From positions 1 through 42,116 of the forward strand of contig JACPNN010000003.1 in the NCBI GenBank assembly GCA_016185435.1: a stretch of 42,116 bases of DNA. Reading direction: 5' to 3'. This DNA is from Candidatus Aenigmatarchaeota archaeon. GTDB taxonomy: Archaea > Aenigmatarchaeota > Aenigmatarchaeia > QMZP01. This document shows positions 1 through 42,116 of the stretch, in pieces. Made by a program: the position numbers and the translations under genes. The notes below the pieces were generated by a model. That model did no database searches and was not told where the DNA came from. It worked only from the letters and a program-made list of their open reading frames with translations. The first letter of the stretch is position 1. Every line of letters begins with the position of its first letter.

Positions 1-1
1 C

Positions 2-130
2 TTTGGGGACAGATTGGACACGAGGCTGAGGAGAACGACTTATGTAAGGAGCGTACTGAGGGTCATCGCTTATCAGGTTAAGATATATCTGAGAGTCAGG
101 CTGGCTGGGAATGGCTGGTGGGTGAATAAT
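2..130 (+). pseudogene. C-terminal fragment of a probable DDE transposase (cut by window edge)
   Basis: A 42-codon frame is open from the window edge to a TAG at 128-130. It begins FGDRLDTRLRRTTYV and is rich in Arg. The pattern, a basic Gly-Asp-x-Leu-x-Thr-Arg segment followed by a helix, resembles the tail of IS4/IS5-type transposases. It also resembles the other transposase tail at 16769-16921. The upstream part lies outside the window, so I cannot tell an intact gene from a remnant. The family assignment is inference from a short tail. Confidence 0.35.
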
Positions 131-155
131 TAGACACGCTCACTGTATAGTTTAT

Positions 156-166
156 CTTTATAAAGT
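156..166 (+). promoter_or_regulatory. Probable TATA box for the PanD-like/ligase unit
   Basis: The palindromic CTTTATAAAGT is centred at 161. Transcription would start near 187 and leave a leader of about 45 nt before the ATG at 231, long enough to hold the GGTGAT ribosome-binding site. Confidence 0.45.
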
Positions 167-221
167 ATCCTCCTCAAACAGGAGAGTATTAAAATAATAT
201 AAGAAAATGCATATATCGAGC

Positions 222-227
222 GGTGAT
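222..227 (+). promoter_or_regulatory. GGTGAT Shine-Dalgarno site
   Basis: GGTGAT is complementary to the usual archaeal 16S rRNA 3' end (AUCACC) and lies 3 nt before the ATG at 231. It decides that start over the upstream in-frame ATG at 207. The same motif and spacing occur before the cis-prenyltransferase (5657-5662). Confidence 0.6.
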
Positions 228-230
228 TAC

Positions 231-575
231 ATGGAACAAAAAATATTTTGCAGAGCGGTTATACACAACCTAGTCGTTACAGACGCGAAACCCTTTTGTG
301 AAGGGAGTATAGAGATAGATGCAGCCATTATGGAAATGGCTCAAATAACCGAGAGCGAAAGAGTGTTGGTTGCAAACGTATCCAATGGTAATAGAATGGA
401 AACGTATGTTGTGCCTGCAGAAAGAGGATCTGGAAGGGTGGAAACTTCAGGCTCCATGTCTCATCTGGCAAAGCCAGGAGATATCATCTGTGTCATGGCC
501 TTTTTCATAACCGATAATCTGAAGAGGCTAAAAAGGATTGACCTTAATCTCAAAGGAAAATGCAATAAGCTGTGA
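231..575 (+). CDS. PanD-like pyruvoyl-dependent decarboxylase
   Basis: This 114-residue protein has the length and pattern of aspartate 1-decarboxylase (PanD), which makes beta-alanine after self-cleavage at Gly-Ser to form a pyruvoyl group. The cleavage pair is Gly25-Ser26 in the context CEGSIEID. The NGNRMETYVV segment keeps the carboxylate-binding Arg (R55) and the Thr-Tyr pair, and ERGSG is conserved. Against E. coli PanD as I remember it, Lys9 aligns with Val10, Asn72 with Ser73 and Tyr22 with Cys23. The maturation machinery looks intact but the substrate pocket is altered, so the substrate may not be free aspartate. The stop overlaps a GTG at 572, and the ligase ATG follows at 584, so the two genes are probably translationally coupled. 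The fold is secure; the substrate is unknown. Confidence 0.8.
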   Translation: MEQKIFCRAVIHNLVVTDAKPFCEGSIEIDAAIMEMAQITESERVLVANVSNGNRMETYVVPAERGSGRVETSGSMSHLAKPGDIICVMAFFITDNLKRLKRIDLNLKGKCNKL

Positions 576-583
576 GGCTGCCT

Positions 584-1510
584 ATGGCACAATTCAAAAT
601 AGGAGATGTCCTTGAACATCACGACCACAATCAGATCGTTTTCAAGGGAGATGCGCTCAACGTTGCAAAGGAAAGAGGCTGGTTGCTGGAGTTTTCAGAA
701 GGTCAGTTTGTCTATGCAGAAGATCTGACACGATATTTCAAAGCATTCCAGCAGCTATTTAGAGATGAAGTGGCATGTCCTCTCAATTTTGCAGAATGGA
801 TTCTTCCAAGATTGTTACCCCAAGAGATTTTGGAAAAGTTCGGCAGCGTACAATTTGTTCCAAGATCGCTCTTTGAGGTTAAGCAATTTTATGAAAGGCC
901 GGATAAGAGGAAAAACTATTTTCTGGACACCGTCCAGAGCGCTTCTCTGTATTATGCTTTGGCGAAAACACCTCTTAATGATGAGAAACTTCCATTAAGG
1001 GTGTTCGAAACCATTGGAGGCTACCAATGGCGAAATGAGAGGGGGGAGGAGCTTCACGGATTTGACAAATTATACGAATATCTTAAAATGGAACATGTGT
1101 ATGTCGGCTTTCCAAAACAAGTGGTTGAGAGCAGAAGAAAGCAGGCAGAAAAGTATAAGACTTTATTTAGACAGTTGGGTTTGAATTTCAGGATCGTCGT
1201 TGGGGCTCCTTGTCATGTATCTCCTAAGAATTCTGAAAGATATGAAAAAGCTCAAAACCTTGATGAAATCCCGCTTCTTGATTTCGAATTCGAGATCCCA
1301 TACGAAGACAGATGGCTTGAGGTTTGTGGTGCGTGCGTTGAAGAGGACGAAAATACACAAAGTTTTGGAATTCAAGCTAGGAGCGGGGAAAAGCTTTGGA
1401 GCGGGTGCTCTGGAGTTGGCTTGAATAGGTTGGTGTATGCCTATTTGGCACAACATGGATTTGATCCTAATTCCTATCCTCCTAAATTTAGAGCATATTT
1501 GGAACAGTAG
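584..1510 (+). CDS. Class II aaRS-like ligase, resembling amino acid:[carrier protein] ligases
   Basis: This 308-residue protein is a class II synthetase catalytic core with no recognisable tRNA-binding domain. Residues about 147-172 resemble motif 2 (YQWRNERGEEL, then LKMEHVYVG), and 273-292 resemble motif 3 (SGCSGVGLNRLVYAYLAQHG). The layout matches SerRS-derived amino acid:carrier protein ligases, which load Gly or Ala onto phosphopantetheine carriers: an N-terminal FVYAEDLTRYFKAF block, a tail beginning HGFDPNSYP, and zinc-ligand-like Glu170 and Cys275. The first expected Cys ligand seems to be Ser119 in TVQSA. The ATG at 584 follows GAGG at 574-577; a GTG at 572 is an alternative. No carrier-protein gene is visible. 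The class II ligase call is firm; the carrier-ligase subclass is likely but from memory of the family. Confidence 0.65.
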   Translation: MAQFKIGDVLEHHDHNQIVFKGDALNVAKERGWLLEFSEGQFVYAEDLTRYFKAFQQLFRDEVACPLNFAEWILPRLLPQEILEKFGSVQFVPRSLFEVKQFYERPDKRKNYFLDTVQSASLYYALAKTPLNDEKLPLRVFETIGGYQWRNERGEELHGFDKLYEYLKMEHVYVGFPKQVVESRRKQAEKYKTLFRQLGLNFRIVVGAPCHVSPKNSERYEKAQNLDEIPLLDFEFEIPYEDRWLEVCGACVEEDENTQSFGIQARSGEKLWSGCSGVGLNRLVYAYLAQHGFDPNSYPPKFRAYLEQ

Positions 1511-1576
1511 TCTGGACATTATTATCCGTACTAACCTGCATAATTTGTGCCTTCAAAAGCAACATTAAAGACGCAT

Positions 1577-2089
1577 TTAGTATATCTCATCCTTCCTGAA
1601 CCAAAGCCCAATTTCCTTCTCAGCCTCCTCAACCGTTCCTGAAGCATGCACAAGGTTCTTGACGGGCCTCATCTCGACATTTGCCTTTGCTATGGAATCA
1701 GCTCCAAGGTCGCCCCTGATGGTCCCTTTTTCCGCTGCTGCAGGATCCGTATAGCCTGTTATGTCCCGTACCCTTTGGATTGCATTCTCTCCCTCAAGAA
1801 CCATTGCAATCACATTTTCTGAAGAAATGAACTTCCTTAATTGTTCCAGAATCTTTTTCCCATGGGCTTCAGGATTCTCAATCTTTGAGCCTGCCTTCAC
1901 GCTCTTTTCGCCTATTATTTTTGCCAGACCATCAGGATAATGTCTTTTCACAAGGCTCTCATCGGCCCTGAAAAGCTTCAATGCTTTTATCTTCAATCCC
2001 TGCCTTTCATATCTTGAAATAATTTCCCCGATCAGGCTCCTCTCAACCCCGTCAGGCTTCACAACAACCAGCGTCCTTTCAATTGCCAT
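1577..2089 (-). CDS. ndk: Nucleoside diphosphate kinase
   Basis: This 170-residue cytosolic enzyme moves the gamma-phosphate between nucleotides through a phospho-histidine. It starts with ERTLVVVKPDGVERSLIGEI, and the catalytic His148 sits in NLVHASGT. It is about 20 residues longer than the usual 150, with the extra length around residues 53-90, as in some other archaeal enzymes. It lies 26 nt downstream of the UPF0200 kinase gene on the same strand and is probably cotranscribed. A GGAGG lies about 13 nt before the ATG, and a weak TATA-like element sits about 29 nt upstream. Confidence 0.96.
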   Translation of the reverse strand: MAIERTLVVVKPDGVERSLIGEIISRYERQGLKIKALKLFRADESLVKRHYPDGLAKIIGEKSVKAGSKIENPEAHGKKILEQLRKFISSENVIAMVLEGENAIQRVRDITGYTDPAAAEKGTIRGDLGADSIAKANVEMRPVKNLVHASGTVEEAEKEIGLWFRKDEIY

Positions 2090-2115
2090 AATATCTTTTG
2101 CCCTCCATTCTTATA

Positions 2116-2679
2116 TCAATCCTTGTTGCGGGCCTCCAATTCCTTAACTAAGGCATCAATATTCTTATGCAGCTCATCAAGCGTCCCATTATTGTCTATC
2201 CTTTTCTCGACATACTTCAGCACGCCCTCGAAATTGAAGAGCTTTAATTCATTGTTTTCCTGCCTTCTGAACTCTTCGAATGTTTGCGGATCCCCCACCC
2301 TTTTCCTGGATTTCATCCGCTCAAACCTTATCTCGGGCCTGGCATCCACCAGCAATACAATCATGTTTTTCCCGAATGCCTTCTTTGGGACTTCAACATC
2401 CGGAGGTATCCTGATGCCATTTATTATGACTTTTTTCCAGCCGGTTTCCCTTATTTTTTCCACTACAAGCGAACCAAAATACCCCTCCCCATATTTCTCC
2501 CTGCATTCCCTCTGCGTCCTCTGCAGATCATCCCTGCCATGGCTCCTTCCAAGGCTTGTCGCAATCTCCCTCACAATGTCGCCAAACCCAATCATTTTAT
2601 ATCCGTACTTCCCGGCAATGTATTCCGACACTGTGTCCTTGCCGGATCCGATAAGCCCTATAAGGCCAATAATTTGCAT
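2116..2679 (-). CDS. UPF0200 family nucleotide kinase (dephospho-CoA-kinase-like)
   Basis: This 187-residue P-loop kinase has Walker A GLIGSGKDT near the N-terminus and the fold of adenylate or dephospho-CoA kinases. It matches the archaeal UPF0200 family, whose substrate is not settled. The RMKSRKRVGDP segment is the expected lid with arginines. A T/A-rich box (TTTTTAATA, minus strand, about 2702-2710) is centred roughly 27 nt before the ATG, so the message is probably leaderless. It is upstream of ndk on the same strand, which suggests a shared nucleotide-metabolism transcript. Confidence 0.85.
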   Translation of the reverse strand: MQIIGLIGLIGSGKDTVSEYIAGKYGYKMIGFGDIVREIATSLGRSHGRDDLQRTQRECREKYGEGYFGSLVVEKIRETGWKKVIINGIRIPPDVEVPKKAFGKNMIVLLVDARPEIRFERMKSRKRVGDPQTFEEFRRQENNELKLFNFEGVLKYVEKRIDNNGTLDELHKNIDALVKELEARNKD

Positions 2680-2765
2680 AATCTCGATATTTGCAGCAAA
2701 TTATTAAAAAGCTTCTCATAGGCCAGAGGCAGAAATTGCCGAATGCCCAAAAAGAATGGTGGATA

Positions 2766-3722
2766 TTATTTGCGAAGAGACACTGTCACAGCGCTCTCAC
2801 TATTCCCGGCCACCCTGAAACTGGATGTCCTTTCAGCCTTGTAGCCAGATGCTGTCGTCCAGGCGCTGTAAACGCCAGCCCTGAGGCTGCCAAACACGAC
2901 AATGCCGCTGCCTGCCTGGGCTGTCTCATTTCTTCCCACAAACTGGCCTCTGGCATCATAGACATAAACCTTTGCGCCGCTGACGGACTGGTTTGTTGAC
3001 CTGTCAATGACCCTGAACCTGGCCAAGCCTGCAGATGATGGCTGGGCAGTTGGAGACGTGCTCATATTCTCCATTTCAACTGTCGTCTCTATCCTTGCGC
3101 CTCCTGCAATCCTGAAAGTGTCCCTCTTGTCCCTGTAGCCGGCAGCCCTCACAACAAAACTGTAGCTTCCGGCGCCCAGGCTGAAGCCAGCAACCCCATT
3201 TGCTGTCTGCCGGCTTTCCACAAGCCTGCCCCTTTCACCATACATCGCGACTATAGCGCTCAGCCTCCCCCTCGTCGCCTTGTCAATGACATTAATTTTT
3301 ACAGAGCCTGTTCCGGCAGGCGTTGACTCTTTCGCTATCTTCACCATCGTTATCAATAATCTGGTCTCGCTTCCTGCAACAATCCTGAATGTCCCTCTGC
3401 CAGCCTTGTACCCGGCAGCTGTCGCTGAAGCGCTATAAACACCTGCCTTCAGATTAGTGAACACGGCTTCCCCCTGGCCTGTGCCAGAATTCTTTAGGGG
3501 CCCTCCTTTCGCATCATAGATATATATTCTGGCATTGTACAGCAGATCATTTGTCGCCTTGTCTGCGGCAGAAATTATAGCAGAACCTGTATTCTGTACC
3601 GCTTTTTCTCCAGTCTGGACAACATATCCAGTGACAGGAAATTCAGAAACAACCACAATGCCGGATACAAGGAAAGCTAACAGAGCCAGGTAAGTTAAAT
3701 CTATATAGGAATCGTTTGCCAT
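2766..3722 (-). CDS. Membrane-anchored protein with three Ig-like (carboxypeptidase-regulatory-like) repeats
   Basis: The 318-residue product has one N-terminal membrane segment (about residues 8-27, LTYLALLAFLVSGIVVVSEF), then three homologous domains of 75-85 residues at roughly 44-128, 135-218 and 230-318. Each domain has a VIDKAT-like strand, a V/IYVYDARG-like strand, GVYSA.T.AAGYK and a closing FRVAGGSE.. strand. This is the pattern of carboxypeptidase-regulatory or PEGA-like beta-sandwich repeats on the outer face of the cell. A longer frame to 3869 is open, but it would overlap the RfcS C-terminus, so the Met at 3722 just before the membrane segment is preferred. The biological role is unknown. 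Confidence 0.75.
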   Translation of the reverse strand: MANDSYIDLTYLALLAFLVSGIVVVSEFPVTGYVVQTGEKAVQNTGSAIISAADKATNDLLYNARIYIYDAKGGPLKNSGTGQGEAVFTNLKAGVYSASATAAGYKAGRGTFRIVAGSETRLLITMVKIAKESTPAGTGSVKINVIDKATRGRLSAIVAMYGERGRLVESRQTANGVAGFSLGAGSYSFVVRAAGYRDKRDTFRIAGGARIETTVEMENMSTSPTAQPSSAGLARFRVIDRSTNQSVSGAKVYVYDARGQFVGRNETAQAGSGIVVFGSLRAGVYSAWTTASGYKAERTSSFRVAGNSESAVTVSLRK

Positions 3723-3756
3723 CGTATATCTACTTATAATTATGGTTGCCACCCAG

Positions 3757-4728
3757 CTATATATTATTTCTGGCTGGAATGCCAATGCAACAGGCAAGAA
3801 ACGCCTCGAGCTGTATGTCAGGGCTGGCCCCCATATTGATCCTGAACTCCGCGTCAGCCAGCTTGTCAATGAGCCTTAATTTACCTTCCTCCTCCACATC
3901 GAGGCTGTAAATTTCCCTGTGTATGCCCCTGACTATGTCCTCAGCAGCCAGGCCCTGGCTTGTCATCATCTCATGGAGCTTCTTCCTGGAGTCCTCAAAT
4001 TTTTTCCCGATAGCAAGGCCAATCATTTCCCTTATCTCCTTCGGATGCACCATGGACGATATCTCATAAACAATTTTCGCCGTCACTTTCTTGTGCATGG
4101 CACATGCCTGCAATATATTTGTCGCTTTTCTCAGATCGCCTTCCGAGGCATCATATATAGCGTCTATAGCATCCTTTTCCACTTCAAATTTCTCATTGTG
4201 GGCAATCCTTCGGATATACTCGGCAACATCATCTTTCAGCAGTCTTCTGAACCTGAAGACTGCTGTCCTACTCTGAATCGGCTCGATAATCCTGCTCGAA
4301 TAATTGCAGCTCAAAACAAACCGGCATACAGAGCTGAACTGCTCCATAGTCCTCCTCAGGGCCTGCTGGGCTTCCGGAGTCAACGCGTCAGCTTCGTCCA
4401 GGAACATTATCCTGAAGTCTGCGCCAATAGGCTTTGTCCTGGCAAAATCCTTCACTCTCCCTCTAACGACATCTATCCCCCTCTCGTCGCTCGCATTCGT
4501 ATCGCTGAAATTCTCCCTCCAGCGGGGGCCAAAAATCTCCCTGGCAACGGCAACAGCTGCTGTCGTCTTCCCACAGCCTGGAGGGCCGGCAAAAAGCATG
4601 TTCGGCACATTTTTTTCCTTCACCCATGCCTTCAGCCTTTCGACAACATGCCTCTGGTTCACAACATCATCGAGAGAAGCAGGCCGGTACTTCTCTGTCC
4701 AGATTTCAAAGCCCTTCCCTTCCGGCAT
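3757..4728 (-). CDS. rfcS: Replication factor C small subunit
   Basis: This 323-residue AAA+ clamp-loader subunit loads PCNA onto primed DNA. Seen: FEIWTEKYRPASLDDVVNQ at the N-terminus, Walker A GPPGCGKTT, Walker B FLDEADAL, sensor 1 LSCNYSSRI and an Arg-finger region IQSRTAVFRF. There is no intein. The open frame extends to 4839, but the Met at 4728 is exactly 25.5 nt from the centre of the palindromic TATA box at 4749-4758, so translation is most likely leaderless from there. A Met at 4743 is the alternative. It diverges from the MinD-type gene. The large subunit is not in the window. Confidence 0.95.
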   Translation of the reverse strand: MPEGKGFEIWTEKYRPASLDDVVNQRHVVERLKAWVKEKNVPNMLFAGPPGCGKTTAAVAVAREIFGPRWRENFSDTNASDERGIDVVRGRVKDFARTKPIGADFRIMFLDEADALTPEAQQALRRTMEQFSSVCRFVLSCNYSSRIIEPIQSRTAVFRFRRLLKDDVAEYIRRIAHNEKFEVEKDAIDAIYDASEGDLRKATNILQACAMHKKVTAKIVYEISSMVHPKEIREMIGLAIGKKFEDSRKKLHEMMTSQGLAAEDIVRGIHREIYSLDVEEEGKLRLIDKLADAEFRINMGASPDIQLEAFLACCIGIPARNNI

Positions 4729-4748
4729 ACCTAAATTATGCATCTCAT

Positions 4749-4758
4749 TTTTATAAAA
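4749..4758. promoter_or_regulatory. Palindromic bidirectional TATA box (rfcS / minD-like)
   Basis: TTTTATAAAA is its own reverse complement, centred at 4753.5. The rightward ATG (4779) and the leftward ATG (4728) are both exactly 25.5 nt from that centre, the usual archaeal TATA-to-start-site distance. One TATA box therefore plausibly directs two divergent leaderless transcripts. Confidence 0.75.
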
Positions 4759-4778
4759 GCTATGACAAAGAATAATGA

Positions 4779-5537
4779 ATGCAGCAGCAGCGCATAATAG
4801 GCATTGTTTCTGGCAAAGGCGGTGTGGGGAAGACAACATGCACCGTCAACCTGGGCCTGGCGATGCACCTCTTTGGCAAGGACGTGATGCTTGTAGACAC
4901 AGACATCACAAATGCAAACCTCTGCATGCATCTCGGAAACTACTCGCCCCCTGCCGGCGTACAGAAGGCGTTGGGGGACAATACAAGCCCGCTGGATATC
5001 GTCTGCACACACCCTACAGGCCTCAACTTCATCCCTGCTGACATCTCAATGGACTTCATCGATACAGAGCTCCAGGCAACCAAACTCAGGCGCTTCTTAA
5101 GGGACATACATTGCACTGTCCTGCTTGACGGCCCTCCAAGTCTGGAGAACAATGCCCAGGCAGTCATAAAGTCATCCGATGAAATCCTTGTGGTGACAAA
5201 CCCTGAGATGCCCTCTGTGATAGACAGCCTCAAGGTAATCAAATTTGCCAAGATGCTTGAGAAGCCGGTGCTCGGGCTCATACTCAACAGGAATAACAGA
5301 TACTTCAGCCTGACAAAGGAAAATATCGAGCAGGTCTGCGGCGAGAAGGTCCTGGCCCTTGTCCCTGAAGACAGAGACGTCAAAAAAAGCATTTTCCTGA
5401 AACAGCCTCTGGTTGCCCTGAAGCCATATTCAGCAACAAGCATAGCATTCAGAAAATTGGCAGCTGAGCTCCATGGGGAGACATTCAGGCCGCCCGGGAT
5501 ATCCTTCCTGAGAGGCCTGCTGGAAAGGTTCAGTTAA
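4779..5537 (+). CDS. MinD/ParA-type deviant Walker ATPase
   Basis: The 252-residue product has the deviant Walker A SGKGGVGKTT with signature Lys13, the switch I-like LVDTDITNANL and the Walker B-like VLLDGPPSL. These define the MinD/ParA/Mrp class of dimerising ATPases used in positioning. The C-terminus GISFLRGLLERFS could form a short amphipathic helix like the MinD membrane-targeting sequence, which favours a membrane-associated MinD over a chromosome-bound ParA. No partner gene (MinE, ParB, pilus or archaellum component) is adjacent. The start is leaderless from the shared TATA box. The family is secure; the cargo is unknown. Confidence 0.88.
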   Translation: MQQQRIIGIVSGKGGVGKTTCTVNLGLAMHLFGKDVMLVDTDITNANLCMHLGNYSPPAGVQKALGDNTSPLDIVCTHPTGLNFIPADISMDFIDTELQATKLRRFLRDIHCTVLLDGPPSLENNAQAVIKSSDEILVVTNPEMPSVIDSLKVIKFAKMLEKPVLGLILNRNNRYFSLTKENIEQVCGEKVLALVPEDRDVKKSIFLKQPLVALKPYSATSIAFRKLAAELHGETFRPPGISFLRGLLERFS

Positions 5538-5656
5538 GCTTCTGTCGGAGCAGCGGTTGTAAAAAATGCCATATATGGCTGCAATTCACACTGCATTCAC
5601 ACGTCACCCCAGTCATGCATATATATTTACAGGCCACAGTGTCTAATATCAGCAGC

Positions 5657-5662
5657 GGTGAT
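5657..5662 (+). promoter_or_regulatory. GGTGAT Shine-Dalgarno site
   Basis: GGTGAT stands 3 nt before the ATG at 5666 and selects it over the in-frame ATG at 5615, which lies inside an AT-rich TATA-like stretch (about 5617-5628). Confidence 0.6.
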
Positions 5663-5665
5663 AAT

Positions 5666-6352
5666 ATGGGTGACGATGTCGGAGGCAAAAGGCAGGGCAT
5701 CCACATAGGCCTCATACCTGACGGCAACAGGAGGTATGCGAAGAAGAAGAATAAGGCTCCATGGTATGGCCATCTTGTGGGGGCAAAGAAGATGTACGAT
5801 TTTGTGGAATGGTGCACAGAATATCCGGAAATCAAGAGGATAACAATATACGCCTTGTCTATCGAGAACATCGAGAGGGAAAGGGAAGAAGTGGACAAGC
5901 TGTGGGAGATATACAAAAAAGAGTTCCAGAGGCTGCTGACAGATGATAGGATAAGCAATAATGGGATAAGGGTAAGGATACTTGGAAATGACGGCCTCTG
6001 GAAGCCTGGGATGAAAGAGGCTGTGAAGGAAGTTGTTGATTCGACAAAAAATTACTCCAAATACATCCTCAACATAATGCTGGCCTATGGCAGCAAGTTC
6101 GAGATAAACACAGCTGTCAAAGAAATGATAAAGAGGCCTGTCAGCACTATAGACAGGTTCCTCATGGTCAGGGAGCCTCTGGACCTTGTCATAAGGACAG
6201 GCGGCCAGCACAGGCTGTCGAACTTCATGCTCTACCAGGCAAGCTATGCAGAGCTGGCATTCACAAAGAAGCTGTGGCCTGAGTTCACAAAAAGGGATTT
6301 CAGGAAGATTATGGACTGGTATTTCGAGCAGCAGAGAAGGTTTGGGAAATGA
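5666..6352 (+). CDS. uppS: Polyprenyl diphosphate synthase (cis-prenyltransferase)
   Basis: This 228-residue enzyme adds isopentenyl units in cis to make long polyprenyl diphosphate, in archaea the precursor of the dolichol-type lipid that carries glycans. The catalytic Asp19 is in LIPDGNRRYAKK, the GH motif is WYGHLVGAKK, LSIENIERE replaces the usual FSTENWxRP, and the C-terminal signature is RTGGQHRLSNFMLYQASYAE. All signature blocks are present at standard length. It is probably the lipid-carrier supplier for the glycosyltransferase island at 15-28 kb, although not adjacent to it. Confidence 0.94.
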   Translation: MGDDVGGKRQGIHIGLIPDGNRRYAKKKNKAPWYGHLVGAKKMYDFVEWCTEYPEIKRITIYALSIENIEREREEVDKLWEIYKKEFQRLLTDDRISNNGIRVRILGNDGLWKPGMKEAVKEVVDSTKNYSKYILNIMLAYGSKFEINTAVKEMIKRPVSTIDRFLMVREPLDLVIRTGGQHRLSNFMLYQASYAELAFTKKLWPEFTKRDFRKIMDWYFEQQRRFGK

Positions 6353-6446
6353 ACAGATGATTCAGCTTTCTTAAAATTTCAGAACATACGCATAGTAATG
6401 ATTTCAAAATCAAACAAATATCAATAGGCCTCATGTATGCCCCATC

Positions 6447-6495
6447 CAGACGGAAGAGGATGCGCAAGAGTTTCCTCAGCAACGATTATCGTCTG
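6447..6495 (+). other. Possible structured element (nested inverted repeat)
   Basis: CAGACG (6447-6452) pairs with CGTCTG (6490-6495), and inside it GAGGA pairs with TCCTC. It lies in the intergenic stretch between the cis-prenyltransferase and a convergent membrane-protein gene, so it may act as a transcript-end structure or be a small RNA. No C/D or H/ACA boxes were recognised. Confidence 0.25.
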
Positions 6496-6499
6496 AGGG

Positions 6500-6808
6500 T
6501 TAATGGCTTTTGGGGTTTTTGCTTAACCAAGATTGTATAAGATATGAAGCTGCAAAAGGAAGAAAAATAAAAAACAGATATTGCTGCAAAAGATTTTCTA
6601 AAGTTGTGAATCCGCAGCAATGCTTAAGAAGCGCTATCGACTGGTAATTAGCTTTGTATTTATAGCTTTCGTCGAACAGACAATTGCAGTCTACATTCGG
6701 CGAAAATTCTGTTATTGTAATCGAAAAATAGGTTATAAAAAGAAAAGTCCATATAACAGTCAAGAATAAAGAAACAGCCAGCTTCCTTTTTGTCGGCCTC
6801 AAATCCAT
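6500..6808 (-). CDS. Small two-helix membrane protein
   Basis: This 102-residue protein starts MDLRPTKRKLAVSLFLT. It has two hydrophobic helices (about residues 9-29 and 75-94) separated by a loop with three cysteines (DCNC and two in KHCCG), probably extracytoplasmic. The Pro-Thr-Lys-basic start followed at once by a helix is like small uncharacterised membrane proteins common in archaea with reduced genomes. It is convergent with the cis-prenyltransferase gene. No function can be given; coding is supported by the length, the start and the membrane pattern. Confidence 0.6.
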   Translation of the reverse strand: MDLRPTKRKLAVSLFLTVIWTFLFITYFSITITEFSPNVDCNCLFDESYKYKANYQSIALLKHCCGFTTLENLLQQYLFFIFLPFAASYLIQSWLSKNPKSH

Positions 6809-6918
6809 AATATGATTTGCCAGCCAGATATATATCCAAAAGCCAGCCCATACCGCATATTGTGGCAGAAATGAATGGAAAACGATTTATTTAAGCCGAG
6901 CAGTACAACTACTTCTCC

Positions 6919-7968
6919 ATGGAAACAACAGACATTGACGGCTCCTATGGCGAGGGGGGAGGGGCTATTTTAAGGCTTGCAGGCAGCCTTTCTGCGGTGA
7001 CGTCCAAACCCATCAGGATATTCAATATCAGATCTTCAAGGCCAAAGCCAGGCCTCCAGGCCCAGCATCTTGAAAGCATAAAGGCCATAGCGGCTCTTTG
7101 CAACGGCACCCTTTCCGGAGCTTTTCCGGGCTCCACAGAAATCAGATTAAATCCCGGCAAAATAGAGGAGAGGGATATTTCCATTTCCATCTCTACAGCA
7201 GGCTCGATAGCCCTGCTGTTCCAGAGCCTCAAATTGCTGTCCATATCCCTTCAAAAAGGAATAAAAGTAGAAGTAAAAGGAGGAGCCACTTTCGGCAAAT
7301 TCGCCCCCCCTTTACCATACACCCAGAATATACTGCTGCCGACCCTCAGGAAAATGGGCTTTTCAGGTTCCATAGACATCAAGAGGCATGGCTTCTATCC
7401 TGCCGGCGGAGCAGATGCGATAATAGAGCTTAATCCCTGCAGGAGGCTTCAGCCTATATTTTCAGAACCCCTGGGAAAGATCACTGAAATAAAAATACAC
7501 TCAATAGCGAACAATGGCCTTGGAAAAGCCATGGTTGCCGAAAGGCAGGCCAAAGAGGCGGAATCAATTCTGAAACAATTTTGCGGCAAGATCGAATCAG
7601 TGATAGAATATGCTGACACATTATGCCCGGGAAGCGGGATAGTCATCGAGGCCAGGGACGACAGGGGCAACATACTGGGCTCTGACGGCATTGGTGAAAG
7701 AGAACTTAAAGCCGAGATAGTAGGAGAGCGAGCCGCAAGGAGGCTCAAGGAAACAATAGAAGCTGAAGCAAATGTCGACAGCCACCTTTCCGACCAGCTT
7801 CTGGCCTTCATGGCCTTAACCAAAGGGGAGTCGAGAATATTTGCGCCCAATATCACACAGCACGCAAGGACGAATATCTGGGTTATAAACAAGTTTTTGA
7901 AGCCAGACTTTGAAATCAACAAAGCGGACAGATGTTTCGAGATCAAATGCAGCGGAATCGGGGATTAA
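6919..7968 (+). CDS. rtcA: RNA 3'-terminal phosphate cyclase
   Basis: This 349-residue enzyme converts RNA 3'-phosphate to 2',3'-cyclic phosphate through an adenylylated histidine. The N-terminus has DGSYGEGGGAILRLAGSLSA and SSRPKPGLQAQH. The nucleophile is His315 in ITQHARTNIW. Length and motifs are typical of RtcA rather than the nucleolar Rcl1. A TATA-like ATTTATTTAA (6885-6894) lies about 29 nt before the ATG, so the leader is nearly absent. The RNA-end-recognition gene DUF504 lies close by on the opposite strand. The 3' end overlaps the convergent ICMT-like gene by 4 nt. Confidence 0.95.
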   Translation: METTDIDGSYGEGGGAILRLAGSLSAVTSKPIRIFNIRSSRPKPGLQAQHLESIKAIAALCNGTLSGAFPGSTEIRLNPGKIEERDISISISTAGSIALLFQSLKLLSISLQKGIKVEVKGGATFGKFAPPLPYTQNILLPTLRKMGFSGSIDIKRHGFYPAGGADAIIELNPCRRLQPIFSEPLGKITEIKIHSIANNGLGKAMVAERQAKEAESILKQFCGKIESVIEYADTLCPGSGIVIEARDDRGNILGSDGIGERELKAEIVGERAARRLKETIEAEANVDSHLSDQLLAFMALTKGESRIFAPNITQHARTNIWVINKFLKPDFEINKADRCFEIKCSGIGD

Positions 7969-8699
7969 AAAAACATGGGTATGGAATTGTATTCCGGTGA
8001 CCCTGCAAGCCCCATTTCCTTTTCCTCTGTTCTGGCAAGCCTGAAATAAACCAGCGTAAGAAGCGGCGCCATCGCTATAGTAAGCAGGGTCGGCCAGGCG
8101 ACAAGCCAGCCCCAGACAATAAGGAGGAGGCCGAGATACTGGGGATGCCTGCTTTGGGAATATATGCCTTCCATCGCGATCCTTTTTTCTTTTGCGGCCC
8201 TGTACAGCGCCAGCCAGCCAAAAAGGACTATCGCCATGCCTGCTGCCATCATCCCCAATCCATAGAGCATCCAGAAATCAAGCGCAAGGCTTATTCCCAT
8301 AATGCCCATATCGACAAAGGAAGCGGAGTACAAAGGAGGCTGGGAAACAAGGCCAGAGGTCAGATAAATGGTCAGGGGTATGCCGTACATTTCAGTGAAC
8401 AGGGAGACAATAAAGGCCATATACAGCCCATTGCTTATCCATGAAGCCTTTTTCCTGTAAAACAAAGGCAGTGCGAATATGGAAAAGAAAAGGATATTCA
8501 GGAATACGAAATCCCATTCATTCCGGATTACAAACCGCGATATGTCGCCAGAAAGATACCACTGAACCCTTTGAATAAAGGAAGGGAGGCCGAGAAGAAT
8601 AAAAACCGAAAAGGCTAATACCATCAGCCTCAGAGGCCTTTTCAGAAATTCCTCCGGTCTCTTGAAGAAAAAATTCATCCCTTTTCTGTTTTTTTCCAT
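7965..8699 (-). CDS. Isoprenylcysteine carboxyl methyltransferase (ICMT)-family membrane protein
   Basis: The 244-residue protein has about five or six membrane helices. The C-terminal signature GIYSQSRHPQYLGLLLIVWG and the later RTEEKEMGLAGSPEYNSI are the SAM-binding and catalytic signatures of the ICMT/PEMT superfamily, which methylates membrane-associated substrates. Archaeal substrates are mostly unknown. The start overlaps the end of DUF504 by 25 nt and is preceded by GGAGGAGG, indicating translational coupling at the end of the exosome-containing operon. Confidence 0.8.
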   Translation of the reverse strand: MEKNRKGMNFFFKRPEEFLKRPLRLMVLAFSVFILLGLPSFIQRVQWYLSGDISRFVIRNEWDFVFLNILFFSIFALPLFYRKKASWISNGLYMAFIVSLFTEMYGIPLTIYLTSGLVSQPPLYSASFVDMGIMGISLALDFWMLYGLGMMAAGMAIVLFGWLALYRAAKEKRIAMEGIYSQSRHPQYLGLLLIVWGWLVAWPTLLTIAMAPLLTLVYFRLARTEEKEMGLAGSPEYNSIPMFF

Positions 8700-8917
8700 A
8701 TTATTTCCTCCTCCATCCTTATCTCCAAAACCCTGTGATTGGGTATATGAATTTCCCTGCAGCCATCAGTGTAGTAAAAATACCGCTTCTTAACCAGTGT
8801 TATTTGATTTCCATATATTGTTTTTTTGTTGTCCCTTGCCCCTCTATGGAGTATGGTGACGGCAGATGAAGCCAGCTTCCCAGTCCACCTGAGCCTGTTG
8901 AGGGTATTGAATACCAT
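8675..8917 (-). CDS. DUF504 / MJ1316 RNA-end-recognition domain protein
   Basis: An 80-residue single-domain protein. The N-terminus FNTLNRLRWTGKL and the C-terminus IHIPNHRVLEIRMEEEIIWK match the DUF504 (UPF0248, MJ1316) pattern in which IPxHRIxxI and a terminal Val/Ile-Ile-Trp are conserved. Comparative work has proposed that the domain recognises RNA cyclic phosphate ends. Its position three genes after the exosome set and next to rtcA fits a role in RNA end metabolism. It lies 13 nt after the zinc-ribbon gene. Confidence 0.8.
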   Translation of the reverse strand: MVFNTLNRLRWTGKLASSAVTILHRGARDNKKTIYGNQITLVKKRYFYYTDGCREIHIPNHRVLEIRMEEEIIWKKTEKG

Positions 8918-8930
8918 CGATTATATTGGT

Positions 8931-9050
8931 TCAGGCAGATTTAGCCTTTCTCATATTGGTGGAGCGGCATTTCGGGCAAAGCCTTGTCGCAGGCTCCATG
9001 AAAATAGGCTTTCCTAAAAACCCGCAGCTCATGCACTCAAATTTTGCCAT
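8931..9050 (-). CDS. 39-residue zinc-ribbon protein
   Basis: An ATG at 9050 opens a 39-codon frame ending TGA at 8931-8933. The product begins MAKFECMSCGFLGKP and carries two CxxC knuckles (Cys6/Cys9 and Cys25/Cys28, the second as LCPKC) 15 residues apart, a minimal zinc ribbon with a basic tail. It lies 6 nt after rpo12 and 13 nt before DUF504, in the same operon, so it is very likely translated. Archaeal exosome and Rpo12 operons often hold small zinc ribbons such as eL37A; this is shorter and does not look like eL37A. Function unknown. Confidence 0.75.
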   Translation of the reverse strand: MAKFECMSCGFLGKPIFMEPATRLCPKCRSTNMRKAKSA

Positions 9051-9056
9051 ATGCCT

Positions 9057-9197
9057 TCACTTCGCCACAACCCTTTTGGCTATTTTTGGCCTGATCTTTA
9101 TCAGCATCCTGTGACCGCAAAATTGGCATATGACCCTTTTCGCGCTCTTCAGATCCAATTGGACATTCTTCCCGCAGTTCAGGCATTTGTATTCCAT
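9057..9197 (-). CDS. rpo12: DNA-directed RNA polymerase subunit Rpo12 (RpoP)
   Basis: A 46-residue zinc-binding subunit of archaeal RNA polymerase (eukaryotic Rpb12). It reads MEYKCLNCGKNV, then VICQFCGHRMLIKIRP: two CxxC pairs and the conserved C-terminal basic block. The frame extends to 9242, but family length supports the ATG at 9197; an ATG directly before it at 9200 is equally possible. A TTTTTTAAA box (minus strand) is centred about 35 nt upstream. It lies between rrp42 and the 39-residue zinc ribbon. Confidence 0.93.
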   Translation of the reverse strand: MEYKCLNCGKNVQLDLKSAKRVICQFCGHRMLIKIRPKIAKRVVAK

Positions 9198-9252
9198 CAT
9201 GGTGAACCAATAGGATTTTGTAGGCCAGGCTTTAAAAAACATTTGCCGGTAA

Positions 9253-10044
9253 TCAAAACTTCAGGATGGAAGCATCATGCGAAAGCTTTTCCCTCAATTC
9301 TTTGCCCATTTCAACAGCTTTCCCGAGGAGCATGTCTATTTCCTCTCTGGTAAAGCCGGCGCTGCCGGATTTTTGAATGCTGCATATGTTTCCGTCGTCC
9401 TTGGTGCTGACAGTCAGGCCTGCATCAAGCACCTTGCTTTCCTCGAATGTCGGGTCGACAATGATGGCATTGCCTATCTTGGCGAATGTGACTGCCACAG
9501 GCTTCCATTTTAGGGGCAGCTTCTTTTTCTTCACATCATAGTTTATCTTCTCACCATCGTATTCAGGCATTTTTGCGTTCATCAGGGCAGCAGTTGCAGC
9601 CAGCACAGACGCATCTATAAGGTTGCCATCATGGTTGAGTATATGGATATCGACATTCATCATCCATACCTTCTCGCCGGCTGTTATGCACAGTTTTTCC
9701 ATATCGATGGCATGGCTTTCTCTTATCCCCCTGTCCACAATCCTTGCGAGCTCTATGGCATCCTCCTCCGGAGGCCCGACCTCGAATTCCGGGCTTGCAA
9801 CAGGGCTGAATTCTGCATTTGCTATAAGGACTCCTTCGTTAGGCGAATCAGGGAAAGGCACTCCCACGCCAAGCTTTATGCCGGCCAGCACAGTGCTGTT
9901 GCCTATCTTGACTATAGCTGAGCCCTCTGGCTTGGAAAAGGGGCTGTGCTGTATCTCTATCTTCCTGTACTCAAAAGGCTGCCTCTTGTCAGCCCTTACG
10001 CCCTTCGCAGCCAATGCGGCTATATAGCCTTCATCTATTATCAT
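9253..10044 (-). CDS. rrp42: Exosome subunit Rrp42
   Basis: This 263-residue RNase PH-fold subunit is the structural, non-catalytic partner of Rrp41 in the hexameric ring of the archaeal exosome. Seen: VRADKRQPFEYRKIEI at the N-terminus, the ring-interface block GVLIANAEFSPVASPEFEVG, and VDIHILNHDGNLIDASVLAA. It follows rrp41 with an 8 nt gap, the standard archaeal order Rrp4-Rrp41-Rrp42. Confidence 0.96.
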   Translation of the reverse strand: MIIDEGYIAALAAKGVRADKRQPFEYRKIEIQHSPFSKPEGSAIVKIGNSTVLAGIKLGVGVPFPDSPNEGVLIANAEFSPVASPEFEVGPPEEDAIELARIVDRGIRESHAIDMEKLCITAGEKVWMMNVDIHILNHDGNLIDASVLAATAALMNAKMPEYDGEKINYDVKKKKLPLKWKPVAVTFAKIGNAIIVDPTFEESKVLDAGLTVSTKDDGNICSIQKSGSAGFTREEIDMLLGKAVEMGKELREKLSHDASILKF

Positions 10045-10052
10045 ATCTTTCC

Positions 10053-10775
10053 TTATCCCTCTGTTCTAGCCTCCTGCTGCTGCGCAGCCTTAATCCACCT
10101 GTTCCTCAATGCAAGCTTCTGGGCTTCGTAGAGCTGCATGCAGCTTTTCATGGAGAGGTCCAAAACCTTCCTGACATCATCCAGAGGCATATCGCCATCC
10201 ATCTGCAGAAGCGTTATCCTGTTATCTTTCGGCATGTATGCTATCGGCATGTCACAGTCAGTGAGCTCTTCCTCCTTGCCGTTCAGGTCTATGGCATATT
10301 CCCCCTCAATCTTGCCCGCAGCGATGGCAACAACAAGGTCCCTCATTGGAATTCCGGCATCAGCCAGAGCTACGCTTGCCGCATTTATACCGGCAGTCCT
10401 TGTGCCTGCATCAGCCTGCAGTATGTTTATGAAAACATCTATTGTTGTCTTCGGAAATTCTGCAAGGAAAACGGCAGGCTCAAGGGCCTGTCTTGTGACT
10501 TTCCCTATCTCTATGCTCCTCCTGCTTGGCCCGGGCCTGTTCCTTTCTGTCGTGCCAAAGGGCACCATGCTATAGACAGTGCTCAGCACAGCCTTGTCGC
10601 TGGCCTGCAGATGCTTTGGATGAAGCATTCTGGGGCCATATACGGCAGCCAAGGCTATTGTTTCTCCCAAAGACACAAGCGCAGAGCCAGTGGCATTGGG
10701 CAAGACGCCGGCCTCTATATGCAGTTTTCTTATCTCATCGGCCTTTCTGCCATCAACTCTCGTCGCCATAGTCAT
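10053..10775 (-). CDS. rrp41: Exosome catalytic subunit Rrp41
   Basis: This 240-residue RNase PH-fold protein is the phosphorolytic active subunit. Seen: RVDGRKADEIRKLHIEAGVL, the phosphate and RNA-binding Arg region GTTERNRPGPSRRSIEIGK, and the catalytic DLVVAIAAGKIEGEYAIDLN with acidic EEELTDCDMPIA. The start overlaps the rrp4 end by 23 nt; a second Met at 10769 is possible. Confidence 0.96.
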   Translation of the reverse strand: MTMATRVDGRKADEIRKLHIEAGVLPNATGSALVSLGETIALAAVYGPRMLHPKHLQASDKAVLSTVYSMVPFGTTERNRPGPSRRSIEIGKVTRQALEPAVFLAEFPKTTIDVFINILQADAGTRTAGINAASVALADAGIPMRDLVVAIAAGKIEGEYAIDLNGKEEELTDCDMPIAYMPKDNRITLLQMDGDMPLDDVRKVLDLSMKSCMQLYEAQKLALRNRWIKAAQQQEARTEG

Positions 10776-11466
10776 CCTTAATTTCCTCAGCTTTCATATT
10801 ATCAAGCATCTTCGCCACCTTGTCAGTGAGCCCTTCAGCATAAGGCTGGGACTCTATCAGCCTCAGGATTTCAATGACAGCCTCCGCCTCCCTGCCCTGT
10901 ATCCAGACAATTCCATTCTGCCCTATGCATATCCTGCATCCCGACTTGTTCTTGATCATGGTTATCATGCTCCCTTCCTTGCCTATGATCCGGGGTATCT
11001 TCGCAGGGTTTATGTTAATCAGCCTGCCGTCATCGAGCTTCCTCGCCTTCGGGTCCTGCATTGTCACATAAACGCTGTCCAGCTGATTCACAGCTGATAT
11101 GTTTGTGTAAAGCAGATTATTGATGGAATATACGCTAGCCAGGCTCATCCTGTTCGTGTCTATGTACTGCCTTACACCTGACAGTGAAAGGAAAGCATTG
11201 CAAATAGGGGAAACATAGAGCACCCAGCCGTTCGACTGGATATCAATGACCCTTGCCACCACCATATCGCCGGCCTTTGGTATATAGACAGAGTTAAGAG
11301 GTATGACACTTACAACCCTGCCTGAAACTGATGTGAGGCCAAGCTTTTTCGCATGAATGCTTTCCCCCTCCCTGTAGGTGTTCCTGCCGGGCAGATAGTC
11401 CATGCTCTTCAGGATTTCATCTCCTGGCACGACAAAGTCCCTGTTCTTCAAAAATTCTTCACTCAT
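10753..11466 (-). CDS. rrp4: Exosome RNA-binding cap subunit Rrp4
   Basis: A 237-residue cap protein with an N-terminal domain (VVPGDEI), a central S1 domain (GDMVVARVIDIQSNGWVLYV) and a C-terminal KH domain whose GxxG is IIGKEGSMI. It binds substrate RNA on top of the Rrp41/42 ring. The frame is open to 11565, but the Met at 11466 (MSEEFLKNRDFVVPG) fits family starts. It is separated from the SBDS gene by about 308 nt, an unusually wide gap within this normally compact operon. Confidence 0.94.
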   Translation of the reverse strand: MSEEFLKNRDFVVPGDEILKSMDYLPGRNTYREGESIHAKKLGLTSVSGRVVSVIPLNSVYIPKAGDMVVARVIDIQSNGWVLYVSPICNAFLSLSGVRQYIDTNRMSLASVYSINNLLYTNISAVNQLDSVYVTMQDPKARKLDDGRLININPAKIPRIIGKEGSMITMIKNKSGCRICIGQNGIVWIQGREAEAVIEILRLIESQPYAEGLTDKVAKMLDNMKAEEIKDDYGDES

Positions 11467-11580
11467 AATGCATTCAATCCCATAACGGAGAACAGTCCGT
11501 CCTTGAACCCTTATTGCGACAAAAGGGTGTGAATATGACAGTGATATACAAATATGTAATGTCAAGAATTTAAAGCTTCA

Positions 11581-11769
11581 TTGAAGTCCAGATGTAGAGG
11601 GAAAACCGCCCTTGTGAGGATTGACTACAGCGGCTACACCAACATGGATATCAGTGTGCCTCTTCCGGATGCAGAATCCAGGTACATGAATGTATACCTT
11701 GAGAGGTGTGCAATAGGAAGTGCCAGGATAATAGCGGAAGGGACCAATTTCAGGGCTGAAAGACACTGA
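11581..11769 (+). CDS. Possible small ORF opposite the exosome operon
   Basis: The 308-nt gap between the SBDS and rrp4 genes carries a frame on the opposite strand with a TTG start and 62 codons. It begins with a basic stretch and continues RIDYSGYTNMDISVPLPDAE. Codon choice (AGG, GTG, CTT) is like the neighbours, and no comparable frame exists on the minus strand. An internal ATG occurs at 11644. It matches no family I know, including Pcc1, which often occurs in this operon. It may be a small gene, a decayed gene or chance. Confidence 0.25.
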   Translation: MKSRCRGKTALVRIDYSGYTNMDISVPLPDAESRYMNVYLERCAIGSARIIAEGTNFRAERH

Positions 11770-11774
11770 CACCC

Positions 11775-12470
11775 TCACTTCTTCGACATCACCTTCACCT
11801 CGGCCTGTCCGGCGGCTAGCTCATTGAGTTTGCTGTATATCTCTCCCTGCATGCCTGCAGGAATTTCTGCGACGCAGTACCAATATTGAGGCTGCCATTC
11901 CTCCTTCTTCATGCCTAGCCTTTTCATGTAGAAGGAGGCTTTGCCCGCGTACTGGGCAGGTATCCTCACTGCTATCTCAACTGTCTCGAACCTTATGGGC
12001 AGAATCGGCTGTATCTTATCCAGTATGTCTTTCACCTGCTGCTCTGCAGGCTTGAAGGGGTCTATCGTTATATGTATCTGCTCCATCGCATTCAGTATCC
12101 TCAAAGGCGGATGAGGGAGATTTGTCCGTGGATCAATTCCCTGCCTCGATATTATGTCAGCAATCTGCCTCCTTTTCTCTTCTATCATCTTCCTTCTCTG
12201 CTCTGTCGTCAGTTGCACTTCTCCGTGCCTGATTATCTCTTCCGACACCTTCAGGATGCTGTCTGTCCCAAAGGCCGCTTTCAGCTCATTCGACGAAACC
12301 CTTTCTCCTTTTTTCGAGTCTCTAAAGACTTCCTGTATGGCCAAAACCCTTTCTATTCCCATCTCCCTCCCCTTTCTGAACTCAAGGGCAAGGTCCGGAT
12401 CAACAAGCACCTCGAAATCCTTTCCATTCCTGTGCATCCTCGCTATGACAGCCTTGTCTACAGAAACCAT
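11775..12470 (-). CDS. SBDS/Sdo1-family ribosome maturation protein
   Basis: A 231-residue homologue of Shwachman-Bodian-Diamond protein, which in eukaryotes helps release the anti-association factor from the large subunit. Seen: MVSVDKAVIARMHRNGKDFE, EVFRDSKKGERVSSNELKAAFG and HPPLRILNAMEQIHITIDPF, in the usual three-domain order. The start at 12470 is 24 nt from the centre of a TATA box (12491-12497), so a leaderless start is chosen over the upstream in-frame Met at 12512. It is upstream of the exosome genes, as in most archaea. Confidence 0.94.
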   Translation of the reverse strand: MVSVDKAVIARMHRNGKDFEVLVDPDLALEFRKGREMGIERVLAIQEVFRDSKKGERVSSNELKAAFGTDSILKVSEEIIRHGEVQLTTEQRRKMIEEKRRQIADIISRQGIDPRTNLPHPPLRILNAMEQIHITIDPFKPAEQQVKDILDKIQPILPIRFETVEIAVRIPAQYAGKASFYMKRLGMKKEEWQPQYWYCVAEIPAGMQGEIYSKLNELAAGQAEVKVMSKK

Positions 12471-12490
12471 AGTTAGAATTGGGTCGGGAA

Positions 12491-12497
12491 TATAAAT
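12491..12497 (-). promoter_or_regulatory. TATA box for the SBDS gene
   Basis: On the minus strand ATTTATA is centred at 12494, 24 nt before the ATG at 12470. The SBDS gene and perhaps the exosome genes have their own promoter rather than relying on read-through from the proteasome gene. Confidence 0.6.
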
Positions 12498-12630
12498 GGT
12501 TGAACATGGCAAAGGAGCATACTTTTTTCTTGTTTTGCTCTGTATTTTCCCTTTCTATTGTTTTTCCCCTATTCAAATAATGCCGATAGTGGATAGAAAT
12601 CAATGCAAGACGCCAACATAGTATTGACAA

Positions 12631-13338
12631 TTATATGTACTGCGCTATCTCTTTCCTGTCCAGCACCTTTACCCCGCTGCTGTCAATTACAGCTATCTCC
12701 ATCGTCTCCGGCTCAGCGTCCTTCTCGCACTTCTTCAGGGCCTTCACAAGCATTTTTATTCCAGCCTTGGTTTCCATATCCCCTTTGTAGCCCGAATCAA
12801 AAGCCGCCTTTGCCTTTGCCGCCCCCCTGCCAATCGCCTGGGCATACCATTCAATCATTGTTCCAGAAGGGTCTGTTTCATAAAGCCTTGATCCGGATTC
12901 ATCGCAGCCTGCAATAAGCATTCCTACGCCGTATGGCCTGACTCCTGCATACTGCGTAACCAGATGCTTCCTGTCGCACACGAATGTCGCCAGGGTTTTC
13001 ACTGATATAGGCTCGCCATAGGTTATCCTGTTTATCTGGGCCCTGATCCTTGCAAGCTCTACCAGCTCCCTTGCATCGGCCAGGCTTCCAGAACTGACTG
13101 CGGCTGCATGGTCATCAATCTTGTTAATCTTCTTGTATGACTCAACAACAGCCAGAGGCATGGCCATCTTCACGGTTCCGAGTATGACAGCATCCCTTGT
13201 TTTCAGCCCTATGGATGTCGTGCCATTCTTTACCATCTGCCTCGCATATTCAACCTGAAGCAGCCTGCCATCAGGGCTAAAGACTACTATTGTCCTGTCA
13301 TATGCCATATAACTGGGGGGTAGTGGTTGATTAGCCAT
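12631..13338 (-). CDS. psmA: Proteasome alpha subunit
   Basis: A 235-residue alpha-ring subunit of the 20S proteasome. Seen: YDRTIVVFSPDGRLLQVEYA (the gate N-terminus and alpha signature), GLKTRDAVILG, and YGVRPYGVGML-like spacing as AGVRPYGVGMLIAG. There is no catalytic N-terminal Thr, as expected for alpha. A GTGAT sequence lies a few nt before the ATG, so translation is probably Shine-Dalgarno-guided. It begins the proteasome-SBDS-exosome run known from many archaea. No beta subunit in the window. Confidence 0.96.
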   Translation of the reverse strand: MANQPLPPSYMAYDRTIVVFSPDGRLLQVEYARQMVKNGTTSIGLKTRDAVILGTVKMAMPLAVVESYKKINKIDDHAAAVSSGSLADARELVELARIRAQINRITYGEPISVKTLATFVCDRKHLVTQYAGVRPYGVGMLIAGCDESGSRLYETDPSGTMIEWYAQAIGRGAAKAKAAFDSGYKGDMETKAGIKMLVKALKKCEKDAEPETMEIAVIDSSGVKVLDRKEIAQYI

Positions 13339-13527
13339 TTGTCATCACAATGCAAAAAGCCTATCCTAATATTGCCGGATGGAATTCATTGTTTCGCTTC
13401 TTTATAAATTTTCAGCAATCACATGCCTTTGAAAATTATTCACGTCTTTAAAGTAGTACTTACTTCGTGATATTGCATAATTAAGCCAACATCGAACTGC
13501 TAATTAACTGCCAAACCAATAATAAAT

Positions 13528-14520
13528 ATGAACAAAAGACTGACATCGCTTGCAGCAAAACTGGAGGAAAATGGAATGAAGTCGTGCCTGCTTACAGACG
13601 AAAACGATATTTTTTATTATTCCGGCTACAGGCCGACAAGCCAGTCATTCATTTTCGTCAAGGATGGCGAGGCAAAGCTTTTTGCCAGCAGGCTGGAGAA
13701 TGAGGCAGAAAAAATATCGTCTATAGATGTCGTTTTTCTTCAGAAGATTGCCGGGCTAAAAAAATATTTAGGAGGCAGGAAAATTGCATTTGATGAGCAG
13801 TCCATGCCGTCCTATCTTTATCTTCTTTTGAGGAAAGGGCATACCCTAAAGCCATCTTCCGGAATCATAAAATCAGTAAGGGCTGCAAAGGATTCAGGAG
13901 AGATACATTTTATAGAGAAGGCAATCAGGGAAACTGCGGCCATTTATAATAGCTTGGATACCAGAAACCAGACTGAAATCGGGATAGCAGGACAAATAAG
14001 CAGATCCGCCCTTGAAAAGGGCCTTGGGCTCTCATTCCCGCCCATTATCGCTTCCGGAAGGAATACGGCTTTTATCCATCATCGGCCGGACAAGACGCCA
14101 GTAAGGGAGAACCAATCCCTGCTTATTGATTTGGGCGCAAAATTCAATGGCTACTGCGCAGATATTACGAGAACGGTTTATCAGGGAAGGGGGAGAAAGA
14201 TGAGACGCATACTGGAAGATGTGTCTGAAATACAGATGTCCATTATAGATAGCATAAGGCCTGGCGATAAATTCCCAGACCTCCAGAAGCGCTACGAGCG
14301 ACTTATGAAAAGGAAAGGCTGCACTGTCATGCATTCAATCGGGCATTCAATAGGCCTGGAGGTTCATGAGCCGGCAGAAATCCTCCGGCAAGGCGTTGTG
14401 ATAACGGTTGAACCGGGGATATACATAAAAGGCATCGGAGGCGCAAGGATCGAGGATATGGTGCTTGTCACAAACGGAAAGCCGAAGATAATGTCAAAAG
14501 GCCTGTTCAGAGAAGCTTGA
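13528..14520 (+). CDS. M24 metallopeptidase, Xaa-Pro aminopeptidase/dipeptidase (PepQ/PepP type)
   Basis: This 330-residue cytosolic peptidase has a creatinase-like N-terminal domain (1-120) and a pita-bread catalytic domain. Metal ligands are visible: two Asp in LLIDLGAKFNGYCADITRTV, His in SIGHSIGLEVHE, Glu in VVITVEPGIYI and Glu in GARIEDMVLV. FIHHRP supplies the proton-shuttle His. It removes residues next to proline and helps recycle peptides released by the proteasome encoded next door on the other strand. Confidence 0.93.
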   Translation: MNKRLTSLAAKLEENGMKSCLLTDENDIFYYSGYRPTSQSFIFVKDGEAKLFASRLENEAEKISSIDVVFLQKIAGLKKYLGGRKIAFDEQSMPSYLYLLLRKGHTLKPSSGIIKSVRAAKDSGEIHFIEKAIRETAAIYNSLDTRNQTEIGIAGQISRSALEKGLGLSFPPIIASGRNTAFIHHRPDKTPVRENQSLLIDLGAKFNGYCADITRTVYQGRGRKMRRILEDVSEIQMSIIDSIRPGDKFPDLQKRYERLMKRKGCTVMHSIGHSIGLEVHEPAEILRQGVVITVEPGIYIKGIGGARIEDMVLVTNGKPKIMSKGLFREA

Positions 14521-14555
14521 ACCTGCACAAAGAATGGCCTTTCAAGAATCCTGCT

Positions 14556-14861
14556 TTATTGGGATACGGCTTCCTTTTGTCCGGCAGCAGGAGCGTCTTC
14601 CGTGGCTGCAGGAGGGGTGATGTGCTTGATTATAACTATGTCCCCTATGGCCTCCACCATCTGGAAGGGTATTATAAGCCCTTTCTTTTTGCCAAGCAGA
14701 TCTGACATATAGCTGCCCTTAACTGCCTGCACAAGAAGGCTTCTCATCTTGAACCGCTTCAAATCACACTCAACATCTCTTATCTTGCCGATGTACTGGC
14801 CTTTGTTGGTAAAAACATCTTTCTCCCATGTTTCGCTTATGCTTGCTATTCTGATTCCCAT
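14556..14861 (-). CDS. PRC-barrel domain protein
   Basis: A 101-residue protein whose first 80 residues form one PRC-barrel: DVFTNKGQYIGKIRDVECD, then SLLVQAV, then GLIIPFQMVEAIGDIVII. The remaining tail is Ala/Pro/Glu-rich and disordered. PRC-barrel proteins in archaea are linked to RNA metabolism and to cell division (CdpB-type). There is no Cdv or FtsZ neighbour to decide. GTGAT three nt before the ATG is the ribosome-binding site. It is convergent with the M24 peptidase gene. Confidence 0.82.
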   Translation of the reverse strand: MGIRIASISETWEKDVFTNKGQYIGKIRDVECDLKRFKMRSLLVQAVKGSYMSDLLGKKKGLIIPFQMVEAIGDIVIIKHITPPAATEDAPAAGQKEAVSQ

Positions 14862-14990
14862 GCTATCACATTATTTTTGTCGGCCAAGTTTATATAGTTT
14901 GATGATCTGCTCTGTATATTGATATTTATTGTCTCCATAAAGTGGCAATAAGCTATACTATATATGCCCTTTACTTTCATCTTGAAATCT

Positions 14991-14998
14991 TTTTAAAA
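14991..14998 (+). promoter_or_regulatory. TATA box of interrupted tRNA-Ser(GCU)
   Basis: TTTTAAAA is centred about 37 nt before the tRNA 5' end, the expected distance for a tRNA promoter with a short leader. It supports the interrupted gene being transcribed. Confidence 0.55.
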
Positions 14999-15031
14999 CC
15001 AGAAGCTACAACAAAGAACAGAAAAGGTAAA

Positions 15032-15505
15032 GCTGGGATGGCCGAGTGGTCTAAGGCGCAGGATTGCTAATCCTGTGGGCTCTGCCCGCGAGGGTTCAAA
15101 ACCACCCTCTTTTTCCAAAAAGAGGGTAATTGTAGACAGAAGCATATCAGCGGATATGCTTCATAACCAAATGTATCCAGAAAAAGGAGTTACCAATAAC
15201 GAACTCGAAATTATTGGTAATTTGTTTTCTTTGGATAGACCGGCAGCCTTTCAATAGGCTTTTCTTCCAAAGAAAGCCAGTGGGAGACAGAAGCATGCCA
15301 TTGGTGACGAAGCAGCTATGGGTTACGAAACAGGTCGCCACCTGTTTCAATATCCGATGCCTGCTTCAATATCCGATTATGCTTCCATACCCAAGCAAAG
15401 AAAGGAATTACAGATGCCGTATGCATTCAGAAGGTGTAGACCCGTAGAGGGGATACCTCCCCTCTGGGGAAAGAAAGGCTTGCGGTGAAAATCCCTCTCC
15501 CAGCG
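15032..15505 (+). tRNA. tRNA-Ser(GCU) with a 391-nt insertion in the T-loop
   Basis: The acceptor 5' strand GCTGGGA (15032-15038) pairs with TCCCAGC (15498-15504), followed by discriminator G15505 as expected for Ser. The anticodon stem-loop is CAGGA-TTGCTAA-TCCTG (GCU). A long variable arm (GGGC/GCCC) is present. The T-stem 5' strand GAGGG is at 15090-15094 and its 3' strand CCCTC at 15493-15497. Between T-loop nucleotides TTCAAA (15095-15100) and T15492 lie 391 extra nt. Removal gives GAGGG-TTCAAAT-CCCTC. A T-run after 15505 is a plausible terminator. The junction is ambiguous by a few A residues. Confidence 0.9.
15101..15491 (+). other. T-loop insertion (intron-like) of tRNA-Ser(GCU)
   Basis: The insertion is hairpin-rich: 10 bp at 15105-15126, 10 bp with an AGCG loop at 15139-15162, 10 bp at 15190-15220, and 9 bp with a CGCC loop at 15327-15348. 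Its ends can pair, CACC near 15103-15107 with GGTG at 15484-15487, next to the T-stem. The first 95 nt or so are homologous to the tRNA-Leu insertion. A second, diverged copy of the same module seems to start near 15284. There is no convincing ORF. Splicing is inferred, not shown. Confidence 0.75.
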
Positions 15506-15550
15506 TTTTTATATTTTCCAATGTCACAGCATCGCATCTTTCCTCTATCG

Positions 15551-16717
15551 TCATTTCCTATTTTTTATGATCCGGGCAATTTTTTTTGCCCTCTGCCTAT
15601 ACGTGAAAAGATGCCTTTTCCTGTAAAGTCTTTCAGCATTTTCATTCCCTTCTCCTGTAAAAGCCCTTTTAATTCCTTCGGCCAAAGCCTTTGGATTTCC
15701 TGGCGTCACAAAAACTGCATCCTTCTCGCCCAAAACCTCAGTCAGGCTTCCAACACTTGTCGCTACAATCGGCCTCCTGCAGCTCATATATTCAAAAAGT
15801 TTGAGAGGGGATGTAAATATCTCATTTCTTATATTCGAAGGATAAGGAAGCACAAGCACATCTGAAGCGGCAAGGTATAGTGCTACAAGTTTCTGACCAA
15901 CTCTACCCACAAGCTCTACGTTCCGGGCACCAAGCTTTTCTGCCATTCTGCCGAGAAAATCAATTTCCTCCTTACCTCCGCCCACAATATATACATCAAC
16001 ATCCGGGATAAATTTGGCACTCCTTATAAGAATATCAGCCCCCTTTTCCGCCAGCTTCAGGCCGGAAAATACTACAAGCCTGCTGCGTTTCTTTATTCCA
16101 AGAAGCTTCCTAGCATGCGACTTTTCAGGAAGATTGTCGAATATTGACGGCTCATACGCATCAGGCACTACATGGCAATGGAGGCCATATCTGTCTTCAA
16201 TCAGAGACTTGAGGCCCTTTGTGATAGTGATAAGAGATTCTGCCTTGTATAATGTCTTTTTTTCCAGATTTTCGGTAAGCTTTTCCAGACTGTTTGTTTC
16301 AAGATGCTCAAGAGAATGCAACTCCACTATAGGTTTTCTGATAAAGAGGCTTGCTATTGTGTCCCTTGAAAAGAAGATTGTGTCCCTTGAAAAGACATAG
16401 CAAAGCCTGACAAGAATCGAATACAGAATTCTGTCTGCAAGGAAAAATGTATTCTTTGCCCATCCCGGCAGATGGAAAAATGCCGCAATCCTGCCGAAGC
16501 TTGTTGCTGGAAGCCTTTTTACAATAATTCTGTTTTTCTGATAAGAGTCGAATTTATATTTCTTTGCCAAACTTCCTATTGTCAGCGGATAGACAATTTC
16601 AACCGGAAAGAAATTTCTCAGATATTTGCATGTATAAAATGTCTGTATCGAATGGGCCTGCTTGAAATCAGGTTCGCCTGCCGAAATGTACACAAGTCTT
16701 GATATATCCTGTTTCAT
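15551..16717 (-). CDS. GT4-type glycosyltransferase
   Basis: The 388-residue GT-B fold protein has the GT4 C-terminal pattern: VVFSGLKLAEKGADILI, VYIVGGGKEE, and SDVLVLPYPSN...TSPLKLFEYMSCRRPIVAT, where PLKLFE supplies the second Glu of the nucleotide-sugar site. It is predicted to transfer a sugar from an NDP donor in the cytosol or at the inner membrane face. A TTAATAA box about 25 nt before the ATG suggests a leaderless start. An in-frame 7-residue tandem duplication (FSRDTIF/FSRDTIA) is visible. It is next to the interrupted tRNA-Ser and opens the glycan island. Confidence 0.88.
   Translation of the reverse strand: MKQDISRLVYISAGEPDFKQAHSIQTFYTCKYLRNFFPVEIVYPLTIGSLAKKYKFDSYQKNRIIVKRLPATSFGRIAAFFHLPGWAKNTFFLADRILYSILVRLCYVFSRDTIFFSRDTIASLFIRKPIVELHSLEHLETNSLEKLTENLEKKTLYKAESLITITKGLKSLIEDRYGLHCHVVPDAYEPSIFDNLPEKSHARKLLGIKKRSRLVVFSGLKLAEKGADILIRSAKFIPDVDVYIVGGGKEEIDFLGRMAEKLGARNVELVGRVGQKLVALYLAASDVLVLPYPSNIRNEIFTSPLKLFEYMSCRRPIVATSVGSLTEVLGEKDAVFVTPGNPKALAEGIKRAFTGEGNENAERLYRKRHLFTYRQRAKKIARIIKNRK
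16356..16395 (+). repeat. 21-bp-period tandem duplication in a glycosyltransferase gene
   Basis: A 19-nt identical sequence starts at 16356 and again at 16377, period 21 nt, keeping frame and duplicating seven residues of the glycosyltransferase. The identity suggests it is recent. Confidence 0.85.
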
Positions 16718-16768
16718 ACGTTTTAAAGAGCAGTTTGTTATTAATAGGAAATTCAGGCAAATATATGT

Positions 16769-16921
16769 CTATAGACTTTGATTTTTTAGCTCGATTGACA
16801 TCCTCCCATAAACAACAACCATCCTCCTCTCCATGTTGTGCGCTATAGCCATTATCAGCACCTCTTTTGCCTGGCTCCAGAAGCATTTCGTGTAGAGGGT
16901 GTCCCCACACTTCCTCTTCAC
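16769..16921 (-). pseudogene. Transposase C-terminal remnant
   Basis: In the 400-nt gap between two glycosyltransferase genes, a 50-codon minus-strand frame reads VKRKCGDTLYTK, then WSQAKEVLIMAIAHN, then MERRMVVVYG, ending in TAG. Basic-Gly-Asp-x-Leu-Tyr-Thr-Lys followed by an amphipathic helix ending in HN is typical of DDE transposase tails. A TAG immediately precedes the fragment, so the gene is dead. It resembles the fragment at 2-130. Confidence 0.5.
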
Positions 16922-16944
16922 CTAAGGTGTGTCTACATCTTAGG
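16921..16944. repeat. Inverted repeat beside transposase remnant
   Basis: CCTAAG (16921-16926) is complementary to CTTAGG (16939-16944), and the stem can extend inward with TGT/ACA around a GTCT loop. It abuts the transposase remnant and may be part of an insertion-sequence end or a terminator. The rest of the gap (16945-17121) shows nothing recognisable. Confidence 0.4.
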
Positions 16945-17121
16945 AGGGCTCATGTTTATAGGATTTCTACAGAGCTAAAATTCCAAATAACATGATTCAT
17001 AAATATCATGTATTGCTGCCAACAGAAGCTGCTTTTATCATTTTAACTTTTCTATTTATCGATTTTTACAAAAAAGATTTTCCATAAATCCAAATGCTTG
17101 CAAATCCCGCAAAAGAGTACA

Positions 17122-18135
17122 CTAGCTGCCTTTCAAGATCTCTGAGAAGTATCCTATCATCTGTCTTGTCGTATGCCTCATTGAGTATTTCTGGACATGC
17201 CTCCTGCCGGCAGAGCCCATCTTTCTCCTCAGGCTCTGGTCTGTGATGAGCCTTTCAAGGCTTTCCTCCCATTGGGAAGGCGAGGTAGGCAGATAGCCAT
17301 GAATGCCATCGCCCACTATACTCGGTATTTCCCCGATCGGGGTGCATACTACTGGAAGGCCTGAGGCCATATACTCCAGCAATTTTGTGTGCATCCCTGC
17401 CTTTTCCAGGAAACTGCCCGGAGAAGGCAGCAGGGCAATATCCATTTCTTCCATCTCCTTAGGGACATCCGAACTGTCCAGCCACCCTGTAATCTTTACC
17501 GGTATCCCTCTTTTCCGGCATTCATCTGCCACTTCAGCATCTTCGCTCCCAACAATTTTCAGAAGCAAATGATGGCGTTTGCAGAGGCTTTGCAGGGTGT
17601 CAAGGATCATCATAAGATTTTTCTGCCACCTCCCCACCCAGCCGAGAACAACGGGCTTTTTGGCCGCTCTTGCCACAGGAGGGAAACGCCCTGTATCGAC
17701 AACAGCCGGCAGTATTTTCACATGCCTGCTGTGTTTTTTTGCCATTTCACAGAGCAGCCTGCTGGGAACAAGAGTCAGATGGCTTAATTCCACCATCTTC
17801 CTGAAATCTTCCTGAGCAGGCGTATAATCGTCAATGTGGAACACAATCTTTTTTCCAAACGCCTTTGCCAACTTGGCATAGAAGCGATGTATAAAGGAAA
17901 AGGTTTTCTGGAAGAATATTATGTCATATCTCCAGAAGACAAAGGGAAAAAGGAGAAGCCTGTCCTTGTTGCCTATCAATGGGTTGCGCCTTTCCTTTTC
18001 AATCAATATGCGGGCTTTTATGCCCTCTTTCCTGAGGGCCATCGCCCTCTCATAAACCTGGGTTCTTGTGCTTGCCTTGAAAGAATCCTGCGCCGGAAAG
18101 AACAGCACGCTGATTGCTTTTTTTTGATTTGACAT
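17122..18135 (-). CDS. GT4-type glycosyltransferase
   Basis: This 337-residue GT-B protein has VVLGWVGRWQKNLMMILDTL, LKIVGSEDAE, and the donor-site block IALLPSPGSFLEKAGMHTKL followed by LEYMASGLPVVCT. The N-terminal domain has the usual Rossmann start (ISVLFFPAQDSFKAST). The ATG at 18135 follows a GGTG Shine-Dalgarno by 6 nt; a GTG at 18144 is rejected. It is separated by 32 nt from the next glycosyltransferase gene on the same strand and is probably cotranscribed. Sugar specificity cannot be read from sequence. Confidence 0.88.
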   Translation of the reverse strand: MSNQKKAISVLFFPAQDSFKASTRTQVYERAMALRKEGIKARILIEKERRNPLIGNKDRLLLFPFVFWRYDIIFFQKTFSFIHRFYAKLAKAFGKKIVFHIDDYTPAQEDFRKMVELSHLTLVPSRLLCEMAKKHSRHVKILPAVVDTGRFPPVARAAKKPVVLGWVGRWQKNLMMILDTLQSLCKRHHLLLKIVGSEDAEVADECRKRGIPVKITGWLDSSDVPKEMEEMDIALLPSPGSFLEKAGMHTKLLEYMASGLPVVCTPIGEIPSIVGDGIHGYLPTSPSQWEESLERLITDQSLRRKMGSAGRRHVQKYSMRHTTRQMIGYFSEILKGS

Positions 18136-18167
18136 CAAAACCACCGGATTGAGATTTAGTGAAAGTG

Positions 18168-19244
18168 CTATCTGCCAGAGACTCTAACAGTCCTCTCAAG
18201 CTCCTTTTCCCATTTCTTTACCATAATTCTCCACTCATATTTCTTTTTGACAAGCTCATAGCCCTTTTTCCCCAGACTTTTTCTTAACTGTCCATCTGCC
18301 AACAGCCTTTCCAGTATTTTCCTCAAGGCCCTTTCATCTCCTGGCCGGAACAGGACGCCATTGGACCAGTTGTCAATAACCTCCGGAGCGCCGCCAACAG
18401 CGCTGGCAACAATCACTTTTTTCATGGCCATCGCCTCTATGACAACCGATGAAAAGCCCTCCTTGTATGACGGCAGGACAATAATGTCAACTGCGGCCAT
18501 ATACTCGGGCATTTTCTGGTACCTGACAAATCCTACAAATTCCACATCCAGGTTTCCGGCCAGCTCAAGCAATTTTCCCTTCTCTTCGCCATCGCCTACT
18601 ATAGCTGCCTTAAAGCTGCCCTTCAGAGAGCGAAGGGCAATCAGCAAATCTTCCACGCCCTTGCTCTTGTGGAGCCTGCCGAAGAAGCCTATAACCGGCT
18701 TGCTGTATTTTCTGAATGGCTTCGTCGCATAGTCGAAATGCCTCAAATCAACCCCGTGATGGAGAACAATGCCCTTGGTGTTTGTTGTAACAGTTTTTTT
18801 GACCCAGCTTGAAGAGTAAATTATGTAATCACAGAGGTTGAAGGCCACGGTTTTTATGAAGCCTCTTGAATCATTTCTTACGCTGCATATCAGAGGTATT
18901 CCGTGCAATTTTGCATGGAAAACAGCAGGGAATACAGTGGACCAGTCCCAGCAGACAATGACATCAGGCCTTTGTTTCAGGGAAAAGGACTGCAGGAATG
19001 CGCTCAGGAACCATGTGGCAAGCCTTAAAAGCGGAAGATCAATGAACCACGTCCTGTAAATCAGAATCCCGCCGCTTTCTATAACAGGCGATGAGCCTTT
19101 TATCTTTCTGGAAATCACGCTTATTCTGTGGCCCCTTTTTTTCAGGGCTTCGCAAAGCTTCGCAGGCGATGTTGCCAGATGTGATGCGTCTCCTGCATCC
19201 TCACTTTGGGATCTGAAATATGTGTTATAGAGCAGTATTTTCAT
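18168..19244 (-). CDS. GT4-type glycosyltransferase
   Basis: The 358-residue protein has the complete GT4 signature: VIGFFGRLHKSKGVEDLLIA, AAIVGDGEEKGKL, and DIIVLPSYKEGFSSVVIEAM, where E-G-F-x5-E is the nucleotide-sugar motif. ICSVRNDSRGF is in the acceptor domain. The start is the ATG at 19244, 6 nt after GGTG; the GTG at 19253 is the alternative. It is first in a two-gene unit with the gene at 17122-18135. Predicted role is assembly of a surface glycan. Confidence 0.92.
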   Translation of the reverse strand: MKILLYNTYFRSQSEDAGDASHLATSPAKLCEALKKRGHRISVISRKIKGSSPVIESGGILIYRTWFIDLPLLRLATWFLSAFLQSFSLKQRPDVIVCWDWSTVFPAVFHAKLHGIPLICSVRNDSRGFIKTVAFNLCDYIIYSSSWVKKTVTTNTKGIVLHHGVDLRHFDYATKPFRKYSKPVIGFFGRLHKSKGVEDLLIALRSLKGSFKAAIVGDGEEKGKLLELAGNLDVEFVGFVRYQKMPEYMAAVDIIVLPSYKEGFSSVVIEAMAMKKVIVASAVGGAPEVIDNWSNGVLFRPGDERALRKILERLLADGQLRKSLGKKGYELVKKKYEWRIMVKKWEKELERTVRVSGR

Positions 19245-19341
19245 CAGCGCCACCTATGCCATTATGCAATTACTTTTCTAAGCCTGAAAGGAATTAAAAG
19301 CTAAGGGGGCAGTACTTACATTCGGCAGAAGCAGGATTGTG

Positions 19342-20535
19342 ATGAGGATAATACATATCTACGCAAGGAAGCCCCATCCAAGGATCTGGGGGGAAAGGGT
19401 TGATGTCCGCTTTTGGAAGATGTCAGAATGGCTCCATAATAACGGTTTCGACGTTGCCGGCATAACAAAGGGCGAGAAAAGTGAAAGGAAATATTTTGAA
19501 GGAATAGAAACATTCAGAGTACCATCACGCGGAATTGCGGATTTTGCCCTGAAAGTTTCTTCCCTTCTGCTCAAGCTCGACAAGGAAAAAGGAATTGATA
19601 TTATACATGGCCACAGGCATTCAGGTGTGCTGCCAGCTTTGATTGCAAAGAAGCTGGGATTGAAATCTTCCGTCATCTTCGACTATCATGATCCATGGTC
19701 AGGGGAAAGCCATATGACTGAGCCAAACCTGTGGCAGAGACTGAAAACAGGCTTATTCAGACATCTGGAGGGCTTTATAGCCAGGAACTGCGACCACATT
19801 TTTGTTGTAACAGAATTCCAGGCGGATATTCTGGCAAAGAAGCATGGACTAAGCAAAAGCAAGTTCACGGTTGTCTATAACATGGCCAAGAAAGACGTAT
19901 TCAAGCCTTCCCTTTCCGATAAGGAGAAATTCGGTTTCACTGGCAAAAAAATTGTCTTTTTCGTTGGCTCCATTGTCCCATATTTCGGCATACACTTGCT
20001 TGTAGATGCTGCAAGCCTTGTTGTGAAGAAGGTTCCAAATGCCGTTTTTGTAATCAAAGGCGTTTTCCACGATAAGGATTATGGAGAGAAAATTATGAAG
20101 CAAATCAGGGATAATGGCCTTGCGAAACATTTCATAATCATAAAGGAATGGCTGGATGAGGAAAAGCTGGCTGCCATGATGGCTTCTGCTGACATAGCTG
20201 CCATAATGCATATGCCAACCCTTCTCACGGAGACAGCGAGCCCCGACAAGCTGTATGAATATCTTGCTTCCGGTCTGCCTGTTGTTTCGACAAACCTGAA
20301 GAACCTCAGGAAGTGGGTTTTGCCCAAAAAAACAGGCCTTCTGGCCCACCATAATCCAGAAGACATTGCTCAGGCGATAATAAAATTGCTTACTGATGAC
20401 GATCTCAGGAAGATGATTTCAAAAAACGCAAGGAGGCTTTGCGAAAATAAATGGAACTGGGATAACGAGATGGGGAAAGTAGAAAGCGTATATCAAAAGC
20501 TGGCCAAGGGGAATCATTCCAAAAGGCTCCTATAG
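19342..20535 (+). CDS. GT4-type glycosyltransferase
   Basis: A 397-residue GT-B protein. The start MRIIHIYARKPHPRIWGERV follows a GTG at 19339 that is less likely as a start. Seen: VIFDYHDPWSG, IVFFVGSIVPYFGIHLLVDA, VFVIKGVFHDKDYGEKI, and the donor site TETASPDKLYEYLASGLPVV, where SPDKLYEYLA replaces the more usual EGxxxxxxE. Divergent from the gene at 18168-19244. Its last 22 nt overlap the convergent glycosyltransferase gene. Confidence 0.9.
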   Translation: MRIIHIYARKPHPRIWGERVDVRFWKMSEWLHNNGFDVAGITKGEKSERKYFEGIETFRVPSRGIADFALKVSSLLLKLDKEKGIDIIHGHRHSGVLPALIAKKLGLKSSVIFDYHDPWSGESHMTEPNLWQRLKTGLFRHLEGFIARNCDHIFVVTEFQADILAKKHGLSKSKFTVVYNMAKKDVFKPSLSDKEKFGFTGKKIVFFVGSIVPYFGIHLLVDAASLVVKKVPNAVFVIKGVFHDKDYGEKIMKQIRDNGLAKHFIIIKEWLDEEKLAAMMASADIAAIMHMPTLLTETASPDKLYEYLASGLPVVSTNLKNLRKWVLPKKTGLLAHHNPEDIAQAIIKLLTDDDLRKMISKNARRLCENKWNWDNEMGKVESVYQKLAKGNHSKRLL

Positions 20536-21728
20536 ATCCCTTTAAGCCTTTTCGCATTGCTTTCTGCCTCAAAAAATTTTGCCATCTTCCTTATATTCTG
20601 TTCGCAGTTTTTCTTCATTCTTTCGCCCTTGATCATATCCTGAATGCCGCCGGCCAGGGCAGCTGCCGAAGGCTTCACCAATATTCCTGTCTGCCTGTCC
20701 CTGATCACCTCATTTGTGCCTCCTGTGTCGGTTGCAACCACGGCCTTCCCCAGGATGGAGCACTCAATCAGGACTCTACTCAGGGGTTCAGCCCTTACCG
20801 AAGGCAGCACCACTATGTCAAATTTCCTGTATATATCCTTCATTTGCTCATATTCCATGCGCCCCAAAAAAGTGACATTTTTTCCCAGCTTCTTTTTTCC
20901 CACGATTTCCTTGTACCTTTCAATGTCAGAATTCCCGACAACATAGAGCTTAATGCCAGGCACATTTCTTTTCACAATATCCAGAGAATCAAGAATCATG
21001 TCAAAGCCCTTGGATTTTGCAAGCCTCCCCACATAGAGGAGGCTGTTTTTCTCTGTTTTTATTTTTCTCCCTCCTGCCACAAAATCCCTTTCTATTACAT
21101 TGTACACCGTCTCTATCCCTTCCCTTCCCATTTTCAAATCTGTTATAACCTCTTGCTCCATGTACCTGCTTACTGGGATTATCCTGTCAGCTTTTCTGTA
21201 CAGGGAGCGCCCAAGAAGATAGACCGGCCAATAAAGGCAGCAGTATACCGTATAGAACAGATATCTCAATAGCCCGTATCTCTGGAAATATTCCAGCTTG
21301 GCCGAATAACTGAAATATGCTATATCCCGGACTGTTATAACTGATTTTTTTCCAAAGAGTTTTGCAGCGGCTATGCCTGCCGGAAAGAAAGGGCTGCTCT
21401 GGATATGAATTATATCTATCCTAAAGCCTGATACAATGATGGCAGTCAGAAAGAAAAGATAGAGATTGAAAAATACTGTATTGAATACCGGGAAAGCGAC
21501 TTTTATACTGGCCGGAAACGGAAATCTTATGACCACCAAATTTTTCCCTTCCCTTTTCAGTGAAAACCTTGCACAGCCGAAGTTTGGCGTGAGTATAAAA
21601 ACCCTCTCGCCCATTCCGGCAATTGTTTCCGCATATATCCGGGAGCTGATTTCTGCGCCCCCGATCTCATGGGGCCTGAAAAACGCTATGAAGTACAATA
21701 TGTTCATAAAGTTGAATCCCATTTCCAT
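20514..21728 (-). CDS. GT4-type glycosyltransferase
   Basis: A 404-residue protein. Seen: IAFFRPHEIGGAEISSRIYA at the acceptor side, SLLYVGRLAKSKGFDMILDS, LYVVGNSDIERYKEIV, and the donor motif EPLSRVLIECSILGKAVVAT (E-x7-E). A hydrophobic stretch at about residues 85-105 suggests monotopic membrane contact. Three Met are possible starts (21728, 21722, 21707). The 3' end overlaps the convergent neighbour, a compact arrangement. Confidence 0.92.
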   Translation of the reverse strand: MEMGFNFMNILYFIAFFRPHEIGGAEISSRIYAETIAGMGERVFILTPNFGCARFSLKREGKNLVVIRFPFPASIKVAFPVFNTVFFNLYLFFLTAIIVSGFRIDIIHIQSSPFFPAGIAAAKLFGKKSVITVRDIAYFSYSAKLEYFQRYGLLRYLFYTVYCCLYWPVYLLGRSLYRKADRIIPVSRYMEQEVITDLKMGREGIETVYNVIERDFVAGGRKIKTEKNSLLYVGRLAKSKGFDMILDSLDIVKRNVPGIKLYVVGNSDIERYKEIVGKKKLGKNVTFLGRMEYEQMKDIYRKFDIVVLPSVRAEPLSRVLIECSILGKAVVATDTGGTNEVIRDRQTGILVKPSAAALAGGIQDMIKGERMKKNCEQNIRKMAKFFEAESNAKRLKGIYRSLLE

Positions 21729-21795
21729 TTAACCAAATCCAGTCGTTTCATTAATCGTATGTATCTGAATGATATAAATTCCTGCGGCGATATTA

Positions 21796-22659
21796 ATGAT
21801 GTTACATTTCCTAAAGAGAGCTGCAAGAAATTCATATAGGCTTCTTTCACGTGGAAAGGCCATGCTTTTTATGGTCTATATAGTGTTTACATTTCAGGCA
21901 GCTATGAACAGTTTCACAAGACAGAGGACGTCATACATAAGATTGTTTCAATATGAAATAATGTGCCCAAAATTCAGGGATTTTTACGATTTCTTTACTG
22001 AAACATTTATTGAAGGTGAGTATTTTTTTGTGGCAGGCAATAACGACCCAAAAATCATAGATTGTGGCGGAGATTTTGGCATGTCGGCCATATATTTCAA
22101 ATGCCTTTATCCTGAAGCGACATTACTGATTTTTGAGCCGAGCAGCAGCAGGTATTCCTGCCTGAAGAGGAATATTAAGGAAAATGATATTGCACACACA
22201 AAGGCTTTGAATTGCGCACTGTCTTCAAAGAATGGCTACATATATTTCGACATTATGAAAAGCAGGGTTAGAGGACAAAATAGAATGAGAACTGAAAGGG
22301 TAAGATGCTGCAGACTTTCTGATTATATCAATGATGTGATCGACTTGTTGAAAGTTGATATAGAGGGCTCAGAATATGATGTTATGAAAGAAGTTCACGC
22401 TTCAGGCAAACTGACGAATGTGAAAAAAATGTTCCTTGAGTATCATATTTACACAGAGGCGGATGTTTCAAGAATGCGAGAAATAACAGAGCTGATAAAA
22501 AATAACGGATTCAGGATATATGCGAGGAGAAAAAAATACCATTACGTGATATACGCTGTCAATCAATTATTCAGCAACAAATTAAATAAAGAGCATATGC
22601 TTACCTGCTCAGCCAATATTGTTGAAGATAACAGACTTTTTTCCGAAGCCAATTCATGA
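21796..22659 (+). CDS. FkbM-family SAM-dependent methyltransferase
   Basis: The 287-residue protein has the FkbM pattern: SAM motif I IIDCGGDFGMSAIYF (about 87-101), the acidic end of the next strand LLIFEPSSSRYSC, and DLLKVDIEGSEYDVMKEV. FkbM enzymes O-methylate sugars or other small molecules. In a glycan island a sugar hydroxyl is the likely target. The N-terminal 45 residues are basic and hydrophobic. A TATAAA at 21773-21778 is 20-23 nt before the alternative ATGs (21796, 21799). Confidence 0.9.
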   Translation: MMLHFLKRAARNSYRLLSRGKAMLFMVYIVFTFQAAMNSFTRQRTSYIRLFQYEIMCPKFRDFYDFFTETFIEGEYFFVAGNNDPKIIDCGGDFGMSAIYFKCLYPEATLLIFEPSSSRYSCLKRNIKENDIAHTKALNCALSSKNGYIYFDIMKSRVRGQNRMRTERVRCCRLSDYINDVIDLLKVDIEGSEYDVMKEVHASGKLTNVKKMFLEYHIYTEADVSRMREITELIKNNGFRIYARRKKYHYVIYAVNQLFSNKLNKEHMLTCSANIVEDNRLFSEANS

Positions 22660-22670
22660 ATCTTATTCCG

Positions 22671-23951
22671 CTATCTGTCTCTCATAAGCTTGAAGATAAT
22701 GTCATCATTGTAAATTTTCTTTCCAGACTCCATATATATTATCGGCTTGAGCAGGAGAGCCACAAACTTCGGATTTATGACCTTTGTCAATAAATTACCC
22801 GAACTGACATCAACTGAAACATTGTAAGTCTCCATATAGCACGGCTCGCAACCTTCAAATTCAAAATTTTCATCCGGCTTGCACTTATGATGCAGCATGT
22901 TTGAAAGAGCAATCCTCTTTCCATATGACAAATATTCCTTCTTCCCTGTTAATTCATGCAACCTGAAGAGAGAAACAGAAAAGTCAGTGACAGAATCGAT
23001 AAAAGTGGCATTGGAAAAAGGACTATTTGGAAGGAGATCTATTGATGAAACCATTTCCAGCCAATTTCCTGCTATCCTTTCAGCTAAATCGAGAAGATTG
23101 TAGCTGCCTGAAACATGTGCAATATCACACAGCAAATCTATTATGGGAAATGAAAATTGAAGCTCTGGATCCATTCTTTTCCCACTTCTGACATCAAATC
23201 CGCCAAAGACATATTTGTCGAACATTTTTCTTTCTATTGCACGTGTCCATTCAATAATGGATTTTAATATTCTTGTGTCTTGAGTTACCCTGTATAGTGA
23301 AACCAGTCCATTGACGATGGATGTATTATGCTTGAAAGGCTTTACTATGCTGAAATATCCGCCAAATTTGCTGAAAAAAGGCATGCCTATCGGACGCATT
23401 GATGGGAAAAGTGAATATTTCCTGAAAAAATCCATTTTTAGCCAGGTTGATGCAAGCTCCCCGGCAAATTCAAGATATTTGTCCTCTTCCGTTATCTCAT
23501 ACATATCAACAAGAAGTTCGATAAATACACCATTTACACCTCTTGTGAAAGGCATTTTTATTTTCAGAGATGGTATGAGAAACCAGCACACTTCACCGTT
23601 TATCGTGAAGTGGTTCTTCAGAGAATCCAGAAGGTGTGCAGAAACATCAAGAGCCGTCTCCCACCCAGAAAGCCTGTAATAATCAATAAGCCCCAAAAGA
23701 GCATCAGTGTTCATTTCAGGTATGATAATGTGTTTCTCAAAAGGCCTGAGAAATGGATATGCCTTACCAAAGAACAGTCCTTTTTTCATATGTTTCATGC
23801 TCTCTAAGATCTGTTTTCTGCAGAAGATATCTTCCTTATAATACGCAAGCAAAGGTATATAGTCCCCAAGGTCGTCAATTAGAGGCGAATTTCTTAGTGA
23901 CTTCTTCACGAATCGTATAATTCTATTCCGGTGCGTCTGCAATTCTTTCAT
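22671..23951 (-). CDS. Unrecognised, probable alpha/alpha-barrel carbohydrate-active protein
   Basis: A 426-residue soluble protein without signal peptide or membrane helix. It consists of repeating helical pairs with motifs such as TDALLGLIDYYRLSGWETAL, GVNGVFIELLVDMYEITEED, TSIVNGLVSLYRVTQDTRIL and TDFSVSLFRLHELTGKKEYL. Each has a 'hydrophobic-L-x-x-h-Y-x-h-T-x-D/K-x-K/R-Y-L' pattern, typical of (alpha/alpha)6 toroids such as six-hairpin glycosidases, epimerases or lyases. I do not recognise the family. GTGATGTGATC before the ATG at 23951 is the ribosome-binding region; a GTG at 23957 is the alternative. Its position in the glycan island supports a polysaccharide-related role. Confidence 0.6.
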   Translation of the reverse strand: MKELQTHRNRIIRFVKKSLRNSPLIDDLGDYIPLLAYYKEDIFCRKQILESMKHMKKGLFFGKAYPFLRPFEKHIIIPEMNTDALLGLIDYYRLSGWETALDVSAHLLDSLKNHFTINGEVCWFLIPSLKIKMPFTRGVNGVFIELLVDMYEITEEDKYLEFAGELASTWLKMDFFRKYSLFPSMRPIGMPFFSKFGGYFSIVKPFKHNTSIVNGLVSLYRVTQDTRILKSIIEWTRAIERKMFDKYVFGGFDVRSGKRMDPELQFSFPIIDLLCDIAHVSGSYNLLDLAERIAGNWLEMVSSIDLLPNSPFSNATFIDSVTDFSVSLFRLHELTGKKEYLSYGKRIALSNMLHHKCKPDENFEFEGCEPCYMETYNVSVDVSSGNLLTKVINPKFVALLLKPIIYMESGKKIYNDDIIFKLMRDR

Positions 23952-24099
23952 GATCACATCACTGACAATGCATATCCCAATTATGCTGACGATATATTAA
24001 GGATTCAAGAGAGATTAAAAAGAAATTGCAGAATACACTGAGCATCTTCACTATCCGAAAATTGGAGTATCATCCTAACTATCCTCCAGTCAGGCTGCC

Positions 24100-24975
24100 T
24101 CAATCCCCATTTTCGGCAGCCAGTCTTACATATTCATTGATACATTCTTTCATAAACAATGGCCTTGTTTTCAACTCCTTTTCTGCCTTGCCGACTAGCA
24201 GACCTGCCTTCTTGGGTCTCCTTACAGGCTGCTTGAGCTCTTCTGTAGACCTTCCGCTAATTAGACGTTTGTCAAGTTTCAGCATATCTGCCAGCATCAT
24301 GGAAAATTCATATCGTGTAACCCAGCTCTTGCCGCATATATTGTACAGGCCATCCCTATCCTTCCAAAGAAGCTCTGTAATCGCATCCGCCAGATTAGGT
24401 GCAAACGTTGGATTACCGTATTGATCGTTTGCTACGTTGACTTCGATACCCTTCCTGTTTTGTGCAATCAATCTTGTAACAAAATTCTTAGGTTCGTTGA
24501 AATTGAAAACATTGTTTGTCCTTATGATGAGGTGATCCTCCAACCTGTTGACTATCCTTTCTCCTTCCAATTTTGTTTTCCCATACCAATTTATTGGATT
24601 AGGTTTCCCTTCCTCAGAATATGGCCCATGCAGCCCGTCAAAAACGTAATCGGTGGAGATAAATACCATCTTACATCCTTGTTCCTTGCAAAATCTTGCC
24701 ACATTCTTGGTACCCTCAACATTAATCCCCCATGCTTCTTCCTTGTGCGTCTCACAATAATCCACCCATGCCAGAGCGGCTGTCAGTAAAGCGACATCAG
24801 GTCTTGCCTTTTCAAAGGCCTTACCCAGGCTCTTCCTGTCTCTTATATCTGTTTTCATGAAGCCCTTGGCATGTCGGCTTACATATGTTCCATATACCTT
24901 GATATCTGCCTTTCCAAGGCTATTGGTAACGGCACTTCCGACGAGACCTGTAGCACCGATCACGAGGCATTTCAT
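24100..24975 (-). CDS. RmlD-like SDR family NAD(P)-dependent reductase
   Basis: A 291-residue extended short-chain dehydrogenase with the dinucleotide motif GATGLVG (7-13), STDYVFDG with the active-site Thr, and the catalytic Y131xxxK135 (YGKTK). This block layout is that of dTDP-4-dehydrorhamnose reductase (RmlD) and relatives, which finish deoxysugar nucleotides. RmlA, B and C are not in the window, so the exact sugar is uncertain. Located between the helical enzyme and a divergent GT2 gene. Confidence 0.85.
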   Translation of the reverse strand: MKCLVIGATGLVGSAVTNSLGKADIKVYGTYVSRHAKGFMKTDIRDRKSLGKAFEKARPDVALLTAALAWVDYCETHKEEAWGINVEGTKNVARFCKEQGCKMVFISTDYVFDGLHGPYSEEGKPNPINWYGKTKLEGERIVNRLEDHLIIRTNNVFNFNEPKNFVTRLIAQNRKGIEVNVANDQYGNPTFAPNLADAITELLWKDRDGLYNICGKSWVTRYEFSMMLADMLKLDKRLISGRSTEELKQPVRRPKKAGLLVGKAEKELKTRPLFMKECINEYVRLAAENGD

Positions 24976-25010
24976 GTCAAACCACGTATTTATACATTTC
25001 TGTTACCTTA

Positions 25011-25017
25011 TTTTATA
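25011..25017 (+). promoter_or_regulatory. TATA box of the GT2 glycosyltransferase gene
   Basis: TTTTATA, centred about 25.5 nt before the ATG at 25040, indicates a leaderless transcript. On the other strand the same box lies about 40 nt before the divergent reductase start. Confidence 0.65.
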
Positions 25018-25039
25018 CCCCTTTCTATATTACTGAATT

Positions 25040-26023
25040 ATGGCTGTGAAGTATCCTGGAGTATCGTTTATCATACCTACACATAATGAGGAGAAAACCA
25101 TTAAGTTTTGTCTTGGCTCCATATCAAAACAGGACTACGATGGAAAGGTTGAAATCATACTCATTGATGACAAATCTGCTGATTCAACATGCACTATCAT
25201 AAAAAGTGTCAAACACATTGGAACACTTCGCCTCATCAAAAACAAGACCAACAAGGGTTTTGCAGCAAGCGTGAACAGAGGTATTTCCGCATCCAGATAT
25301 GATTTTGTTTGTCTCCTTGAGGCTGACTGTGTTCTTGGAAACTCCGGCTGGCTGAGAAATATGGTACAGTCATTGACAAATGATCCAAAGCTTGCGACAG
25401 TAAGATCGTCCTACACCATACCAAAGGTAGCATGGAAGAACTATAATTTCTGGATGAAATTGTTCTTTATCAGGCTTTCCAAGGGTTACAAAGTTAATAA
25501 ACCTGTTAAGACAGCCAACGGCATCGGAAGGGCAACATTGATCCGAAAGTCTGTTTTTAGGAAATTAGGACTTCTTGATGAAAAAACTTACAGAACTGGC
25601 GGAGAGGATTTTGATTTTTCAGTCAGGGCTAGAATGGCCGGCTATTCATTCATTACAGTACCATCCATTGTTTATCATTATCATGGGCTTAAGGGAAATT
25701 TCACTTTCAGAGACTACATTTATAAACGTATGCAGTACGCAGAAATAAAGGGTGTTCTTAGACGAAAATTCGGTGACCGCATGCCACTCAAGAGATGTTC
25801 CGAAATCGTATATATGCTGCTCTTGCTTGGATTGCTAATACCCCAGACTTTTTTACTGTCAATTTTGCTTCTCATATTAAATTCATTTTATTTCACTTAT
25901 TTGATGTTGTTCCAAGAAAGGAGCTATCGATTGCTTTATGCCCCCTTTGCGAGACTCATTGGAGACGTAGCAAGCGCTTTGTGGTTCCTGAAGGGATTTC
26001 TTACCAACAGACAGCGTATATGA
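25040..26023 (+). CDS. GT2 glycosyltransferase, membrane-anchored
   Basis: A 327-residue GT-A enzyme. Seen: VSFIIPTHNEEKTIKFCLGS, IILIDDKSADST, the DXD-like LLEADCVLGNSGWL and GGEDFDFSVRARMAGYSFI (acid/base ED block), all hallmarks of GT2. The C-terminus (about 258-315) has two hydrophobic helices for membrane anchoring. It is predicted to add a sugar to a lipid-linked acceptor at the inner face. It is followed by a deacetylase gene on the same strand that has its own TATA box. Confidence 0.93.
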   Translation: MAVKYPGVSFIIPTHNEEKTIKFCLGSISKQDYDGKVEIILIDDKSADSTCTIIKSVKHIGTLRLIKNKTNKGFAASVNRGISASRYDFVCLLEADCVLGNSGWLRNMVQSLTNDPKLATVRSSYTIPKVAWKNYNFWMKLFFIRLSKGYKVNKPVKTANGIGRATLIRKSVFRKLGLLDEKTYRTGGEDFDFSVRARMAGYSFITVPSIVYHYHGLKGNFTFRDYIYKRMQYAEIKGVLRRKFGDRMPLKRCSEIVYMLLLLGLLIPQTFLLSILLLILNSFYFTYLMLFQERSYRLLYAPFARLIGDVASALWFLKGFLTNRQRI

Positions 26024-26061
26024 CTACTTCAGAAATTGAACATGAAAAAATGCTCTAAAGC

Positions 26062-26069
26062 TATATATA
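26062..26069 (+). promoter_or_regulatory. TATA box of the PIG-L deacetylase gene
   Basis: TATATATA is centred 24.5 nt before the ATG at 26090. This decides the start in favour of a leaderless Met directly before the first strand of the deacetylase fold. Confidence 0.6.
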
Positions 26070-26089
26070 CTAACAAGCAAATGTATAGC

Positions 26090-26776
26090 ATGATCGATCT
26101 TAAGGGAAAAAGGATAATGATAATCTCTCCTCACCCTGATGATGAAATCATAGGATGCGGAGGCCTTATAATGAGGTCCAAAAGGGAGAAAGCTGATATG
26201 CTTGTCGTATATGCATGTGTAGGAAGCAGCAGGCAGCTTGTTACTGGCCATACAGAAGAGAAGACAAGGCTTAAGGAGATTGAAAAGGTTTCCAAGATTG
26301 GAGGCTTCAGATATCATATAATGTTCATTGGAGAATTCTTCAAGCTTGACGTAAGGCCGCAAAAGGAGATCGTCGACAAGATAGAGGATCTGAGTGAAAA
26401 GTATGGTCCGGACATCATCTGCATACCTTTCGGGAAGAGTTACGATCAAGACCATAGGGCTCTTTTTTCTGCCTGCATAACTGCCCTGCGGCCAGTTCCC
26501 AGATCTGTGAGACACATGCCGGACGTTGTAATAGAGTATGAGGAACCTTATTCCTGGACGATGGGAGAAATTTTTGCACCCAATTTTTATATTGATCTTA
26601 ATGAAGAAGATATAAATGGTAAGGTTAGGCTTATGAAAGCTCATGCAACGCAGGACAGGAAAGACCCTTTTCCAAGGAGTGCGGAAAACCTTCGAAGACT
26701 GGCAAAAATGAGAGGCGTAGAAACCGGCACTTCATATGCTGAAGCTTACAGGATTCTAAGGATGATTGTCCGTTGA
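26090..26776 (+). CDS. PIG-L/LmbE-family N-deacetylase
   Basis: The 228-residue protein opens MIDLKGKRIMIISPHPDDEI; the PHPDDE motif binds the catalytic zinc and supplies the base, and SYDQDHRALF gives the second His. PIG-L enzymes remove acetyl from N-acetylglucosamine-type sugars. In this setting the substrate is probably a lipid-linked or nucleotide amino sugar. Longer in-frame starts (26036, 26081) exist but lie upstream of or within the promoter region. Convergent with the methyltransferase gene 8 nt away. Confidence 0.92.
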   Translation: MIDLKGKRIMIISPHPDDEIIGCGGLIMRSKREKADMLVVYACVGSSRQLVTGHTEEKTRLKEIEKVSKIGGFRYHIMFIGEFFKLDVRPQKEIVDKIEDLSEKYGPDIICIPFGKSYDQDHRALFSACITALRPVPRSVRHMPDVVIEYEEPYSWTMGEIFAPNFYIDLNEEDINGKVRLMKAHATQDRKDPFPRSAENLRRLAKMRGVETGTSYAEAYRILRMIVR

Positions 26777-26784
26777 TGACCGAT

Positions 26785-28023
26785 TCACGGGTATATTTTT
26801 ACCTGAGGAAGGACAACAATAAACTTCCCCCCTTTTTTAAGAAATTCGCATTCCTTTTTCATGATTTCATCAAAATAGCTCCATGCAAAAAGAACTACAT
26901 AGTCCACATTATCGCTTCTAAACTTTGCCGGATCAACTATCTGTATATGCGTTCCTGGGGTGAATCTGTTCTGCCTCAGAGGAGACTCGTCTACAATATA
27001 GTCAATGTATTCTGTTCCTATCCTGCAAAAGTTAAGGAGTGTGTTGGCTCGGCCTGAAGCACCATAGCCTACAATCTTAAAACCTTTTGACTTCAAATTT
27101 GCAAGCATTTCATAAAGGTCTTTCCCATGTTTCCTAACTTTTTCTGCAAAATCAACGTATGTTTCTATTGATTCTAGCTTCATTTCAGTTTCTATTTTAA
27201 GAAGTTCATCAACAGTACTCGTGCGCAACTCTTTGCCATTCATATTCTTGACATAGACCCTTATTGATCCTGCATGCATTGAAGTCCTTCTAACGTCAAA
27301 TATTTCCATCCCAAATTTTTCAAAAAAAGGCATGAGCGATTTCAAGGAATAGTAGCAGAGATGTTCATGATAGACCATGTCATATTCAAGCTTTTCTATA
27401 AGATCAACTGCATACTGCACTTCGAATATGAATAGACCATCCTCTTCTAGGAGCAGTTTTATGCCTTTCATCACATCATGCATGTCATCAATGTGGGCAA
27501 ATACGTTACTGGCAGTTATTATTTTCATTCTTCCCATGGATGTGCGTAATTCTTTGGCCAAGCTTTCAGTGAAAAAGCTGCTAACAACATCAAGGCCTTT
27601 TGATCTTGCAATGTCAGCAATGTTATTCGCAGGCTCCACGCCAATACATTTGATTCCCAAATCTTTCAAAATAGACATCAATACGCCATCATTACTTCCT
27701 ATCTCAAGCACAGTTTCTTTACCTTTTATAAATCGTCTTCTTAACTCTTCCGCATAATCGGAAAAATGTTTCTTTAAAGTATTGCTTACCGAGGAGAGAT
27801 AGAAATAGTTCTTGAAAAGAACTTCTTTCGGGATAACATCCAATATCTGGAGAAGTGAGCAATCGTTGCAGAAGTATAAAGACAGAGGATACCTTTTTTC
27901 TTTGCCTACTTCACCCTTATCAAGGAAATTTCCTGCATGTGGCATTACTCCAAGATCTAGAACTTCCACAATATTTCTTCCCATACACAGTCTGCAGCAA
28001 TCCCTTTTGATGACGGAATTCAT
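26785..28023 (-). CDS. Sugar C-methyltransferase (TylCIII/NovU type)
   Basis: A 412-residue three-part enzyme: an N-terminal zinc region (CCRLCMGRNIVEVLDLGVMP and FCNDCSLLQ), a central SAM domain (TVLEIGSNDGVLMSILKDLG) and a C-terminal domain with IVGYGASGRANTLLNF. This order matches the C-methyltransferases that put methyl branches on deoxysugar nucleotides. With the RmlD-like reductase it suggests that a branched deoxysugar is part of the surface glycan. An AT-rich TATA element lies about 31 nt upstream. Confidence 0.93.
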   Translation of the reverse strand: MNSVIKRDCCRLCMGRNIVEVLDLGVMPHAGNFLDKGEVGKEKRYPLSLYFCNDCSLLQILDVIPKEVLFKNYFYLSSVSNTLKKHFSDYAEELRRRFIKGKETVLEIGSNDGVLMSILKDLGIKCIGVEPANNIADIARSKGLDVVSSFFTESLAKELRTSMGRMKIITASNVFAHIDDMHDVMKGIKLLLEEDGLFIFEVQYAVDLIEKLEYDMVYHEHLCYYSLKSLMPFFEKFGMEIFDVRRTSMHAGSIRVYVKNMNGKELRTSTVDELLKIETEMKLESIETYVDFAEKVRKHGKDLYEMLANLKSKGFKIVGYGASGRANTLLNFCRIGTEYIDYIVDESPLRQNRFTPGTHIQIVDPAKFRSDNVDYVVLFAWSYFDEIMKKECEFLKKGGKFIVVLPQVKIYP

Positions 28024-28187
28024 ATTATCCCTTCCTTATGCAATTCAATATATATATCTGTATCGCAGGATTGTAATTGTCTGTGGCCTCTCCTATCTTT
28101 ATTGTCTCCACGAGCAATACAAATAACTGAATATCCGCTCTCACAGCATTCTTATTGGCATCATTATTAAAATTTTGCACCTTATTC

Positions 28188-29351
28188 TCAGGATTGCGGC
28201 TGGAAGTGATACGACTGATCCCTTTTTCTTCTTAAGAAGAGCAGCCCGGCCGCTCCAGCGAGAAGGATAAATGCGGCTATCCCGGCCTTCTCCTGAATAA
28301 CCAGTCCTGTGGCGCCTGACGTCGCTGCCCTGATGTCATTCAATCTTATCTCCTTCCCACTGTAGTAGACAAATGGCTTAAGGATATATTCCCCCCCCTT
28401 CTGCGGCCTGAAGTATGCAGAAAGATTCGTCTCGCCTCCCTTTTCCACCAGCATTTCTTCGCTCTCAACAGCTTCGGTCAGCTCATTATTAAAGTGCACC
28501 TCAACCTTCAATTTTGCTTCCACAGGCAGGCTTCCTGTGTTTCTGAAGAGGGTTGCCAGCTTGTATATCTTCCCTTCTTCTATTACACCCGGAATGGCAA
28601 TCTCAGACGCTTCCCCGCTTCTTGATGCAGATCCGAGGGGAAGTATTTTGAAACTCACCTTTTCCTTCTTTATCTCATTTCCGGCCAAATCGACTTTTAT
28701 CAAAGCAGAATACTCCCCTTCAGATTTCGAAGGCCACTCCAAGCCTATTCTTTTTGTCTCTCCAGACTTTACAGAACCCTTTTTCGAAATATTATCAATG
28801 CTCACGCCTTCTTTCATTATTTCAGCAGAAACAAGAGGCTCAATAACAACATTCCCCTCATTAGCAAAATCAGCATATATGGAAACATTCTGTCCTTCTT
28901 CCACGTCCTTCGCCCTTATCCCTGAGACCTTCCATCTGACTGTCTCATTGCCTGTGACGATTATCCTTGCCAGCAGGCCAATTGCAGGCAGCAGGCCGAA
29001 GCTCGATGCCCTGCCTGTCAAATTAGGCGAGGCCGCCTTTATGAGTATTGTGGCATTATATTTCCCGTTCGGCGCATCCTTTGGAATATTTGCTGTCACC
29101 TTCACCTCTTTGCTGGATTTTCCACCAATCTCCACAGGATTAGGCTCAAAAGAGAACCATTCCTGATATCTCGAAGCAGAAGCATTGAAAACAGCAGCCT
29201 CAGCGTCTGTATTCGTCACGACAACGGATTTCTGCATGCTGCCGCCTTTCAGCACATTCTCGAAATCCAGAACAGCAGGACTCGCGCCTATGCCTGCAGC
29301 CGGCACACTCTCCGCAAACAGAATGAGCATTATTGCAAGAAGAATGAGCAT
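28188..29351 (-). CDS. Cell-surface protein with Ig-like domains and C-terminal membrane anchor
   Basis: A 387-residue exported protein: N-terminal signal helix (MLILLAIMLILFAESVPAAG), about three beta-sandwich domains (first with SVVVTNTDAEAAVFNASAS and PNGKYNATILIKA, like NEW3/CARDB), and a C-terminal membrane helix (AAFILLAGAAGLLFLRRKR) with the basic stop-transfer inside. Several N-x-S/T sequons are present. It is the last gene of a minus-strand set of exported proteins. No enzymatic motif. Confidence 0.8.
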   Translation of the reverse strand: MLILLAIMLILFAESVPAAGIGASPAVLDFENVLKGGSMQKSVVVTNTDAEAAVFNASASRYQEWFSFEPNPVEIGGKSSKEVKVTANIPKDAPNGKYNATILIKAASPNLTGRASSFGLLPAIGLLARIIVTGNETVRWKVSGIRAKDVEEGQNVSIYADFANEGNVVIEPLVSAEIMKEGVSIDNISKKGSVKSGETKRIGLEWPSKSEGEYSALIKVDLAGNEIKKEKVSFKILPLGSASRSGEASEIAIPGVIEEGKIYKLATLFRNTGSLPVEAKLKVEVHFNNELTEAVESEEMLVEKGGETNLSAYFRPQKGGEYILKPFVYYSGKEIRLNDIRAATSGATGLVIQEKAGIAAFILLAGAAGLLFLRRKRDQSYHFQPQS

Positions 29352-29383
29352 AGAAAGACTATGGAAAAAAGCAATTTAACCTT

Positions 29384-30268
29384 TTATCTGCAGGCCTGCA
29401 AGCTTGGAACGCATACGCAGCTGACGCCATTGGCTGTCCCTGAAGTCAGAAGGCCGGCTGAGCCGCATGGCGGCACTGACTTTATAGTTGCGCACCATGC
29501 TGTTGTTGTTGTGTCGAGGCAGCTCTTCACGACATCCTCTTCCCTCTTTTCCTGCATCCCATCGCAGTTGTAATCATAGCTGCCGTCTCCTCTATGGCTG
29601 GAAAAGAACAGAATCTGGCCAGGATAAGCCTTTGCATTTTTGTCATAGCAGTCCACGCCCTTCGAATCGAGCAGCCTTATGTAAGCTCCAGCAGGCTTCG
29701 ACTCAGCTAACCTGAACGTCCCAGCCTCATGATAACCGTCTGAATCGGAATCAAGCACCCATATGTTCCCTTCAACGCTTGCAAACGATACGACAGAAAA
29801 CCAGCCTGCTGTAAGGCCGTTCATGTCCCTGGCAAAGACGTATACAACCCACCTGCCTGTCTTGTCCGAGGGGTTGAGAGCGAAGCTGCACGAATATCTT
29901 CCTTCTATCTCGTTTGTCTGGTTGAACAGGCCAAGGCTCACATTTTTGGCCCAAAGAGTAGCCTCAAAGCTATCATTCAGGTCGCTTTCATGCGCGGCAA
30001 GGCACCTTCTCCACGTGATGTCGTCTATTCCGTTCAAATCCGACAAGACAGCTTCCACATTCACAACTACAGGGCCGCCGGAAGGCAGAATGGCCTTCGG
30101 GCTGACAGAAAGATTCTTGACAGAAGGCTGCAGGTTAAGTATGTTTGCGTCAAGCTCTGTGATTCCATTAACAACCATGAGCGAGTAAGCAAGGAAAAAC
30201 AGGCCTGCAAAAACCAGCAGGTATTTAACTCCCTTTCCCTTCATGCCATTGCTATGCTTGCGGAACAT
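29384..30268 (-). CDS. Secreted protein with Cys-rich C-terminus
   Basis: A 294-residue protein with one N-terminal hydrophobic segment (VKYLLVFAGLFFLAYSLMVV, about 14-33), a beta-rich region with sequons, and a C-terminal part with DSDSDGYHEAGTFRLA and DCYDKNAKAYPGQ..., then DGSYDYNCDG. This looks like the calcium-binding, Cys-containing 'D-x-N-x-x-x-x-PG...DYNCDG' module of secreted archaeal and bacterial proteins. The end has clustered cysteines (CVCVPSLQAC). It lies 32 nt before the next gene, same strand. Function unknown. Confidence 0.72.
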   Translation of the reverse strand: MFRKHSNGMKGKGVKYLLVFAGLFFLAYSLMVVNGITELDANILNLQPSVKNLSVSPKAILPSGGPVVVNVEAVLSDLNGIDDITWRRCLAAHESDLNDSFEATLWAKNVSLGLFNQTNEIEGRYSCSFALNPSDKTGRWVVYVFARDMNGLTAGWFSVVSFASVEGNIWVLDSDSDGYHEAGTFRLAESKPAGAYIRLLDSKGVDCYDKNAKAYPGQILFFSSHRGDGSYDYNCDGMQEKREEDVVKSCLDTTTTAWCATIKSVPPCGSAGLLTSGTANGVSCVCVPSLQACR

Positions 30269-30321
30269 AAATTATGAAAGGAGGCAAAGGCCTTCAAAAT
30301 GTCAAATTGTTTTATGGGCTG

Positions 30322-31191
30322 CTAACATGTCGCACCGTTTAAAGCCGTCAATGTTTTTGTTCCCGTATATGTGCCTGGAAGAGTTCCCAAAGGAACAATT
30401 AACGATGATGTCATAGTTGCTGTGCCTCCAACTGCAATATTCACATTAGTGCATGTGCTGCTTGCCGGAACTCCGGCTATCGTTTCTGTAACATCGGAAG
30501 CTGGTATTGTGTCAGGTGGAGATGTTGTTCTTGTCAAATCAGTAACAGAATCAGCTATGTCCATCTCTGTGTTGCAAGTGTTTGTTATAGTAACCTCAGT
30601 GCCTGATGCTGTTGTGCCAGGTGCAAGCTGGCCGAATGTTATTGTTGAGGAACTCAGGGATACTCCTGTGCACGTTCCATAAGTCAGATTGTTTGTATCC
30701 ATGCCCTCTTCATTAGCGACATCCTTCGCAGTTACCGTAATGCTGTAATTTAAGCTAGGGTCTGTGGAAGCAAGCAAGAAAGTTCCTGAATAGAACTTGC
30801 ACAGGACACCGAAGTCCGGAGAAGCTCCCAAGCCACAGTGTTCAGCATGTCCTGTGCCATCACCCAGTGTTTCTTGCTCCTTTACTGTTCCATTCGGAAA
30901 CTGCACAACTGCTTTTACTGTGCTGTCGACAATGTCTTCTTTGCCATTATTATCACAGACAATAGCACATTTTCTTACTGTTACCGGTTGCCCCGGAGTA
31001 GGATTGATTGATGTAATGTTGTTTGTCTCATCAGTCTCCCACTTCATAACTGTAGGAGCAGTGTTATTGACATCGGCATTCAGCGTAACATCATTGGCCA
31101 CTGTAATCACTGCAATGCTGGAAATAAGCAGCAGGCCTGCCATTGATAGCAGCCCTATCGAACCTTTTAGGTTGTTTTCCCCTCCTATCAT
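30322..31191 (-). CDS. Secreted surface protein (paralogue of 31301-32293)
   Basis: A 289-residue exported protein with an N-terminal membrane/signal helix (about 11-32). It shares with the upstream neighbour CAIVCDNNGKEDIVDSTV (there CIVACDTDGKDDIKEVQA), YGTCTGVSLSSSTITFGQL, TNTCNTEMDIADS and VPLGTLPGTYTG. At least two beta-sandwich domains and paired cysteines are indicated. AT-rich TATA elements (31220-31243) precede it. Probably part of the cell envelope or a filament; no pilin cleavage motif is convincing. Confidence 0.75.
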   Translation of the reverse strand: MIGGENNLKGSIGLLSMAGLLLISSIAVITVANDVTLNADVNNTAPTVMKWETDETNNITSINPTPGQPVTVRKCAIVCDNNGKEDIVDSTVKAVVQFPNGTVKEQETLGDGTGHAEHCGLGASPDFGVLCKFYSGTFLLASTDPSLNYSITVTAKDVANEEGMDTNNLTYGTCTGVSLSSSTITFGQLAPGTTASGTEVTITNTCNTEMDIADSVTDLTRTTSPPDTIPASDVTETIAGVPASSTCTNVNIAVGGTATMTSSLIVPLGTLPGTYTGTKTLTALNGATC

Positions 31192-31300
31192 TTAGATCTG
31201 AAGTATTATTATTTTGCCGTTATATAAAGATTTATAAACGAATATATTTTGGATACTTATTGATAATTTTTCAGTGATGATTTTCTATAAAGACCGCGCT

Positions 31301-32293
31301 TCATATGCATGCAGTTGCCGTAAATGTCATGTTTCCCGTATAGGTGTCAGGCAGCGTCCCCAAAGGGACGGAAAGCGCTGCTTCTGCTGAAACTGCTGAG
31401 CCCGGCTGGAGATTGACGTCTGCGCAGCTGCTTGTCATATTATTGATAGAAGCAGTTACTTTCCCTGCTTCTATTGTATCGCCTTTCTGCATGCCGGCCA
31501 TCGCAGTATGGCTTCTTGCAACGTCAATTTCCGTGTTGCATATGTTCCTTATTTCTATATTTGCACTAGCCTTTGTCTCTCCCGGCTTCACCTGGCCAAA
31601 ATCTATCGCAGTGGAATTAATTTCGATCCCAACACATCCGCCATAAGCGAACAGGTTTTCCATAAAGCCTATTGAGTCATTATTGTCCGTGACCATGGCC
31701 AGTACCGAATAGTTTCCCGGCCCATCGCTATAGTTCATTGCAAAGCTCCCGGCGTAAAGGCTGCAGAAGCCTTTGCTGAAAAAATCAGGGTCAAGCCCCT
31801 GGACATCGCAGTCATTAAACTCCTGGCTGCCATTCTCAGCCCTTTTCAGGAGGTCAGGAGTTGCTTCATGTTCTTTTGAGAAATTATCAGGAGGGCATTC
31901 TGCGAGGATGCAGGCCAAGCACTCGGTGCTGTTCATGCCAGCTGCGCATGCTGTTTCACACGCGCTTCCAAGCGAGACAGAAGAATTCTTGCAGGCGGCA
32001 AATGGCGGCGATAGAACCCATGCCTGCACCTCCTTTATATCATCTTTCCCGTCAGTGTCGCAGGCTACTATGCACTTCATCATCAGCCTTTCTTCCCCGG
32101 GCTTAGGCATTACAGGCGGAGTGATAGCCGCAAGATTCCTCTGGCCTGAATCGTCAAGATAGAATTCCCATTTCTTCTCTACAAAAGGCGCTGCCCCGCT
32201 TCCATTGTCGCTGTATGTGTTGATTGAAATGCCTGACACTATAACTATCAGCGTGAGAAACAGCATTCCAAAACCTGCTCTGTTTTTCAGCAC
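31301..32293 (-). CDS. Secreted surface protein (paralogue of 30322-31191)
   Basis: A 330-residue exported protein with signal helix FGMLFLTLIVIVSGISI. It is colinear with its downstream paralogue but has about 40 extra residues around 85-140, rich in cysteine (SACETACAAGMNSTECLACI). The start codon is GTG at 32293 with GGTGT 3 nt before it; a TTTATTAAA box lies about 30 nt upstream. Many sequons (NSS, NST, NFS, NGS, NYS) suggest N-glycosylation, linking it to the glycan island. Confidence 0.75.
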   Translation of the reverse strand: MLKNRAGFGMLFLTLIVIVSGISINTYSDNGSGAAPFVEKKWEFYLDDSGQRNLAAITPPVMPKPGEERLMMKCIVACDTDGKDDIKEVQAWVLSPPFAACKNSSVSLGSACETACAAGMNSTECLACILAECPPDNFSKEHEATPDLLKRAENGSQEFNDCDVQGLDPDFFSKGFCSLYAGSFAMNYSDGPGNYSVLAMVTDNNDSIGFMENLFAYGGCVGIEINSTAIDFGQVKPGETKASANIEIRNICNTEIDVARSHTAMAGMQKGDTIEAGKVTASINNMTSSCADVNLQPGSAVSAEAALSVPLGTLPDTYTGNMTFTATACI

Positions 32294-32379
32294 ATGACAC
32301 CTGTAGAGAATTGTTTCGCTGTTTAATAAAGTTTCAAATAAACATCAAAAGTATATCAAAAGTTATTTCCTGCCAGATT

Positions 32380-32613
32380 TTATGGCTTTGGAGCCAAGAG
32401 GAAAACAAGCAAAGCTGCCATGGAGACAGCAATCACCATATAGAGCATTTCTTTGCTGTTCGAAAAGCCAAAAGGTATGGGCCCTATGAAGCCGCCTATT
32501 CCAACCGAAACCTTCCCTTCCGTTTTTGAAGCCTGCATCATAGAGCCAATGAGAACCAAAAATATGCCTATAAAAATCAGCAGAATGCCGGCCAGCACAA
32601 AAGTTTCAGACAT
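32380..32613 (-). CDS. DUF131 (TIGR00304) small membrane protein
   Basis: A 77-residue protein with two helices (about 6-27 and 55-73) flanking the conserved GGFIGPIPFGFSNSKEM loop, the mark of archaeal DUF131. Function unknown. A TTTTTAATC box centred about 25 nt upstream of the ATG implies a leaderless message. Confidence 0.82.
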   Translation of the reverse strand: MSETFVLAGILLIFIGIFLVLIGSMMQASKTEGKVSVGIGGFIGPIPFGFSNSKEMLYMVIAVSMAALLVFLLAPKP

Positions 32614-32699
32614 GGTATAATGTTGCAGGCCTGATTAAAAAATCTCAGCAGAAAGGAAAAGAAGTATATAAAAGCTTCCGTCCACTATCATTTATGCTT

Positions 32700-32903
32700 G
32701 CGGGGGTAGCCAAGCGGCCAAAGGCACTGGCCTAAGGAGCCAGTCGGTTAGTCCGTTCGCAGGTTCGAAACCGCCCTCTTTTTCCAAAAAGAGTGCAATG
32801 GTAGATAGAAGCATATCAGCGGATATGCTTCATACCCAAACGTGCCCAGAAAAAGGGATTACATTTACCAACCACAAAATAAGCGAAAATCCTGCCTCCC
32901 GCA
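32700..32903 (+). tRNA. tRNA-Leu with anticodon AAG and a 120-nt insertion in the T-loop
   Basis: The acceptor GCGGGGG (32700-32706) pairs with CTCCCGC (32896-32902) with one G-U; discriminator A32903 fits Leu. The anticodon stem-loop CTGGC-CTAAGGA-GCCAG reads AAG. A long variable arm is present. The T-stem 5' strand GCAGG precedes TTCGAA (32764-32769) and the 3' strand CCTGC follows T32890. Removing 32770-32889 restores TTCGAAT. A TATATAAAAG element lies about 30 nt upstream. A34 in the anticodon is unusual for archaea. Confidence 0.88.
32770..32889 (+). other. T-loop insertion (intron-like) of tRNA-Leu
   Basis: The 120-nt insertion is homologous to the first part of the tRNA-Ser(GCU) insertion: the same CTCTTTTT/AAAAAGAG hairpin, an identical 24-nt hairpin with AGCG loop (32808-32831) and the same CCAGAAAAAGG block. 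Its ends pair as CGC (32772-32774) with GCG (32883-32885); the Ser copy has CAC with GTG at the same place, a compensatory change. The junction is ambiguous by two A residues. Confidence 0.75.
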
Positions 32904-32971
32904 TCTCAAGCATGAGTAGATAAACAAATATAGGCAGTATCCAGAAGACCTTCCACTTTCTAACGGCCCAA

Positions 32972-33541
32972 TCAAAAAGCCATTCCCACAGAGGATATCA
33001 GCAGGATGCCTATGAAGTTGAAGACATATGAATAAAGCAGGAACTTTCTTGGGTTGAAGTGTATGCCGCCCAGCAGGGCCGATGCAAGCTCGTCAGGAAG
33101 AGGAGAGGCTATGATGAAGCCCGCTATCAAGGGAATGAAAGGCTTCCATCTTCTGATCCTGTGGCCGTCAAGCCTTAGGCCAAGGTCCTTTATCAGGAAC
33201 ATGATGTCTCTGGAAAGCTTGTCCCTGACGAACCTGAAAATAAGGTAATCGGAAATCATGGCCCCTGACGCGCCAATAGCGGCTATCAGCAGAGGATTGA
33301 GGGAGTGGCCAAGGAGGAGGAGAAGAGCGATAGCAACAGGTGTGCTGAAGCCGTAGGCGAACATGGCCCCCACAAAAAAGGTTCCCACATATCCCAGCCC
33401 CCCCAATCCGTCTATGAATCTTTGCACAAAATCGGCCTGAAAGAGGTAATAGGCAACAGCAGCGCTGGCAAGCAGAAGAAGTATGTTGTGGTAGCGCCAC
33501 TCATATCTCTTCAATCCTTTCAGAAGGTGAAGGACAGTCAT
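32972..33541 (-). CDS. DedA/SNARE-associated-like membrane protein
   Basis: A 189-residue protein with about five hydrophobic helices. It has the family pattern YVGTFFVGAMFAYGFSTPVA, GASGAMISDYLIFRFVRDKL and IAGFIIASPLPDELASALLG, a re-entrant-loop arrangement with Pro-Leu-Pro-Asp-Glu. Members act in membrane lipid scrambling or as transporters. The open frame reaches 33640, but that part is inside the tRNA-Ser(CGA) gene, so the ATG at 33541 is the start. Confidence 0.8.
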   Translation of the reverse strand: MTVLHLLKGLKRYEWRYHNILLLLASAAVAYYLFQADFVQRFIDGLGGLGYVGTFFVGAMFAYGFSTPVAIALLLLLGHSLNPLLIAAIGASGAMISDYLIFRFVRDKLSRDIMFLIKDLGLRLDGHRIRRWKPFIPLIAGFIIASPLPDELASALLGGIHFNPRKFLLYSYVFNFIGILLISSVGMAF

Positions 33542-33585
33542 ATTGGAAATTATGGGCCTTGCCTGTCTAAATACCTGAAAATGAG

Positions 33586-33709
33586 CGCCAGGGGCAGGAT
33601 TCGAACCTGCGAGCCACGAGGGCACTTGTTTTCGAGACAAGCGCGTTACCGATGCGGCAGACGTTGTTCAATTTCACATGGCAACAAATGTCGATTCCGC
33701 CACCCTGGC
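33586..33709 (-). tRNA. tRNA-Ser(CGA) with a 42-nt insertion in the D-loop
   Basis: On the minus strand the acceptor GCCAGGG (33709-33703) pairs with CCCTGGC (33593-33587), discriminator G33586. The anticodon stem-loop CTTGT-CTCGAAA-ACAAG gives CGA. The variable arm and the T-arm GCAGG-TTCGAAT-CCTGC are intact. The D-arm is interrupted: GGCGGAATCG is followed by 42 extra nt ending in ATCG before GTAACGCG. Removal gives a normal D-arm. The ATCG direct repeat leaves the exact junction ambiguous. Confidence 0.88.
33650..33691 (-). other. D-loop insertion (intron-like) of tRNA-Ser(CGA)
   Basis: The 42-nt insertion is bounded by ATCG direct repeats. Its GTTGCC can pair with the downstream exon GGTAAC, and the following ATGT with GCAT just before the junction, giving a 10-bp helix with one bulged C. 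This differs from the strict 3-nt/4-bp/3-nt bulge-helix-bulge. No sequence similarity to the T-loop insertions was seen. Confidence 0.65.
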
Positions 33710-33782
33710 CTGATACATTTTTCCCTTTCTCTAAGAAAATAACATCACCATATTATATATACCAAATATTCAAATCTTTCTT

Positions 33783-34706
33783 ATGCAACCTGCATGCATC
33801 TGCGGCAAGCCCTCCGTGTACAAGAAAGGCAATATTGTTCTTTGCAGGAAGCACTTCATCCAAAATATAGAAAGAAGGGTAAAAAGGATAGTAGGCAAGC
33901 ATAGCATGCTTGGCCGAGGGGATAGGATAGCCTTTGCACTGTCCGGCGGGGCAGATTCGGGCGTTGCAACATGCATATTGCATTCAATCCTTCGGCCAAG
34001 GAAAGACATAAAATATTTTGCCATTACCCTTGATGAAGGCACAAAACATGAAAAGAGGCTGGAAAAGGCCAAAAAATTATGCAAGAGGCTGGAAATTGAG
34101 CATCACATTTTTTCCGGAAAAAAGGAGTTCAGGATTGATACTGCTTTTCATTCAAAGAAAATGGAAAACAAGCTTGCGGCCTCAACATATGGCGGCATTC
34201 TCAAAAAATACATGCTGAACAGAATTGCCAGGCAGCTTCATGCAACAAAGGTCTGCGTCGGCCACAACCTGGATGATGAGGCGCAGACAATAATAATGAA
34301 TTTTCTTCGAGGCGATTCCCTCAAAGCGTCAAGGCTCGGCTTCATAACAAACAGCAGCACAAAAAAAGAGAGAGGGGAGCTTTTCATACCGAGGATAAAA
34401 CCGCTGAGGGAAATATCGCAGGAAGAGACAAAACTCTACGCCTTGCTTATGGGCCTGCCCGCAGAAAAAAGAAATTTGGACAAAGAGGGGCTAAGACACT
34501 CTGTTGCCAAATTCCTAAGAAAACTGGAAGCTCGGCATCCAGGAACAAAAGCAAATGTGCTTCACACTTACGAGAAAATGCTTCCCCATATAAGAAAATC
34601 GACAGCCGAAAGGGAAGGGCCCATAATCCTCTGCAGAATATGCGGCGAACCAAGCAGCCAGGAGACATGCAGAACATGCGAGCTTTGGATGGCCTCAGCG
34701 CAATGA
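33783..34706 (+). CDS. TtuA/Ncs6-family PP-loop ATPase lacking Fe-S cysteines
   Basis: The 307-residue protein has the TtuA layout: an N-terminal zinc knuckle (Cys5, Cys7, Cys21, His24), the PP-loop SGGADS (54-59), CVGHNLDDEAQTIIMNFLRG and a C-terminal zinc ribbon (CxxC at 284/287 and 296/299). TtuA thiolates U/T54 of the tRNA T-loop; Ncs6 thiolates U34. Both use three cysteines, two in PCTYCG and one in ECPY. Here the first aligns as ASTYGG (Ser134, Gly137) and the third as Arg230, so no cluster can be bound in the usual way. Leaderless start: TATATA is centred 25 nt before the ATG. Function may have diverged. Confidence 0.85.
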   Translation: MQPACICGKPSVYKKGNIVLCRKHFIQNIERRVKRIVGKHSMLGRGDRIAFALSGGADSGVATCILHSILRPRKDIKYFAITLDEGTKHEKRLEKAKKLCKRLEIEHHIFSGKKEFRIDTAFHSKKMENKLAASTYGGILKKYMLNRIARQLHATKVCVGHNLDDEAQTIIMNFLRGDSLKASRLGFITNSSTKKERGELFIPRIKPLREISQEETKLYALLMGLPAEKRNLDKEGLRHSVAKFLRKLEARHPGTKANVLHTYEKMLPHIRKSTAEREGPIILCRICGEPSSQETCRTCELWMASAQ

Positions 34707-35438
34707 TCATTTCTGGTTTTCAGCCCCTTTCTTTTCCCTCATACTATGTGTCACTTTTCCAGCCTTTTTGGCAGCTTCCGGCTTCTGTTCAGTCTGCTTT
34801 TTTCCAGTTTTCTTCGTTTCTGTCCTGGCCAAATCCTTCCTGCCTTTCAAAGCTCCGGTTTCAATAATATATTTCTTGGCGGTCTCGAAATGCTCAGGAA
34901 GATTTTCCGGCTGTATGGCATTTTTCAGGTAGGAAGAAAACATGCTCGTATATAAGCCGCTGTCCTTTCTTTTAACATGCTCTGCATATGATGCGATGTG
35001 CCTGCCGGAGATTCTGTCAGACTCGGGCAAAACAGCATCCTTGCAGCTTATCTCCAGACCAGAGTCTATAGCACCTTTAAGCGCTGCAAACAGCCTGTTG
35101 CCTTTGGTAGCCCGGGCCAGACCCATGTCAAAGACAGCCTCTTTAATTCCTGCCTGTTTCGCCCTTATGCCTGCAAGGAAGCCGGTCAAATAGCTGGCAG
35201 GCAGATTTCCCCCATTCACCTTCCATCCATATGCCTTCAACTCCTTGCTGTCCGCGCTGACAAGCGCGGCGTCGCCCTCTATTCTGTGCTGAACAAAACT
35301 GCAGGTTATGTTATTGAGGCTCTTTCTGGCAACAAATCTCAGCCTGCGGCTTTTTATAAGCGCAAGCCTGAGGCGGAAGTCTGTTTTCCCTTCCCTTCTC
35401 CTCCTGTGCTGCAGGCGTATTGCTATTTTCCTTCCCAT
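34707..35438 (-). CDS. rpl18: Large-subunit ribosomal protein uL18
   Basis: A 243-residue uL18, which binds 5S rRNA. Seen: RRRREGKTDFRLRLALIKSR, RFVARKSLNNITC, AYGWKVNGGNLPASYLTGFL and AVFDMGLARATKGNRLFAAL. The last 45 residues are a Lys/Glu/Ala-rich extension beyond the usual archaeal length, probably disordered. It follows eL19 by 3 nt; the stop directly abuts that of the convergent TtuA-family gene. Confidence 0.95.
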   Translation of the reverse strand: MGRKIAIRLQHRRRREGKTDFRLRLALIKSRRLRFVARKSLNNITCSFVQHRIEGDAALVSADSKELKAYGWKVNGGNLPASYLTGFLAGIRAKQAGIKEAVFDMGLARATKGNRLFAALKGAIDSGLEISCKDAVLPESDRISGRHIASYAEHVKRKDSGLYTSMFSSYLKNAIQPENLPEHFETAKKYIIETGALKGRKDLARTETKKTGKKQTEQKPEAAKKAGKVTHSMREKKGAENQK

Positions 35439-35441
35439 AAA

Positions 35442-35915
35442 TCATCCCCTCACCTTCAGATCGCCTTTGGAGGGCTTTCGCATCAGGTTGTTCTCCTTCA
35501 GGTAAAATATCATATGCCTTTTGTTTCTGAATGCATTGCCTTTGGCCATCATGTACATCTTCTTGTAAACGGGTTTCTCTATCATATCGCTATCCAGCAG
35601 GCCCTTAAGCAGTTTCCTTAAAGCCCTTATCTTCCTTATCCAGACATCTTTTTTCCCTTTCCTGGAGCCGCTTTTCCCTTTCCTGCTCCCGGCGCCTTTC
35701 CTCAAGCTTTTCTTCTTCTGCTTCAGAAGCCTGTTAGCATGCCATCTGCTTGTCCCTTTTTTATACTCCTTTGTTATGAGCCCCTTTTTTATCAATTTCC
35801 TCACATCTTCCCTTGTGATGGCTTCATCCACTTCCTTGTCATGGGCAAGCCTTACCCTGCTTCTTCCCGCCTTCAGCAGCATTGCCGCAATTCTTTTCTG
35901 GTATTTGAGGTCCAT
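35442..35915 (-). CDS. rpl19e: Large-subunit ribosomal protein eL19
   Basis: A 157-residue eL19 with MDLKYQKRIAAMLLKAGRSR, VRKLIKKGLI, the basic SRWHANRLLKQKKKSLRKGA linker and WIRKIRALRKLLKGLLDSD. Length and order are normal. It starts 2 nt after uS2, so the three ribosomal genes are translationally coupled. Having uS2 before eL19-uL18 is not the usual archaeal arrangement, where eL19-uL18 sit in the spc-like cluster. Confidence 0.96.
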   Translation of the reverse strand: MDLKYQKRIAAMLLKAGRSRVRLAHDKEVDEAITREDVRKLIKKGLITKEYKKGTSRWHANRLLKQKKKSLRKGAGSRKGKSGSRKGKKDVWIRKIRALRKLLKGLLDSDMIEKPVYKKMYMMAKGNAFRNKRHMIFYLKENNLMRKPSKGDLKVRG

Positions 35916-35917
35916 AA

Positions 35918-36661
35918 CTAGTCCTTATCAGCTTTGCCCTTTTTTTTGTCCTTGCCTGGCTTCTTCACTTTTTCGTCTGCGCTTTTCCGTTTTTTCGCTT
36001 TCTTTCCTTCAGCCTGTGCTGCATGCGTCTCCTCATCAATCCCTATATCACGCTCCTGAACCTTCTCTTTCTTTTCGACAGGCTCAGTATCGCCAAAATC
36101 CTTCAGGGTAAGAGAGAAGTCGCTGTCTTCCTTGATTTCATCCCTGTTTTTGAGGACTTCTCTTGCCAGCAGCCAGAAAATCAAGGCCAGGCTTTTTTTG
36201 CCGTTGTTGTTTGCAGGGATAACGAAATCCACATATTTTACGCTGTTGAAGGTGTTGCAGATGCCCACTATCGGTATTCTTTTTGCGCTGGCCTCCTTCA
36301 CGGCCTGCTCGTCAATCACGGGGTCTGCGACAATAACAACATCCGGCTCACAAAACTCCTTGAAGGAGGGGTTTGTAAGCATTCCCGGAGGAAAGCGCCC
36401 GATTATGGCCTTTGCGCCAGCTGCCTTCGCGAATGCATCGATGGCCTGGAAGCTGTTCTCCTTCCTCCCGACGACAATGATATTCTTGAACTTGGAAAGG
36501 AAGAAGCCTGCCACTTTAATCCTTTCATCTATCCTCTTCAGGTTAAACATGCCAAGGCCATCCTCCCTGATCTTATATACGAAGTGCTTCATGTAGGGCG
36601 TACATGACTTCATGCCTATATAAATTCCAGATGTCAGGTATGTGTTCTTGTCTGCCAGCAT
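35918..36661 (-). CDS. rps2: Small-subunit ribosomal protein uS2
   Basis: A 247-residue uS2. Seen: YLTSGIYIGMKSCTPYMKHF, IIVVGRKENSFQAIDAFAKA, RFPPGMLTNPSFKEFCEPDV, VGICNTFNSVKYVDFVIPAN and NNGKKSLALIFWLLAREVLK. About 55 C-terminal residues form a Lys/Glu-rich extension. A GGTG lies 4 nt before the ATG, and a TTTAAATATA box about 45 nt upstream (36700-36710), so this transcript has a short leader. Confidence 0.96.
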   Translation of the reverse strand: MLADKNTYLTSGIYIGMKSCTPYMKHFVYKIREDGLGMFNLKRIDERIKVAGFFLSKFKNIIVVGRKENSFQAIDAFAKAAGAKAIIGRFPPGMLTNPSFKEFCEPDVVIVADPVIDEQAVKEASAKRIPIVGICNTFNSVKYVDFVIPANNNGKKSLALIFWLLAREVLKNRDEIKEDSDFSLTLKDFGDTEPVEKKEKVQERDIGIDEETHAAQAEGKKAKKRKSADEKVKKPGKDKKKGKADKD

Positions 36662-36706
36662 AGTGCACCTATTGCGTATAGAGTAAGTATTTCTCTGTTA
36701 CTATAT

Positions 36707-37009
36707 TTAAATCCCTGCATGGTCAGGTGTATATAACACTGTTATATCAGAATTGCACTCAGGGCAGTGTGTTAAGCCAAGCTTCGCCCTCCTGTGGATG
36801 TCCTTTGGCACAGGTCTGTTATTGGGCTTATGATCCTCTGGAGGACCGAACTTCTTTGGTTCAGATTCCTGTTTCTGCGGTTTCCAGATATAGGAACGTA
36901 TTTCCTTTATCTGGCTTTCAAGCTCCTCTATGCGCTTTTTCAGCTCTTCGTGCTCCTTTTTGAGGGCTATATTTTCCTTGAGAAGAGGGATGCATGACTC
37001 GCAGGTCAT
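36707..37009 (-). pseudogene. Truncated transposase N-terminus (IS66-like coiled coil plus zinc ribbon)
   Basis: A 100-residue frame with one CxxC (ESCIP region), a long heptad coiled coil (LKENIALKKEHEELKKRIEE), then PKKFGPPEDHKPNNRPVPKD and a zinc ribbon LTHCPECNSDI. This order is the N-terminus of IS66/ISNCY-type transposases, in which the catalytic DDE domain should follow. Here the frame stops shortly after the ribbon and the uS2 gene begins on the same strand. Either a remnant or a domesticated small DNA-binding protein. Confidence 0.55.
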
Positions 37010-37126
37010 GCTATATATTTATGGGCTCGCTGTGATTTCTGCTTAACGGATAGTTTTATAAGGAATTAACGTTCTATGGGTGAGTAGATACTCATATTAA
37101 CCTCCCCTTCAACATAAAATGTCAGT

Positions 37127-37282
37127 GGGCCCGTAGTTTAACGGCAGAATTCCGGCTTCGGGAGCCGGTGATCTGAGTTGCTAGCTTTTCTTTCAGAAAG
37201 AAAAGCTACCGTACAAAAAGAAACGAATACAGATGCGGTTGACAATATGTCAAGCACAGGAATTCGATTCTCAGCGGGCCCA
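37127..37282 (+). tRNA. tRNA-Pro(CGG) with an 85-nt insertion in the T-loop
   Basis: The acceptor GGGCCCG (37127-37133) pairs with CGGGCCC (37275-37281), A73 at 37282. The anticodon stem-loop CCGGC-TTCGGGA-GCCGG gives CGG. The T-stem 5' strand CTGAG (37173-37177) and 3' strand CTCAG (37270-37274) are separated by 92 nt. Removing 85 nt leaves CTGAG-TTCGATT-CTCAG. It ends 6 nt before the stop codon of the convergent trmY gene. Confidence 0.88.
37178..37262 (+). other. T-loop insertion (intron-like) of tRNA-Pro(CGG)
   Basis: The 85-nt insertion has a 13-bp perfect inverted repeat (37182-37194 with 37196-37208) and a second small hairpin, TTGAC/GTCAA. TGCT at its start pairs with AGCA near its end. 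The block GAATACAGATGC is similar to GAATTACAGATGCC in the Ser(GCU) insertion, the only sign of kinship. The junction could also be 37179-37263 or 37180-37264. Confidence 0.72.
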
Positions 37283-37288
37283 CATTTC

Positions 37289-37837
37289 TTATTTGCCAGT
37301 TACAGATTTTCTGTCCAGCCACATATTCAAGAAAGATATGCAATGGCTTGAAAGATAGCTCAGCCTTCCAAGGGATATTGTTCCGGGACAGTATTTCTTC
37401 AAAATTTCCAGATAATCATCCTCCAGCCCTTTATGGTCGCCGATAACAAAAACAGGATCAGCTTTTATTTCTGCCTTCTCCATATCTTTTCCCTCTTCAA
37501 GAAGCAGATAAACATGCCTGTTTTTCATGCCTTTGAGAAAATCTTCGAAAGAGATATCAACAGCATCTATTCCCGGATTCCTTATCCCCTTCAATACCTT
37601 GTCAATCCACAGCACTATACTTCTTTCATCAGGGCTTACCCTTTTGATGGAACTTGAAAAACTTACAACTTTTCCCATTTTTCCAAGATAAATGTGAATT
37701 CTTACATCATTTCTTATCCCATTACTGAGCCAAAAGGCAGCATTAACGCATCTTGCAATCATATCAAACCTTTCCCTTGTCACATCCCTTATGTCAGGCC
37801 TTCCAGCGTTAGCCGCCATAAGAACAAATTCCCTCAT
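37289..37837 (-). CDS. trmY: tRNA (pseudouridine-54 N1)-methyltransferase TrmY
   Basis: A 182-residue SPOUT enzyme that methylates pseudouridine 54 in the tRNA T-loop. Seen: RFDMIARCVNAAFWLSNGIR, SPDERSIVLWIDKVL, and the knot region FVIGDHKGLEDDYLEIL...TISLGRLSYLSSHCISFLN. Length is normal for the family. Last gene of the Nop5-NSUN-PUA-TrmY operon (4-nt spacing to the PUA gene). Its tail faces tRNA-Pro, whose T-loop is interrupted at the start of the loop, around this enzyme's target site. Confidence 0.93.
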   Translation of the reverse strand: MREFVLMAANAGRPDIRDVTRERFDMIARCVNAAFWLSNGIRNDVRIHIYLGKMGKVVSFSSSIKRVSPDERSIVLWIDKVLKGIRNPGIDAVDISFEDFLKGMKNRHVYLLLEEGKDMEKAEIKADPVFVIGDHKGLEDDYLEILKKYCPGTISLGRLSYLSSHCISFLNMWLDRKSVTGK

Positions 37838-37840
37838 ATC

Positions 37841-38275
37841 TCAATCCCCGCCATCTTTCTGCAATATCAGCCGCCTTTTCTTGGGAACCAGGCTCTCAAC
37901 CTCTCCATTCCCCCTGTAGTAGCCGCATCCAAGATAATCGCTCCCGCATCTGACTATAACATATCCTTCATCCTTGCACTCAGTTTTAATAATCCCTCCG
38001 GCTGCAAATTCAATTGCCTGCCTGGCATCTATTTCCACTACCCTTTTCGTTGCATATCTTCCGAAAAGCTGAATGGCATTGGTTGTCAGCTTGAACCGGC
38101 CCATAACGCTCCTTCCTAACATTATCCCTACCCCCTCATTTCTGTATCTCAGCCTGTTGGCCAAGTCACATGCCTCCCTGCTTGCAACATAAAGCTCCTT
38201 CCCAAGCATATAGACGCACATCTCTTTGAACACCTTTCTTTCTATGCCATACAGCGACTCAATCTGTTCAAACAT
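37841..38275 (-). CDS. PUA-domain protein (NSUN-associated, Nip7-like)
   Basis: A 144-residue RNA-binding protein. The C-terminal 75 residues form a PUA domain: KRVVEIDARQAIEFAAGGII, then DEGYVIVRCGSDYLGCGYYR, then VPKKRRLILQ. The N-terminus (MFEQIESLYGIERKVFKEMC) is a pre-PUA helix pair. The start overlaps the NSUN gene by 8 nt, so it is probably the detached tRNA-binding module of that methyltransferase, as PUA is fused to catalytic domains in eukaryotic NSUN6. Confidence 0.8.
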   Translation of the reverse strand: MFEQIESLYGIERKVFKEMCVYMLGKELYVASREACDLANRLRYRNEGVGIMLGRSVMGRFKLTTNAIQLFGRYATKRVVEIDARQAIEFAAGGIIKTECKDEGYVIVRCGSDYLGCGYYRGNGEVESLVPKKRRLILQKDGGD

Positions 38276-39215
38276 CCCTTCTCACCAGCTTGGCTATAAA
38301 GAACCCTTCTGTATCATTGTCATGCGGGTATATCCTCATGCAGTCCCTCACCCTTCTGTCGAAATGCCTGCCTTCCCATTGGGTTATCCCTTCCCTGCTC
38401 TTTATCCCTTCTACCTTTATCCCCTCCAGCTCCAGCCATTCAAATCTCTCCAATAAATGGCTCACAATACCCTCATTCTCCTCAGGCGAGTGCGTGCATG
38501 TAGAGTATACCATTACTCCCCCAGGCTTAAGGGATAGTAAGGCATTTTCAGCCAGTGATTTCTGCAGCCTTGACAAGCTTCTTATCTGCTCCATGCTCCA
38601 TCTCGACAGCATATTCCAGTTCTTTCTCACCGTTCCCTCGCCCGAGCAGGGCGCATCCAGAAGAACCTTGTCGAAACTGCCGCCCAGCCTGAACTTCCTG
38701 CCATCGACTCTCGTCACCAGCGTATTTACGACCCCCAGCCTCTCTATATTAGACTTGAGGGCCTTCAGCCTCTCTATCCTCACATCATTAGCCACTATCG
38801 CCCCTTTATTTTCCATCATCTGCGCCATCTGTGTTGTCTTGCTTCCCGGAGCGGCAGTAAGATCCAATACTATGTCCTGCGGCTTTGGGTCCAGAATCAG
38901 GGCAGGAACCATGCTCATGGCCGACTGCACATGATAATAGCCAAGGAAATGCTCAAGGTATTTGCCAGGCTTGTCCTCATTTATGAAAAAACCTTCGGGA
39001 TACCATTCGAATTGCCCATCCAAAAAGGGAAGCCTTTTCTCAAGCTCTGAAACCGATATTTTTATCGTATTGACCCTTATGCATTTCCTCAGAGGCCTCT
39101 GAAGGCATTTCAGAAAAGCGCTGTTCTCGTCGCCCAGAAGCTTGCTGCACCTGGCCTTGAATGCGGCAGGCAATATTGGCTGTTTGTTTTTCATATCTTT
39201 CAAATAGGCAAACAT
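38268..39215 (-). CDS. NOL1/NOP2/Sun-family RNA m5C methyltransferase
   Basis: A 315-residue SAM enzyme. Seen: PLRKCIRVNTIKISVSELEK, motif I VLDLTAAPGSKTTQMAQMME, motif IV LLDAPCSGEGT and motif VI MVYSTCTHSPEENEGIV. The two Cys are the release and nucleophile residues. It methylates C5 of cytosines in tRNA or rRNA; archaeal members act near C48/49 or C72, which I cannot distinguish here. Its ATG overlaps the nop5 stop (TAATG). Confidence 0.93.
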   Translation of the reverse strand: MFAYLKDMKNKQPILPAAFKARCSKLLGDENSAFLKCLQRPLRKCIRVNTIKISVSELEKRLPFLDGQFEWYPEGFFINEDKPGKYLEHFLGYYHVQSAMSMVPALILDPKPQDIVLDLTAAPGSKTTQMAQMMENKGAIVANDVRIERLKALKSNIERLGVVNTLVTRVDGRKFRLGGSFDKVLLDAPCSGEGTVRKNWNMLSRWSMEQIRSLSRLQKSLAENALLSLKPGGVMVYSTCTHSPEENEGIVSHLLERFEWLELEGIKVEGIKSREGITQWEGRHFDRRVRDCMRIYPHDNDTEGFFIAKLVRRDV

Positions 39216-40195
39216 TATCCGACTATATTCTTCATTTTTTTCTCCAGCTCAGCCTGCATCTCCTTCCCCCTGTCAGCCTTAGAAAAGAAGTCAATCTTGG
39301 CCGCCAAGCTTATCTTTGCCGCAACCAGTCTGGCCACCTTCCCTCTTTTGTCAGGAGAGGCCTGCTGGACATATCTGTGGGAAAATATTATCCCGTATTT
39401 CGGGGCCTTTGATTTCTGCCTCAGATGCCTGAACAGGGCCTTTTCAGCGCCAAGCAGCTGCACCCTGCTTGACGGCATCCTCGCAAGTTTCTCAATGCCG
39501 CCAGCTTCCGCGACAAGCCTGGAGGCCAGAATGCTGCCTGCAACTGCAGCCAGAGTAGGCATCATCTCCTTCTCAAGGCCGGATATGTAGGATTCAAGAT
39601 ATTTTCTTGTTTCAAAGAGGGTTGCAACGGCCTTTGAGAACATGGCTATGGCTTTCATATCCTCTTCCTTGAAAACAGCAGATTCTCTCTCTTCAAAAAT
39701 TTTCCTTGCAAGCTCCTCATGGGACTTTACAGCCATAACAGTTTCAATATCCTCTATTCCGTACCACTCCCTTAGCCTTTCAGAAAACTCATTGAGCTCT
39801 TTGTTCAGCTCATCATACACTCCGACAGCATGCGGAAGTATAGCTTCTCTTCCCCTGCTTGCTCTTGAAGCTGAAAATATCTCGCATGCATTGGAAATAA
39901 TTGCATTAAGCGCTTCATCGCTTTCCGCAAAGCCCCCTTTTTTTGCCAGAGACCTTAAATTGTCCAGCGCATATTGCCTGGCAGGATTGGCTTCCGATAT
40001 ATCAGAAGAATCAAAGCCTTTTGACTGCAGATCTTTTCTTATATTATCTTCTTCCTCCAGTGTTCCGGAACTGATGGCTGAAAGCTTCCCAGCCAAACCT
40101 GCCGGATTATTTTCAAAAAGCTTCGAGGCCAGCAGTTTCCCTTTTTCATCAACTGCTGTTATGCCTATAAGGCAGCTTGCGGTGTAAGCTTTCAT
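39215..40195 (-). CDS. nop5: C/D-box RNP core protein Nop5 (Nop56/58 homologue)
   Basis: A 326-residue scaffold that holds fibrillarin and L7Ae on C/D guide RNAs for 2'-O-methylation. Seen: a long coiled coil (about 120-200) and the Nop domain with MPTLAAVAGSILASRLVAEA, MPSSRVQLLGAEKALFRHLR and PKYGIIFSHRYVQQASPDKR. The N-terminal fibrillarin-binding domain is present; the Lys/Glu tail is short. The frame starts with TTG at 40201; the ATG at 40195 is preferred. Fibrillarin, usually next to nop5, is not in the window. Confidence 0.95.
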   Translation of the reverse strand: MKAYTASCLIGITAVDEKGKLLASKLFENNPAGLAGKLSAISSGTLEEEDNIRKDLQSKGFDSSDISEANPARQYALDNLRSLAKKGGFAESDEALNAIISNACEIFSASRASRGREAILPHAVGVYDELNKELNEFSERLREWYGIEDIETVMAVKSHEELARKIFEERESAVFKEEDMKAIAMFSKAVATLFETRKYLESYISGLEKEMMPTLAAVAGSILASRLVAEAGGIEKLARMPSSRVQLLGAEKALFRHLRQKSKAPKYGIIFSHRYVQQASPDKRGKVARLVAAKISLAAKIDFFSKADRGKEMQAELEKKMKNIVG

Positions 40196-40262
40196 AAACA
40201 ACCACAGTGAATTTTATATTCAGTAATTTATACATGGTATACATGGCTTCGGAGAAATATGC

Positions 40263-41510
40263 TTACACCTCCATGTTCTCTCCATTCCCTACTGAGGCAG
40301 CGTCAAAACCCTTCTCCTTCAGCTCCTTCACAAAGCTGTCAATAGTGTCGCTGTGCAATGGAATTATTTTTCCAGGGCTTATTTTTTTTATCCATTCAAG
40401 CAGCTCGGTTCTTCCAGCATGGGCAGAGAAGTCCATAAACCTCACCTGCAGCCTTGGCCTCACATCAATCCCTTCATCTGTATATCTCCCTGTATCCAGC
40501 AACGTCCTTCCCGGGGTGCCCTCCATCTGGAAGCCGTTCAGTATGAGGCTGCAGTCATCCCGCTTCCAGAGCCTTTTCATGTAGAATCTTATCGGCCCTC
40601 CCTGCATCATGCCCGCTGAAGCGATTATTATGCAGGGCCTGCTGGCAGCCCTCATCCTCTGCGAGCTCTTCCCTATTTTCCTGGCAGAGCTGAACGCCTT
40701 TTTCAAAAGGTGATAATCCCTTACAGAATCCCTGTGGCCCAGCATGATCTTTGTCGACTTGATCCCCATGCCGTCCATGTATATTGGCAGGCCAAGCTCA
40801 TGCAGTATGCAGAGCATCTCCTGCACCCTGCCAACGGCAAAGCAGGGCAGCAGGGCTATGCCTCCCCCATTCACCACTCCTTCCACATGGCTTCTCAGCT
40901 GCTCTGCAAGCTCATGCCTGTCGGGGTGCTCCCTGTTCCAATAGGTAGACTCGCACAGAAGCACATCTATATCTTTATAGCTTGTGTCAGCCTTTCTCAT
41001 CAGAAAGGAATCCTTGAGGCCTATATCGCCGCTGTAAAGAATCCTTTTTTCCCCATCTTCCAGCATTATGCTCGATGAGCCGGGTATGTGGCCTGCATCA
41101 AAAAGAGTGATACGAGAGCCGCTCATATCCAACGGCTTTCTGAATTCCATGGCTTTTGAATGCCTCTGCAGCAGCTCAGCATCCTGATAGCTGTAAAGCG
41201 GCTCCATGCCCTTGAGCTCCTGCACCTTCCTGCTGTCCAGGATGAGCAGCTCGGAAAGCTCATGGCTTACTCCGGTCGAATAGACATCTTTTTGATAGCC
41301 ATTCTTATAGAGCAAAGGCAGGCAGCCTGAATGGTCAAGGTGGCTGTGGCTCAGGAACACGCTGTCTAAATCAGGAGGCGGCTGAAGGGGCACAGACATG
41401 TTCTGCACATTCAGGCCATAGTCAAAAACAAACCTGTTTCTGCCTGCCTCCACAAGCATTGCCTGCCTGCCAACCTCTTTGAAGCCTCCAAGGGCCGTTA
41501 TCCTAAGCAT
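40263..41510 (-). CDS. Beta-CASP metallo-beta-lactamase-fold ribonuclease
   Basis: A 415-residue zinc nuclease. Seen: FLSHSHLDHSGCLPLLY (HxHxDH at 55-60), LFDAGHIPGSSSIMLE, ILYSGDIG, the beta-CASP block IIIASAGMMQGGPIRFYMKR, and FMDFSAHAGRTELLEWIKKI. The family processes RNA 3' ends (CPSF73-like) or degrades RNA 5' to 3'. It has no N-terminal KH domains, so it is not the FttA/aCPSF1 terminator but resembles shorter aCPSF2-type enzymes. Leaderless start 26.5 nt from the TATA box shared with the divergent surface protein gene. Confidence 0.94.
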   Translation of the reverse strand: MLRITALGGFKEVGRQAMLVEAGRNRFVFDYGLNVQNMSVPLQPPPDLDSVFLSHSHLDHSGCLPLLYKNGYQKDVYSTGVSHELSELLILDSRKVQELKGMEPLYSYQDAELLQRHSKAMEFRKPLDMSGSRITLFDAGHIPGSSSIMLEDGEKRILYSGDIGLKDSFLMRKADTSYKDIDVLLCESTYWNREHPDRHELAEQLRSHVEGVVNGGGIALLPCFAVGRVQEMLCILHELGLPIYMDGMGIKSTKIMLGHRDSVRDYHLLKKAFSSARKIGKSSQRMRAASRPCIIIASAGMMQGGPIRFYMKRLWKRDDCSLILNGFQMEGTPGRTLLDTGRYTDEGIDVRPRLQVRFMDFSAHAGRTELLEWIKKISPGKIIPLHSDTIDSFVKELKEKGFDAASVGNGENMEV

Positions 41511-41532
41511 TAGTTATCTTGGCCTGCAATGC

Positions 41533-41540
41533 TTTTATAC
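41533..41540. promoter_or_regulatory. Bidirectional TATA box (beta-CASP nuclease / surface protein)
   Basis: TTTTATAC read rightward is GTATAAAA read leftward. The TTTATA core is centred at 41536.5, and both ATGs (41563 rightward, 41510 leftward) lie exactly 26.5 nt away. This is the second case in the window of divergent leaderless genes sharing one TATA box. Confidence 0.7.
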
Positions 41541-41562
41541 CAGTTCGACAACAATTTAATTG

Positions 41563-42116
41563 ATGATGATGGTGGGTTCTTTGAGCGGGAAGGCAAAAAT
41601 CAGCCTGGCAGGCCTTCTCCTGACTCTGTCTATATTATCTATTTATATATACTTTGTTATTGCAGCCCCGACAACGCCTTCACAAGTATATTTAGAGGGC
41701 AACACCTCAGCCAATTATGACAAGGAAGGCACTTTCTCTGTCAACTGGACTGCCTCAACTGATGCCCAGGGCCATGTGGCGAATTATACCGTATGGCTCA
41801 TGTTCGTCTCAAACGGCACTATTGTGGCCTATCTCAATGACTCAAACACAGGAGTTTCACTCACATCCCTACCCCAGGCCAATTACAGCTTCAATGTATC
41901 GGCTTTAAACGATACAGGCACATGGGGCAGCAATGCAACGCTAGTATGGGTTATCGTTGACACAACCAACCCCTCCGTCAACTTCACCTCAGCCAACGAC
42001 ACAGTCCTCAGGACAGATTCAGGTCTCAAATTGGACATCAACGTCTCCGACACCAACAACAACACAGCCTGGGTCTGGGCATCAGGCGACGCAGGGGCAA
42101 CAAACAGGACCCTGAC
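41563..42116 (+). CDS. N-terminal part of a large surface protein (runs off window)
   Basis: Three ATGs in a row open a frame that stays open to the window end (184 codons). The product has an N-terminal signal/anchor helix (ISLAGLLLTLSILSIYIYFV), then APTTPSQVYLEGNTSANYDK and beta-sandwich (FN3/Ig-like) sequence. About 13 N-x-S/T sequons occur in the first 180 residues (NTS, NWT, NYT, NGT, NDS, NVS and others), so it is a likely target of N-glycosylation. Start chosen by the TATA box 26.5 nt upstream; ATGs at 41566 and 41569 are equivalent. Confidence 0.8.
   Translation, partial: MMMVGSLSGKAKISLAGLLLTLSILSIYIYFVIAAPTTPSQVYLEGNTSANYDKEGTFSVNWTASTDAQGHVANYTVWLMFVSNGTIVAYLNDSNTGVSLTSLPQANYSFNVSALNDTGTWGSNATLVWVIVDTTNPSVNFTSANDTVLRTDSGLKLDINVSDTNNNTAWVWASGDAGATNRTL

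Follow-up and report, generated by a model that had tools for sequence, protein, structure and literature searches.

Interrupted tRNA genes of an Aenigmatarchaeota archaeon hold predicted bulge-helix-bulge introns, most of them from one dispersed repeat family

The inserts in the tRNA genes of Candidatus Aenigmatarchaeota archaeon (assembly GCA_016185435.1) are very probably archaeal bulge-helix-bulge (BHB) introns, which would be cut by the endonuclease EndA and joined by RtcB, and are mostly copies of one repeat family (probability about 0.88). The window, the whole stretch of 42,116 nt analysed from contig JACPNN010000003.1, contained four tRNA genes and all four were interrupted (Table 1), as the initial annotation had reported. 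Its insert lengths of 391, 120, and 85 nt were reproduced; the insert of tRNA-Ser(CGA), given there as 42 nt, measured 43 nt with one base ambiguous. Removal of the inserts restored the acceptor and T stems in all four genes. The genes had been described there as functional-looking, with intron-like inserts that lie outside the anticodon loop, and this was supported. The spliced forms of tRNA-Ser(GCU) and tRNA-Ser(CGA) aligned over the splice junction without a break to intact orthologues of the sister genome G024. ARAGORN called the Ser and Leu genes "intact" because the first intron bases mimic the 3' side of the T-arm (GGTTCGAA↓ACC).

Table 1. Interrupted tRNA genes of the window and elements within their introns. 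Arrows mark splice sites.
Feature	Coordinates	Strand	Remarks
tRNA-Ser(GCU) gene	15032-15505	+	
5' exon	15032-15100	+	acceptor GCTGGGA, paired with TCCCAGC (15498-15504)
T-loop intron (59/60), 391 nt	15101-15491	+	BHB TTCA AA↓A ... TGAA AA↓T
Family hairpin (pyrimidine arm, loop, purine arm)	15105-15126	+	
Nested palindromic element	15132-15173	+	GTAGACAGAAGCAT...ATGCTTCATAACCAAATG
Mirror purine tract	15179-15193	+	AGAAAAAGG + AGTTAC; parallel complement of the hairpin's TCTTTTTCC
Second, nested family element	15257-15485	+	matches T-loop introns of L017, L024, L121, L125, L137
3' exon	15492-15505	+	
tRNA-Leu(AAG) gene	32700-32903	+	
5' exon	32700-32769	+	
T-loop intron (59/60), 120 nt	32770-32889	+	BHB TTCG AA↓A ... 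CGAA AA↓T
Family hairpin	32774-32793	+	
Mirror purine tract	32848-32862	+	AGAAAAAGG + GATTAC
3' exon	32890-32903	+	
tRNA-Ser(CGA) gene	33709-33586	-	
5' exon	33695-33709	-	
D-loop intron, 43 nt	33652-33694	-	BHB GCGG AA↓T ... CCGC AT↓C
3' exon	33586-33651	-	
tRNA-Pro(CGG) gene	37127-37282	+	
5' exon	37127-37177	+	
T-arm intron (53/54), 85 nt	37178-37262	+	family member; BHB TCTG AG↓T with CAGG AA↓T
Family hairpin	37184-37206	+	
Mirror purine tract	37216-37230	+	AAAAGAAAC + GAATAC
3' exon	37263-37282	+	

All four window introns formed a BHB. The initial annotation had seen no strict motif and had proposed a different removal mechanism; the first statement was wrong, and the second is not needed as a BHB lies at the insert ends and genes for a three-unit EndA and for RtcB are present. 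In the T-loop introns T54-T55-C56-R57 pairs with YGAA at the intron 3' end, AA↓N forms the bulges, and the splice site falls at 59/60. The geometry is a 4-bp helix (TTCR/YGAA) with a 3-nt bulge on each side and the T-stem as the outer helix, which is perfect at 59/60. This site is among the archaeal intron positions in a published list (PMC4090602). All four pairs of the central helix were present in 19 of the host's own 24 T-loop introns, three in four introns, and two in one (L114). Compensatory changes were seen at R57 and its pairing partner across 29 introns. A57 was matched by T in 13 of 14 cases, and G57 by C in 9 of 15 and by T in 2 of 15 (Fisher p = 2.2e-5). The tRNAs with TTCA have TGAA in the intron, which does not copy the exon, and the pairing itself therefore appears to have been selected. 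The same point led to rejection of a target-site duplication of the palindrome TTCGAA as the source of the T-loop introns. Non-tRNA direct-repeat sites forming BHBs through palindromic 4-mers were dropped as uninformative since chance alone predicts such palindromes. The inner helix (h') was weak in many copies, with 0-4 of 4 pairs; that of the Pro(CGG) intron (TGCT/AGCA) is good. A scan looked for T-arms that are interrupted yet have T- and acceptor stems that match; its hits with all four helix pairs were without exception real tRNA genes, while those with three were mainly background.

The initial annotation had advised a search for the splicing endonuclease and the RtcB type, and both enzymes were present. 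Residues 18-402 of the 402-residue host EndA matched the epsilon2 EndA of ARMAN-2 (4fz2) with an E value of 1.7e-92. Judged by its sequence, the host enzyme is a three-unit single chain of the epsilon2-like kind. Its relatives with 54-59% identity belong to Aenigmatarchaeota. Enzymes of the epsilon2 type cut non-canonical BHBs (PMC4033280). EndA would cut the pre-tRNA at both bulges and RtcB would then ligate the exons. In T-loops the BHB would be supplied by nucleotides 54-57 (TTCR) and the YGAA near the intron 3' end, with the T-stem outside. The host rtcB gene itself carries a 30-nt, stop-containing insert in BHB form.

Most inserts are, by sequence similarity, members of one dispersed repeat family. 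Forty-eight copies were found genome-wide at E ≤ 0.01. They lie in more than 20 T-loops, some anticodon and D-loops, the LSU and SSU rRNA genes, and intergenic DNA; the tRNA census is partial, being drawn from searches and selected genome stretches. A genome-wide condition, as the initial annotation had suggested, is thus borne out by T-loop introns in more than 20 tRNA genes. The family is short and structured and has probably spread through all these kinds of site; it has a core of about 50 nt, a common intron size of 80-86 nt, and composites of up to 391 nt. Introns of unrelated tRNAs are homologous, those of Ser, Leu, Ala, and Arg tRNAs sharing 84-92% identity. The Ser(GCU) intron is a composite of two family elements and nested hairpins, and long stretches of it are 88-92% identical to introns of Ala, Leu, Arg, and other tRNAs. 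Its nested palindromic block has near-identical counterparts in the Leu intron (32801-32842) and the Arg(GCG) intron. The Pro(CGG) intron matched the family model R1 (E = 1.7e-4). In every copy a hairpin precedes a purine tract that mirrors the hairpin's purine arm, and the two varied in concert among copies and genera. This is a triplex-type signature, and a triplex or pseudoknot fold may be formed.

The family is probably mobile. Direct repeats of 14-42 nt surrounded several copies outside tRNA loops (background maximum 16); no long direct repeats were found at tRNA-loop copies. The sister genome G024 has empty sites where the host has introns. It is element-free with 47 recognisable tRNAs; the element-bearing relatives G022, G025, and G001 have 12, 13, and 6, low counts that may be partly due to incompleteness (71-92%). 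Movement by reverse transcriptase or the IS200/IS605 route was rejected, neither RVT_1 nor Y1_Tnp being found in the genome. Two tyrosine-recombinase genes and one Cas1 are present and nothing ties either to the element. Regarding phage vectors, two exact core patterns gave no match in IMG/VR contigs.

The inserts could instead be independent, ordinary tRNA introns into which the shared hairpins later spread as short repeats. This is unlikely. Insertions nested inside introns, as in the 391-nt Ser intron, do occur, and the core is absent from the introns of Ser(CGA), Gln, and several anticodon loops, as such an origin would have it. In the minimal T-loop introns of 80-86 nt, however, the family core makes up most of the sequence, and several of these introns measure exactly 85 nt. 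The homology also reaches the 5' boundary, the Leu(AAG) and Ser(GCU) introns aligning from base 1 with 88% identity across 93 nt, and the sites in the sister genome are empty.

It is highly improbable that the inserts leave by self-splicing or another mechanism, with the hairpin and mirror tract acting as a small self-excising ribozyme. The core is structured, conserved across genera, and in sense orientation in all identified tRNA loops, but the BHB is present and compensated and both EndA and RtcB are encoded. Splicing is unnecessary for the intergenic copies, and the Ser(CGA) D-loop intron has a BHB without the core. No match to group I or group II introns was found in the window with Rfam, even at E ≤ 5. 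The least credible account treats the interrupted genes as pseudogenes or artefacts of assembly. Long, repetitive inserts and a fragmented assembly (23 contigs) would fit it. Against this, no intact duplicates of the four tRNAs, a possibility raised in the initial annotation, were found in the 95%-complete genome. The stems remain perfect, AGY codons require tRNA-Ser(GCU), the same condition occurs in other genera and families, and spliced forms match intact orthologues.

Beyond the reading of the inserts as BHB introns, the family may tentatively be seen as an archaeal introner, although the odds are somewhat against it. It would be a non-autonomous mobile element of Aenigmatarchaeota. Its ends would be formed by conserved hairpins in which a mirror repeat provides the third strand (a triple-helix pseudoknot), and landing in tRNA or rRNA genes would create EndA-spliced introns. 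The host might also couple splicing load to ligase supply because of the insert in rtcB. Near-identical copies in tRNAs, rRNAs, and intergenic DNA, some of them beside direct repeats, together with the empty sites of an element-free sister make intron gain directly testable. Standard tRNA finders overlook or misplace many tRNAs in such genomes, which is a warning for annotation. The mirror-tract structure may represent a new nucleic-acid motif.

Transposed tRNA introns have been described in Thermoproteales (Fujishima et al., 2010, as cited in PMC4090602 and PMC4033280). Similar introns occur in different tRNA species there, as they do here with 84-92% identity between unrelated tRNAs. The present host belongs to another phylum, its EndA is epsilon2-like rather than (alpha-beta)2, and its introns concentrate at T-loop site 59/60 and hold a structured core that recurs outside tRNA genes, where direct repeats accompany several copies. 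ARMAN (Micrarchaeota) reportedly combines tRNA introns with an epsilon2 EndA (Fujishima et al., 2011, as cited in PMC4033280). The three-unit endonuclease and introns at varied tRNA positions are shared; the accessible literature mentions no dispersed intron-forming repeat family like the one here. Eukaryotic introners and MITE-like elements are likewise multi-copy short elements that act as introns on landing, with direct repeats beside some copies and inverted-repeat-like ends. Here BHB and EndA would replace the spliceosome, the direct repeats vary (14-42 nt) and are absent in tRNA loops, and the element is without an identified partner transposase. In Caldiarchaeum a mobile element was also held responsible for tRNA intron gain (PMC3293823). 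That element is 1.8 kb, encodes a recombinase, and affects one tRNA, whereas the elements described here are short, non-coding, and present at dozens of sites.

ARAGORN called only the Ser and Leu tRNA genes of the window as uninterrupted, and an Rfam search recognized parts of all four tRNAs. Ser(GCU) and Leu look intact because the ACC at the intron start imitates the 3' strand of the T-arm. On reading the sequence, the 3' half of the T-arm was displaced by 391, 120, and 85 nt in tRNA-Ser(GCU), tRNA-Leu(AAG), and tRNA-Pro(CGG), respectively, in agreement with the initial annotation. The D-loop insert annotated in tRNA-Ser(CGA), on the minus strand, was also present, at 43 nt rather than 42 nt. 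Acceptor and T stems were complete again once the introns were removed in silico, as had been proposed. The tRNA-Leu (32700-32903) has the anticodon AAG, i.e., A34, which is unusual in archaeal tRNAs. Among the stretches examined, the Leu tRNAs of the sister genome G024 were GAG, TAG, and CAG.

According to the initial annotation the inserts seemed not to show the strict bulge-helix-bulge (BHB) motif, which has the pattern HHHH-BB|B on both strands. BHBs were found in all four genes. The strands were TTCG AA|A and CGAA AA|T in the Leu T-loop and TTCA AA|A and TGAA AA|T in that of Ser(GCU), with the T-stem as outer helix. In Pro(CGG) the predicted cut is at 53/54 (TCTG/CAGG, inner helix TGCT/AGCA) and the helix in Ser(CGA) was GCGG/CCGC. 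Position 57 covaried with the facing intron base in 29 T-loop introns, 24 from this genome and 5 from relatives (Fisher p = 2.2e-5). A57 faced T in 13 of 14 introns; of the 15 with G57, 11 had a pairing base opposite, C in 9 and wobble T in 2. On sequence grounds this is compensation for pairing, since the intron TGAA is not copied from the exon TTCAA.

The suspected genome-wide condition was borne out. Of the 26 matches to a tRNA model, only 13 scored above cut-off; this census, from a single fragmented assembly, is incomplete. Read by eye, the matches included no fewer than six intact tRNAs, and many others had inserts in the T-loop, anticodon-loop, or D-loop. Introns of unrelated tRNAs shared 84-92% identity over long stretches, and a covariance model built on their common core, R1, matched 48 copies in the genome (E <= 0.01). 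Both the LSU and SSU rRNA genes (L142 and L143) contained copies, and others lay between protein-coding genes. Direct repeats of 14-42 nt bordered several of the copies outside loops, often duplicating a gene start or tRNA end; the maximum for random flank pairs was 16. In some copies the far end read as another unit with this architecture, in inverted orientation. GACAGAAGCAT...ATGCTTCATAACCAAACG and GACGAAACAG...CTGTTTCAATATCCGATT formed a second group of nested palindromes, seen at 15286-15395 and also at L012, L024, L109, and L137, the stems changing in step among copies. A third repeat, CCTTTT-CCGTG...AAAAAGCGTTCACGGAAAAGG, occupied D-loops or anticodon loops in several genera (L140, L141, L153, and L163).

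Every copy contained a pyrimidine-purine hairpin, e.g., CCC-TTCTTTTCC..GGG, followed by a short second stem and a purine tract. The tract was the parallel complement of the pyrimidine arm and thus the mirror of the purine arm (hairpin/tract pairs TCTTTTTCC/AGAAAAAGG, TTCTTTTCC/AAGAAAAGG, TTTCTTTCC/AAAGAAAGG, and TTTTCTTCC/AAAAGAAGG). With the copies related and the events therefore not independent, tracts matched in register in 50 of the 63 hairpins having one nearby (8.9 in 20,000 permutations, maximum 21); asymmetric tracts were mirror in 32 of 41 and direct in 0; and GG followed the tract in 29/30 with loop CC compared to 2/20 otherwise (p = 2e-10). The agreement held in seven register classes and in other genera. 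A triple-stranded H-type pseudoknot, which might form in RNA or DNA, would be expected to show this pattern. Wherever a copy was identified in a tRNA loop, its hairpin lay on the sense strand of the tRNA.

Counting this genome, R1 had matches in 5 of the order's 41 genomes (E <= 0.001) and in 6 of the phylum's 156 (E <= 1e-4). Matches in relatives included tRNA-Ser T-loop introns in other genera and one copy between genes that had a direct repeat of 24 nt. In genome G112 two copies (L162 and L164) directly followed an apparent protein-gene stop codon. No R1 matches were found in G024, which yielded 47 tRNAs compared to 12, 13, and 6 in the match-bearing G022, G025, and G001. Completeness (88% compared to 88, 92, and 71%, respectively) accounts for little of this difference. 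Intact orthologues in G024 aligned unbroken with spliced Ser(GCU) (87% over 79 nt) and spliced Ser(CGA) (81% over 81 nt), so the insertion sites are empty there and intron gain in the lineage of the window is the simpler reading.

Most likely, element copies land in tRNA loops and those able to form a BHB persist because the splicing endonuclease EndA and the RNA ligase RtcB would remove them. Mobility and structure of the element are inferred from sequence. The genome gave no hit for a reverse transcriptase or a Y1 transposase; two tyrosine-recombinase genes and one Cas1 were present without a link to the element. Two exact core patterns were both absent from viral contigs.

The splicing endonuclease and RtcB, for which a search had been suggested, were both encoded. 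The single EndA gene product (402 aa) matched the ARMAN-2 epsilon2 enzyme end to end, with relatives at 54-59% identity in Candidatus Aenigmatarchaeota.

Features in the window and in the rtcB region (L028 is a locus on contig C9 of the same genome)
Feature	Location	Strand	Remarks
RNA 3'-terminal phosphate cyclase gene	Window, 6919-7968		TIGR03399, above cut-off
rtcB insert, 30 nt	L028:2746-2775	minus	In-frame TAA; between MPDGH and WGYGFPIGG
ORF, 297 aa	L028:2901-3794	minus	LAGLIDADG homing-endonuclease-like by eye; upstream of rtcB start, overlapping it

The rtcB gene is itself interrupted at a conserved motif, PDGH-xGYGFPIGG, that is unbroken there in solved RtcB. The insert ends, GGCC AT|A and GGCT AA|T with a hairpin between, make it a candidate mRNA BHB intron, and the ligase completing splicing may itself require splicing. 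An archaeal precedent for an mRNA BHB intron is cbf5 (PMC2738675). Intron positions 20/21, 53/54, and 59/60 are on record for other archaea (PMC4090602), and non-canonical BHBs are cut by epsilon2 enzymes (PMC4033280; structure in PMC12397907).
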